From assembly GCA_021292105.1 (NCBI GenBank), contig CM037868.1:683549-747548 (forward strand): a stretch of DNA of 64,000 nucleotides. Reading direction: 5' to 3'. The position numbers were made by a program, and so were the translations under genes. The notes under the pieces were generated by a model. It saw only the letters and a list, made by a program, of their open reading frames with translations, ran no database searches and was not told the DNA's origin. This document shows positions 1 to 64,000 of the stretch, piece by piece (the first letter of the stretch is position 1; each line of letters starts with the position of its first letter). The DNA comes from Anadara kagoshimensis. Taxonomy: Eukaryota; Mollusca; Bivalvia; Arcoida; Arcidae.

Positions 1-945
1 GCTGTTACCCAGGCATGATATTCATCAAGTTTCATCAAATATGACCCAGTAGTTTTGGAGGAGAAGATTAAAGTGTAAAGTTTACACACGACGCACAACG
101 CACGACGCACGACGGACGACGCACGACGGACGACGCACGACGGACGACGGACGGTGATAGATTGCAATAGCTCATCTGAGCCTTTGGCTCAGGTGTGCTA
201 AAAATTCATAGTTTTGCAGTTTAATAACTATTTTGGTATTTTTTCACATCTGTGACCTTGGCCTTTAAACCCATGACCTTGATCTATGTATCAAAATGAC
301 CGTCATGTCAATACCTACAAATAACTGAAAATCCTACGCCATTATCACAAGAAATGTGAAAAAAATAGCATTTTTTATCAAAGGTCAAAAACTGGGACAT
401 GACCTTGACCTTCGACCTTGACATCAATTGGAAGAAAATTGCAAGACAAGATCAACAGTGAAAACTCCATACAATTATCTTCAGCCGTTATGAAGTTATA
501 ACAATAAATGTCTCATTTTAAAAATTACGTATTTTTACGCAAAAAACGCGTAACCTATTTTTCGTTCAATTTTCATGAAAAACACAATTTTAATGTTCCC
601 AGGTATGGTGAATCCAAATATCCAATCAAAATTTGCCTGCACCTTTTGGTTTCAGAGAAGAAGATTTTTTTGTTTTTTTGCTATTTTTAGTAACAGCGGC
701 CATCTTGTTGGGCGTGGCCAAACCCCGAACACAATTTTGAAAGGCTGTTACCCAGGCAAGATATTCATCAAGTTTCATCAAATATGGCTCAGTAGTTTTG
801 GAGGAGAAGATTAAAATGTAAAGTTTATACACGACGCACGACGCACGACGGACGACGGACGACGCACGACGGACGACGCAAGACGGACGACGGACGGTGA
901 TAGATTGCAATAGCTCATCTGAGCCTTTGGCTCAGGTGAGCTAAA
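1..945. repeat. Dispersed mollusc repeat, two direct copies of its end
   Basis: Positions 1-190 and about 746-945 are near-identical direct copies. Each has a region starting gctgttacccaggc, a short tandem tract of 7-bp units (acgacgc/acgacgg), and a terminal palindrome-like gagcctttggctcaggtg. The short open frames here are driven by the 7-bp tract and are not genes. The sequence between the copies (about 190-745) is AT-rich with ccttgacctt-type phrases typical of this repeat class. No gene is seen. Confidence 0.7.
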
Positions 946-951
946 AAAGCT

Positions 952-1112
952 TATCAGAAGACGTGCATTATAATAATTAGTTAACTGCATAAGAAGACAA
1001 ATATATAATAGATGACATTTAGCACTTAATGTCGGAATCGTGTTTCGGAGCACCTAACATCTCAAACCTGTGTTAGATAATGGGCCTATTGCCGCAAATA
1101 AATGCACAATTT
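952..1112. repeat. Dispersed repeat, copy 1 (partner at 38832-39005)
   Basis: The stretch beginning gacgtgcatta and ending at ataaatgcac is repeated at 38832-39005 with scattered substitutions. This copy lacks about 18 bp (around agctggattttaatac) present in the other. No coding potential is seen. Class unknown. Confidence 0.65.
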
Positions 1113-1920
1113 TTAGCTCACCTGACCAAAGGTCATGTGAGCTTATTGTATGGTGCGGCGTGTGTATGTGCGTGTGTGCGTGCGTGCGTGCGTCGTTAAC
1201 ACACATTTTCAACTTCTCCTCTGAAAGTACTTGGCAGATTTCAACAAGACTTGGTCAGAAGCATGTCTGGGTCGGTGCAATTTAGAATTATTCATGGCGT
1301 TGCCATGGCTACCAAAACTAGGTCACAGTGACCTAGTGGTGCAAAAATCTTGAAAAATTTTCTTCTCTGAAACCGATGATTGGAGAAAAAGTCTGATGTG
1401 ATATTTGGCTTCTCTAGGGTCTTAAGCCTGCAGTTTGTTCATTTCGTGAAATTTGGTCGAAAAATGGGTTACGCGTTTTTGCGTTTAATTAAAAAAAAAC
1501 ATAGTAAAATGGCTTCAAATTGTTATAACTTGACTATTTGACCAGATAATGACAACAGATTTTCAGTTTTGACATCTTCTTGTTAGTATCTTCAAAATGA
1601 GGTCAAGATCAATTGTGAAGGTCGTGACCTAAGTTTTTTTTACATCTGATTATAATTATTATCTCGAAAACTATAAACTTTTTGTATAGGCATGTATATT
1701 AGAATGTTGTAGGTATTGATACAACGACCATTTTGATGTATAGAAAAATGTCATGGGTTCAAAGGTCAAGGTCACAGATGTGAAACAATACCGAAATAGT
1801 TGATTATCTTGAAAACTAATATGAAAATAGGCATTGCCTATCCCGGGAAATGTCCAAATTTATTATCGGGTTATTGTGCACACACACACACACACGCATA
1901 CACACACACACACACACAAA
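1112..1920 (+). repeat. agctcacctgacc-type dispersed repeat with (CA)n end
   Basis: Starts with agctcacctgaccaaagg and its reverse-complement-like partner tcatgtgagct, followed by a GT/GC-rich tract and internal phrases (ttctcctctgaaa, caaaggtcaaggtcac, gtataggcatgta). The same phrases recur at about 10500-11250, 30500-30945 and 46926-48460. It ends in a (CA)n microsatellite near 1878-1918. No intact coding frame is visible, so this is a non-autonomous element family. Confidence 0.6.
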
Positions 1921-3126
1921 GGGATGACACACATATTTTGTCTCACCAAATACTAGTGGGACTGACTATAGTTAACTACCGCCGAGTTCTTGCGTCATCT
2001 TTCAATCATGTTCTGTCACACAGAACTGAGTTTTGATATGATCTTTCCAGGGACACAAAAGGCTATTCAATTACCCAATAAAGTGAATATACTAATCCAT
2101 ATCACGACAACATTCTCACGTTGTAATGTCTTCTCATCTTAAAGCACCTTTTACCATACCGTGTGAATAATTTAATCTACTGATTTATGGATTGCATAAA
2201 TAACTACTCCTGTTTTTTGTTTAAACAAGATGTATATCATATCACAGTTCAAGATTGCCCCATTCAATTAATGAAGCAGTTATACCAATGAAAAACAAAC
2301 ATACTAATCCATGTCCAAATCACAATCCGGGAGTAAAGTAAGAAAAACTTTGAAACTGACAAGTTAGGTTAAACACGCGAACTTCCACCAGGGAAGTGAG
2401 ACCGAGTTTTCTGGAAGGGTAAGCACCTTCTGTTAGCTAGCTACACCGGCCACGTGTGTAATCAATATTAAGTGAAGAGAACATGGAACTAAAACATCCA
2501 GGTCAATATTGGACACAGAGACATCAAACTTGTCAACAATACAGTGATGATGGTCATAAAACTTTTTGCCGAAGGCCCTAATAAGCCTAGGCTTGCAATA
2601 TCCCTTGGTCAACAATCTATTCTGTTTGTGACCGCCTTGGTTGCTCAATGGTATAGCATTCTCTTGGAGAGTGGAAGGTTTTTGGTTCCAACCTGACTTG
2701 TGTTATACATGACTTCAATACTTCAAAATTTGAGTTACTGCTTCCTCATTTTGCAAGCCACATTTGGCTTAAAGGATAGATTATCGACTGGTTATAGAAT
2801 TATATTAATTGGGAGTGGAATGCTTGTCTGTGACTCTGTTAGGCAGCACCTTTAACCCACAACCCGATATTAATACAGTGGTATGAGGGTAAGCTTCTCT
2901 TACACCTTCAACATTCACAGGCATATAGTACCATGATGAGAATTTTCTAAAGCACAGACCATTGCAAGTGACAAATGATATGATTAAAACTTGACAGGCT
3001 TGTACCGAAATAATGTTAATTTTAGCCCAGCCCCTTTAAGTTTCACTGCATGAAGAGCCCCAGCCCCGGAGAGTTGAAAATGCCTTTTCACTTATATCGA
3101 GACGGTTAATTCTAGGACGGTGGGCT
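1921..3126. other. Repeat-derived intergenic sequence
   Basis: No supported gene. It contains one copy of a dispersed repeat (about 2306-2600, listed separately) and a tRNA-like head near 2636-2700 with a recognisable A-box-like stretch (tggttgctcaatgg) and B-box-like stretch (ggttccaacc), probably an old SINE head. The remainder shows no recognised structure. Confidence 0.5.
2306..2605. repeat. Dispersed repeat, copy 1 (partner at 37141-37450)
   Basis: Begins actaatccatgtccaaatca and includes ttagctagctacacc and gacatcaaacttgtcaac. About 300 bp of the same content and order occurs at 37141-37450 with moderate divergence. The minus strand has a short frame whose core (PRLIRAF, then IVDKFDVSVS) is partly kept in the other copy, which may mean a decayed coding origin or chance. 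Confidence 0.65.
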
Positions 3127-3478
3127 GGAGTTTTTTTTACCCCAGTCAAGATTATTCATTATTGACCTAAATTGAAATGAAACATTCTGGGATGATATAC
3201 TAGAAAGATGGTGCTTTAAGATTTATATTGAAATGGTCGCTTATGTGGATGGTGGAGTGGAAATTGGCATTTATTCACTTATACCAACTTTTTTTCGAGT
3301 TTTTTGGAGTTTTTTTTACCCCAGTCAAGATTATTCATTATTGACCTAAATTGAAATGAAACATTCTGGGATGATATACTAGAAAGATGGTGCTTTAAGA
3401 TTTATATTGAAATGGTCGCTTATGTGGATGGTGGAGTGGAAATTGGCATTTATTCACTTATACCAACTTTTTTTCGAG
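3127..3478. repeat. Recent tandem duplication, 179-bp period
   Basis: Two apparently identical copies of about 173 bp (3127-3299 and 3306-3478), each starting ggagttttttttaccccag and ending accaactttttttcgag, joined by a short T-run. The identity implies a very recent duplication or an assembly duplicate. No gene is inside. Confidence 0.9.
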
Positions 3479-4560
3479 AACAAAGTCTGGGATATTGAAG
3501 AAGGTAATGTTGATTTTACCCTAGTTAAAATTTTTATATTCATTCCTGGAATCCCCTGCCAGCATCAGTAGTCCAGTGCCATCCCTGGAGGTTTTCAAGG
3601 AGTCAATTCAGACCTTACCTAAGTGGATCTCAACTACCAGCGACTACAGTCAGCTGCTAAACTCAACATGAATGTTTTATTATTATTTTCATCACAACTT
3701 TTTGGGACAGAGGTCCATCTCATTGCACAACATGTAGTTTCCTCATCAGTTATGTCCAAGTTAGATTTTTGATGAGTGCAGTCATTGTAGTGGAAGTCAG
3801 TTCTAGTCAGCACCTTAAAGTCAAACTGGTCCAGCTCGATCAGCTGATCATGATATCCACGTCACATGTAAACAAACAAGAGGATTTGTCAATATTTACA
3901 TTAAATTCGGAATAAATTCAGTAAATTTTATCTGTATTTTCATAAAAATGATTATTGGGACGAACTGTTAATTAATTCTTTCGAAAAACGCATTTTATTA
4001 TTTTTCTTAAAAATCGATCGTTTGTGAAAACGTCTTTCCCGTCCTTACGAACGCCATTTTTGTTTACACTGCATTCAGCGAGGGTCACAGATGCACTCAA
4101 AATTTTGATTCAATTAAGTAATAATATGTGAAAAAGAGTTACCGTAGAAGTCGTATACTGTGGTTATGCTAACCTCGTAATAGTTTTGTGTCAGGTTACT
4201 ATGGTTATCGATTTATCTAACTTGAAATCGGCAAATTTTGTATCTTCCCGCATTGTATACTGTGTGATCATGGTTGATGCACGTGGGAAAGTCGGTCGCT
4301 GATTGGCTTACAGTGGTTATCGATCTGAATTGAAAGAAATCACGTCATCGCGAATCTTGAAACGCTACACTTGGAGATCAGCCAGAATGGCGAAAGAAAC
4401 GTAAATATTTGGTATTCGATCAACCTATTTAAATTATTACTTGTTTCCATGAATTATTTTCACGATAATCGTTTCTTGGTTTCATTTCTGATGTACGAGA
4501 CGGGCGAGATTTCCCCCCATATGGAGCTCACTTCCTGTCGATTTGACCCCTTCAATGGCC
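3479..4560. other. Unique sequence left of the giant element
   Basis: No gene supported. It is AT-rich with short open frames only. The last bases before 4571 provide the left copy of the 10-bp target duplication of the large nested element. Confidence 0.4.
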
Positions 4561-4570
4561 TTGAGAAAAG
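4561..4570. repeat. Left target-site duplication of outer element
   Basis: TTGAGAAAAG at 4561-4570 is repeated exactly at 30343-30352, directly outside the inverted termini GGGAGACACT...AGTGTCTCCC. A perfect 10-bp duplication indicates a real and fairly young transposition. Confidence 0.88.
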
Positions 4571-4787
4571 GGGAGACACTAAAAGCCAGTAGCTTCGGCC
4601 GTGACGTAATCAAAAACTGTGTTTGGTTTCTGTAATTGGTGATCCCGCCATTTTTCGAGCACCAAAGTCTAATCATAATATTCGAATGATATTGTTAACA
4701 CAATAAAGAAATAAATATATAAATAAATAAATAAGTAATTTATAATTAATATCTAAATAATAGATAGATTTATTAAGTCCGCAAGGG
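4571..4787 (+). repeat. Outer element left terminal inverted repeat
   Basis: Matches 30126-30342 in inverted orientation. It includes the gccgtgacgtaatc segment, a short AATA-rich microsatellite and cttaataaatctat-like sequence on the opposite strand. A 60-residue-class open frame inside it occurs at both ends only because the ends are copies. I do not regard it as a gene. Confidence 0.85.
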
Positions 4788-5809
4788 TTTAGTAGGTTCA
4801 ATCTAGTGTTAATAGCATTATTACCCGAATACCTGGTATACGAAAGTCAAGAACGAAGCTACTGGCCTCTAAATTAAAGCCAGTAGGTTCAATCTAGCGT
4901 TTTACAACGTAGGTAATAATATTATTATCCGAAAACTAAGTAAATGAAAGGCAGGAACGAAACCACTGGCCTCTAAATCAAAGCCAGTAGGTTCAATCTA
5001 GCGTTTTACAACGTGGGTTATACTATTATTACAAGAATACCAAGTATATAACAGTCAGGAACGAAACCACTGGCCTCTAAATCAAAGCCAGTAGGTTCAA
5101 TCTAGCGTTTTACTACGTGGGTTTTACTATTATTACAAGAATACCAAGTATATAACAGTCAGGAACGAAAACACTGGCCTCTAAATCAAAGCCAGTAGGT
5201 TCAATCTAGCGTTTTACTACGTGGGTTTTACTATTATTACAAGAATACCAAGTATATAACAGTCAGGAACGAAACCACTGGCCTCTAAACAAAGCCAGTA
5301 GGTTCAATCTAGCGTTTTACAACGTGGGTTATACTATTATTACAAGAATACCAAGTATATAACAGTCAGGAACGAAACCACTGGCCTCTAAATCAAAGCC
5401 AGTAGGTTCAATCTAGCGTTTTACTACGTGGGTTTTACTATTATTACAAGAATACCAAGTATATAACAGTCAGGAACGAAAACACTGGCCTCTAAATCAA
5501 AGCCAGTAGGTTCAATCTAGCGTTTTACTACGTGGGTTTTACTATTATTACAAGAATACCAAGTATATAACAGTCAGGAACGAAAACACTGGCCTCTAAA
5601 TCAAAGCCAGTAGGTTCAATCTAGCGTTTTACTACGTGGGTTTTACTATTATTACAAGAATACCAAGTATATAACAGTCAGGAACGAAACCACTGGCCTC
5701 TAAACAAAGCCAGTAGGTTCAATCTAGCGTTTTACAACGTGGGTTATACTATTATTACAAGAATACCAAGTATATAACAGTCAGGAACGAAACCACTGGC
5801 CTCTAAACA
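4788..5809 (+). repeat. 104-bp tandem array, left subterminal
   Basis: About ten units of roughly 104 bp, each running ccagtaggttcaatctagcg ... gaacgaaaccactggcctct. The first units are more diverged and continuous with the terminal repeat, while later units are nearly identical, pointing to amplification outward from the terminus. The array is broken at 5809 by the inner element, which inserted into a unit of the aaacaaagcc variant. Confidence 0.92.
5805..5809. repeat. Left target-site duplication of inner element
   Basis: AAACA here is repeated at 27827-27831. Uninterrupted array units (for example near 5287 and 5703) read ctctaaacaaagcc, exactly what results from removing the insert and one AAACA. 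A 4-bp AAAC reading is also possible because of the flanking A. Confidence 0.85.
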
Positions 5810-6010
5810 CAGTCCAGGGACTTACTAAAAACTGTAATATTACTTGAATCTGTAAGATTACAGGAAAGTGTAATCTTACAGAATACTGTAATCTAACCAC
5901 TATATTACACAAATCAGTAATATAGTATATTATTGATTTATGTAATTTAAGATTCTGTATTACAGAAAACTGTAATATAAGTGTTTATTTACACTAAAAT
6001 ACTATATAAC
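5810..6010 (+). repeat. Inner element left end with TGTAATAT motif cluster
   Basis: After the 20-bp terminus the next ~170 bp are packed with TGTAATAT/ATATTACA-type motifs in both orientations, including the palindrome tgtaatatta and gtaatcttacag. The right end (about 27640-27806) has similar motifs. Such clusters are commonly transposase binding sites. Here that is inference. Confidence 0.7.
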
Positions 6011-7272
6011 TTAAGTTTATGATATCAAGTTGCAATGGATATAAATACTGGTGTGTCACTAAAATCATCACTTGCATCAGTGAACATGAATGGACATGGA
6101 AACACCTACAGGAATGGTAAAAATCAATTAAATCTGACCTCATGAAAAGGCTAGTCCATCTATTTTCTTAAAATTAACAGGTAAAGAAAATTTTTGGTCT
6201 TTATACATAATTTTCTGTTGAAATTCAAAGTTTGCAATACATGGTCCCATATCCCTGTTATTGGTGAAATGTCTAGTTTTTGAGTGAAATGTGCTCTGAA
6301 AAAATGACCCCCTGATTTCAAAAACATTTTGTCAAGGGAAACAACTCATGTGTGCCTCATGGTATCTTCTGAAATCAAAGTAAATCAGTGGTTTGTACTT
6401 TATATGGGTGTGTGTTTATTTTTTGTGATATCAGGGTTTATAAGTTTTTATCTATATTAGAGTATGGAATTCAACATTAAGGTTTATAACAAAATTGAGT
6501 GGGTGATTTCTAATTTTGCAATAAATCAAGCTACCAATAGTCATGATGAATTGTGAAATTAATAAGAAATAAATTATTCCAATCTTAAGACCACACTTCA
6601 TCATTTATCTGAAATACATGAAAGGATGAAGTTGATTAATTCTGAAAATCATGGTTTGACCATTGCATCTTTTTTCTTGTCTACATGCAAATTGATGTAA
6701 CTCTTGAATATTTGTTTTCATTTTGATTTTTAATTTTTTTTTATTTAAAAAATAAATAATTCACATTTTCACTCATAAGGGAAAAATTGTCACCCTTCTG
6801 GCATTCTTTTAATTACTTTACAATTTCATAACAAAGAATACTATGTTATGAGAGGTAAAAGACAGAGACATTGGATTGAATTTGAATTTATTGGGATGTG
6901 TAAGTGGTGACAGCTAAGGAATATTGATGTATCCTCATTTTAAAGTCAGTAGGACCAAACTAAGTAATCACTGATGCCTGAAAAAAGTCTTTTTGTTAAT
7001 ACAAAGTTAAATTAACAATACAGTGATTCAATTTAGAGGTCTGATGTTCTACAGATTCTATACTCTCTATGTACAAGCTCCAAAGGATGGGAAATGACAT
7101 TTCATGCTACATTAAATTAATAGCTTTCACCAACCATCAAGGCAATTTAAAAAAGGTCACCCCCTGTAGTGTAGGTAAACATTAAAACTGACCAGTTTAA
7201 TATCAATGACAATTTCTACAAACTTGGACAAGTTTTGTCTTAAATAACTTTACACATGTATAGTCAACAATA
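6011..7272. other. AT-rich non-coding interior of inner element
   Basis: No exon, RNA gene or repeat recognised on either strand. Only very short open frames occur. Confidence 0.4.
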
Positions 7273-7848
7273 TAAAAACTGATCCCCACAGAAGAGACTT
7301 TAAAAACTGATGCCCACAGAAGAGACCTTAAAAACTGATGCCCACAGAAGAGACCTTAAAAACTGATGCCCACAGAAGAGACCTTAAAAACTGATCCCCA
7401 CAGAAGAGACCTTAAAAACTGATGCCCACAGAAGAGACCTTAAAAACTGATGCCCACAGAAGAGACCTTAAAAACTGATGCCCACAGAAGAGACTTTAAA
7501 AACTGATGCCCAAAGAAGAGACCTTAAAAACTGATGCCCAAAGAAGAGACCTTAAAAACTGATGCCCACAGAAGAGACCTTAAAAACTGATCCCCACAGA
7601 AGAGACCTTAAAAACTGATGCCCACAGAAGAGACCTTAAAAACTGATGCCCACAGAAGAGACCTTAAAAACTGATGCCCACAGAAGAGACCTTAAAAACT
7701 GATCCCCACAGAAGAGACCTTAAAAACTGATGCCCACAGAAGAGACCTTAAAAACTGATCCCCACAGAAGAGACCTTAAAAACTGATGCCCACAGAAGAG
7801 ACCTTAAAAACTGATCCCCACAGAAGAGACCTTAAAAACTGATGCCCA
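7273..7848 (+). repeat. 28-bp minisatellite, ~20 copies
   Basis: Unit aaaaactgatgcccacagaa + gagacctt, about 20.5 copies. Variants include gatcccc/gatgccc, cccaaag/cccacag and gacttt/gacctt. The gatcccc and gatgccc variants alternate irregularly, suggesting unequal exchange. Confidence 0.95.
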
Positions 7849-7879
7849 TTCAGGACAAGCATGGCACATTACAATATCC

Positions 7880-8100
7880 TCCCTGCACATTGATCTTATT
7901 GCACTGCAAAGGTAAAACTTTCAGCCACTTGTCCTATACCTGGTGATGTCTTGATATAAGTGAAATGTTCTTGACTAGGACATAAAACCCCACTCAATCG
8001 GTCAACCTGTAATATGCACATCACACAGCTTGTATGTGACATATGTAGTTCTCTCAGCAGTTGCCGTTTCCACTTGTATCCTGGCACGGATAAATTTATC
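7880..8100 (+). repeat. SINE 3' fragment (tgatgtcttgatataag family)
   Basis: Contains gcactgcaaaggtaaaac, then ctggtgatgtcttgatataa and cttgactaggacataaa, the shared tail of the tRNA-derived SINE family seen throughout the window. The tRNA-like head is missing. Confidence 0.7.
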
Positions 8101-8317
8101 AACAGAATGTTTGAATGGAGCGACTACCTAAGGTTACATCTTATGTACTTAACAAATATCAAACCCCTCACTTTGTATTGCTGATTGGTTCTTAACTTGA
8201 TCACCTATCTTAAGCATATTCTGATACATTCCTCCCTATTTTTAGTTGAGTTGAACAAAGTTAAACTTGACCATTAATTTGGTGATGTGGTTGGGCATGT
8301 GTGTTAGCAGGCTGGCA

Positions 8318-8670
8318 GGATACCACTGCGGTAGCTCATTGAGAGGTTGTGGGATCAAAGTCCAACAGGGTCTGATTAAAGACTTTAAAGTGGGTAGTGA
8401 ATGTTCTTTTGCATGGCACTGGGCACAAGGCACTGGGCATTACAAAACGAAAGTCACAGTTCTTTCGGATAGGAACTTAAAGTAAACAGGGCCCGTGTCA
8501 CGGAAGGTGTGGCACAATAAAGAATCCTACTGTATATATTATGTCATCAGCCTAATGCAAAGGCAGAATTTCTGCACCATCACTTATAGATGGTGATGTC
8601 TCGATATAATTGAAATATTTTTGACTAGGACATTTAACAACATTACTCAACTCAACTCTAAACACCTGCA
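8318..8670 (+). repeat. tRNA-derived SINE, nearly full length
   Basis: The head resembles a tRNA (actgcggtagctcattgag as A box, tgtgggatcaaagtccaa as a decayed B box). The body has taggaacttaaagtaaacag and cccgtgtcacgg. The tail has ggtgatgtctcgatataatt and ends near acattactcaactcaactc. The open frames in this stretch are incidental. Confidence 0.8.
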
Positions 8671-8724
8671 GATATTAAACTAATATTTGGTATGTGAGTC
8701 TACCATAATGAATCACCATCAAAT

Positions 8725-8900
8725 CATGATGCATGGTCCTCGGCATTACAAAATGAAAGTCAGTTTTTTCGGATAGGAACTTAAAGTAAACAGGGCCCGT
8801 GTCATGGAAGGTGTGGCAAGATAAAGAATCCTAAAGTACAATGTATATATAATGTCATCAGCCTAATGCATAGGAAAAATTTCTGCACCATCACTGCAAC
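8725..8900 (+). repeat. SINE fragment, same family as 8318-8670
   Basis: Repeats ggcattacaaaatgaaagtc, taggaacttaaagtaaacag and the catcagcctaatgca segment in the same order. It is truncated at both ends and followed by a C-run. Probably a partial duplicate of the adjacent copy or an independent insertion. Confidence 0.7.
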
Positions 8901-10500
8901 CCCCCCCCCCTTCTGGGGCCTTCTAGTATAAGATGGTCCCACATTGGGGTCCTAGTTTGGCTTCTGCATTCTAATGCATATTCAACAAAAAGTGGGTTTG
9001 GGGGTAAATGTATTGATTTGGATGTGTCTGTCCATTCATCTGTCTGGGTTGGATTTCATGGCTTGCAAGGCTCTCTTCTACTTCAGTTTGAAAGCTACAG
9101 CATTTATATTTGATAGGATGTTTGAATACATGATAGGCTAGATACAATCAAACTTCAATATCTTGATTACCACAGATATCTTCAAGTCAATATTGTATCT
9201 GTTTTCTGTATAAACTAAAAAGAGAGTTGTACCTGTGGTCAATGTTATTATTTACAGTCAAAAGACTGTTTTCATTACCATTATGTGCAATACATTGTAA
9301 CTACTCACAATGTTAATGTAAACAATTGTGTCAATTGCATTAGTGCACAGAGTACTGGTTTATCATGCAAGATTAACTGTTAAGAATATAAAAGTCATTT
9401 CTTTCTGGCAAGGTGACTTTTCAACTACAAAACCTCAAACACCCGAATAATTCAAAAGTACCAACAAATCCCTATGCACTCCGAGTTATCAAAGTTCTAC
9501 TTTATCCTAAAAATGTATATAAGAGCAGTGTTAGCTCTGATCATTTGTGAATTTAGCTAATTGCTTGTTTTTATAATTTCTGGCTCCAAAAATAGCCTTT
9601 GACATATTTTTGTTCCAAATTTTTATCAATTTCATAATGAGGCAGACAGAAATCACTGATTTTTTCTATTCTTTTATACAAAAGTATGAAAACCTAAAAC
9701 ATAAGTTACAAACTATCAACTGAAAACAATCTATACTGCAGAATAGAACTATATTTGATACATTTTTTGTTGCTCTTAGTTCCTCAGTATTTCTAACTCT
9801 TTAATGTATAAATTGGCTCCTACATTTTAAAATTGGCTCCTAATTTCTAAGATTGACTTATGTTTTGGCTCAAACGAGCTAACCCTGTTAGAGGCAGTTA
9901 GACATAGTCAGTGCATAAGCCAGATAGGGGTATATGGCTTCTATGACAAAAATATTTTTTCAAAATTTCTAGCATTAAAATTGAAAATTTGATTCATAAG
10001 AACATGTAAAAGGTTGAGACTAAACAAACAATTGTGCATTTTAACTGTATGAACATTATTGGACTGACTCGATTTTTAAATGTTAATTTTTACATTGTTT
10101 TTAACTTTTATTCATAGCAGAGGATAACATACACATATTTTAAATGGGTAATTTACGTGTTTTTATGGTTTTTCTCTAAAATATATATTAAGATTCAAAT
10201 GGACCATCAACATAGTCCCCATACATCTGGGAAGTATCAGGAATTTTTCTAAGGTCAGAGAATTGGCAGGGAATTTTAAATAAAGTCAAGTGTGGGAACC
10301 ATGACCAGCTCTCCATGAAGCAGCATCATATGTTTTTACTACAATGCATGATGTATGTTTCAATCAGCAATTCCGTAGAATAATAAAATGGCAAATGCAA
10401 AATATACTTTTTGAATATGAATGTTGATAAAAAGTTGCATATATGAGGGATGCCAAGCCAGTCTATGACATAAATATGAGGAAAATGATCTTGAAAGATC
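8901..10500. other. AT-rich non-coding interior of inner element
   Basis: No gene supported. Around 9530-9900 there are repeated ggctcc phrases resembling other mollusc dispersed repeats. Nothing else is recognised. Confidence 0.4.
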
Positions 10501-11260
10501 CTGTATTTTCCCTGCTGTAATGTTGATGCGTCGTTAACCTCTATTTTCATTTTCTCCTCTAAAACTACCAGAAAAATTTCAATGGATCTTGGTCAGAAAT
10601 TCATATGATTTATTGGGATATTGCCATGGCTACAAAGATTAGGTCAAGGTGAACTTGGCTGCAAAACTCTGGAAAAAAACTTCTCCGAAACTGATATCTG
10701 AAGAAAAAATCTGATGTGAATTGGCTTCTCTAGAATCTAATGCCTGTAGTTTATTCATTTTGTGAAATTGAGAAAAAAAAGGGTTAAGTTGTTTTTTTTT
10801 AATTTAATGTTGAAAAAACTGTAAAATAGCTTCAAATTGTAGTAACTTGACTATTTGAACAGATAAGGTCATGGAGTACCGTATTCAGTTTTTACATATT
10901 CTTGTAATATTCTTGTAATAATCTTGAAAATGGTGCAAGGTCAAAGGTCAGGCTTATGCTTTTATTAATTATCTTGAAAACTATTAACTTTTTATAAAGG
11001 TACATACATGTATTAGAATATTGTTGCTGTTGATGTAATGATCATTTCGAAATATAAGTACAGGTCATGGATTCAAAGGTGAAGGTAACAGATGCGAAAA
11101 AATACTGAAATAATTATAATTATCTGGAAAAGCTTTAAAATTTCACTATAGGTGAAGATTTTGACATTGGAGTTTCAGATTTTATTTTTTTTTAAAACGT
11201 TTTAGCTAGTCATTTATCAGGTGAGTGTATCGGGCCCAATTGAGCTTCTTAATAAAATGT
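10500..11260 (+). repeat. Diverged copy of the 1112-1860 dispersed repeat
   Basis: Shares, in order, cctctattttcattttctcc, ttggtcagaaa, gccatggctac, ctgaagaaaaaatctgatgt and gaaactataaacttttt-like phrases with 1190-1800, and ends with atcaggtgagtgtatcgggc. No intact coding frame. Confidence 0.65.
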
Positions 11261-11374
11261 GAAGCTATAGAAAATAAAAGTACAGCAAAAACCACAATAC
11301 CGGTATTTGGGATTTTCAAAAGTCATTACCCACTAGAACAGTTAGAAAAATATATTCAACCTGCCTAGTCTATA

Positions 11375-11710
11375 TGTCAAGAGAGAGAGAGAGAGAGATA
11401 TCAAGAGAAATGAAACTTCTTTGAGAGAGAGGGAGGGAGAGAGAGAGAAGAATATTACGACTGGTAACTTCAGCACACTGTCATGTGCTACTTTTGAATT
11501 TTTATAAAATAATATATGTAATTCAAAAGTAGCACATTGCAATTTGTGCTACTTTTGAATTATATTATTTTATAAAAATTCAAAAGTAGCACATGACACA
11601 TTTATATTTTAAATAGAGAGAGAGAGAGAGAGAGAGAGGATATCAAGAAAAATGAAACTTCAACACACTTATATTTTAGTAAATTTAGAGACAAAGAGAG
11701 AGAGAGCTAA
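11375..11710. repeat. (GA)n microsatellites flanking a palindrome
   Basis: GA-rich runs at about 11380-11460, 11612-11640 and 11692-11707, with the phrase gaaacttc followed by caacacac repeated beside them. The open frames across it are simple-repeat artefacts. Confidence 0.85.
11479..11598. mobile_element. 120-bp nested palindrome (foldback MITE)
   Basis: The outer arms starting tgtcatgtgctacttttgaa (11479) have their reverse complement ending at 11598, with about 37 bp of near-perfect pairing. Inside, ttcaaaagtagcacattgca and its complement form a second hairpin. A similar sequence without the insert (cttcaacacacttatatttt) lies about 60 bp downstream, so this looks like a small insertion. 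No protein. Confidence 0.8.
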
Positions 11711-12019
11711 GACTAAACCTTGTTATATTTGATCACGTGCCTACGTTCAAACCCTACTTGGAACACATCCTAATGTGAGAATGTTTGTCATGTCCCTTGC
11801 CGAAGTTTTTTTTTTTTCAAAACAATCCGGTGGCCTCCACCATCCTTATCTGACGGCCTCGTTATAATAAATGACAGAATTTTGACCGGGTAGTAAAACA
11901 TGCTTGACAACATACAATGTAACCAAAAACAGGACACAACTGACAACACAACAAAAGGTGATTGAATCAATATAGGAAAAGACATAAATATATTAAGACC
12001 ACTGATTATAAAACTCTTA

Positions 12020-12350
12020 ACTGTACAACCACTGCGGTAGCACAGTTGATAGAGTGCTCGCTCTGTAAATGGGAGGTCGTGGGTTTGAATCACGACTGGG
12101 TCCGACCGAAGACTAAAAAGTGGATATTGACTTTTTTTTCACCAAACACTCGGCATTAGGAAATTAAAGTAACGGTTCTTTTGGATAGGAACTTAAAATA
12201 GACAAGGTCCCGTGTCACGACAGGCTCGCTACGATAAAGAACCCTGCTGTATAATGCCATCAGCACCTTCGCTTATATAGCTGGTGACGTCTCAATATAA
12301 GTGAAATATTCTTGACTGGGACGTAAACATCATTACTCTGTGTTGAGTTG
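12020..12350 (+). repeat. tRNA-derived SINE, full length
   Basis: Head accactgcggtagcacagtt and ggtcgtgggtttgaatcacg carry good A and B boxes. The body has taggaacttaaaatagacaa and cccgtgtcacgac. The tail has gctggtgacgtctcaatata and ttgactgggacgtaaac. This is one of the better preserved copies. Confidence 0.85.
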
Positions 12351-13480
12351 GTCATACTATATATGATGTAAGTGATGGTTTTCTCTACCCCGACATTGAG
12401 AATATGTAGTGACCGTTTGAACTACACTAGTTGTGATCAGTTTTCTGTTTTGGTTGCTAATTTTTTAAAAAATGTTTAACAACTGATCAGTCCATTTGTA
12501 TGGTTAAAGTTTCGGAATCAAAGTTACGGTTTCAGCTTTTAAAACTTAAGATATATCAAAATAAAAGCATTTTCGTGGGCTTTATTTTGTATAATTGATC
12601 GAAAATCTATTATTTTCAGAGTTCCTATTTTGGGTGAAACATGCAAATTTGGATTTTTTCCGCCCATCTATTTATCTTCTTCTAATATTCAAGTCAACAC
12701 AAATAACATATTTGAGTTTTATATCAACCCAAGCTCAAGGAATTATGAGAAAAAAGTCAAATTACACAATTAATTCATCACTTGTGTAACGCAGTTATCG
12801 CACTTTTGGTTACCATGGTAACGGATTTCTTTGTTTCAAAGTACCATTTTAGTGAAAGCAGACTATGAGATTCCTATTATACACAATTTAGTATTTATCC
12901 AACCATTGATATCATTGGAGTTTGGACTCAAATTTATCGACCAAACTTTTCAAAAATGGCTTTTGCAATGTTGTTATTAAATGATTGGCCGAAAATACTA
13001 CAAAATTCAGAATTCATAGTTTTTGGTGAAAACAGAAATTGTAAAAGCATCAAAAGTCATATATTTTACACTTGCCAACATGTAAAAATATCAAAATATA
13101 TTGAAATTAAAAAGCAATTTACTCTTAATCTTCGTTTTTGCATGGTTTTTATTGCCATGGCAACCATAATTTTATTGAAAATATTTTTAAATAAAATTTT
13201 GGAAAACAGTTTATTTATGTGTGGTTTAGTAATGGTAAAATTTCAGCGAAAACTTAAATATTTATGTCAAAATAATGATCAGCTTTAACAAAATAAAACA
13301 CATTTTTCTCATCAATGGTATGCCAATTTTTATATTTTAGACCTAATAACTACTAAATTTGTTCTTTTTATCTTTTGTAAAAACATGCAAAATTTTTTAA
13401 TTATCTTTTTGCGGCATCTTTCATTGATACTTAACTTTGATTTCCTGCAAAACCATATTTTTCTAGGGTACAAGTCTCCA
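12351..13480. other. AT-rich sequence with ccatgg motifs
   Basis: No supported gene. Two spots carry ggttaccatggtaacgg and tgccatggcaac, small palindromes. A 110-codon open frame at 12956-13288 has the skewed, lysine/isoleucine/phenylalanine-rich composition of translated AT-rich DNA and no recognised domain, so I do not call it. Confidence 0.35.
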
Positions 13481-14759
13481 GATACACCCTGTACTGCTTC
13501 GCATTAGGGGACATGATTATGTCATATCGGGGGACATGATTTGAAGCGGGGAATTCAGACAGGTGGGTTCAAAATGCTTTCGTTTTGTACCAAAATAACA
13601 TATTTCGGTCATAATTATTGCCTCACGGAACATTACGATATGTCTGTGAGGCAATGCATCTACGATTTGGTATAAGATAAGGCCATAAATACTACTTTAC
13701 CCCTGCAATGTTTTGCTGGTGCGGACTACGAAGCATTTTTCAATGCAAAACGTGGTAATGTGTACACTTGAAGATCTACACAATGCAGATTTTGCATTCG
13801 GTATGTAAAATATCATCTATACTTTCATCTGTACCAAACTTATACCACAAAACCCCCTATTTCTTTCACAATTAGTGTTTTAAATATGTATCAACCGGGG
13901 GGGATGACTTTGGAATCGCCCGGGGGACATGATCAGAGTTAAATTACAGACAGTGCTGTTGATTTTTACAAATAATTTAAGAAAACACACTGCCAAATGC
14001 CATGAATGCTTGATCACATCATAAGTTAACTGTTTGGGCAATGTGCACCTATGTCTGCATAGATACGCATTCATATTGCTTTGGGAAAGGTTAGTCAAAA
14101 CTTTTATATGCGTTTGAGGATACCAATAAAGTACACTACATAATAATTGATGTTTTTGAATAAATATATTTATATTTTACAAAATTGTGACTGAAATAGA
14201 TTGGTTTATTTTTCAATAAAGATAACATCACAATCAAGAATATCCACCTGTGTATTGGCATACATATGCTCTCTGCATGGTGCTGTTTTACTGACAGCTT
14301 CCAGATTAGGAATCTATGGAGTTAAACTAAATAATGATGATTAGTATTGCATGTATTATCATTATTATCATTTCAGTTCGGGTGCGAATGCAGTGCCTTT
14401 TTATCAATCCCATGCAAAGCATTTTCTAGTGAATAAAAATGACATTTCGAGTGCCGAGGATATGTTATTTTTTCTTAGAATACTGAGGTTTCTCTATTAT
14501 TTCTAAGCTAATCGCCTCAACATAAGCGAAATAATGTTTAACAGCAGTCAACGTGAATAACATGTTTGCAATTCAGCTCTTTGTATATGCCTTGTTAGAA
14601 GTATTTCGCGGTCATATTTGAAAATAAGTTAATTTTATTATTGATTTTTCTAATATCAGGTATATCACTGTATATGGTTCAAAAGAAAACTTTTGTTTCA
14701 GACAATATGCCAAACAAAAAAAGACTAGTCTCTTGCTTCACCCCATAAACGCAAGCCAA

Positions 14760-15065
14760 AATATGTCAACCTTCTTCAAAGAGACGTCGATTTACAGTTT
14801 CTCCATTCTTCTCAGAAACTGCCACGAACTTGTGATAATGCTAAACATTTGCTTTTGGATGAAGCATCTTTGTGGCAAGCATGTGTGTAGACTCACATGA
14901 CTTGAGTACGAAAGGTTTTGTTGCAAATCTTGCATCGCCATGTATGTGTATCTTCGGGTTCGAATTATTTGATAACATGACGAACATTTCTGTCTTCCAA
15001 AGCAATTCTTCAGCTACGGTTAAAAAGATGCAAATACTTGATATTCTTATTGACCACAGGAATGT
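14760..15065 (-). pseudogene. Possible decayed zinc-finger gene fragment
   Basis: On the minus strand, near 14930, one frame reads WRCKICNKTF, the start of a Cys-x2-Cys zinc finger, followed after one stop by a Thr-His-x2-His-like stretch. Further on, frames give FVAVSEKNGETVN. Base usage is less AT-skewed than the surroundings. Stops and frame changes rule out a working gene. Identification is weak: one finger-like motif only. Confidence 0.22.
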
Positions 15066-15239
15066 CGAGGTAATGAATACTTTTGATGGGGGGGGGGGTG
15101 GGTGGGGGGGGCTCATTTTTCAACGTTGAAAATTGAGACCAGTTGTGTTTGAATTAAGACCCTATCCAGTTGAAAATTGAACCGTATCGTGGAATTTTGA
15201 TCAGAAGACCGAGTCAAATTTCAACTGGTTAAAACAGAT

Positions 15240-15262
15240 AACAATAATAATAATAATAATAA
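15240..15262 (+). repeat. (AAT)n microsatellite
   Basis: A run of aataataat units at about 15243-15262. Confidence 0.8.
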
Positions 15263-15552
15263 ATTGATGCTTGTTTTTTCTAGTTGTTTGGGTTTTTTGT
15301 GGTTTGTATAAATAATTTTGTAGGGATGTTAATGATATAAGTTTCAGTCAATCTGTCTATCTGTCATTATGTCTGTCTACCTGTACTTTCTTGTCAGGTA
15401 CTTTTTTGTTGCATGCTGTATTACACCGTGTTCCTGATTGTGTTGGCTATTGCCAAGTTCATGTTTTCATCTGCAAATCTCTTTTTTATATGTATGACTA
15501 CCAAAACTTACAAAGTGAATCTTAAACGACAACGCATACAGTGTGATATATA

Positions 15553-15770
15553 TGGGTAACTTGGTAGCCAAGTGGTTAGAGACGGATTGCCTCACAGCCA
15601 AGGTTCGAATCCCAATTGGGACAGATTCTAGTGTGAGAAGTTTGTAGCTTGCAGAAGGTCAGTGGTTTTCTTTTTGCACTCTGGTCTTTCTCTACCATTT
15701 CTTGACTGACCGCCTCGATATAAATTAAAGAATCTTGACTGGGGTGTTAAACTCCAATATATAGTGTTCC
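15553..15770 (+). repeat. SINE, tRNA-derived, short variant
   Basis: Head ggtaacttggtagccaagtg and gccaaggttcgaatcccaat resemble a tRNA with clear A and B boxes. The tail tgaccgcctcgatataaatt and gaatcttgactggggtgtta matches the family tail. The middle body of longer copies is absent, so this is a separate subfamily or an internal deletion. Confidence 0.75.
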
Positions 15771-16880
15771 TAGAAAATATTGAGGAATTCTGATGGAAAC
15801 CGATTTTGTTAAACTATTCATTAATCACAATGAATACATAAAAAGTAATATTTTGTTAGTCCACTATTTCCAGAAATACCAATGTGTTCGAAATATTTTC
15901 ATAAAAATTCTCAATAATTTCTGGGAAATATGTAAGTAAATTTGATTTTTTTCTCAAAAGTAGAATAACTGAAAAAGTAACAAATAACTTTTTCCTGTCA
16001 TTTTTTCAATTAGTGACCCATTGACATTAAATATAAATTGAAAAAAGTTAGATAACAAAAAGCACCGTTACATGCTTTGTAAAGATAAATGAGGTAAATT
16101 TAAACTAACGAGAGAGAAATGACGGCTGAAACTGGTGAAGTTAAATAGAACCAGTAGAAGCAATAATTCACCACACTTGCATGCCCGAGACCAATAGATA
16201 AACGACACGACATAGATAGGACATGCATAAATAATAATAATGGTGTGGTTAACTGTACAAGAAGCGATTTTGGGACTTGAACATTTAAACATTGTCCTTT
16301 TTGTACAGAACATTTCCCCTCTGCACAATTAAAATGCATATAGTGTTCATAAAAAATAAAATAAAAAACATTTTATGAAATTATGGTTCCGTAACCATTT
16401 TAAGATAGTGGTTGTCAATTACAATTGGGTTTTAATAAACTAACCAAACAGCAACTTCAACATACTACAAAATTTTAAAATAGACAACTTTCAGTAAACA
16501 GGTGTGAAAAATAGCATAAATATTTAGAGAAAACAGGACCACTGTAAAATACTTTGATATACCCGAACTTAAACCGTGTGTTTTACAATTAGATAATTGT
16601 ATAATTACTAAATGCATACAGTTGTACGAAAGTTTGAAAAAAGCATAATAACACACGACACGAATGAACGAGCTACAACAAACTAATGAAATGGACATTA
16701 AGAACACATATCCCATGAATAGAATACATTACAAAAACTTATAGAACAGATGTATATTGAAACTAGTGATTACACAACTAATAAGCTTAACTTATGCTAT
16801 GTCCATATTTTTCAGTTTGTTCAAAAGTTTGTATATTCTGATGTCAGTAAGATAATTTAGTAACCATTACTTAATGATAC
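15771..16880. other. AT-rich loop sequence without recognised content
   Basis: Several minus-strand open frames of 78-86 codons (16068-16716) lack any recognised domain and overlap each other in different frames. No gene called. Confidence 0.35.
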
Positions 16881-16892
16881 ATTGGATCAATA

Positions 16893-16966
16893 TACTGGTT
16901 AATAGTGTCATATACCACTTTTTAAATTTGAGCATAAAATACATTCAAAAAGTGGTATATGGCAAT
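16893..16966. repeat. Short hairpin, catataccacttttt arms
   Basis: catataccactttttaaat at the left pairs with attcaaaaagtggtatatg at the right around a ~30-bp loop. A small palindromic MITE-like relic. Confidence 0.65.
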
Positions 16967-17608
16967 AGTAAGCAACATAGTTAACAATTTTTAAATAACA
17001 TGGCACGTGCATTGCATTTTTTAACAATTTTCGCTACGTAACCTTGGCGAAAAGTACACGTTTTTATGAGAAAGAAATGTGTTATTTCGCAAAAATTAAG
17101 CGTTATTACGCGAATGCTTTTTGTTCTACCAAATTGAACCCAATAGACTTTCGTAAAGTTGAATTTTGTCATTGTTGTAAATTTTACTGTCCTATTATGT
17201 ATTACGTATAGCTGCAAAATCGATGGCGTGTCATATCGTTAATGGCTACAGTGTACATTCGAGTCCGGAAGACAGACCAAAACTCTGTGTTTGTGGGAAG
17301 GGGCAATATTAAACAGGGTAAATTTTCAACAAATTGAGATAATATTTATAGAAAAAAATAATTATCAACCTGTTGAAAAATGACCCCGGGTATAAATTTT
17401 ACGAATTTTTGTCAAAAAAGCACCCCTGGCTAAATATTCAACGTTGAAAAATGAACCCCGGATCAAAATTCTTCATTACACCGGTTACTACCTCCTAATG
17501 CCAAGTACCAACTAGAACTGTCAGTGAAGCTGACTTGTAATCCCCCCTTGCATACAAGTAAGGTTTTTTCATTTTATTTGGTCACGACTCTTGACCTACA
17601 TCCGTACA

Positions 17609-17785
17609 TACCTGTCGAAAGTTTAACACAAAGCTAATGAATGGGTGAAATATCTCATCGAATGATATCAATATCTCGCTTGCTTTTCGACCAAGGGCTA
17701 TGAATTTCTCAGCCAGACGGCAGGCCAATTTCTGTTTCTTTTCGTTACTCATTGGTAAACTTTCAAAAGGTCCAACTATATGCAT
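17609..17785 (-). CDS. Possible captured exon, unknown protein
   Basis: The minus strand from an ATG at 17785 encodes a non-AT-skewed stretch (MSNEKKQKLACRLAEKF, then EILISFDEIFHPF) that ends exactly at a strong donor, CAG|GTATGT, near 17608. An in-frame stop lies just before the ATG, so either this is a first coding exon or an exon whose acceptor is the CAG about 40 bp upstream, in another frame. No family recognised. It lies in the loop of an inverted-repeat structure, a location expected for a gene fragment picked up by a transposon. No partner exon was found nearby. Confidence 0.35.
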
Positions 17786-17839
17786 CTACCATTGGTATAT
17801 GAACCATATACGACCATATACCTGATATTAGAAAATCAT

Positions 17840-17960
17840 TAGGATTGCAATACAGGTGTTTGGTTGGTTGAATGCTGTTAAACATTATTTCACTTCTATT
17901 GGGGCGATCAGCTAGGAATGATGGGGAAAACCGTAGTACTCTCAGACAAAACCACATATC
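17840..17960. repeat. ggttgaatgctgtt-type repeat fragment
   Basis: ttggttggttgaatgctgtt and ggggcgatcagcta match a phrase also at 33500-33550 (ggttggttgaatgttgctta). A widespread short mollusc repeat, judged from its recurrence here. Confidence 0.5.
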
Positions 17961-18565
17961 CTCGGCAAGCGAATGTCATTAAAGCTTTGAGTGGGACTGC
18001 ATTCGCACCCAAACTGAAGGCAAATACATGTATAATGATAATAATCACCAACATCATCATCATCTAGTTAATTTTAAGTAAAATATTCTTGATTGTTATG
18101 TTAATCATCTTTATTTCAGTCACAATTTTTTAATGTGTACAAAGCAATATGAATGTGTATCTGTGTAAAAATTGGTGCACATTGCCCAAACAGTTAACTT
18201 ATGATGTGATCAAGCGTTCGTGGCATTTGGTGTGTGTTTTCTAAATTATTTGTGAAATCAACAGCATTGTCTGTAATTTACCTCTGATCATGTCCCCCGG
18301 GCGATTCAAAGTCACCCCCCCGGTTGATACATATTTAAAACACTAATTGTGAAAGAAATAGTGGGTTTTGTGGTATAAGTTTGGTACAGATGAAAGTATA
18401 GATGATATTTTACATACCGAATGCAAAATCTGCATTGTGTAGACCTTCAAGTGTACACATTACCACGTTTTGCATTGAAAAATGCTTCGTAGTCCGCACC
18501 AGCAAAACATTGCAGGGGTAAAGTAGTATTTATGGCCTTATCTTATACCAAATCGTGGATGCATT

Positions 18566-18712
18566 AAAGGATTAAAATGCAAACATAAAGTGATGTTTCA
18601 ACATTTCAATAAACACATTTTTATAATACATGTAAGTGTATTTATCTCAGAATAGATCATGTTTACCATGATCCTGGTTTTTCCTTGATGCACTTTATGT
18701 ATTAATATTATT
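18566..18712. other. AT-rich spacer
   Basis: Nothing recognised between the inverted-repeat structure and the C-rich repeat that follows. Confidence 0.4.
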
Positions 18713-19388
18713 ATCCCCCCCCCCCACCCCCGCCATCAGTGGTGAGGGGGGATATAGTAATACTGCTTTGTGTGTGTGTGTGTGTCGGGGGTCCGTCCTA
18801 GTTGGTTTCTGTGCATTTAAAAGAAAACCCTACATCAGATTGAGCTGAAACTTGGTCAGTTGATTCGTTATGATAGTGATTGGTGTGGGATTGCTCGACA
18901 GCCTTATAGCATATCCAAGATGGCCACCATTATTATAAATAACAAAAACATATAAATGGCTGTTGCAGCCTTATTTATGTACCGATTTCATCGATATTTT
19001 CAATATATATAGAAAATAGAACTCGGGTATTAAACATATTTAACTGGATTTTCTGAAAAAATTTTAGTTTGCAAAATATATATGACCATTACAGCCATAT
19101 TTATGAACCAATTTCATCAGAATTTTAAACATAGGAAATAAAACTGTGGGAATTAATCATATGTAATAGGATTTTCCATTAAATTTTAGTTTGCGTAATA
19201 TTTATAAAATATGCAAATAAGGTGTACTTTAATTTGTTGTGGTTTTCAATCTAATAAATGGGCAAACTAGCCCACTTATTTAACAACCAGTGTTCCATAA
19301 AACATATTTCACCTTGTATGGAATTCACTGATGTTCGCCTTTGCAGAGGTGGGGTGGGGGTAGTGTTCTCTGAACACCTTGTTTAATA
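18713..19388. repeat. C-run / ggggatatagtaat dispersed repeat
   Basis: Starts at a long C-run, then gtgaggggggatatagtaat, a (GT)n tract and cgggggtccgtcctagttgg. Its far end is gttcgcctttgcagaggtgg ... ctctgaacaccttgttt. The end structure resembles the repeat at 32190-32528 (cccccccccactttctaagc ... ggacggacggac) in reverse orientation. No coding frame. Confidence 0.6.
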
Positions 19389-21299
19389 TAAAATTATCAT
19401 GTCTCCAACCTAGCTATAGTACTAGAAAGGATGATGTCTGAATCAAGATAAAATTTCATCAACACTGTAATGTCACAATATAGCTTCTCTAAACAGGTAT
19501 TTTAAAATTTAAAAGATAAGGAAAGTAGCAGATGTTGTTTTGTTCTTTGTTAAGATAAATGCCTTTCCTCTGGTTTAAATGGGAATCCCTGTTCCAAAGT
19601 CATTTGTATTTAGAATCATTGGGGCGGAGAGCTCAATTCTGTGTTGGACATTATTGACCACCTCCTGTAGTTTTATTCTAGTGTCACCAGTTTTAACAAG
19701 AGTATAACAATAACCAAACTTTTTATATTATTCTAAATGTTGAGAAGGGAGATTGAACTTATTTTGATATCAAGCAAACAATAAACAAGAAATTTCACAA
19801 AAAATCATGTGCTAAAAAGTAGAAAGTCTTTATAAGTTAGTAGTAATCAGATGGGGCATACAGAGTCAAAATTAAAATGGATTTTTTTATAAATGCTTGT
19901 TTAGCATGCAAGAAAAATAAAAATAGTCTTTTTATAATATCAAAAATATGTACAAATGCAAATATATATAATAAATTTTCCGAGAGAATCTTGCCATCAT
20001 GGTTCACTGCATTGGTGTGACTTTATGGTTAGAGAATATGATGTCATGGATATTATCTTTAAACAGATCATGCATAAGACTTTAAAGTTTGAGATGCTGC
20101 TTCCTCCTCTTGCACTTGGTATAGAGAGGACAGAGTTTCTGGTTCACAAAGTAACCAGAAAAAAATTAAAAAGTGAAAATTTGAAAAGGTCCACATGGCT
20201 GTCAAATTTAATCAAAATTGAGTCAGTATGACATAGTAGATCACCTATATAAAAGTTCATACCAAATATGAATCCAACATCTCAACAATAAAGAATAAAC
20301 TGTTTAGGGACAGACAAGTGGACAACCAGAGAAAACCTATAGTCCCTTTCCAGTTTCAATGGACTAATTAATATCTGATAAAAGTTTGACACTACGTATC
20401 TTTAAAACTGTTTTTTTTTAAATTGTCCAACTTTTGAAAGACATTCAAGTATATCTGGGACTAAATGTGCCTCCTATGATAATACAATATGTTATACCTT
20501 TTAGATCACCCCCTTCCAATCATTTCTATTGTATTGGAGAAAGCTTAATAGCCATTTAGGTATTTTAAAACCCATGCATCATTGACACCCAGAATAAATC
20601 TTTAAATAGGTGGGAAGAATAACCAAATGATTATGAGTTTAGAATAAACCAACTTTCATTTGGTGGGTTGAATATCAATTTAAGTAACACAAATGGCACA
20701 ATAGCAAACCTATAAAACCAAAAAATAATGGCCACACAATAAAGGTTTAACCCTCATGTCAGTACAATGAATGTACACTTTCAAGTGTCCATCAATTTAA
20801 AACTCATTACTTCTACTGATCAGATCAAAAGGTTAATTTTTCCATATACAGTATTGTGATAGTGCTCCTGAATCTGTGATAATTTCTATTATGGAAATGT
20901 GTCTCTAATAATCCTTACAATTTAAATTTCTAATGTAATGTAATGAATTTTAACTTTATAAAGTTGCTTTAATTATATTACTAAGAAAAATAAATTTATT
21001 TTGATTTTACACATGTGTGTATTTATTATGAGTGTAGAGATTAATCATCACAAATTAAAATTTTGGAGCACATAAGGATTCCTTATCATGAATACCCCTT
21101 TGACAAATTGAATCTTCCCAGCAAATTAATCCTAGACAAACTAAAAACAATATCTTGAACAAAATAGTTTTCTGCTATAAACATAATTTCTTTGTTAATT
21201 ATAATACATGTCGATTTTCAACTACAAATAAAACATTTTTCTTTTTCATTCGCCAATATTGAAAAATCATTGTCCGTTGATTCAACAATTTTACATAAT
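19389..21299. other. AT-rich non-coding interior of inner element
   Basis: No exon, RNA gene or tandem array recognised. The 91-codon frame at 19956-20231 has no recognised motif and ordinary AT-rich composition. Confidence 0.35.
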
Positions 21300-24200
21300 G
21301 TAATATAAGGCTCAATCAGAAATGACCATTTCAATATGTAGCATTGTGTGATCAGAATTGGTTGATTCATCAATATTACATATTTCTGTAATATAAGATT
21401 GAATCAAACATGACCAGTTCAATGTGTGGCATTGTATCATCAGAATTAGCAAATTCATCAATATTACATATTCCTGTAATATAAGATTCAATCGAACAAG
21501 GCCATTTCAATATGTAGCATTGTATGATCAGAATTGGTTGATTCATCAATATTACATATTCCTGTAATATAAGATTGAATCAAACATGACCATTTCAATA
21601 TGTAGCATTGTATGATCAGAATTAGCAAATTCATCATATTACATATTTCTGTAATATAAGATTAATCAAACATGGCCATTTCAATATGTAGCATTGTATG
21701 ATCAGAATTGGCTAATTCATCAATATTACATATTCCTGTAATATAAGATTCAATCGAAAAGGCCATTTCAATATGTAGCATTGTGTGATCAGAATTGGTT
21801 GATTCATCAATATTACATATTCTGTAATATAAGATTAATCAAACATGCCATTTCAATATGTAGCATTGTATGATCAGAATTGTTGATTCATCAATATTAC
21901 ATATTTCTGTAATATAAGATTCAATAAACATGGCCATTTCAATATGTAGCATTGTATGATCAGAATTAGATTCATCAATATTACATATTCTGTAATATAA
22001 GATTAATAAACATGGCCATTTCAATATGTAGCATTGTATGATCAGAATTAGCTAATTCATCAATATTACATATTCCTGTAATATAAGATTCAATCAACAT
22101 GGCCATTTCAATATGTAGCATTGTATGATCAGAATTGGTTGATTCATCAATATTACATATTCCTGTAATATAAGATTGAATCAAACATGGCCATTTATAT
22201 GTAGCATTGTATGATCAGAATTGGTTGATTCATCAATATTACATATTCCTGTAATATAAGATTCAATCAAACATGGCCATTTCAATATGTAGCATTGTAT
22301 GATCAGAATTGGTTGATTCATCAATATTACATATTCCTGTAATATAAGATTCAATCAAACATGGCCATTTCAATATGTAGCATTGTATGATCAGAATTAG
22401 TTGATTCATCAATATTACATATTCTGTAATATAAGATTAATCAAACATGGCCATTTCAATATGTAGCATTGTATGATCAGAATTGGTTGATTCATCAATA
22501 TTACATATTCCTGTAATATAAGATTCAATCAAACATGACCATTTCAATATGTAGCATTGTATGATCAGAATTGGTTGATTCATCAATATTACATATTCCT
22601 GTAATATAAGATTGAATCAAACATGACCATTTCAATATGTAGCATTGTATGATCAGAATTAGTTGATTCATCAATATTACATATTCCTGTAATATAAGAT
22701 TCAATCAAACATGACCATTTCAATATGTAGCATTGTATGATCAGAATTGGTTGATTCATCAATATTACATATTCCTGTAATATAAGATTAATCAAACATG
22801 CCATTTCAATATGTAGCATTGTATGATCAGAATTGGTTGATTCATCAATATTACATATTCCTGTATATAAGATTGAATCAAACATGACCATTTCAATATG
22901 TAGCATTGTATGATCAGAATTGATTCATCAATATTACATATTCTGTAATATAAGATTAATCAAACATGCATTCAATATGAGCATTGTATGATCAGAATTG
23001 GCTGATTCATCAATATTACATATTCCTGTAATATAAGATTCAATCGAACAAGGCCATTTCAATATGTAGCATTGTGTGATCAGAATTGGTTGATTCATCA
23101 ATATTACATATTCTGTAATATAAGATTGAATCAAACATGACCATTTCAATATGTAGCATTGTATGATCAGAATTGTTGATTCATCAATATTACATATTTC
23201 TGTAATATAAGATTCAATCAAACATGGCCATTTCAATATGTAGCATTGTATGATCAGAATTGATTCATCAATATTACATATTCTGTAATATAAGATTAAT
23301 AAACATGGCCATTTCAATATGTAGCATTGTATGATCAGAATTGGCTAATTCATCAATATTACATATTCCTGTAATATAAGATTCAATCAAACATGGCCAT
23401 TTCAATATGTAGCATTGTATGATCAGAATTGGTTGATTCATCAATATTACATATTCCTGTAATATAAGATTCAATCAACTATGGCCATTTCAATATGTAG
23501 CATTGTATGATCAGAATTGGTTGATTCATCAATATTACATATTCTGTAATATAAGATTCAATCAAACATGGCCATTTAATATGTAGCATTGTATGATCAG
23601 AATTGGTTGATTCATCAATATTACATATTCCTGTAATATAAGATTCAATCAAACATGACCATTTCAATATGTAGCATTGTATGATCAGAATTGGTTGATT
23701 CATCAATATTACATATTCCTGTAATATAAGATTGAATCAAACATGACCATTTCAATATGTAGCATTGTGTGATCAGAATTGGTTCATTCATCAATATTAC
23801 ATATTCCTGTAATATAAGATTAATCAAACATGACCATTTCAATATGTAGCATTGTATGATCAGAATTGGTTGATTCATCAATATTACATATTCCTGTAAT
23901 ATAAGATTAATCAAACATGCCATTTAATATGTAGCATTGTATGATCAGAATTGGTTGATTCATCAATATTACATATTTCTGTAATATAAGATTGAATCAA
24001 ACATGACCATTTCAATATGTAGCATTGTATGATCAGAATTGCAAATTCATCAATATTACATTTTCTGTAATATAAGATTAATCAAACATGGCATTTCAAT
24101 ATGTAGCATTGTATGATCAGAATTGGCTAATTCATCAATATTACATATTCCTGTAATATAAGATTCAATGAAAAGGCCATTTCAATATGTAGCATTGTGT

Positions 24201-25975
24201 GATCAGAATTAGTTCATTCATCAATATTACATATTCCTGTAATATAAGATTGAATCAAACATGACCATTTCAATATGTAGCATTGTATGATCAGAATTGT
24301 TGATTCATCAATATTACATATTTCTGTAATATAAGATTCAATAAACATGGCCATTTCAATATGTAGCATTGTATGATCAGAATTAGATTCATCAATATTA
24401 CATTTCTGTAATATAAGATTTAATAAACATGGCCAATTTAATATGTAGCATTGTATGATCAGAATTAGCTAATTTATCAATATTACATATTCCTGTAATA
24501 TAAGATTCAATCAACTATGGCCATTCCAATATGTAGCATTGTATGATCAGAATTGGTTGATTAATCAATATTACATATTCCTGTAATATAAGATTGAATC
24601 AAACATGGCCAATTTAATATGTAGCATTGTATGATCAGAATTGGCTAATTCATCAATATTACATATTCCTGTAATATAAGATTCAATCAACTATGGCCAT
24701 TTCAATATGTAGCATTGTATGATCAGAATTAGTTGATTCATCAATATTACATATTCCTGTAATATAAGATTCAATCAACTATGGCCATTTCAATATGTAG
24801 CATTGTATGATCAGAATTAGTTGATTCATCAATATTACATATTTCTGTAATATAAGATTTAATCAAACATGGCCAATTTAATATGTAGCATTGTATGATC
24901 AGAATTGGTTGATTCATCAATATTACATATTCCTGTAATATAATAAGATTCAAGCAAACATGACCATTTCAATATGTAGCATTGTATGATCAGAATTGGT
25001 TGATTCATCAATATTACATATTCCTGTAATATAAGATTGAATCAAACATGACCATTTCAATATGTAGCATTGTATGATCAGAATTAGTTCATTCATCAAT
25101 ATTACATATTCCTGTAATATAAGATTGAATCAAACATGACCATTTCAATATGTAGCATTGTATGATCAGAATTGGTTGATTCATCAATATTACATATTCC
25201 TGTAATATAAGATTCAATCAAACATGGCCAGTTTAATATGTAATATTGTATGATCAGAATTGGTTGATTCATCAATATTACATATTCCTGTAATATAATA
25301 AGATTCAAGCAAACATGACCATTTCAATATGTAGCATTGTATGATCAGAATTGGTTGATTCATCAATATTACATATTTCTGTAATATAAGATTCAATCAA
25401 CTATGGCCATTTCAATATGTAGCATTGTGTGATCAGAATTGGTTGATTCATCAGTATTACATATTTCTGTAATATAAGATTCAATTAAACTTGGCCATTT
25501 CAATATGTAGCATTGTGTGATCAGAATTGGTTGATTCATCAATATTACATATTTCTGTAATATAAGATTCAATCAAACATGGCCAGTTTAATATGTAGTA
25601 TTGTATGATCAGAATTGGTTGATTCATCAATATTACATATTCCTGTAATATAAGATTTAATCAAACATGGCCAGTTTAATATGTAGTATTGTATGATCAG
25701 AATTGGTTGATTCATCAATATTACATATTTCTGTAATATAAGATTCAATCAACTATGGCCATTTCAATATGTAGCATTGTATGATCAGAATTGGTTGATT
25801 AATCAATATTACATATTTTTGTAATATAAGATTCAATTAAACTTGGCCATTTTAATATGTAGCATTGTGTGATCAGAATTGGTTGATTCATCAATATTAC
25901 ATATTTCTGTAATATAAGATTCAATCAACTATGGCCATTTCAATATGTAGCATTGTATCATCAGAATTAGCGGAT
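21300..25975. repeat. 88-bp satellite, ~53 copies
   Basis: Unit of about 88 bp: gcattgtatgatcagaattg, gttgattcatcaatattaca, tattcctgtaatataagatt, caatcaaacatggccatttc, aatatgta. Each unit holds a hairpin TATTACA-tattcc-TGTAATA. Units differ by small deletions and a few alternative bases (ggttgatt/agctaatt, catgacc/catggcc/ctatggcc). Edge units are most diverged. The many minus-strand open frames (repeating CNIDES, SYIT and DHTMLHIEM) exist because 88-bp units with indels happen to lack stops, so they are not genes. Confidence 0.97.
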
Positions 25976-27640
25976 GTATTAATATTACATATTTCTATTA
26001 TATTTCTGTAATGCAAGATTCAAATTTGTCTAGTCACATGTGAATGTAAATAAAATCTATACTGTGTTTTATTACATGGTAATGAATGTTTTTTCTATTG
26101 TGTCATTTTGCAACAAATGACGCCATTGTATATCTTAAAACCATTTTCCACTTCTTTGTCAGTCAACATGTGACTGTATTCTGACTTTGTTTCCATGTAT
26201 TAATTAAAACATAACATTTTTTTCATGGGTATTAAAGTCAGTTGAAAGATTTGTTACTCTGAAAAAAAAATTATAATTGAAATGACCAAGACCAGCCTAT
26301 ATTTCATTTTCATGTATCAAGTAATATATTAATTTGCCCTCATGCCCACATGACAGATTGGCTTACTCCAACCTCATGCAGTCATTCCAGAAATAATCGT
26401 ATTGCTTATATTCCTTTAAACGGTCAAAAATGAAATTTTAAAATCAGACTCTTTTATGTCTCTTAAAAACAAAGATGTATATGTACAGAATTAAAAAATG
26501 AATTATTACACACACCAAATTCGAAATAAAAAAATTATGATAACAGCTGGATAATTTCATACTTTCAACAATAAAGTCATATAAAACTGTTCTAAGTGAC
26601 TATTATTTTGCTGGTTTTAGCATTAATTACAGAAAAGGCAAATGTTGTTTGTAAGAACTTGTCCGGTCGAGTGATAATATATCCTGGATAAATGCTTATA
26701 TGCAATCTGAAATCGTGGAACTTTATCCATGTTAGGAGGTTAGGCATTATGGAGGTTAGAAATTAACAACTGTGCGCTATTAACACTGAATAAATCCGAA
26801 CAGAATTTTACATCATTTTAATACTAAGAAGACATATGCCACTGTTTTTCAACGTAGTTTTTCAGAAAATGGTATAACAGAGGTTAGTTCCTTATATGAG
26901 ACTTTGAAAAATTCTATCTCAATATTGGATTTAAAGACATGATTTAAAAATTCCTATCTAATATAAAGTTTCCCCCTGTACTCTTAGGCCATCATTGTAA
27001 TCTGAAATAAGTTTCATATCTTTATTGCTTTTAGTTATGAATTCCGCACGTAATGAAATATCTGTTACAGGTTAGGATTTTTTCCGACACATGTAAAATA
27101 AACGGTTCAAAATTTTGAATAATCACTTTTAGAAAATCTACTTGGTTCAAGACCCTATCTGATGTTAAGAAATAAATCTGATAGAATTTGTAAAATGGTT
27201 CCATTTAAAAACTATAATATCAGCTCTGAAAGTTTACATATTGCTATTGCAACATGCTCAAACGTCACATTTTCCTTCCAGAATCTGTCTCCACGGACAA
27301 GAAAAACCATTGTCAACGTTAAACATTATGGTATTATTTTGGAATGACTGCATGGTATATTCTGCTGCATAGACTTTTAAAATTAAAATGTAGATTTCGT
27401 TTTATATACATGTACTGTATGACCCATATTTGTCAATTAAACAATAAAAAAAATTTCTGTAACATAAATGGCATTATTCATATGATACTGTGTTATATTT
27501 GATGTTTTATTGCTGAATATACTAATATTCTACTGTAGAAATTTTAGAAATCTTTTTTTTTTTTAAAATAACCTTTTTCAACTTATAATTGATTTATTCA
27601 TGTTAATTTAAAAAAAATTAAAGGGAAATAACCACTACAG
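25976..27640. other. AT-rich non-coding interior of inner element
   Basis: No gene recognised. The 61-codon frame at 27162-27347 has no motif or splice context that persuades me. Confidence 0.4.
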
Positions 27641-27826
27641 AGAATTGTTACAAATGTATTAAATTATAGGTTTTTTGTATTTGAAAGGGAGATAACCATT
27701 ATAGAAAATTGTTAAATTACAGTTTTTTGTAATACAAACATTACAAAGTAAAGAGAGATAACTCTAATTACTTTGTTATATTACAGATAATTGTAATATT
27801 ACAATATTTAGTAAGTCCCTGGACTG
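27641..27826 (-). repeat. Inner element right end with ATATTACA motifs
   Basis: Contains aaattacagttttttgtaat, tatattacagataattgtaa and tattacaatatttagtaagt, ending in GTAAGTCCCTGGACTG, the inverted copy of the left terminus. Repeated gagataac(t/c) phrases occur at 27625, 27688 and 27765. Confidence 0.75.
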
Positions 27827-27831
27827 AAACA
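27827..27831. repeat. Right target-site duplication of inner element
   Basis: AAACA, the copy of 5805-5809. The 104-bp array unit resumes directly after it (aagccagtaggttcaatcta). Confidence 0.85.
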
Positions 27832-27870
27832 AAGCCAGTAGGTTCAATCTAGCGTTTTACAACGTGGGTT

Positions 27871-29672
27871 AAACTAAAATAACTGACTAAGTTATAGTAC
27901 GCCAGTGGTTTCATTCTGTATATAGAGCATGTCAAACTAAAATAACTGACTATGTTATAGTACGCCAGTGGTTTCATTCTGTATATAGAGCATGTCAAAC
28001 TAAAATAACTGACTATGTTATAGTACGCCAGTGGTTTCATTCTGTATATAGAGCATGTCAAACTAAAATAACTGACTATGTTATAGTACGCCAGTGGTTT
28101 CATTCTGTATATAGAGCATGTCAAACTAAAATAACTGACTAAGTTATAGTACGCCAGTGGTTTCATTCTGTATATAGAGCATGTCAAACTAAAATAACTG
28201 ACTATGTTATAGTACGCCAGTGGTTTCATTCTGTATATAGAGCATGTCAAACTAAAATAACTGACTATGTTATAGTACGCCAGTGGTTTCATTCTGTATA
28301 TAGAGCATGTCAAACTAAAATAACTGACTATGTTATAGTACGCCAGTGGTTTCATTCTGTATATAGAGCATGTCAAACTAAAATAACTGACTAAGTTATA
28401 GTACGCCAGTGGTTTCATTCTGTATATAGAGCATGTCAAACTAAAATAACTGACTATGTTATAGTACGCCAGTGGTTTCATTCTGTATATAGAGCATGTC
28501 ATACTAAAATAACTGACTATGTTATAGCACAGTGGTTACATTCTATATATGGAGCATGTCAAACTAAAATAACTGACTATGTTATAGTACGCCAGTGGTT
28601 ACATTCTATATATGGAGCATGTCAAACTAAAATAACTGTCTATGTTATAGTGCATTAGTGGTTTCATTCTGTATATGGAGCATGACAGTTGGAAAAATTA
28701 CTATAAGTCATGTCAAACTAAAATAACTGTCTATGTTATAGTACGCCAGTGGTTACATTCTGTATTTAGAGCATGTCAAACTAAAATAACTGACTATGTT
28801 TTAGTACGCCAGTGGTTACATTCTGTATTTAGAGCATGTCAAACTAAAATAACTGACTATGTTATAGTACGCCAGTGGTTACATTCTATATATGGAGCAT
28901 GTCAAACTAAAATAACTGACTATGTTATAGTACGCCAGTGGTTACATTCTATATATGGAGCATGACAAACTAAAATAACTGACTATGTTATAGTACGCCA
29001 GTGGTTTCATTCTGTATATAGAGCATGTCAAACTAAAATAACTGACTATGTTATAGTACGCCAGTGGTTACATTCTATATATGGAGCATGACAAACTAAA
29101 ATAACTGACTATGTTATAGTACGCCAGTGGTTACATTCTGTATTTAGAGCATGTCAAACTAAAATAACTGACTATGTTATAGTACGCCAGTGGTTACATT
29201 CTATATATGGAGCATGTCAAACTAAAATAACTGACTATGTTATAGTACGCCAGTGGTTACATTCTATATATGGAGCATGTCAAACTAAAATAACTGACTA
29301 TGTTATAGTACGCCAGTGGTTACATTCTATATATGGAGCATGTCAAACTAAAATAACTGACTATGTTATAGTACGCCAGTGGTTACATTCTATATATGGA
29401 GCATGTCAAACTAAAATAACTGACTATGTTATAGTGCGCCAGTGGTTACATTCTATATATAGAGCATGTCAAACTAAAATAACTGTCTATGTTATAGTAC
29501 GCCAGTGGTTACATTCTGTATTTAGAGCATGTCAAACTAAAATAACTGACTATGTTATAGTACGCCAGTGGTTACATTCTATATATAGAGCATGTCAAAC
29601 TAAAATAACTGACTATGTTATAGTGCATCAGTGGTTTCATTCTGTATATGGAGCATGACAGTTGGAAAAATT
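27871..29672 (+). repeat. 63-bp tandem array, ~28 copies
   Basis: Unit aactgactatgttatagtac, gccagtggtttcattctgta, tatagagcatgtcaaactaa, aat (63 bp). The left part is homogeneous (ggtttcattctgtatata), the right part uses ggttacattct(a/g)tat variants. Because 63 is divisible by 3, long stop-free frames appear on both strands (for example 217 codons, minus strand, of a 21-residue repeat). These are artefacts. Two breaks at about 28681-28712 and 29655-29686 carry catgacagttggaaaaatta ending tcatg. Confidence 0.95.
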
Positions 29673-29686
29673 ACTATAAGTCATGT

Positions 29687-30115
29687 TGTAAAACGCTAGA
29701 TTGATCCAACTGGCTTTGATTTGGAGGCCAGTGGTTTCGTTCCTGACTGTTATATACTTGGTATTCTTGCAATAATAGTATAACCCACGTTGTAAAACGC
29801 TAGATTGAACCTACTAGCTTTGATTTAGAGGCCAGTGGTTTCGTTTCTGACTGTTATATACTTGGTATTCTTGCAATAATAGTATAACCCACGTTGTAAA
29901 ACGCTAGATTGAACCTACTGGTTTTGATTTAGAGGCCAGTGGTTTCGTTCCTGACTTTCATTTACTTAGTTTTCGGATAATAATATTATTACCTACGTTG
30001 TAAAACGCTAGATTGAACCTACTGGCTTTGATTTAGAGGCCAGTAGCTTCGTTCTTGACTTTCGTATACCAGGTATTCGGGTAATTATAATATGCTATTA
30101 ACACTAGGTTGGACC
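29687..30115 (-). repeat. 104-bp array, right subterminal (inverted)
   Basis: About four units in inverted orientation to 4788-5809 (gttgtaaaacgctagattga ... gaggccagtggtttcgttcc). The outermost units are the most diverged, mirroring the left end. This defines the element as symmetric. Confidence 0.92.
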
Positions 30116-30342
30116 TACTAAACCCTTGCGGACTTAATAAATCTATTTATCCATAATTTAGATATTAATTATAATTTTTTATTTATTTCTTTATTTATTT
30201 ATTTATTTATTGTGTTAACAATATCATTCGAATATTATGATTAGACTTTGGTGCTCGAAAAATGGCGGGATCACCAATTACAGAAACCAAACACAGTTTT
30301 TGATTACGTCACGGCCGAAGCTACTGGCTTTTAGTGTCTCCC
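30116..30342 (-). repeat. Outer element right terminal inverted repeat
   Basis: Inverted copy of 4571-4787, ending AGTGTCTCCC. Near-identity over the outer 135 bp. Confidence 0.85.
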
Positions 30343-30352
30343 TTGAGAAAAG
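30343..30352. repeat. Right target-site duplication of outer element
   Basis: TTGAGAAAAG, identical to 4561-4570. Confidence 0.88.
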
Positions 30353-30500
30353 TGAGAAAAGTGGTGGACGCGCGGCGTCAAATGATTTGGACGTACGGTC
30401 TATGGAATTTTTCCACAATTTTCTATGACGTCATAATACATACGTGTTACCTATAGACGGGAAATTCCCGGCGCTTCGCGTTGGGACATTTCCCGTATTA
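30353..30500. repeat. Short palindromic relic ggaaattccc...gggacatttccc
   Basis: acgggaaattcccggcgctt and gttgggacatttcccgta form an imperfect hairpin around 30457-30500, at the junction with the next dispersed repeat. Possibly the end of an older insertion. Confidence 0.4.
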
Positions 30501-30950
30501 CCTTTTTGTATAGGCATGTATATTAGAATGTTGTAGGTATTGATACAACAATCATTTTGTTGTATAAAAAAGGTTATGTTTCAAAGGTCAACGGGTCACA
30601 TATGCGAAACAATACGGAAATATTTAATTATCTCAAAAACTAAAACTTTTTGTACGTATATTAGAATGTTGTAGGTTTCGATACAACGATTATTTTGATG
30701 TATAAAAAAAGGTTATGGGTTTAAAGGTCAGGGTCAAATATGCGAAACAATACTGAAATAGTTAATTATCTTGAAAACTATAAACTTTTTGTATAGGCAT
30801 GTATATTAGAATGTTGTAGGTATTGATACAACGGTCATTATGATGTAAAGAAAAAGTCATTGGGGTTAAGTATTTATGTTTTCTTTAAATCTATCATCTA
30901 GCCATTAGTTATCAGGTGAGGCGTATCAGGCCCATGGGCCTCTTGTTTTC
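30501..30950 (+). repeat. Dispersed repeat tail with ~150-bp internal tandem units
   Basis: Three tandem-like blocks containing ttttgtataggcatgtatat, agaatgttgtaggtattgat and caaaggtca, related to 1640-1790 and 47340-47560. It ends atcaggtgaggcgtatcagg followed by cccatgggcctcttgttt, a terminus also seen in the copy at 11220. Confidence 0.65.
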
Positions 30951-30978
30951 TTTGATCAACCGCTCGCATTCTTCATTG

Positions 30979-30984
<6 letters not shown>

Positions 30985-31034
<50 letters not shown>
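30985..31034. repeat. (CT)n microsatellite
   Basis: Pure tct/ctc run of about 50 bp, preceded by caaccgctcgcattcttcat, a phrase also found before the CT run at about 39016. Confidence 0.95.
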
Positions 31035-31038
<4 letters not shown>

Positions 31039-31384
31039 CATGGCAAGATCCTCGAGAGGGAACATGTGACGGTTCCCTTACTGAAGGTAGGTTGTTTTCT
31101 TATGAATGACCGGTTTCCTTTACCGTCCCCGAATGTAGGTGGTTTTCTTAGGAATGACCGGTTTCCTTTACCGTCCCCGAATTGCATTGATATTTATGTG
31201 AAAGAATCTTGACATAAGTGTAAAATCCCATTACTCTACTCACCCTTACCTAATGGACTATATCCATGCTCGACTTGTAACAACACATCTTAAAGCGTTT
31301 TAATACGACGTCCGATACATTTATGCCATCTAAAAAAGTACAGTTACTGTGCAAATCACTACTGTTTACTGTACGTTTTTGTCG

Positions 31385-31640
31385 ATCGAAAAAATCGAGA
31401 CATCACCGTGTATATGCAGGACTCTAACGCGCCACGTCTACCACGACACGGGACATTATTTTTTAAGTTTCCATCCGAAGGACACCCTGACTTTCATTTC
31501 ATAATGCCTTGTGCTTAGCGAAAGAACAGTTACCACCCACTTTCAAGTCTGGTTAGATCCGGTCGGGGTTCGAACACACGACCTCCCACTTACGGAGCAA
31601 GTAATTTACCAACTTAGCTACCGCATTGGTAGCAATGGTA
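31385..31640 (-). repeat. tRNA-derived SINE, minus strand
   Basis: Read on the minus strand it has the head taccaatgcggtagctaagt and ggaggtcgtgtgttcgaac, then body cccgtgtcgtggtagacgtg, ending near cggtgatgtctcgattttt. A separate plus-strand tail fragment lies at about 31195-31250. Confidence 0.75.
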
Positions 31641-31649
31641 GAGAACAAC

Positions 31650-31690
31650 ATCAAATATAGCCCTTAATATTATTATTATTATTATTATAA
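31650..31690. repeat. (ATT)n microsatellite
   Basis: Run of attattatt at about 31664-31688, downstream of the last predicted exon of the minus-strand lectin gene. Confidence 0.85.
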
Positions 31691-31788
31691 CAATAATGAT
31701 ATAATATAAACTGAACATGTATATAAGAAACATATCAAATCCGTCTTCTTTTGAGTTCCTCTAATCGCCGCAGTATGTTGTATTCGTT

Positions 31789-34700
31789 TCACCTTCCAAA
31801 TCCAAACATTGAGTTGGCGTTGGTTAAGTTGACACTGTAAAATAATCAGAAAAGAAAGAAAAGTTTAGGGTTTTAGTTTTTGAAAGTAAATTTGGCTCTT
31901 AGGTTACAAGTATGAATTTCCGTTCCTTTTTACTTATACCAATTGATATAGCTTCACCGAAATTAGAAATGTGACCAAATCGTTGCCATTATCAATAAAA
32001 TATGTATTGTAAATTTAAATTAATGTCACTTCGACATGAGGACATGGATTGCTAGATTGTTTTTGATTGATACTTAAGCCTAGGCCTATAGGTTTATAAT
32101 TCACTACCGTAAGTAATTTATTGGTGATAAGTATGTGTTTCTGTGTCCAAATTTCTTTTTATTTACGCTCTTGGCGAATGTAACTATCTAAACAGGAGTT
32201 TCTTGCCCTCGAAGAGCACCCAGCCTCACTTCCTTGCTGGAGGTTTAGCTAAATTTACCCGTTTTTAAATATTGTTTTTTTATTACAACAAATTCTTAAT
32301 ACAATGTATCCCGCTCCCCCACATAAAAAATCCATCGGATCAATTGTTTAAATAGAAAGTACATATCTACATTATATCACAAAGATTGTGTGAAAGTTTT
32401 ATGAAAATCCATTGAAGGGTTTAGGAGGAGTTGCTGATAAGAGATAGGTACCCTAAGGTGTAACGAAAGGACGGACGGACACCCCTATCACTATATACCC
32501 CCCCCCACTTTCTAAGCGGGGGTATAAATATACCGAACATCTTTTTAGATTGCCAACCCATTTATATGTTACTTCATGCTTGAACAGAATTTGATAATGA
32601 CATGTAATAATTATATAGTTTATGTCTGCTTGTATTAAACAATTGTTACAAACTGTGTTACTTCATATATGTTCTTAATTTCGGTAAAATCACGACTGTA
32701 GCTCAGTTGGTATAGTTCTCGCTTCGTATGTGGGAAGTCATGTGATCGAAACCCGGCCGGGTATGACGGAGACTTGAAAAAGGACGCGACTGTTCTTTCG
32801 CCAAATACTCGGCATTTAGAAATGAAATTCACATGATTCAATGGGTCCTTCCAGAACTTAAAAAAACATATAGCCCGTGTCCCGGCTGGCGTGGCATGGT
32901 AAAGAATCCTGCACATAGCTGGTGATGTCTCGATATAAGGGAAATGTTCTTTACTGGGATGTAATTAATTTTGTAGTTTAATGTATATTTCTATTGACAT
33001 AGAACAATCTAGTTTACAAGAAAGTGGAGAATAATAATACTGTGGTGGTCAGTTATAATGCTGTGCTGTCTAAATTTGGTGCTAGTTAAAATATGAAAAT
33101 CCTCCGAAAAAATAAGGCATACTCCCTCATGTGTTTCCTTAGTTAAATTTTGTCAAATATATTTTGGTCCTTTGGATATTTTTTTCAATCCTTGGAAAAT
33201 TTTGCATTTTAAATGCTCTTACATTTAATAACAAAGAATGCATATTATTTTCAACTAATGGAGATAGCAATTGAAGCGTGTAAGATGAACAAATAATTAA
33301 CAGATATCTATCATAACAAAATTCTGAAGTATATTGGTGTTTGCAGATGAGGGTAAGAAAAAAACAGTTAATAAGGTATACCCAAGCTAGAAATCTAAGA
33401 AATTGACAGGTTTGTTAAATGGAAAAAAATGGTTTCACAATTATGGTCCAAACACTACTGATGTGAAACGAATTCCGAAACGGCCGTCTAGTTCTGTTGG
33501 TTGGTTGGTTGGTTGAATGTTGCTTAACGTCGCATCAGCAATTTTTCAGCTATTCGCGCCGAGAACTATTTTATTAATCTCTATGGGTTAATCTATGAAC
33601 AATTTAACAAATAATTAACAGATATTTATCATAACGAAATTCGGAAGTATATTGGTGTTTGCAGATGAGGGTATGAAAAAACAACCAGTTAATAAAGTAT
33701 ACCCAGCTAGAAATCTAAGAAATTGACAGGTTTGTTAAATGGAAAAAAATGGTTTCACAATTTTGGTCCAAACACTACTGATGTGTCAAAACGAATCGTA
33801 TAGTGCTGTAACACTGATATATTATGTAACATATCCAACTAAACAAATAATGTATTTAAATATAAATAGATTATAGTCTAATCTGCCTTAAAGGCACCGC
33901 TATGTAAGAGCTACCTGCTTATTAAAGAGAGTAGAATTGTATCCAAATTGTTCTTTATCCATATTAATTGAACTTGTATATAAGGACCACCTGCCCATAA
34001 GGCCACTTTTACAGGCTCCCTATGATGGCCTTTATAGACTGGTGTGACTGTACTCAAAATAATTCTGATAATCTTAAGTGACGGCTACAGAAGACAAAAC
34101 GTAGTAAAGTGAAGACAAGAGGAGTCCACAAGTATATCACGTGGCCATACCTTTTTTCACAGATCGCTCCATAACCGGAGCTACAAGAAGTATCATACCA
34201 ATATGATGCACTGGTATAAGGATAAAAAGATGCACAATTTGAATTGTTATTTCGTGAGGGGTGACCTGGCCACCAATTAGTGTATCCACTCTCTAGAGAT
34301 TTCCCGTCTGTCGCCCAACGCCATTGACCTTCTTTATAATAGTCTCTTGCACTAATCCAAAAAACGTTTTCTGAAACAAAAAATATTGAAATGGTTAACT
34401 TTTCAAAGTAAATGAGTCAACGTTAAAAAATAGTCTATGTAAAACACTATAACAAACGCTACACTAAGATGACCTTTAATTACAAGTCTATAGAGAAATT
34501 TTAACACGGGATTTCCCATAGATTTTCATAAATGCCTGCCAATGAATCAATTAATCTGGACTGGAATGTAGTTGATTAATAGTAACACATGAGCATGGGT
34601 TCGAGGTTAAAGTTGATCTTGCTCATGTGTCACTTTAGACAAATTACTAACCATTCCAAGCTTATAGTAAACGGTCATAATCTATACATTTACAATCAGC

Positions 34701-37700
34701 CAAGAAGATATTTACTAAAGAATTAAATTGTCAAATAACTTACTATAACCTGTGACATTATCCATTCCGTAAAGCATTCTACCGACTCTGTGTAAGAATA
34801 GTTGTCTGTCTATTGTGTGTATAGAAGCTAGATTTGCATTTTTTGAACGACACAGATCCTAAAATAAACCAACGAAACTTGCGTGTAATAACGCCTAACT
34901 TAAGCAAATTAATGTGATATTTTTATAAAAGGGTATTGACTGTTAAACCCCGTTAAAATGATTTACTCATGGGGGATGCAAATGTTGCAGTATTTCCGGA
35001 AGTTTCATAAACATGGTGGAACATTTAGCATTTTGGTTTGAGAATAAGGAGAATTTTCCTTACTGTGTTGCTCTAAGTCGGGCTTGGTCAATTGATCAAT
35101 GGGCTAGAAAAGGTCCAACAGACTGGAACAACATAATTGTCGACAATTCTCAATGGATTGAGAACTTTCTAATTAGAAAAAAGAAAGTTTGAAATGATTT
35201 GCAATGATTTGGACGATTACTTGGCGCCCAATGAAAAAAACAATATTGTTCGCCAGCCACTAGGCGCTCAAAAGCAGGTGGCTATTACCTTGTACTGGCT
35301 GTCATCAACAACCGATCACAGAACAATCGAGAACTTGTTTATTGTTGGAAAGTTAACAGTAAAAGTTAACAGAGACATGTTTCTTTTTTATCTGGAGATG
35401 ACCTTAAAACTGTCATTAAAGGATACAAGGTTCGATGGGGATTTCCAAATTGTGGAACTATTGATGGAGCACATGTGCCAATCATTGCACCAGCCGAAGC
35501 CCAAGAAGACTACCTGAACAGGAAAGGCTATTATTCGTTGGTTATGCGAGCTGAGCTGTTTGCGACCATAAATATATTTTGCGAAATATAAATATTGGTT
35601 GGCCTGGACGAGTACATGGCACTCGAATTTTCACCTACTCAGAAAGCTTTCACATGGGCGAAAAGAGAACGTTGTTTCCTATTTGGATAAAAGAGTTCAG
35701 TTTAAAGGGAGCGAAATATTCATGCACATTGTATTGCTTGGTGTGCCTATCGCCTAAAACCATGGCTATTGAAACCATTTTTCTTCAGCATGACTTCAAT
35801 TATCAGTTAAGCAGGACCAGGATGACAAAAATTCGTTCGAAAGGTCGATGGAAATATCTAGACATTGATGTTAAGTTTGCGTGTGCAGTAATAGCTACGT
35901 GTGTGGTAATATTTTTGCATACCTGTGTAAATTATGTTGCGCGATCACATGACGAAAAATACACTAGGCGTAAATATACACATCTGCAACAGTAACTTTG
36001 TATCTGGTCTGAGAAGGTGCAAATATACTCGGGTGTACATTTGCACATGTGTATATTCACTCTTGCATATATACAATTGCGTTCACATACTCAAATTTAC
36101 ACCCGCATATATGCAACATCTGCATTCCATTAGTAAATCAGCGCATGTGAATGGGGTTTGCTTAAGATTTAAAAGACCAAATGCGATATAATACTACCGA
36201 GGGAAATCTTCGATACGTGTTGTTATTAATATGACAAAACGTAGACAGTAGGTACCGTATTGTATGAAAAACTAAGTTCAAACTATTAACTGTCTTTTGT
36301 GTTTCGGGTATGGGGTAAACTTTGCACACGATCTAACATTTTACATGACTAATGTGTATACTATAATTTTTTTTTTATTGTAAAGGTCAGGGTATCTCAG
36401 TTGGCAAAACAGTCGCCTATATAGTGTGAGAGGTCCGGGTTCGATCTCCGAACCTACCCTGCATTTTTTGCTCCTTCCTGTTACAGTTTGGTGATCAATG
36501 TGAACCTTGAATGTGGTGGACCGGCAATGTTGCGGTCATATAATGTACATTCGAGGGAGTTTGGTTGAGATTTCCCCGTGTTGTGACCATGAGGAACTCA
36601 CAATTACAGGGGATGATTGCAGCGGTCTTTGTTGCTCAGTTGTAAGAGCGCTCGCCTATAGTGTGAGAGGTCCCGTACACTAGTATGCTTACGTTGATTG
36701 TATATTCAGTTAACAAACCTCGGCATCTTGCCAGGTAAAGGTTCCTGTTACAAAAGTAAAACATGATCCGCCATGGTCTATCCAACCTTGGTCACACAGG
36801 TCTAGACTTCTAACATCTGTAATAGTCAAAACAAACATTCTGTTTCTTCGAGGATATCACAAACTCAGTAAGCAATAATTGTGTATTGTTGTCAGAGATT
36901 TATTCTTGTCTTAATTTTCTGCTACTAGTATTTAAAATTTGAAATTCATAAAAAACTAAGGTATACTTCTTCATGCAATTTTTTTCCTAAATTTGGTAAA
37001 CTATATTTTTTCCTTTTGGGAATTTTTTAACGTCTTGGTAAAAAAATGATGTCACAATTTTGGTCAAAGCACAACTGATGAGGGATTGTGTTCCAAAACG
37101 ATTCGTCTAGTGTCGTAAAATAAAAACTTGTACAATATGTAATACTAATCCATGTCCAAATCAAAATCCAGAAGCAAAATAAAATTTTTGAAACTAAAAA
37201 AAATACGTTAAACACGTGGACTTTTACAATGGAAGTGAGGCTGGGAGCTCCGGAAGTGTAAATATCTCTTATTTAGCTAGCTACATCCGCATTGTGTGCA
37301 ATGAGAATTGTGTGAAAGGAACAAGGAACTATAGGCGTCAAATATATCCAGGACAATCCTGGACACAATGACATCAAACTTATCAACAATACTGTGAAGA
37401 CGGCCTTAAAACGTTTTGAGGGCTTTGATAAGCCTTGGTTTAGTGTAACGTTTAGTGTTTTAATATATAATATGTCATTGTGGTAATGTCCATCGTATAA
37501 AAAACATAGAGAGCCCTAGATTATTGCATTATACAATGCTATCTTTTCTAAAGGCTCGTTGATAGAAATAGACATGAGAAATTATAATACTGAAATATGA
37601 TATTTTTAATACATGTTGATAGTTGCATAATGTATTTATCTCTCTAAGTGCCAGAAAATGATACACGTTTTCAAATGATTGTTTACGGTTTTCAAACAAC

Positions 37701-37917
37701 ATGATATCAAACACAAACATGCCTATCCATGTTTCAAAAGCATTGTTAAACACTATTAGCTAAAAACAGTCTTTCAAAATTATCCAATTTTTATCATTTT
37801 TCTGGCACTTGATGTGAAACCTCATTCAATTTATTTAACTATATTCTGATCAATTATTTGTATAAACTTACATAAGAGGATTGACAATGAAAATAGTACT
37901 CCAAACTTGGCTTCCAT
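31789..37917 (-). CDS. Secreted C-type lectin, five exons, minus strand
   Basis: Predicted exons on the minus strand: 37872-37917, 36719-36816, 34744-34858, 34151-34370 and 31789-31834. All splice sites are GT-AG and intron phases are 1, 0, 1, 2. They join to 525 nt (174 residues plus stop). Residues 1-15 (MEAKFGVLFSLSILL) form a signal peptide. The mature part has the extra N-terminal cysteine pair of long-form domains (LCDQGWIDHGGSCFTF), then WQDAEDLC, NLASIH, WISARD, WRWATDGKSL, YTNWWPGHPS, NCASF, WYDTSC and YGAICEK. The usual EPN/QPD sugar motif is replaced by HPS and WND by WYD, so calcium-dependent sugar binding may be altered or lost. The fifth exon (SVNLTNANSMFGFGR) is the least certain. 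Reading through the donor instead would add about 31 residues and stop at 34054. Likely role: secreted recognition protein. Confidence 0.82.
32190..32528. repeat. Dispersed repeat with ggacggacggac / C-run end (intron 4)
   Basis: Contains gagttgctgataagagatag, acggacggacaccc and a C-run followed by ctttctaagcgggggtataa. Related in end structure to 18713-19388. It lies within intron 4 of the lectin gene. Confidence 0.55.
32690..32980 (+). repeat. tRNA-derived SINE in lectin intron 4
   Basis: Head cacgactgtagctcagttgg, then gtgatcgaaacccggccg. Body has ttctttcgccaaatactcgg. Tail is agctggtgatgtctcgatat and ctttactgggatgtaatt. Opposite strand to the lectin gene. Confidence 0.85.
33287..33800. 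repeat. Direct duplication (~190 bp) around a short repeat
   Basis: The block from acaaataattaacagatat to ccaaacactactgatgtg occurs at about 33287-33475 and again at 33606-33795, with a few substitutions and indels. Between them lies a ggttggttggttgaatgttg repeat fragment. Intron 4 of the lectin gene. Confidence 0.85.
35035..35935 (+). pseudogene. Decayed PIF/Harbinger transposase
   Basis: Broken into at least three frames but with the DDE_Tnp_4 / HARBI1-type order intact: VAITLYWLSSTTDHRTIENL (about 35278-35337), WGFPNCGTIDGAHVPI (about 35436-35483, first catalytic D of the IDGxH motif), YLNRKGYYSLVM (about 35509-35546), NINIGWPGRVHGTRIF (about 35585-35632, where the catalytic D of VHDxR is replaced by G), and FNYQLSRTRM ... 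GRWKYLDIDV ... CAVIATCVV near the C-terminus. Frameshifts, an early stop and the lost aspartate make it inactive. It lies in intron 2 of the minus-strand lectin gene, antisense to it. No terminal repeats were identified. Confidence 0.85.
35936..36370. other. Sequence downstream of the Harbinger relic
   Basis: Rich in short alternating phrases (tacacatctgcaac, gtgtaaattatgtt, cacccgcatatatgca) with internal similarity, possibly the non-coding 3' part of the same transposon. No gene. Confidence 0.35.
36385..36695 (+). repeat. Dimeric tRNA-like SINE, copy 1
   Basis: Two tRNA-like heads about 235 bp apart: tatctcagttggcaaaacag with gtccgggttcgatctccg, then ttgctcagttgtaagagcgc with gtgtgagaggtccc (second head truncated). 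The spacer includes cctgttacagtttggtg and tgagatttccccgtg. The same layout occurs at 41565-41885. Confidence 0.75.
37141..37450. repeat. Dispersed repeat, copy 2 (partner at 2306-2605)
   Basis: actaatccatgtccaaatca, ttagctagctacatcc and gacatcaaacttatcaac in the same order as 2306-2605. It lies in intron 1 of the minus-strand lectin gene. Confidence 0.65.
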
Positions 37918-38344
37918 TTTAAGTTTTCAACTTCGCAGCCTGTTGTCTTTATTATGTATGGGGGATATAGGCCTATGTTTGACAGTTTTTATATCAAGAT
38001 GTCTATATAGGTTTGGGTGAAAAGGGTTATCGGTGACAATCTTAAGAATTTGGTACAAGTTATCACTAGAAGGGGTTTTTATCTGAATAACTGCGAAAAT
38101 CCTGAATAATCAGACCAAATCCGGAATAAACCAAATTAATCCGGAATGATCAGGTAAAGTCCGGAATAAACTAGATTCATCCTTGTTGATAATATAAAAT
38201 GAAAGTATCTTCTAATATACATTTTATAAGGTTTCTCATATATTCTTACTTTAGACAAACACTTTTAGTTCAGTGTAATATTTCGTAATAGAACCATCGG
38301 ACGTTCGATCTGTTAATAAAACTTGTAACATTGTTTCCAAGACA

Positions 38345-38435
38345 AATGTTCGTGACACACACACACACACACACACAGAGGAAGAGAGAGAGAGAGATCA
38401 TGATGGTGTTTTATCCCAAATCAAAATTTTCCATG

Positions 38436-38480
<45 letters not shown>

Positions 38481-38560
38481 ATGATGGTGTTTTACCCCAA
38501 TAAAAATTTCCCTCGGATGAGAGAGTGAGAGAGAACGAGACACGAGAGCATGATGGGTGT
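38345..38560. repeat. (CA)n and (GA)n microsatellite cluster
   Basis: cacacacacacac near 38356-38376, followed by three GA tracts separated by the repeated phrase catgatggtgttttaccc / aaaattt. Open frames here reflect simple repeats. It sits upstream of the minus-strand lectin gene's first exon. Confidence 0.9.
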
Positions 38561-38831
38561 GTAAACAATTAAAATTTGTCACGGATGATGGAGACAGCTA
38601 TTTCTGAAGAGGATGATGTTGTCTAGCTATTTTTTTTATTTTCCGTTAAAATGAAGATGTTTTATTTACTTTGTAGTACTCAAGTATTTGTTTCATATAT
38701 TGTTTTTATAATTAAAATAAAACATACGCAGAAATCGAGGCCCGATCTGAAGGGTTATCTGCCCCTACATTAGAAGTCGTCCTATACTGGCCATCTCAGG
38801 TGTGGTATACTTTACAGTTATAAAGGTAGTT

Positions 38832-39100
38832 CAGGAGACGTGCATTGTAATAATTAGTTGACTGCATAAGAAGACAAATAGATAATAGATGACATTTAGC
38901 ATTTAATGTCAGAATCGTGTTTCGGAGCACCTATCAGCTGGATTTTAATACAACTCAAACCTGTGTTAGACAACGGACCTATTGCCGCATATAAATGCAC
39001 TATTTTTTTCTTTGTTCAACCGCTCGCATTCTTCATTGGGTCTCTCTCTCTCTCCGAGGCTCTCTCTCACTCTCTCGTTCTCTGTATAGAAAAAAATTTA
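38832..39100. repeat. Dispersed repeat, copy 2 (partner at 952-1112), with CT tail
   Basis: gacgtgcattgtaataatta through ataaatgcac repeats 952-1112. It continues into caaccgctcgcattcttcat and a CT-rich stretch that also occurs at 30944-31034. Confidence 0.7.
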
Positions 39101-39194
39101 GTATGATTAGGTATGAAGTGTCAAATGCATGTATCTTGGTTATATTTAAAACAAAACTTCAAAACCAGTTGAAAACTGAACACTTCTTTTAAAC

Positions 39195-39560
39195 AACAAC
39201 AACAACAACAATAATAATAATAATAATAATAATAATGATAATGCAAAATTATTATTTTATTTTTGTCACATATCATTTATTAAAAAATTATCATAGACTA
39301 CATTTAAAAAAGGATTTTATATACACCATTTTGAATGTATTTTTATGATTAAATTTAAACAACAACAACAGCAATATATAATAATAATAATGTCATATTA
39401 TTATCAATTTTGTCATATACCATTTAAAAAATAAATACATTCAAAAATGGATTTAATATATATTTTTTTTAATGTATTTTTATGATTAAATTAAAAAATG
39501 TATATAACAACAACTACAACAATAACAACAACAACAATAATAATAATAATATTAATAATT
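39195..39560. repeat. AT-rich block with (CAA)n/(AAT)n runs
   Basis: Three sets of caacaacaac followed by aataataat (about 39195-39237, 39360-39392 and 39508-39558), each next to atttaaa/tttttatgattaaa phrases, suggesting about 150-bp-spaced tandem origin. No gene. Confidence 0.8.
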
Positions 39561-39637
39561 ATAATGGTACATAATGGAAAAGTTGAAAGTTATGGAGTTT
39601 ACAACTTACCAGACTAACCAGTTAATTCAGTTCCAAA

Positions 39638-39975
39638 TTAACTGACACGGGCAAGTTTTGTTATCTGTCCAATCTTCCGTAAATCTTCGACAGATGATAA
39701 TATCATTTTTTTAATGCCATACATACAAAACATGAATGTGATGGTAGATAGAAGATCGAAAATAATAAAGATGATATAAATCGACTTTTTGTTAATGTTA
39801 AGGAGATCGGAATCACCATGTACGAGATCCGTTTCCACTTCATAATTTAGAATTCCACATCTGCTTCCGGAAAAGGGAAAAAAGACAACAAAAGCTTTAT
39901 TTTCTACAAACTGGCAGCAACATTTAGCCTCTGAATTTTCTGGGCGACAAAATATTTGGTGCTTAAACAAAATCT
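39638..39975 (-). CDS. Possible exon of a single-pass membrane protein
   Basis: A minus-strand stop-free frame of about 112 codons that opens after an acceptor-like cgtaacag and ends in TAA at 39638. It encodes a cysteine-containing segment (CRPENSEAKCCCQF, CGILNYEVETD), a strongly hydrophobic stretch (IYIIFIIFDLLSTITFMFCM) fitting one membrane span, and a short basic tail (KLARVS). It has no ATG at its start, so it would be an internal or last exon. No family recognised and no partner exon identified. It could be chance, but the ordered layout and better codon balance argue for a real or recently lost exon. Confidence 0.35.
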
Positions 39976-40394
39976 GTTACGAATGGGTTACAGAAGATTA
40001 TTTTAGGGGAAACTAAGAACGTAAGAAGTGACGACGATTTAGTCTGGATGGGGGGGGGTTGCTTTTGAAATACAAGAATCCTCACCCTTGACCACTTCTT
40101 AGATGGAATTGAATCCTGCTAGAAAAGCATATAAATGCCAGAGAAATGTGTAAATAAGCTCTTTTTACAAACGAACTTGTGTTTATAACTTCATATGGCA
40201 TTGTCTGTTTTAAATGAACATGAAAATACTTAAAAATAGTATACACCATATTTGCAGTAAAATTGAAAATTAAATAAAAATTGAACATCAGATGAATGTA
40301 GGTCAATGTTACCACATTTTGGTCGACATTGTCCATTCTACATTGGGTATTACCTATGAAAAGTTTTAGTTGCTGATTCTATGTAATACCAATA

Positions 40395-41340
40395 CTTGTA
40401 CTGTGTAACAGGAAAGAGAAAAACGCAGGGTCTGACTGGAGATGGAACCCAGGACCTTCCACACTATAGGCGAGTGCTCTACCACTGAGCTACCCAGACC
40501 ACTACATTCCTCCCCTTTCTTCGATTCAACGACCTTGAACCACCTAGCCCGAGATTCCTCTGGCCCGAAATTTTTTTTTTTTTTTCAATTCGGGCCAGAG
40601 ATCGGGCTTCATTATTTTACATAACGTGATGCCGTTGAAATCCTACGGCAGGGTAAGATTTAATTTGGCGGACATGTTCACTTTATTTTCACGGGCATTG
40701 GGTAATGAACCAGTCAGATCGCTTACCTGAACCTTTATTCACAAGAATCCATCGAAAAAACTACGTGGCAACTCCGTTTTATATCCATTCCAGCCATATA
40801 AATCCAACACTTGTGTATCTGAAAAGGGAGACTTTAACCCGCGAGATCTCGCGTTATTTGAATATCATAACATAAAAAATGGCGAGATGATGAAGGATGT
40901 TTGGATTTATATGGCTGGAATGGATATAAAACGGAGTTGCCACGTAGTTTTTTCGATGGATTCTTGTGAATAAAGGTTCAGGTAAGCGATCTGACTGGTT
41001 CATTACCCAATGCCCGTGAAAATAAAGTGAACATGTCCGCCAAATTAAATCTTACCCTGCCGTAGGATTTCAACGGCATCACGTTATGTAAAATAATGAA
41101 GCCCGATCTCTGGCCCGAAATTGATAAAAAAAAAAAAAATTTCGGGCCAGAGGAATCCCGGGCTATGAACCACCAGGTTCCACCCTGGGACCAACCTGTT
41201 GGTCAGCCACTTCCTAGGGTCGCACGAGCCCCCAAATGTAACAGAAAAGAGGAAAAATGCAGGGTGGGACAGGGGATCGAACCCAGATCTCCTGCACTAT
41301 AGGCGAGTGCTCTACCACTGAGCTACCCAGACCCCTCCAA
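40395..41340 (-). repeat. Dimeric tRNA-like SINE, copy 3, split by an insertion
   Basis: Two minus-strand tRNA-like heads at about 40395-40505 and 41240-41340, each with gagtgctctaccactgagct (reverse-complement A box) and gaaccc-type B-box complements, and each next to tgtaacag. Removing the 630-bp insertion leaves a spacer of about 110 bp. Confidence 0.7.
40536..41174. mobile_element. 621-bp foldback element with 9-bp target duplication
   Basis: The element spans 40545-41165 and reads TAGCCCGAGATTCCTCTGG at the left and the near-exact complement at the right (one mismatch in the first 19). The arms of about 270 bp are almost perfectly inverted around an ~80-bp centre. TGAACCACC flanks it at 40536-40544 and 41166-41174. 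Long arms with a 9-bp duplication fit a Mutator-like non-autonomous element. It has no coding capacity. High arm identity implies recent mobility or gene conversion. Short open frames inside come from the arms. Confidence 0.92.
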
Positions 41341-41564
41341 CTGTTTATATAAATCACTTCATAATATTTTGATGATTTCATCTTTTTCTAATGGAATAAA
41401 ATGCATGCACATGGCATATCTTTACCATCCGAGATTAAGCGGGGAAAATTGATCCCAGACTAGAGAGCATGGGATTGAAAATTCTTTCGCTAAAATATGA
41501 ATGGAACAAGACAGAAATACTAGTACTTGTCTGTAGGTGAGAAATGTACATGTCTAGTGGTCTT

Positions 41565-41890
41565 GGTAGCTCAGATTGTAGAGCACTTGCCTATAATGTG
41601 AGGAGTCCTGGACTCCACTAGGTCCAACCCTGCATTGTTCACCTGCCTGTTACAGTTTGGACCTTAAATGTACTATTGTAGTGGATTGCAGTGTTATGGC
41701 TGCTTAAAGTACATCAGGGGGATTTGGGCAAGATTTCCTATCAGTATGTGGGACGATAAATAATAGCAAGGATGGAATGTAGCGGCATGAGTGGCTCAGT
41801 TTGTAGAACACTGGCTTATAGTGCAGGAGGTCCCAAGTTTGATCCCTGATCCGACCCTGCATTTTTCTCTTTCCTTTTACATGTGTATTG
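41565..41890 (+). repeat. Dimeric tRNA-like SINE, copy 2
   Basis: First head ggtcttggtagctcagattg with ggagtcctggactccac. Second head gcatgagtggctcagtttgt with ggaggtcccaagtttgatcc. Spacing and spacer content (ctgcctgttacagtttgg ... gggcaagatttcct) match copy 1 at 36385. Confidence 0.75.
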
Positions 41891-42320
41891 TACTGATGTA
41901 CATGGTTTTACAAACAATACAGATGTAAAAACAAGTACATGTAGTTAAGTTCGTAACCTGAATTTGTATATATATTTTGAAATGCGCTGGTTGGATGATA
42001 TCACTTAACACTCAAGTACAATGAGTTGGTGACTTATTACAAGTTTGATACTGGACTTTAGTGAGGTAAAGCTGAGAAAAATTTGTCAATGTAATTCATT
42101 TTAATCAAGCATACGTCAGATGCCTGATGTAGTTGGCAAGAATAGGCGTAAAGCTGGTAGACAGTGCAATTCACTGCTGTACCAACACCATTAACATTTG
42201 TGTGGGACATTTTAGAAAATGCATATGTAATAAACTCTTGGACTGAAATGATAAATGCATATGTTTAATCAATGAAATTAATTCAGTAGTATACTAATGA
42301 TATTATGGTCAGTCATGTAA
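41891..42320. other. Intergenic sequence
   Basis: No gene or repeat recognised. Confidence 0.4.
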
Positions 42321-42324
42321 GATC

Positions 42325-42650
42325 CTCTTGCAGTATCATAAGTGGGAGGTCGTGGGTTCGATCCCCAGCTTGGTCTGACCCAAGATTTGGATGTGGGTAG
42401 TGACTGTTCTTTCGCCAAGCACTGGGCATTATGAAATAATAGTCACAGTTCTTTAGCATGGGAACTTAAAATAAACAAGGTCCCATGTCATGGTGGGCTT
42501 GGTGCGCTAAAGAACCCTGCTGTATAATGCCATCAGCGCAACGCATAGGCAAAATTTATGCACTTTCGCCATTAGCTAGCAGCGTCTTGATATAAGTGAA
42601 TTATTCTTGACTGGGATGTCAAACACCATTACTCAATTCAATTCTCCTCT
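42325..42650 (+). repeat. tRNA-derived SINE (head partly lost)
   Basis: gtgggaggtcgtgggttcga (B box) starts the recognisable part. Then ttctttcgccaagcactggg, gggaacttaaaataaacaag, cagcgtcttgatataagtga and ttgactgggatgtcaaac. Confidence 0.85.
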
Positions 42651-42832
42651 TGCAATATTAAAATGATGTATGTCAACTAAAGTCACAGTATAATCTGTCA
42701 TCCATATTTTGGCAGAGTGTTTATCAACACCAAACGAGTTTATTATACACAAATAGGTATTAAAACTTAGTTGTTGTATTTATGTATATTCACAACTTCA
42801 TGTGTCTATTTGACAATACCACCTTTATATAT

Positions 42833-42835
<3 letters not shown>

Positions 42836-42870
<35 letters not shown>
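42836..42870. repeat. (AT)n microsatellite
   Basis: atatatat run of about 33 bp. Confidence 0.95.
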
Positions 42871-43542
42871 TCTTCCATGTTTATAAACACTCTGCCAACA
42901 TATCCCTGTAAGTAAATTTGAGTTGTCTCCCATTGATTGTGCTTCAATTAAGAAAATGATTTTTTTTTTCAGATTTGAAGAATGTTTCGCAGTTACCATG
43001 GTGATGGAAGCTTATTGAAATAAGGCAAAGAATTGAAAGAAAAGATAAAACCTGTGTCATTGTGAATTTGAAAACCTGAAACATTCTCATTTAAATGTAC
43101 ATTTAAAAGTAAAAATAACAGTAAATTCCATGTTTTCTACAGTGTATTCAAAAGGAAGAAAACCAGTGAATTCCAAGAAAAAATGCAAGAAAAACTGGTT
43201 AATAGTGTATTATAAATTAGGTGTACCTAATGACACGAAAAAGAACTGTACATACATGAATTGACTGGAAATGTTTTGCCCAATGGGGAATTTCTAACAC
43301 AGAATTCCATATTAGCAGCATAAGATTATTAGAAACATAAAACAAAGTTATAAAAATTTCAACTTAAATTCAATAAGGTTTATTTAACTTTTCACACTGT
43401 TACCCATCATTGCAAAAATGGAGGAACCTAATTAATCGTTTGACATTTTGCACCAGGAAATTTAGCTGCAGGAAAAATTGTAAGACAAATTGAAAGTTTT
43501 ATTTGTGACGTTACCAAAATGATGAAAATACATTAGAAATAA

Positions 43543-43553
43543 ATATTTTCAGC
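43543..43553 (+). promoter_or_regulatory. Splice acceptor in 5' UTR of zinc-finger gene
   Basis: atattttcag ends 7 bp before the start codon (ccttcaaaATG). It suggests the coding exon is preceded by a 5' UTR intron. Inference from consensus only. Confidence 0.4.
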
Positions 43554-43560
43554 CTTCAAA

Positions 43561-45261
43561 ATGAGCGACAAAGAGGAAGTTACAACAATAAAAAATATTA
43601 GAGAAAACTCTCAAAAAGATGAAAGTGCACCATTATTAAAAATTATTAAATTAGAAACGTCTGAACCCGAAGACGAAACTTGTAAAACATACACGCTCAG
43701 AGAAAAACGTGGGACTTTGTTGAAAAATTCTAAGAATGAAGAGGCAGCTCTTCAAGATGAAAGTAGCTCAGCTGGTGGGAAAAGTGCAGCCCGGTCACAA
43801 GATGTTCAGAGAGAGGGAACTGCAGACAATAGTTTTTATATTGACATCAACTGTAACTATGTATGTAGAATGTGTACTACCACTTATGATTCTTATACAA
43901 AGTTTAAACTCCATGAAGCGGAGCACCATCCAAGGGAAGGAAACAATAAAAATGTGTTATCTGTTAAAAAATGTCCGATTTGTTCCAAGGAATTTCTTTG
44001 CAGTAGAGAGCTCGGACGACATAAATATCGACATAAATTAGTGGATATTAAAAAGAATGAGAAAAAGAATTCAACGTCGTCTGTGATCTGCAATTTTTGT
44101 AAAATGTCTTTTGAAACAGTTTTTGAGTTAGATTTACACAAAAAAGCCCACTTACATGTCAAAATGTTTCCCTGTGAAAAATGTGGCTTTAAGTTCAAGT
44201 CGGAGCTACAATACAGCATGCATGAAGCTTTATGTACTGGAAAGACGGAACAATATAAAACCAAGCCAAAAAAGGACAACACCTCGCAGAATAAACAGCC
44301 AGCCATCTCAAAAAAGCTCAATCATTCAGTCAAATATCATCATCCAGTCAAATATGATCATTCGGTCAAAATTTCTTGCAAGCTCTGTGGATGTTCATTT
44401 TCAAGCAATTCAGACCTGGTATCTCATATAAAGGAATGTTCTGCAAAATGTATAAATAATACAAAAGTTTGGAATTTTACAGCAGACAAAGTCAACAAAG
44501 TGTCGATACAATATCAATGTTTGAACTGTAAGTTTCAATTTAAGACTTCGGAACAGCTAAAATTACACCAGGAAGTGTGTTCTGTTAAGTCCATTCCTAA
44601 TTACGGTTGTAATAGAAAGCTAAATAATAAAATTCAAAATCAGTTGTCATCAGAACAAGTTGGATTTAATTCAAACAAAAAATCAGATTTAACCCAAAAA
44701 TTGTCAGATTTGAGTGATAATTCTTCTGATGATAGCGTTTATGATTTCAGTGAATCAGATTGTAATTCTGATTTTTCAGATGTAAATAAGACAGTTATAA
44801 AAACTGAGGTAGATGATCAAAGCTATGAAAATGATGTCACTATGAATTGTGAAAATTCTGATGAAAATCAGTCGATAGAAAAACCTGTGTACAGCAGAAA
44901 GTCAAATGACATGCACATGTTTTTAATTCATGGAGAAAATGTGAAGTCCGTATCTGACCAGAACAGTTCGGAATCTATAGGAACTGTTGAAAGTGATTTG
45001 GTTTTGAACAAAGCAAATGCAAGTGATTTGATTTCAAGTGGAGCCATTACTGTTGGTACCAGTGATAATGAAATGTACATATGTGCAAAGGCATTCCAGG
45101 GTCCCAAACAGGTGAAAAATGTAACTATTTCTGATCTGGCAAAAGTCAAAAGTGAACCAGAAGGCGATGACGATAACTTTGAAATGGAATGTGGTATTTG
45201 TGGCCAGTTTTTCAGGTCATATAGGTCACTAAGATCACATTTTGACCAGCACTCTTTGTGA
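43561..45261 (+). CDS. C2H2/C2HC zinc-finger protein, single coding exon
   Basis: 566 residues, ATG to TGA, uninterrupted. Seven fingers: C102/C105-H118/H123, C138/C141-H154/H158, C177/C180-H193/H197, C205/C208-H221/C225, C273/C276-H289/C293, C320/C323-H336/C340 and C544/C547-H560/H564. Fingers 4-6 end in Cys instead of the last His. Linkers are not the TGEKP type, so the fingers are scattered. The N-terminal 95 residues and 345-535 are acidic, serine-rich and probably disordered. Three psi-K-x-E sites followed by acidic residues (K30, K414, K530) are likely SUMO attachment sites. A short repeat HSVKYHHPVKYDHSVK lies at 255-270. Probably a nuclear DNA-binding regulator; targets unknown. No specific orthologue recognised. 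Confidence 0.93.
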   Translation: MSDKEEVTTIKNIRENSQKDESAPLLKIIKLETSEPEDETCKTYTLREKRGTLLKNSKNEEAALQDESSSAGGKSAARSQDVQREGTADNSFYIDINCNYVCRMCTTTYDSYTKFKLHEAEHHPREGNNKNVLSVKKCPICSKEFLCSRELGRHKYRHKLVDIKKNEKKNSTSSVICNFCKMSFETVFELDLHKKAHLHVKMFPCEKCGFKFKSELQYSMHEALCTGKTEQYKTKPKKDNTSQNKQPAISKKLNHSVKYHHPVKYDHSVKISCKLCGCSFSSNSDLVSHIKECSAKCINNTKVWNFTADKVNKVSIQYQCLNCKFQFKTSEQLKLHQEVCSVKSIPNYGCNRKLNNKIQNQLSSEQVGFNSNKKSDLTQKLSDLSDNSSDDSVYDFSESDCNSDFSDVNKTVIKTEVDDQSYENDVTMNCENSDENQSIEKPVYSRKSNDMHMFLIHGENVKSVSDQNSSESIGTVESDLVLNKANASDLISSGAITVGTSDNEMYICAKAFQGPKQVKNVTISDLAKVKSEPEGDDDNFEMECGICGQFFRSYRSLRSHFDQHSL

Positions 45262-46200
45262 TGAATAGAAAATGAATCAAGGCTTAAAACATAAGTTTGT
45301 TTCTGCTAACCTGACCCACCCTAAATTTTTATGCCTATTCAATGTTCATTCCAGAATTGGTCATGTGTCTCTAATTTTTCCAAATGATCCAATTTGCAAG
45401 TTTTTCGTGGGCCATATTTATCACTACATAATGCTAAAATATAGAGGTGTTGTTTTAGAGGTCTTGTGGCCATTGGTCCCAAATTTTGCCAAAATGACCC
45501 TATTTGAAAGTTTTTTACGGACCATATTTATCACTATATAAATATAAAATAATGATGTTGTTGTGTTTTAGAGGAATAAATTTGAAAGTGGTCCCATCTG
45601 AAAATCCTAGATTGAACACAAATTTTCAAAAGCATTAGCAGAAGCACATTTATTTTTATTTATTTATTTATCTCTTTTTTTGGCCTTACGAATTATCAAA
45701 CTTTTGACATTTTGAAATAAACACAATATTATGGTGTCATGAGGCCAGTAAGAACTAATGTAGTGTTTATGTGTATGTCCAAGCCAATTGCTATTGTTGT
45801 CATATACTAGTATTTATGAACTATTATTTGGAACAGACTAACATTTGGAATTAGCTGTTTCAAATCCTGGTAATTAAATAGCCATTTGCTGCCAATTTCT
45901 GAGATTTATTTTTCTTCAAAAGGTTACCTATTAGTAAAGAAATACAGTCAAACCTGTCTATATAAAGCAACTTTGACTGTACTTGAAAAATGGGTGTATT
46001 TTAAAAAAATTTGGGACATTGGCTATTAAAAAAAAATTAATTTGTGGAAACCGAGAATAAGTCATAAATACTGAAATGTTTTTGAAAAAGTTTTACCTGT
46101 GAAAACTGGATTCTTGTTAGACAAAAAGCCTAAATTTAATTGTATTTTAGCAAATTTAGAACTCACCTAATTTATACATTGAACATGTATTTGTTTTCAA
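45262..46200. other. 3' flank of zinc-finger gene
   Basis: Contains two related phrases of about 115 bp spacing (ccaaatgatccaatttgcaa / gccaaaatgaccctatttga; ccatatttatcact twice), an old tandem duplication. No other gene. Confidence 0.5.
45575..45721 (+). terminator. Candidate poly(A) signals of zinc-finger gene
   Basis: AATAAA at 45575-45580 and again at 45716-45721, 314 and 455 bp after the stop codon. Either could serve. Chosen by hexamer match only. Confidence 0.45.
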
Positions 46201-46207
46201 CTGAAAT

Positions 46208-46510
46208 TACCACTATGGTTGCTCAGTGAGTAGAGTGCCCACTCAATATGTGGGTGATCATAAGTTCGAACCCCAGTCTGTCACACCAAGATTTGACAAT
46301 AGGTAGTGATTGTACTTTCACCAAGCACTCAACATTTAGAGATGAAAGTCACAATGTCGTTTGGAGGATACCTTAAAAACCGATTCCCTATGTCGCGACA
46401 GGCTTGGCACATTAAAAAACTCACCCTGCACATTACCCTGTATGCACTGCAAAGGATAAAATTTCTGCTACTTCACCTACAATTGGTGACATCTCGATAT
46501 AAGTTACTAG
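46208..46510 (+). repeat. tRNA-derived SINE
   Basis: Head ccactatggttgctcagtga with gatcataagttcgaacccca. Body has ttcaccaagcactcaacatt. Tail is ttggtgacatctcgatataa. The 104-codon frame through it is incidental. Confidence 0.8.
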
Positions 46511-46707
46511 GTTTCCATAAATTTAAAATAATTAGTAGCCAAATTTCCAAAATTTGTGGAAATATTGCCCATTTTAAAGTATTTTTCCACAAATTTGCTA
46601 AAAAAAAGGTTACTTTTTGAAACCAGGAATGGAAACATAGAGTTAAATATATTTCAGTTCATCTATTGGCATGGAATATCACAAGAGTGGTGAACTAGTT
46701 TTAGTTT

Positions 46708-46716
46708 TAACAGTAT

Positions 46717-46763
<47 letters not shown>

Positions 46764-46765
46764 TG
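46708..46765. repeat. (TTTA)n microsatellite
   Basis: tttatttatttatt run of about 55 bp. Confidence 0.97.
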
Positions 46766-47671
46766 TTGTTTAATGTATAATTAAAGAACACATAGATAAA
46801 AAAATGCTTATATAAACCAGTAGATCTATCCCTGAATATTATGTTTGAAATTACAAATACCTAACCTCCTTCACTAAAAGGCTTACAACATACATGTATC
46901 AATCAATCCTTGTTGAAATGAGCTTTTTAGCTCACCTGAGCCAAAGACTCAGTTGAACTATTGCCATCTAACTTTGTCTGTCGTGCGTCCTGTGTAAACT
47001 TTTCACATTCAACTCCTCCAAAGCTACAAAGCCAAATTGGATCATATTTGACAATAAGGATATCTAAGTGAGGGAATTTTAAATTTGCACAAATGAAGGA
47101 GTTATGTCCCCTTAGTGGATATCTTAAAAATCTTTTCCTGTAAACATACAAATGATATACATGTAGCTTAGATATTTCATGTAAAACTTACTTAGGGCAC
47201 CTAGTTTTAGATTTGCACAAACCAAAGCTGTAGGGGCCAAAATGGGGAAATGGCAAGGTACTTGAAGGGGAAATTGCTAAAATGAGTGTATTTGTCAATA
47301 TATATTGAAAAGTGTAAACTTATTGTAATTAAAATATTGTAGGTATTGGACTATCGGTGATTTTGATATACGAATGAAGGTCATGGGTTCAAAGGTCAAG
47401 GTCACAGTTGCAAACGAATACAGGAATGCTCAGTTATCTCAAAAACTAATCTTTTTGTATAGGCATATACATTAGAATATTGTAAGCATTAACATTTTGA
47501 TATATGAATGAAAGTTATTGGTCCAAAGGTCAAGGTCATAGATGCAATCGAATGCAGAATTGGCTAATTATCTTGACAACCATAGACTTCTTTTAAACGC
47601 AAGTATATTATATTATTACATCTTATGTAAAAATCTAGCAATTTCATTGGATAAGAGGTATGTAACAATTT

Positions 47672-47730
47672 GTACTGTCACATAAAATTTATAATGTCAC
47701 ATAGCGCTGCGCGTGACTATGTGACAGTAC
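47672..47730. repeat. Palindrome gtactgtcacata...tatgtgacagtac
   Basis: 13-bp perfect arms, with further partial pairing, around cgctgcgcg. It precedes the recombinase-like fragment and has the same TGTCAC motif as the palindrome at 48089-48231. Confidence 0.75.
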
Positions 47731-47845
47731 TTTTGTTTGAGTCGCCTCCCTTCACTTGATCACGTCATGAACAAAACATGCTTTCAGTTGTGTCTACCTC
47801 AAGTAAAGTGTCTCATTGTTATTGATATTGTTTACATTTATCTGT

Positions 47846-48031
47846 ATGACGTTTGCCGAGGTTGACAATGACTATCTTGGCAATTTGTTAAAATCTAAAT
47901 ACTCTGCATCAACTAAACGGATCATTAAGTGGGCTGTGGATACGTTTCTTAAATTTCTTGGCTCAAATGACTGTGCATTTGAGGCATTCCCGGTCGATAA
48001 ATTGAATGAAAAGTGGTATAGACATTACTAA
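47846..48031 (+). pseudogene. DUF3504/tyrosine-recombinase-like N-terminal fragment
   Basis: From ATG at 47846, 61 codons: MTFAEVDNDYLGNLL, KSKYSASTKRIIKWAVDTF, FEAFPVDKLNEKWYRHY, then stop. The helix with STKR...W...F followed by F..FPVDKLNE resembles the N-terminal helical (SAM-like) part of KCTD1/DUF3504-type proteins derived from tyrosine-recombinase transposons (Cryptons), which are frequent in bivalves. The catalytic part is missing, so it is a fragment. It sits between two palindromes sharing TGTCA motifs inside a dispersed repeat. Family assignment is from memory of the pattern and is tentative. Confidence 0.45.
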
Positions 48032-48088
48032 AGACGAAGGTTGCACATCATGTATTGGTAAAATAAAACAAACATTCGGTGTAATAAA

Positions 48089-48231
48089 ATAAATATTACA
48101 TTTCTGACAGGGTGTCAGTACATATTGTCACCTCTCGAAAAGCATTGTCAGTCTCGGCTATCGCCTCAGCAAACAATGCTTCCTCGAGGTGACAAGATGT
48201 ACTGGCACCCTGTCAGAAATGTAATATTTAT
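48089..48231. mobile_element. 143-bp palindrome (MITE-like)
   Basis: Left arm ataaatattacatttctgac ... gtcacctctcgaaaagcattg pairs with the right arm caatgcttcctcgaggtgac ... gtaatatttat. The arms are about 58 bp with few mismatches and the centre is short. Directly downstream of the recombinase-like fragment, so it may be the 3' hairpin of that element. Confidence 0.8.
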
Positions 48232-48467
48232 ATAATATTGTAGGTAATAATACAATGGTCATGTTGATACATATGAATAAAGATCATGGGTTAAAGGTCA
48301 AGGTCGCATTTGCAAATGGATACTGAAATGGTTAATCATCTCAAAACTATAAACTTTTTGTATAGGCATGTATACTAGAATATTGTAGGTATTGGCATAT
48401 TGATATATGTATGAAGGTCATGGGTTCAAGGGTCAAGCTCATAGATGCAATCAAATGCAGGGTTATG

Positions 48468-50105
48468 TTGGGTCCATAAGTAGGTCACTAGGTTAAATCA
48501 TAGAAAAACCTTGTTAACACTCTAGAGTCCATATTTTTTGTCCAATCTTCATATAATTCGTCCAGAACGATGTCCATGACCAAGTTCGTATATGGCTTAT
48601 GATGGGTTAATAAGTAGGTCACTAGGTCAAATCATAGAAAAACTTTGTTAACACTCTAGAGTCCAATCTTCATATAATTTGTCCAGAACGATGTTCATGA
48701 CCAAAGCAAGGTCAAGTTTGTATATGGGTTATGTTGGGTTATAAGGTAGGTCACTAGGTCAAATCATAGAAAAACTTTGTTAACACTCTAGAGTCCAATC
48801 TTCATATAATTTGTCCAGAACGATGTTCATGACCAAAGCAAGGTCAAGTTCGTATATGGGTTATGTTGGGTTATAAGGTAGGTCACTAGGTCAAATCATA
48901 GAAAAACTTTGTTAACACTCTAGAGTCCAATCTTCATATAATTTGTCCAGAACGATGTTCATGACCAAAGCAAGGTCAAGTTCGTATATGGGTTATGTTG
49001 GGTTATTAAGTAGGTCACTAGGTCAAATCATAGAAAAACTTTGTTAACACTCTAGAGTCCAATCTTCATATAATTTGTCCAGAACGATGTTCATGACCAA
49101 AGCAAGGTCAAGTTCGTTTATGGGTTATGTTGGGTTAATAAGTAGGTCACTAGGTCAAATAATAGAAAAACCTTTTTAACACTATAGAGTCCATATTTTT
49201 TTGTCCAATCTTCATATAATTTGTCCAGAACGATGTTCATGACCAATGCAAGGTTAAGTTCATATATGGGTTATGTTGGAATAATAAGTAGGTCACTAGG
49301 TGAAATCATAGAAAAACATTTTTAACACTCTAGAGTCCATATTTTTTGTCCAATCTACATATAATTTGTCCAGAACTATGTTTATGACCAAAGCAACATC
49401 AAGTTTGTATATGTGTCATGTTGGGATAATAAGTAGGCCACTAGGTCAAATCATAGAAAAACCTTGCTAACTCTTTAGAATCCATATTTTTTGTTCAATC
49501 TTTACATAATTTGTCCAGAACTATGTTCATGACCAAAGCCAGGTCAAGTTCGTATATGGCTCATATTGGGTCAATACGTAGGTCACTAGGTCTAATCATA
49601 GAAAAATCCTGTTAACACTCTAGAGTCTATATTTTTGTCCAATCTTTACATAATTTATTCAGAATGATGTTCAGGACAAGTTCGTATATGGGTTATGTTG
49701 GGTCAGTAAGTAGGTCACTAGGTCAAATCATAGAAAAACCTTGTTAACACTCTATAGAGTCCATATTTTTTGTCCAATCTTCACATTAATTGTCCAGAAC
49801 GATGTTCATGACCAAAGCAAGGTCAAATTCTTATATGACTTATTTTGGTTTAATAAGTAGGTCACTAGGTCAAATCATAGAAAAATCTTGTTAACACTCT
49901 AGAGTCCATGTTTTTTGTCCAATCTTCACATAATTTGTCCAGAACGATGTTCATGACCAAAGAAAGTTCAAGTTCGTATATGGGTCATGTTGGGTCAATA
50001 AGTAGGTCACTAGGTCAAGTCAAAGAAAAACCTTGTTAACACTGTAGAGTCCATATTTATTTGTCCAATCTTAATTTGCCCAAAACAATTTTTAGAACAA
50101 AAGCT
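48468..50105 (+). repeat. 132-bp tandem array, ~12 copies
   Basis: Unit gggttatgttgggttaataa, gtaggtcactaggtcaaatc, atagaaaaactttgttaaca, ctctagagtccaatcttcat, ataatttgtccagaacgatg, ttcatgaccaaagcaaggtc, aagttcgtatat. Central units (48600-49140) are nearly identical. Flanking ones carry a 12-13-bp insertion (catattttttgt) and more substitutions. Confidence 0.93.
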
Positions 50106-50559
50106 AGGTCAAGTTCATATTGATTAATAATGAACTCTGTTAACCCTCTACTCATGTCATTAAATAGACAATTTCCATTCATGGAAAAAGGTGTAGAATT
50201 CAATTTATTCTCATGTGAGCGTCCAGGGCGGCCTCATGGCCCTCTTATTTGTACTTGCGTTTTTACTAGTTTATCTGATTATAAATAATTTACTGCAGCT
50301 AGACTTTAGATATATTTTAGACGAAGCATTTTTAAGACAAGTTAAAATAAATTATAAAAATCTTTTATAGTGGCCCTAACTTCTGAAAATTTTGACATTC
50401 TTTCTAATTAACATGATCAAGGTAATTTGTCATTGGACCTCTACATGGAGATGTACACATCCCCTGGTGAGCGTTAAGGCCCATGAACCTATTGTTTGTT
50501 AATGAAGCTTAAAGTCTATGCCTTGTAGGACTGCAACGATACACTCGCCTCACGATTGT

Positions 50560-50760
50560 AACGATATTAGAAATTATAGAATTTAAAAATCAAAATATTT
50601 TGATTTTTAATTTCTATAATTTCCAATATCATTACATAAAAAAAGCCAAAATTAACCGAATTGTGAAAAAATATTTTGATTTTTAATTTCTATAATTTCC
50701 AATATCATTACACGATATATATCATGATATTTGATCCACGATACGATACACATCATGATA
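50560..50760. repeat. Direct and inverted repeat cluster
   Basis: attttgatttttaatttcta followed by taatttccaatatcatta occurs at about 50596 and 50672. Its inverted form (agaaattatagaatttaaaa) lies just before. A following stretch has catgatat/cgatacgata palindromes. No gene. Confidence 0.7.
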
Positions 50761-51209
50761 CGCAAAATCATTTCAAGAATGCAATTAAAAAAAAATGATT
50801 TAAACATGCAAGAATTAACCACAGCTTTGTTATTTTAATACCAATGAATTTCTCTGAATTAGGATTTTTTGGAAATGATGATTCAGACGTGGTATCATGT
50901 AAAGGAAACAGTTATGGTAAACTTCAATATTAGTTTATTGTATCATACACGCATGTATCGCGATATTTTGTCAAACGATATATCGATATATGAAGCCTAG
51001 TGCTTCTTGTCACAGAAGGCATGGAACGATAAAGCATTGCCTTGAACGCACTGAAAAGGTAAATTATTCTGCGACTTCATCTGCGATGCGAAATTCCATT
51101 TACTCAACAAATCGATAGAAACAGGCAAACAATACTGTGTAGTTGACATTTTCCATTAGTTTTCCCTCTCTCAAATGGCTGTTAGACAGTTCATATGTTT
51201 GCACCAGTT

Positions 51210-51266
<57 letters not shown>

Positions 51267-51373
51267 GAATGTTAGACAGATCATTCTCTTTCTCTCTCTC
51301 TCTCTCTCTCAAATGAATGTTAGACAGATCATCTCTCTCTCTCTCTTTCTATCTCTAAAATGAATGTTAGACA

Positions 51374-51425
<52 letters not shown>

Positions 51426-51463
51426 AAAATGACTGTTAGACAGATCATATTTTGCACTAGTTT

Positions 51464-51522
<59 letters not shown>

Positions 51523-51525
51523 AAA
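51210..51525. repeat. (CT)n array with a repeated 23-bp spacer
   Basis: Five CT tracts separated by caaatgaatgttagacagat or its aaaatgactgttagac variant, with cat following. Upstream of the plus-strand lectin's first exon (360-670 bp). The GA/CT open frames on both strands are simple-repeat artefacts. Confidence 0.95.
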
Positions 51526-51884
51526 TTCAAGTTTTTCTTTTGACAGCCATTATCTCTAATATTACCAAAACTGTAAAACCCCTATTGACCCTGCATGCAC
51601 GTTACCGGTACTATCAAGGACAGGTTTGTGTATACAACAGTTGTGTTTTTGTTTTGTTTAATACCAGTTCATGTCTAAATCGTGATAAAATCAATCAAAG
51701 GTCAGATTCAAATAGATACAAAATTGATAGATAACCGGATTTTTTGTCCGTTTTGTTTCCATTCTGAGTTTGAATATTGTCCGTGTTTCAAAACTGCTAA
51801 GGACTTTTTCAAGGCAACACTAACAAGTATCAGCGATTTTACTAATTTCTCGAGGACATCAGACGATTTACAACATACAGTCAA

Positions 51885-54800
51885 ATGGAATTTCATTTAG
51901 GAATTATTCTTTTGTCATTCTTCATGGGTAAGTTTGACTTGATTTGCCAGTTTTCAAAGTTTTTACTTCACTTTTGAGATTGGGATTTGGACATCAGCCC
52001 GTTTGACTGTGCTAGATTTGCTCACTTTTGAGATTGGGATTTGGACATCAGCCCGTTTGACTGTGCTAGATTTGCTCACTTTTGAGATTGGGATTTGGAC
52101 ATCAGCCCGTTTGACTGTGCTAGATTTGCTCAGTTTTGAGATTGGGATTTGGACATCAGCCCGTTTGACTGTGCTAGATTTGCTCACTTTTGAGATTGGG
52201 ATTTGGACATCAGCCCGTTTGACTGTGCTAGATTTGCTCACTTTTGAGATTGGGATTTGGACATCAGCCCGTTTGACTGTGCTAGATTTGCTCAGTTTTC
52301 TTTAATGCGTGGTACCAAATAAGAAACATAACGCAACTGTGATCATTGTTCTATAGTGATGGGATGTTTATATTCGCAAGGTAGGACGTCTTTTTTGTCT
52401 CCCAGACATAAGTTTATATATTTCATTGATTCCATCTTTTTGAAGCTTTTTGTTCAGTCAAAATCGAAAACTTAGCGCAGTGGAAACATGTGATTCTTTC
52501 TAATATTGAATATAATGTTTTGACGATGTAGTACTCGCCATATGCGAGTTGGGACCAGTTGTTCGAAGCTCGCCTTGAATTGATTACAATTTAATTAAGT
52601 GATTGGTAAAAATTTAACTTTTGCATCATTACAAGTTCGTTGTAAAATTAATGTTGAAAATGTCGAAAGTGAACAGAATATTATCTAACTAAATAACTTC
52701 GTTATACATCTGTCAAATTGATAATGATGTATTGATTTTTATCGATATTTAAAAATTTGTGTTAATCACTGATTAAACTTATCAAGCTTCGAACACCTGG
52801 GTCCTGATAATTCACAAACCACAATTTTGGGTGCGATGCAAATTATAGGTGAAATGTCTGTCTCTTCACCTAAATATGGTGACGTCTCGATATAACTGAG
52901 ATATTCTTGACCGGGACGTTTGTCCTCCTTCAATCCATCTATCCATTCATCAGTCAGTCCATCGAACAGGTTATACTTAATTCTACTTATTGTGTTCTAA
53001 AAGCTGCCGGTGGTCTGGAACTCTGTGAGGAAGGATGGATTCACCATGGAGAATCATGCTTCACTTTTATCACTGGATATTATTCCTGGAAAAATGCTGA
53101 GGTCAGTTTATAATAAGTACACTGTAATAATAATACTCAAAACAAAAAAATCAACAAATTTCAAATAAAGATGTTACAATCACTAAGTGATCATAAACAT
53201 GACACCTGAAATTCTTGAATATCTAGAAAATGAACGAAATAAAATTCAAATTTAAAATTTGCCAGATTTAAGTTAAGTAAAATGTTAGCTTAGAAATGAT
53301 TGCGAAACTGGCCCCGGTTTCACAATCATTTCTGATCTAAGATTTTCCTTAAGCTAAATTTAGCAAAATTTGGTAATATCTTTTTATAACTACTGATGAA
53401 GATATTTGTCCAAACTAAATGCTAATGTTTTAATCTAGAAATTATCTTAAAATTGACACCTTAAATTCCTGAATATCTTGAAAATTAACAAAATCATAAA
53501 TAATTGAAATTTTGTCAGATTTAAGTTAAGGAAAATCTTAGCTAAGGAATGATTGTGAAACCGGGGCCTGGTGCCTGGGCAATCAAATTTATGTCGGAAA
53601 ATGTCGGAGTGCTCGTAAAAAACCAGTCACTTTCAGTAAGTGAGTCGATTGACTTTTTGACTCGGACCTGTGCCTAATTTAATTCTAATATAGTTTTTAA
53701 TAGGCGTTGCAATCTGTAAGCCGACGTTTAAGAGAAACAGACCATGGAACAAAATCTCAATTATATAATGTTCATTTAATAGCAAGGGGTCAACGAAAAA
53801 TTATATAATTATAATATATGGCGAGTAAGATTAATATTCTGACAATTAGATGCATCGTTTGACACCAATTTTTAAAACTAGAGAAATACTGTTTTTTGGT
53901 AGAGACCAACGATTATACATTATCAAAGTTCAGCTGCCGAGTGACTAAGATTGTGACCAAAAAGTTATGTACAGCGGTCATGGTTTTAACGACTTCCTCC
54001 GTACTCCTTTACACTCCACTACAAGGCCGTTATAACTCCCGAACTATAGTCCGATCACTTTTTCAGTGATGAATACCGATGTGGCCTTAAAAAGATCGCG
54101 GATTACTTATCCCAAATTTCGTTAATGCTATATGTGGATCTGTTATTTTTATCACATGTGTTGAAACAATTTGGTTAAATTTCTTATATTAAGTCTAAAA
54201 ATCAAATAAAACCAGTTTTACCAGGCACACATCTAAATTCAGATGATGCGTATTACGTAGTAAAATGCTTTATGGTCAATAACTTCGTCTTTTGAGACAA
54301 AAATCTCAGTTTTCTTAGATTAGTTTGAAGGTTTTGTAGTTTTAAAACACTAAATTTAAAAAAAGTGTCACTCTAGGCCAAACAAGTGTAATAAATGAAT
54401 TTTATTCTTTATATTGATGTTTGTGCTGTTTTACCTGTCGTTCATTCATAAACAAGTACAATAGGCTAGTCCGTGACGTATGCTGGTTAAAATAGGAACA
54501 CCTGTATAAACCCGTATCGCGTGAATGCGTATTATCCAATCAGAACACAGTTCTAAATGACTTATATGAATGAAGCTGTCGAATATGCCATATTAAAATA
54601 TAAGAGGGACAACAGCTACCTTTCAATTAATTGCTAAATTTTATCTCCCAAAAACTCGACAACTAAAGTGAATATTAAAATTTTTACTATGTAGTTTCTT
54701 GCCTTTGAAACAAGACGACAAAAGAACAAGTATTTATTTCTCAACAAACTTTTATCGAAAAAGTTTATTAAAATTTATTCATATAAATTAAAAGGAAAAA

Positions 54801-56702
54801 TATTTTAAAAAGCTTTGATATTTGCAAAAAATATTCAAAATATGAAAAAATATGTTCTAAAGATACATGGGAAATTCCAAGTCTATTTAAGTTGTATTAA
54901 GTAAGATATCTAAGTTTGAATCACACCACTCATTCAAAACATGTTTTTTCATCACTGAAAATGTGATCGGACTATAATTATCATTTAAATTTATTTTTTA
55001 TGAAATTACTGATATAGATGAATTTATGAGCAATAACGTAATTGCGCACATGCCGCACCAATACGCATCACTTACGCTCGTGGTATTTACTACGAGCTCA
55101 TTAATTCATCTTTATCAGTAATTTTCATAAAACTTACACATTGACTGTGTTAGCACTGTAAATCGTGAGATATAACGGGCTCATAGTGGAGTGTACAGGA
55201 GTGCGGAGGGGGTCGGTAAATACTGTGCCTATAGATATACCCACAGGCTTGTCAAAGACTAAGAAATGGGGTTAGAAGTCTGGCTACCGAGTTACCGAGA
55301 TGTAGACAGCTAATGAACGAGAAATAGATTACACTTGTCGAAAAGCTGACGAATTCCGGTGAAGCCATCGAGGGGTCGAATAGGACGGTCGATCGGTACT
55401 TGTCCGCTAGCTTAGTATTAATTTTTTTACAACCTGTACTTAACAGCTTAAGGTAACGGGGAATTAGATACACTGCCGATTGGGCATTTTTTTCTTAGCT
55501 TAGTGTTAAACTTTAGACTGGTCTGTAGTGTACATTACATTTTAAAACCAAATTCTTTTAATTATGAACCCTCGTCAGTGCGTAGATGTACATCAAGTTT
55601 CATAAAATGGTGCTTTATAGATTTGAAGAATTATTCAGGTCAAGAAATGTTTGAAAGGACGCACAGAAGGATAGAGACGAGAACGAAAGATCGAATTTAA
55701 TGCCCCTCTTTCTTCGATATGCGGGGGATAACTTTACCAAGCAATATCATTATGAAACGTATAAATTTATTTTTATTTCACCCATTCCTTTGTAGGATAT
55801 TTGCCGCCTACACAAGGGCAATATAGCCTCAATACACACCACTGACAGACACATATTCCTACACAATGTCAATAGAATGTTGTTTGGTATGGCTTATTTC
55901 ACTAGATATAGTAAGTGAAGTTGAGTTGAGTTGAGTAATGGTGTACTTCCCAGTCAAGAATATTACACTTATATCGAGACGTCGTCAGCTATAGGTAAAG
56001 ATGCAAACATTTTATCTCTGCGTTGTGCTGATCAATGGCATTATACAGCATGATTTTTTATCGTGCCAAGCCCACCGTGACACGGGACCTCGTTTATTTT
56101 AAGTTCCCACCCGGAATTACCAAGACCTTCATTTCGTAATGCCGCTTTGCGAAAGAACAATCACTACCCACTTTCGTACCAGCGACCTCCAATTTACGGA
56201 GCACTCTACCAACTGAGCAACTGCAGAGGTCTAGTTGTTTAGAGTAAAAACTCGTAAATTTTATAAAAAATGAATAAATAAATTTATATGCATAAGTCAA
56301 AAGTCAAGGTCAGGAGGTCAATGTTTGGGGGCAGGGGGTATTTGGCTCTGAAGAGACAGTTCTAGTTCGATTATATTCCTTTTCGTTAGGCCAGCGATAA
56401 AAGCGTTCGAGGTATTTATATGTAATGTATGTTTGTTTTTGATTTGTAATAATTGTTATTTGTACTTTTTTGTTTTAGAAAATGCGTATTGGATAGGCGG
56501 TAGTGACTACTTTCAGGAAGGAGATTGGAACTGGGTAATTGAAGGGAAATCCATGAAAGACGGTTTTACAAATTGGTATCCCGGTTATCCCAATGTTGAT
56601 AATAAAAGTAACTGTGTTTATTTCCGGGCATACGCGTACGACTCCAAATGGTTTGATTCGGGTTGTAACAACGGCTATGGGGTAATTTGTGAAAAGAGGT
56701 AA
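51885..56702 (+). CDS. Secreted C-type lectin, plus strand (3' end possibly incomplete)
   Basis: Exons 51885-51927, 53004-53101, 55796-55910 and 56479-56702, GT-AG throughout, intron phases 1, 0, 1. They join to 480 nt, 159 residues. Signal peptide MEFHLGIILLSFFM. Then LCEEGWIHHGESCFTF (extra N-terminal Cys pair), WKNAEDICRLHKGNIASIH, NAYWIGGSDYF, WNWVIEGKSM, FTNWYPGYPN, NCVYF, WFDSGC, YGVICEKR. EPN is changed to YPN and WND to WFD, so sugar specificity cannot be read from the motif. The first 220 nt of exon 4 end at AGAG|GTAAGA, the same phase-2 donor position as in the minus-strand paralogue, so a further short exon may lie beyond 64000. Otherwise translation stops at TAA 56700-56702. Probable secreted immune recognition protein. 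Confidence 0.88.
51968..52297 (+). repeat. 54-bp minisatellite in lectin intron 1
   Basis: Six near-identical units of cacttttgagattgggattt, ggacatcagcccgtttgact, gtgctagatttgct. Only a cagttt/cacttt substitution separates units. As 54 is divisible by 3, open frames of about 100 codons appear on both strands. They are not genes. Confidence 0.95.
52298..52850. other. Lectin intron 1, unique part
   Basis: Nothing recognised apart from AT-rich sequence. Confidence 0.4.
52850..52930 (+). repeat. SINE tail fragment in lectin intron 1
   Basis: atatggtgacgtctcgatat followed by ttcttgaccgggacgttt, the family tail, 75 bp before the exon 2 acceptor. The open frame that starts here and runs into exon 2 is therefore misleading at its 5' end. 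Confidence 0.75.
53210..53575. repeat. Inverted and direct repeat unit in lectin intron 2
   Basis: gaaatgattgcgaaactggc and cggtttcacaatcatttctg are inverted around cccc near 53312. The segment gacacct(g/t)aaatt ... gatttaagttaag is directly repeated at about 53202 and 53455, ending aatgattgtgaaaccggggc. A composite of two or three related repeat halves. Confidence 0.75.
53576..55790. other. Lectin intron 2, remainder
   Basis: AT-rich. A short inverted similarity exists between ctccactacaaggccgttat-type text near 54010 and gatataacgggctcatagtg with ggagtgtacagg near 55170 (ttataactcccgaact / atataacgggctc), suggesting a degraded ~1.2-kb inverted repeat. No exon recognised. Confidence 0.4.
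55922..56235 (-). repeat. tRNA-derived SINE in lectin intron 3
   Basis: On the minus strand: head cctctgcagttgctcagttg, body aaataaacgaggtcccgtgt, tail ctgacgacgtctcgatataa, then attcttgactgggaagtaca and the terminal accattactcaactcaact. About 10 bp from the exon 3 donor. Confidence 0.88.
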
Positions 56703-56921
56703 GAAATGCGATTTCTATAAACAAATAGGGGATTCCCCTTTTAACCATGATGCTCTGGTAAGTGACCCGTATGTCAGATAAACTATTTTAAGTTTGTACG
56801 GGGTTACACAGGGGAGGACATATGACTGAACAGTAGGAAGGGACAAAATCCTTTATGTTACTAAATCTCTAGATAAGAATGTACTTTCATGTCCAAAATC
56901 ACATCACCTCTCACCGTGTAA
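56703..56921. other. Spacer between lectin exon 4 and 40-bp satellite
   Basis: No repeat or gene. It is either 3' UTR or the start of a fourth intron. No AATAAA is seen here, which favours an intron or a downstream end. Confidence 0.4.
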
Positions 56922-59900
56922 GTTCGTAGGTATGACGAAGGTAGCTTTGTTCGACTGAGTACTAGCGTAAGTATGACGAAGGTAGTTTGTTCGACTGAGT
57001 ACTAGCGTAAGTATGACGAAGGTAGTTTGTTCGACTGGGTACTAGAGTAAGTATAACGAAGGTAGTTTGTTCGACTGGGTAGTAGAGTAAGTATGACGAA
57101 GGTAGTTTGTTCGACTGGGTACTAGCGTAAGTATAACGAAGGTAGTTTGTTTGACTGGGTAGTAGAGTAAGTATAACGAAGGTAGTTTGTTCGACTGGGT
57201 ACTAGCGTAAGTATGACGAAGGTAGTTTGTTCGACTGGGTACTAGAGTAAGTATAACGAAGGTAGTTTGTTCGACTGGGTAGTAGCGTAAGTATGACGAA
57301 GGTAGTTTGTTCGACTTGGTAGTAGCGTAAGTATGACGAAGGTAGTTTGTTCGACTGGGTACTAGCGTAAGTATGACGAAGGTAGTTTGTTCGACTGGGT
57401 AGTAGAGTAAGTATGACGAAGGTAGCTTTGTTCGACTAAGCACTAGAGTAAGTATGACGAAGGTAGTTTGTTCGACTGGGTAGTAGAGTAAGTATAACGA
57501 AGGTAGTTTGTTCGACTGGGTAGTAGAGTAAGTATAACGAAGGTAGTTTGTTCGACTCGGTAGTAGAGTAAGTGTGACGAAGGTAGCTTTGGTCGACTGA
57601 GTACTAGAGTAAGTATGACGAAGGTAGTTTGTTCGACTGGGTAGTAGAGTAAGTATAACGAAGGTAGTTTGTTTGACTGGGTACTAGCGTAAGTATGACG
57701 AAGGTAGTTTGTTCGACTGGGTACTAGCGTAAGTATGACGAAGGTAGTTTGTTTGACTGGGTAGTAGCGTAAGTATGACGAAGGTAGTTTGTTTGACTGG
57801 GTACTAGAGTAAGTATGACGAAGGTAGTTTGTTTGACTGGGTAGTAGCGTAAGTATGACGAAGGTAGTTTGTTTGACTGGGTACTAGCGTAAGTATGACG
57901 AAGGTAGTTTGTTTGACTGGGTACTAGCGTAAGTATGACGAAGGTAGTTTGTTCGACTGGGTACTAGAGTAAGTATAACGAAGGTAGTTTGTTTGACTGG
58001 GTACTAGCGTAAGTATGACGAAGGTAGTTTGTTTGACTGGGTAGTAGCGTAGTATGACGAAGGTAGTTGTTTGTTTGACTGGGTACTAGCGTAAGTATGA
58101 CGAAGGTAGTTTGTTCGACTGGGTACTAGCGTAAGTATGACGAAGGTAGTTTGTTTGACTGGGTAGTAGAGTAAGTATGACGAAGGTAGTTTGTTGACTG
58201 GGTACTAGCGTAAGTATGACGAAGGTAGTTTGTTTGACTGGGTAGTAGCGTAAGTATGACGAAGGTAGTTTGTTCGACTGGGTAGTAGCGTAAGTATGAC
58301 GAAGGTAGTTTGTTTGACTGGGTAGTAGCGTAAGTATGACGAAGGTAGTTTGTTTGACTGGGTACTAGCGTAAGTATGACGAAGGTAGTTTGTTGACTGG
58401 GTACTAGCGTAAGTATGACGAAGGTAGTTTGTTTGACTGGGTACTAGAGTAAGTATGACGAAGGTAGTTTGTTTGACTGGGTACTAGCGTAAGTATGACG
58501 AAGGTAGTTTGTTCGACTGGGTACTAGCGTAAGTATGACGAAGGTAGTTTGTTTGACTGGGTAGTAGCGTAAGTATGACGAAGGTAGTTTGTTTGACTGG
58601 GTACTAGAGTAAGTATGACGAAGGTAGTTTGTTTGACTGGGTACTAGCGTAAGTATGACGAAGGTAGTTTGTTCGACTGGGTACTAGCGTAAGTATGACG
58701 AAGGTAGTTTGTTTGACTGGGTTGTAGAGTAAGTATGACGAAGGTAGTTTGTTCGACTGGGTACTAGAGTAAGTATGACGAAGGTAGTTTGTTTGACTGG
58801 GTACTAGCGTAAGTATGACGAAGGTAGTTTGTTTGACTGGGTACTAGCGTAAGTATGACGAAGGTAGTTTGTTTGACTGGGTACTAGAGTAAGTATGACG
58901 AAGGTAGTTTGTTTGACTGGGTACTAGCGTAAGTATGACGAAGGTAGTTTGTTCGACTGGGTACTAGCGTAAGTATGACGAAGGTAGTTTGTTTGACTGG
59001 GTTGTAGAGTAAGTATGACGAAGGTAGTTTGTTCGACTGGGTACTAGAGTAAGTATGACGAAGGTAGTTTGTTCGACTGGGTACTAGAGTAAGTATGACG
59101 AAGGTAGTTTGTTCGACTGGGTAGTAGAGTAAGTATGACGAAGGTAGTTTGTTCGACTGGGTAGTAGAGTAAGTATGACGAAGGTAGTTTGTTTGACTGG
59201 GTTGTAGAGTAAGTATGACGAAGGTAGTTTGTTCGACTGGGTACTAGCGTAAGTATGACGAAGGTAGTTTGTTTGACTGGGTTGTAGAGTAAGTATGACG
59301 AAGGTAGTTTGTTCGACTGGGTACTAGCGTAAGTATGACGAAGGTAGTTTGTTCGACGGGTAGTAGAGTAAGTAACGAAGGTAGTTTGTTCGACTGGGTA
59401 CTAGCGTAAGTATGACGAAGGTAGTTTGTTTGACTGGGTACTAGCGTAAGTATGACGAAGGTAGTTTGTTCGACTGGGTACTAGCGTAATTATGACGAAG
59501 GTAGTTTGTTCGACTGGGTACTAGCGTAAGTATGACGAAGGTAGTTTGTTCGACTGGGTAGTAGAGTAAGTATGACGAAGGTAGTTTGTTTGACTGGGTA
59601 CTAGCGTAGGTATGACAATGGTAGTTTGTTTGACTGGGTACTAGAGTAAGTATGACGAAGGTAGTTTGTTTGACTGGGTACTAGCGTAAGTATGACGAAG
59701 GTAGTTTGTTCGACTGGGTACTAGCGTTAGTATGACGAAGGTAGTTTGTTTGACTGGGTACTAGCGTAAGTATGACGAAGGTAGTTTGTTTGACTGGGAA
59801 CTAGCGTAAGTATGACGAAGGTAGTTTGTTTGACTGGGTAGTAGAGTAAGTATGACGAAGGTAGTTTGTTTGACTGGGTAGTAGAGTAAGTATGACGAAG

Positions 59901-62900
59901 GTAGTTTGTTTGACTGGGTAGTAGAGTAAGTATGACGAAGGTAGTTTGTTTGACTGGGTAGTAGAGTAAGTATGACGAAGGTAGTTTGTTTGACTGGGTT
60001 GTAGAGTAAGTATGACGAAGGTAGTTTGTTTGACTGGGTACTAGAGTAAGTATGACGAAGGTAGTTTGTTCGACTGGGTACTAGAGTAAGTATGACGAAG
60101 GTAGTTTGTTTGACTGGGTACTAGCGTAAGTATGACGAAGGTAGTTTGTTCGGACTGTGGGTAGAGTAAGTATGACGAAGGTAGTTTGTTCGACTGGGTA
60201 GTAGAGTAAGTATGGCGAAGGTAGTTTGTTCGACTGGGTAGTAGAGTAAGTATAACGAAAGTAGTTTGTTCGACTGGGTACTAGCGTAAGTATGGCGAAG
60301 GTAGTTTGTTCGACTGGGTAGTAGAGTAGTATAACGAAGGTAGTTTGTTCGACTGGGTACTAGCGTAAGTATGACGAAGGTAGTTTGTTCGACTGGGTAG
60401 TAGAGTAAGTATAACGAAGGTAGTTTGTTCGACTGGGTACTAGCGTAAGTATGACGAAGGTAGTTTGTTTGACTGGGTACTAGCGTAAGTATGACGAAGG
60501 TAGTTTGTTCGACTGGGTACTAGCGTAAGTATGACGAAGGTAGTTTGTTCGACTGGGTACTAGCGTAAGTATGACGAAGGTAGTTTGTTCGACTGGGTAC
60601 TAGCGTAAGTATGACGAAGGTAGTTTGTTTGACTGGGTACTAGCGTAAGTATGACGAAGGTAGTTTGTTCGACTGGGTAGTAGAGTAAGTATGACGAAGG
60701 TAGTTTGTTTGACTGGGTACTAGCGTAAGTATGACGAAGGTAGTTTGTTCGACTGGGTTGTAGAGTAAGTATGACGAAGGTAGTTTGTTTGACTGGGTAC
60801 TAGCGTAAGTATGACGAAGGTAGTTTGTTTGACTGGGTACTAGCGTAAGTATGACGAAGGTAGTTTGTTTGACTGGGTACTAGAGTAAGTATGACGAAGG
60901 TAGTTTGTTTGACTGGGTAGTAGAGTAAGTATGACGAAGGTAGTTTGTTTGACTGGGTACTAGCGTAAGTATGACGAAGGTAGTTTGTTTGACTGGGTAC
61001 TAGAGTAAGTATGACGAAGGTAGTTTTTTCGACTGGGTTGTAGAGTAAGTATGACGAAGGTAGTTTGTTTGACTGGGTACTAGCGTAAGTATGACGAAGG
61101 TAGTTTGTTCGACTGGGTACTAGCGTAAGTATGACGAAGGTAGTTTTTTGACTGGGTAGTAGCGTAAGTATGACGAAGGTAGTTTGTTTGACTGGGTACT
61201 AGCGTAAGTATGACGAAGGTAGTTTGTTTGACTTGGTACTAGCGTAAGTATGACGAAGGTAGTTTGTTTGACTGGGTACTAGCGTAATTATGACGAAGGT
61301 AGTTTGTTTGACTTGGTACTAGCGTAAGTATGACGAAGGTAGTTTGTTTGACTGGGTACTAGCGTAAGTATGACGAAGGTGTTTGTTTGACTTGGTACTA
61401 GCGTAAGTATGACGAAGGTAGTTTGTTTGACTGGGTACTAGCGTAAGTATGACGAAGGTAGTTTGTTTCGACTGGGTACTAGCGTAAGTATGACGAAGGT
61501 AGTTTGTTTGACTGGGTACTAGCGTAAGTATGACGAAGGTAGTTTGTTGACTGGGTACTAGCGTAAGTATGACGAAGGTAGTTTGTTTGACTGGGTACTA
61601 GCGTAAGTATGACGAAGGTAGTTTGTTTGACTGGGTACTAGCGTAAGTATGACGAAGGTAGTTTGTTCGACTGGGTACTAGCGTAAGTATGACGAAGGTA
61701 GTTTGTTTGACTGGGTACTAGCGTAAGTATGACGAAGGTAGTTTGTTTGACTGGGTACTAGCGTAAGTATGACGAAGGTAGTTTGTTTGACTGGGTAGTA
61801 GCGTAAGTATGACGAAGGTAGTTTGTTCGACTGGGTACTAGCGTAAGTATGACGAAGGTAGTTTGTTTGACTGGGTACTAGCGTAAGTATGACGAAGGTA
61901 GTTTGTTTGACTGGGTAGTAGAGTAAGTATGACGAAGGTAGTTTGTTTGACTGGGTACTAGCGTAAGTATGACGAAGGTAGTTTGTTTGACTGGGTAGTA
62001 GAGTAAGTATGACGAAGGTAGTTTGTTCGACTGGGTACTAGCGTAAGTATGACGAAGGTAGTTTGTTTGACTGGGTACTAGCGTAAGTATGACGAAGGTA
62101 GTTTGTTTGACTGGGTTGTAGAGTAAGTATGACGAAGGTAGTTTGTTCGACTGGGTACTAGCGTAAGTATGACGAAGGTAGTTTGTTTGACTGGGTAGTA
62201 GAGTAAGTATGACGAAGGTAGTTTGTTCGACTGGGTACTAGCGTAAGTATGACGAAGGTAGTTTGTTCGACTGGGTACTAGCGTAAGTATGACGAAGGTA
62301 GTTTGTTCGACTGGGTACTAGCGTAATTATGACGAAGGTAGTTTGTTCGACTGGGTACTAGCGTAAGTATGACGAAGGTAGTTTGTTCGACTGGGTACTA
62401 GCGTAATTATGACGAAGGTAGTTTGTTCGACTGGGTACTAGCGTAAGTATGACGAAGGTAGTTTGTTCGACTGGGTACTAGCGTAAGTATGACGAAGGTA
62501 GTTTGTTCGACTGGGTACTAGCGTAAGTATGACGAAGGTAGTTTGTTTGACTGGGTACTAGCGTAAGTATGACGAAGGTAGTTTGTTCGACTGGGTACTA
62601 GCGTAAGTATGACGAAGGTAGTTTGTTCGACTGGGTACTAGCGTAAGTATGACGAAGGTAGTTTGTTTGACTGGGTACTAGCGTAAGTATGACGAAGGTA
62701 GTTTGTTCGACTGGGTACTAGCGTAAGTATGACGAAGGTAGTTTGTTTGACTGGGTACTAGCGTAAGTATGACGAAGGTAGTTTGTTCGACTGGGTACTA
62801 GCGTAAGTATGACGAAGGTAGTTTGTTCGACTGGGTACTTGCGTAAGTATGACGAAGGTAGTTTGTTCGACTGGGTACTAGCGTAAGTATGACGAAGGTA

Positions 62901-64000
62901 GTTTGTTTGACTGGGTACTAGCGTAAGTATGACGAAGGTAGTTTGTTCGACTGGGTACTAGCGTAAGTATGACGAAGGTAGTTTGTTCGACTGGGTACTA
63001 GCGTAATTATGACGAAGGTAGTTTGTTCGACTGGGTACTAGCGTAAGTATGACGAAGGTAGTTTGTTCGACTGGGTACTAGCGTAAGTATGACGAAGGTA
63101 GTTTGTTTGACTGGGTACTAGCGTAAGTATGACGAAGGTAGTTTGTTTGACTGGGTAGTAGCGTAAGTATGACGAAGGTAGTTTGTTTGACTGGGTACTA
63201 GCGTAAGTATGACGAAGGTAGTTTGTTTGACTGGGTAGTAGCGTAAGTATGACGAAGGTAGTTTGTTTGACTGGGTACTAGCGTAAGTATGACGAAGGTA
63301 GTTTGTTTGACTGGGTACTAGCGTAAGTATGACGAAGGTAGTTTGTTTGACTGGGTAGTAGAGTAAGTATGACGAAGGTAGTTTGTTCGACTGGGTACTA
63401 GCGTAAGTATGACGAAGGTAGTTTGTTTGACTGGGTACTAGAGTAAGTATGACGAAGGTAGTTTGTTTGACTGGGTAGTAGAGTAAGTATGACGAAGGTA
63501 GTTTGCTCGACTGGGTTGTAGAGTAAGTATGACGAAGGTAGTTTGTTTGACTGGGTACTAGCGTAAGTATGACGAAGGTAGTTTGTTTGACTGGGTAGTA
63601 GCGTAAGTATGACGAAGGTAGTTTGTTTGACTGGGTACTAGCGTAAGTATGACGAAGGTAGTTTGTTTGACTGGGTACTAGCGTAAGTATGACGAAGGTA
63701 GTTTGTTTGACTGGGTAGTAGAGTAAGTATGACGAAGGTAGTTTGTTTCGACTGGGTACTAGCGTAAGTATGACGAAGGTAGTTTGTTTGACTGGGTACT
63801 AGAGTAAGTATGACGAAGGTAGTTTGTTGACTGGGTAGTAGAGTAAGTATGACGAAGGTAGTTGCTCGACTGGGTTGTAGAGTAAGTATGACGAAGGTAG
63901 TTTGTTTGACGGTAGTAGCGTAAGTATGACGAAGGTAGTTTGTTTGACTGGGTTGTAGAGTAAGTATGACGAAGGTAGTTTGTTCGACTGGGTACTAGCG
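56922..64000 (+). repeat. 40-bp satellite, ~177 copies, runs off the window
   Basis: Unit gtactagcgtaagtatgacg, aaggtagtttgttcgactgg. Main variants: gttcgac/gtttgac, gtactag/gtagtag/gttgtag, agcgtaag/agagtaag, tatgac/tataac (the last concentrated at the left edge). Occasional one- to three-base deletions occur. The left edge units are most diverged (gtagctttgttcg). Every unit carries GTAAGTAT, a splice-donor-like octamer. Some 7-unit blocks recur. The minus-strand frame of 133 codons at its left end is an artefact. Confidence 0.97.

What the first reader, a model, noticed from the sequence alone, without database searches (positions are those of the whole stretch)
5805..27831. 22-kb element without recognisable transposase, nested in the array of another element
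Perfect 20-bp ends, an AAACA duplication, and a pre-insertion site recoverable from sister array units in the same window (ctctaaacaaagcc) make the insertion very well supported. Its size, with no recognised coding sequence, is surprising: most large DNA transposons carry genes. It may be an undescribed giant non-autonomous family or a decayed autonomous one with introns.
Basis: partly seen in the sequence, partly recalled or inferred. Interest (0 to 1): 0.85.

Follow-up and report, generated by a model that had tools for sequence, protein, structure and literature searches.

The report
Giant gene-free jumping DNA family
A 22,000-letter piece of DNA in which no gene could be recognised has been inserted dozens of times around this genome as a nearly unchanged unit, probably moved by an enzyme made elsewhere.

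Summary
The window element (5810-27826) has perfect 20-bp inverted ends and an AAACA duplication. The 20-mer occurs 110 times in the window's own 1.1-Gb genome (control 0). In the 100 listed hits, 32 facing pairs lie 18.4-26.1 kb apart, median 22.0 kb. The 8 further copies fetched in full are collinear with it at 97.1-99.0% identity. Perfect 5-bp duplications flank 14 of 15 pairs tested, window included.

No transposase was recognised in the 9 copies read. The longest window ORF (139 aa) is near chance, Pfam gives nothing for the window's ORFs, and no codon periodicity is seen. One pair of copies differs by only 0.17% and is equally gene-free, so decay is a poor explanation.

The ends carry palindromic sites phased at 18 bp; the same site fills an internal 88-bp array of 17-54 units. 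No other family with this TIR was found.

Best reading: a giant non-autonomous TIR transposon moved in trans. A 5-bp-TSD hAT-type transposase is a plausible but unproven helper.

The parts
5805..5809 (.). left copy of 5-bp target-site duplication AAACA
   Evidence: 13 of 14 further pairs tested also have perfect 5-bp duplications
5810..5829 (+). left 20-bp terminal inverted repeat; bases 2-13 form an interrupted palindrome AGTCC-AG-GGACT
5832..5899 (.). left subterminal palindromic sites (pattern CTGTAATATTACAG) at 5832, 5850, 5868, 5886: 18-bp phasing; a further site at 5970
   Evidence: up to 4 mismatches; 5886 needs 4
7273..7848 (.). 28-bp tandem array, about 20 units here, 0-9 units in the 8 other copies
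7854..8888 (.). old dispersed (SINE-like) repeats at 7854-7998, 8340-8680, 8739-8888, 68-89% identical to places elsewhere in the window
   Evidence: the label SINE-like is by eye
10527..11152 (.). old dispersed repeat, about 71% identical to window 1189-1815
12023..12338 (.). old SINE-like dispersed repeat, 66-84% identical to five places in the window; aligned in 7 of the 8 other copies (C8 lacks it)
13653..14083 (+). outer arm 1 of an internal imperfect inverted repeat (weaker similarity continues inwards)
   Evidence: 95% over 431 bp to 18565-18140
18140..18565 (-). outer arm 2 of the internal inverted repeat
21276..25993 (.). 88-bp tandem array, about 54 units, with 102 palindromic sites like those at the ends (51 at up to 3 mismatches); 17-54 units in the 9 copies
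27709..27804 (.). right subterminal palindromic sites at 27709, 27773, 27791 (last two 18 bp apart)
27807..27826 (-). right 20-bp terminal inverted repeat
27827..27831 (.). right copy of target-site duplication AAACA

Best explanation
This is one copy of a recently mobile family of giant non-autonomous TIR DNA transposons. A cut-and-paste transposase made elsewhere recognises the CAGTCC... tips together with the subterminal palindromic sites, moves the whole 18-26 kb unit, and inserts it at AT-rich 5-bp targets that become duplicated. Shown: identical ends, 5-bp duplications, collinear interior, dozens of dispersed copies, recent spread, lack of recognisable genes in the copies read, and phased sites at both ends and in an internal array. 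[quoted passage not shown] The interior looks like ordinary host DNA with old dispersed repeats that was enclosed between the ends before the family spread. The 88-bp array is probably an internal amplification of the terminal site module.
For: Ends and TSD: (14 of 15 pairs, window included). Copy number and size. The 30 end loci fetched (of 110 exact ends) all match the left or right end of the window element (91.8-99.2%). Eight of 8 further copies are collinear: 14,819-16,502 of 16,723 unmasked bases aligned, 97.1-99.0% identity. Pairwise divergence among 9 copies is 0.17-3.1%, with 545 singleton and 172 shared variable columns, so several source copies moved over time. Gene-free: the longest ORF outside arrays is 139 aa in the window, against 112.7 on average in first-order Markov resamples (17 of 200 reach 139). 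In the 8 other copies the longest is 219 aa, in one copy, and the longest listed in more than one copy is 147 aa (array frames filtered out, fetched pieces end every 10 kb). Pfam gives 0 families at E<=1 for 85 of 90 window ORFs, Rfam 0 at gathering score, and codon-phase periodicity is at best p=0.039 among 95 windows. Two hAT proteins of this genome find nothing in the 9 copies by tblastn at E<=1, while each finds the other at 50%. C7, C10 and C16 lack the same ~400 bp and are the closest group, so that stretch is dispensable. Site density (up to 3 mismatches) is 22/kb and 16/kb at the ends and 10.8/kb in the array, against 0-0.07/kb in the rest of the interior and the flanks. A hAT with a 769-aa ORF (DUF4371 plus Dimer_Tnp_hAT), CAGTGGCGTAGC ends and an apparent 5-bp TSD (AAAAA) exists in this genome.
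Against: No helper was identified: no other sequence shares the first 12 bp of the TIR beyond chance (18 against control 17, only places whose base 16 is not C). The hAT whose ends I found shares only 6 of the first 12 bases (counted by hand) and has no such sites at its ends; the ends of the other hAT fetched were not found. Non-autonomous families usually generate short deleted forms (recalled), and none was seen among the 32 pairs. Only 9 of 38 spans were read in full, so an autonomous sister copy may be unread. One copy (C16, a member of the closest pair) lacks a matching TSD. The 5-bp TSD of the candidate hAT rests on one insertion with a run of A. ORFs of 60 aa or more are slightly in excess (39 against 30.8; 13 of 200 resamples reach 39).
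Confidence: 0.68

Rival explanations
1. The family is autonomous: the interior encodes a transposase in many short exons, or of an unrecognised kind, so copies must stay full length to move.
For: No other family with this TIR was found, and 47 of the 50 listed site-module places (of 206) are assigned to ends of this family. No exact pair is under 18.4 kb. The stretch 18.8-19.8 kb has 4-11 variable sites per 500 bp against about 19 on average (C9 left out). ORFs of 60 aa or more are slightly in excess.
Against: No Pfam match at E<=1, no codon periodicity, longest ORF near chance, deletions in many ORFs among copies, a ~400-bp deletion tolerated in the closest group of copies.
Confidence: 0.2
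2. One or a few unread copies are autonomous and carry the transposase; the sequenced copies are its internally replaced derivatives.
For: Only 9 of 38 spans were read in full; several spans are 2-4 kb longer. Two copies on C15 have similar excesses (2.3 and 2.1 kb) in the same interval, which I could not read.
Against: The three placed excesses over 4 kb lie in three different intervals (C17 left of probe A, C14 between A and B, C1 right of B); a fourth, C9:364959, could be placed only left of B. The one I read is a nested Gypsy-like LTR retroelement (label by eye). None of the 150 scored hAT-dimerisation places (of 724 candidates) lies in the 38 spans.
Confidence: 0.1
3. Assembly or segmental-duplication product, or an integrated virus.
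For: Only size and repetition.
Against: Precise ends with 5-bp duplications at unrelated flanks, 13 different ones in 14 cases; hits on each of contigs C1-C19; no protein family of any kind in the window's ORFs; no exact hit of the tip in viral contigs.
Confidence: 0.02

Closest known systems
hAT transposons with 5-bp TSD (hAT5)
   Same: 5-bp TSD, CAG...CTG tips; hAT5 is a named group (passages of PMC12730594). A 5-bp-TSD hAT appears to exist in this genome.
   Different: No hAT coding sequence found in the 9 copies read; about 20 kb against 3.2 kb for the hAT delimited here; TIR equal to that hAT only in CAGT and two further bases.
Giant transposase-less DNA transposon families of Ectocarpus (PMC12477816)
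   Different: Those families carry other genes; here no gene is recognisable, and there is an internal array of terminal sites.
Large retrotransposon derivatives (LARDs)
   Same: Long interior, not necessarily coding, moved in trans (passage of PMC6431247).
   Different: LARDs are LTR retroelements that rarely exceed 10 kb (same passage); here TIRs and 18-26 kb.
MITEs
   Same: Non-coding, TIR, TSD (recalled).
   Different: MITEs are short, hundreds of bp (recalled).

Membership tests
cut-and-paste TIR DNA transposon | identical terminal inverted repeats and fixed-length TSD at independent sites | tested here: met
   (14 of 15 pairs, window included)
hAT / hAT5 | 5-bp TSD (hAT5) | tested here: met
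   definition from passages of PMC12730594
hAT / hAT5 | tips beginning CAG (recalled) | tested here: met
hAT / hAT5 | hAT transposase encoded within the family | tested here: not met
   9 copies; window; 38 spans against 150 hAT-domain places. Not filed as an autonomous hAT; 29 spans unread
hAT / hAT5 | TIR shared with an autonomous hAT of the same genome | tested here: inconclusive
   no 12-bp sharing beyond chance; of two hAT copies fetched the ends of one were found: 6 of 12 tip bases equal
Polinton/Maverick | 6-bp TSD, long TIRs, polymerase B and integrase (recalled) | tested here: not met
   5-bp TSD; no Pfam hit in window ORFs
Transib | 5-bp TSD with CACWGTG tips (recalled) | tested here: not met
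   TSD fits; tips CAGTCC do not
MITE | short length (recalled) | tested here: not met
   32 pairs, 18.4-26.1 kb

The most novel reading that the evidence does not exclude
A self-sufficient giant transposon family of an undescribed superfamily. No smaller relative and no helper with the same ends was found in the genome, and the internal array of terminal-type sites is a working part, for example an enhancer or docking array for the transpososome, so that the unit moves only as a whole.
Probability: 0.14. Interest if true: 0.88.

Novelty: new variant of a known kind. Interest (0 to 1): 0.62.

Why it matters
It shows that a ~20-kb DNA segment without recognisable genes can be mobilised again and again without short forms becoming evident, which cuts against the usual expectation (recalled) that non-autonomous DNA transposons are small. 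It offers a natural test of cargo limits for eukaryotic transposases. The internal array built from terminal-type sites raises a testable question about transpososome assembly or titration.

Tried and rejected
Chance or assembly artefact: rejected. Decayed autonomous family: disfavoured, because copies 0.17% apart (C7, C16) are equally gene-free. Larger copies as the autonomous form: the three placed excesses over 4 kb lie in different intervals and one of them is a Gypsy-like retroelement; smaller excesses of about 0.6-2.3 kb between probes A and B (C15:41225089, C15:45713283, C10, C17:33748936, C18) were measured, not read, except C10, whose copy was fetched. A second family with the same TIR: none beyond chance; both hits look like variant tips of this family (one lies beside its site module; the other 14 kb from an interior match). 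A second family with the same site module: of 50 listed places (of 206), 39 lie beside exact tips, 2 beside a variant tip, 6 face an unpaired tip at 18.5-22.9 kb, and 3 (C7:5576076, C7:5723141, C14:29664694) were not assigned, though their sites resemble right ends by eye. RNA family: none at gathering score. Viral contigs: none for the exact 20-mer. Literature: the listings showed no gene-free ~20-kb DNA transposon; I saw passages of four papers and otherwise only listings; the library lacks most subscription journals, and no Repbase Report turned up. Donor locus for the interior: not testable, since the DNA search scores only 40 places. ORFs under 48 aa were not scanned.
Full report
OBSERVATION. 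The 20-mer CAGTCCAGGGACTTACTAAA lies at 5810-5829 (+) and, inverted, at 27807-27826, flanked by AAACA on both sides. The element interrupts a 104-bp array (4817-5807, its unit resuming at 27827). The uninterrupted sequence CTCTAAACAAAGCC occurs twice in the window. The similarity of the two ends extends to 53 bp at 85%.

FAMILY. The window's own genome (1.115 Gb, 36 contigs, unnamed) holds 57+53 exact copies of the 20-mer, against 0+0 for the reversed control. With up to 3 mismatches it holds 93+107 against 16+19. In the 100 listed exact hits (of 110), 32 facing pairs lie 18,425-26,076 bp apart (median 22,018), and 36 ends have no exact partner. The paired-palindrome pattern of the subterminal sites has 206 places and control 0. 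Fifty of these are listed: 39 lie beside exact tips, 2 beside a variant tip, 6 face a so far unpaired tip at 18.5-22.9 kb, and 3 are not assigned. The part of the genome listed there holds 11 of the 36 unpaired ends. With those 6, 38 spans are known. If each left end gives two places and each right end one, 206 places mean roughly 69 copies (inference). The 30 end loci fetched all match the left or right end of the window element (91.8-99.2%). Thirteen of 14 further pairs have perfect 5-bp duplications; C16 does not. The 14 perfect cases, window included, comprise 13 different sequences and are AT-rich, 56 of 70 bases.

COLLINEARITY AND AGE. Eight further copies were fetched in full, picked by size, mostly from the shorter half of the 32 pairs. 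All are collinear with the window copy: 14,819-16,502 of 16,723 unmasked bases, 97.1-99.0% identity. Each of the 8 lacks some part of window 14556-15266, with differing borders. Of these places 15 (A) and 17 (B) lie outside the 38 spans and are presumably copies whose ends are damaged or not listed; 7 A-B pairs among them are linked. In 23 of 25 spans with a measured value, the distance from left end to A is 2.86-3.57 kb. Pairwise divergence among the 9 copies is 0.17-3.1%. C7, C10 and C16 are 0.17-0.50% apart, share a ~400-bp deletion, and have different flanks. The family has therefore moved recently and from several sources (172 shared variable columns).

NO GENES RECOGNISED. The longest stop-to-stop ORF outside arrays is 139 aa in the window. 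First-order Markov resamples average 112.7 aa, and 17 of 200 reach 139; ORFs of 60 aa or more number 39 against 30.8, which 13 of 200 resamples reach, a slight excess. In the 8 other copies the longest is 219 aa, in one copy; the longest listed in several is 147 aa. Array frames were filtered out there, and the fetched pieces end every 10 kb. A 135-aa ORF in C7, in a stretch not aligned to the window, looks like reverse transcriptase by eye. Pfam: 0 families at E<=1 for 85 of 90 window ORFs of 48 aa or more. Rfam: 0 at gathering score. Variable sites show no codon phase: best p=0.039 in 95 windows. Two hAT proteins of this genome find nothing in the 9 copies, while finding each other at 50% identity. 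The window's zinc-finger gene, by contrast, is a plain 572-aa ORF. The interior holds old dispersed repeats, 66-89% identical to others in the window. Those at 7.85-8.89 and 10.5-11.15 kb align in 8 of 8 copies, that at 12.02-12.34 kb in 7 of 8. The interior thus resembles ordinary host DNA.

CIS SITES. The 14-bp palindrome CTGTAATATTACAG (up to 4 mismatches) occurs at 5832, 5850, 5868 and 5886, 18 bp apart, and at 27773 and 27791, also 18 bp apart. It occurs 102 times in the internal 88-bp array; among the first 14 positions printed, five neighbouring pairs are 18 bp and one 17 bp apart. At up to 3 mismatches the density is 22, 16 and 10.8 per kb in left end, right end and array, against 0.07 per kb in 6011-21275 and the right flank and 0 in 25994-27619 and the left flank. 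At up to 4 mismatches 25994-27619 rises to 3.1 per kb against 0.5-0.8 in other background. The array has 17-54 units in the 9 copies, counted with a 21-bp probe, and explains part of the length variation. Single-strand folding of both ends and of an array unit is stronger than shuffles (z -4.1, -3.7, -3.4). I infer these are binding sites of the transposase or a partner protein. This is not shown.

MECHANISM AND FAMILY. A fixed 5-bp TSD and CAG...CTG tips fit hAT elements of the hAT5 group (5-bp TSD stated in passages of PMC12730594; the CAG rule is recalled). The genome has at least 150 matches to the hAT dimerisation domain (150 of 724 candidates scored), several with open frames of 576-769 aa; none of the 150 lies in the 38 spans. 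One that I read (769 aa; DUF4371 and Dimer_Tnp_hAT) has CAGTGGCGTAGC ends and an apparent 5-bp AAAAA duplication. It shares only 6 of 12 tip bases with the giant element and lacks the sites at its ends, so it shows the class, not the helper. The ends of the other hAT fetched were not found. No other sequence shares 12 bp of the giant's tip beyond chance (18 against 17).

WHAT REMAINS OPEN. Why no short forms are seen; whether an unread copy is autonomous; whether the low-variation stretch at 18.8-19.8 kb (4-11 variable sites per 500 bp, C9 left out, against about 19) is constrained or a recombination effect. One excess of about 4.4 kb (C17) proved to be a nested Gypsy-like retroelement. Excesses of over 4 kb in C14 and C1, another in C9:364959 that lies somewhere left of B, and of about 2 kb in two C15 copies were not read.

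NOVELTY. Passages of PMC12477816 describe giant DNA transposon families without transposase homologues, but with other genes. Passages of a review of giant transposons (PMC6431247) treat coding giants and LARDs. Passages of a bivalve transposon survey (PMC10294476) name no such element. The listings of my searches showed no gene-free DNA transposon of this size in the held library. I call it a new variant of a known kind.

Noticed in passing
4600-30230: The outer repeat that the giant element interrupts looks like a foldback element: 104-bp array (+) at 4817-5807 and from 27827, two 63-bp arrays 27871-29657, inverted 104-bp array 29685-30078, and inverted flanks continuing outwards (reading by eye).
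   Followed up: partly
18810-19810: Stretch of the giant element with 4-11 variable sites per 500 bp among copies, against about 19 on average; the right end 26-27.6 kb is the most variable (29-39).
   Followed up: partly
13653-18565: Internal 4.9-kb imperfect inverted repeat; the outermost 251 bp of the arms are 99% complementary, inner parts 78-91%. Cross-matches between the arms are visible in at least 6 of the 8 other copies (output cut for two).
   Followed up: partly
5810-5822: The tip itself contains an interrupted palindrome AGTCC-AG-GGACT.
   Followed up: no
14556-15266: Hypervariable part of the giant element: each of the 8 other copies lacks some of it, with differing borders.
   Followed up: no
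56925-64000: 40-bp satellite array of about 177 units running off the window end, strongly G-skewed.
   Followed up: no
43543-45258: Open frame of 572 aa with C2H2 zinc fingers.
   Followed up: partly
34057-34416: C-type lectin domain fragment on the minus strand.
   Followed up: partly
L053 (own genome C16:10672900-10677600): hAT element with a 769-aa open frame, CAGTGGCGTAGC ends and apparent 5-bp duplication.
   Followed up: partly
L051 (own genome C17:25897000-25904862): Gypsy-like LTR retroelement nested in another copy of the giant element (label by eye).
   Followed up: partly
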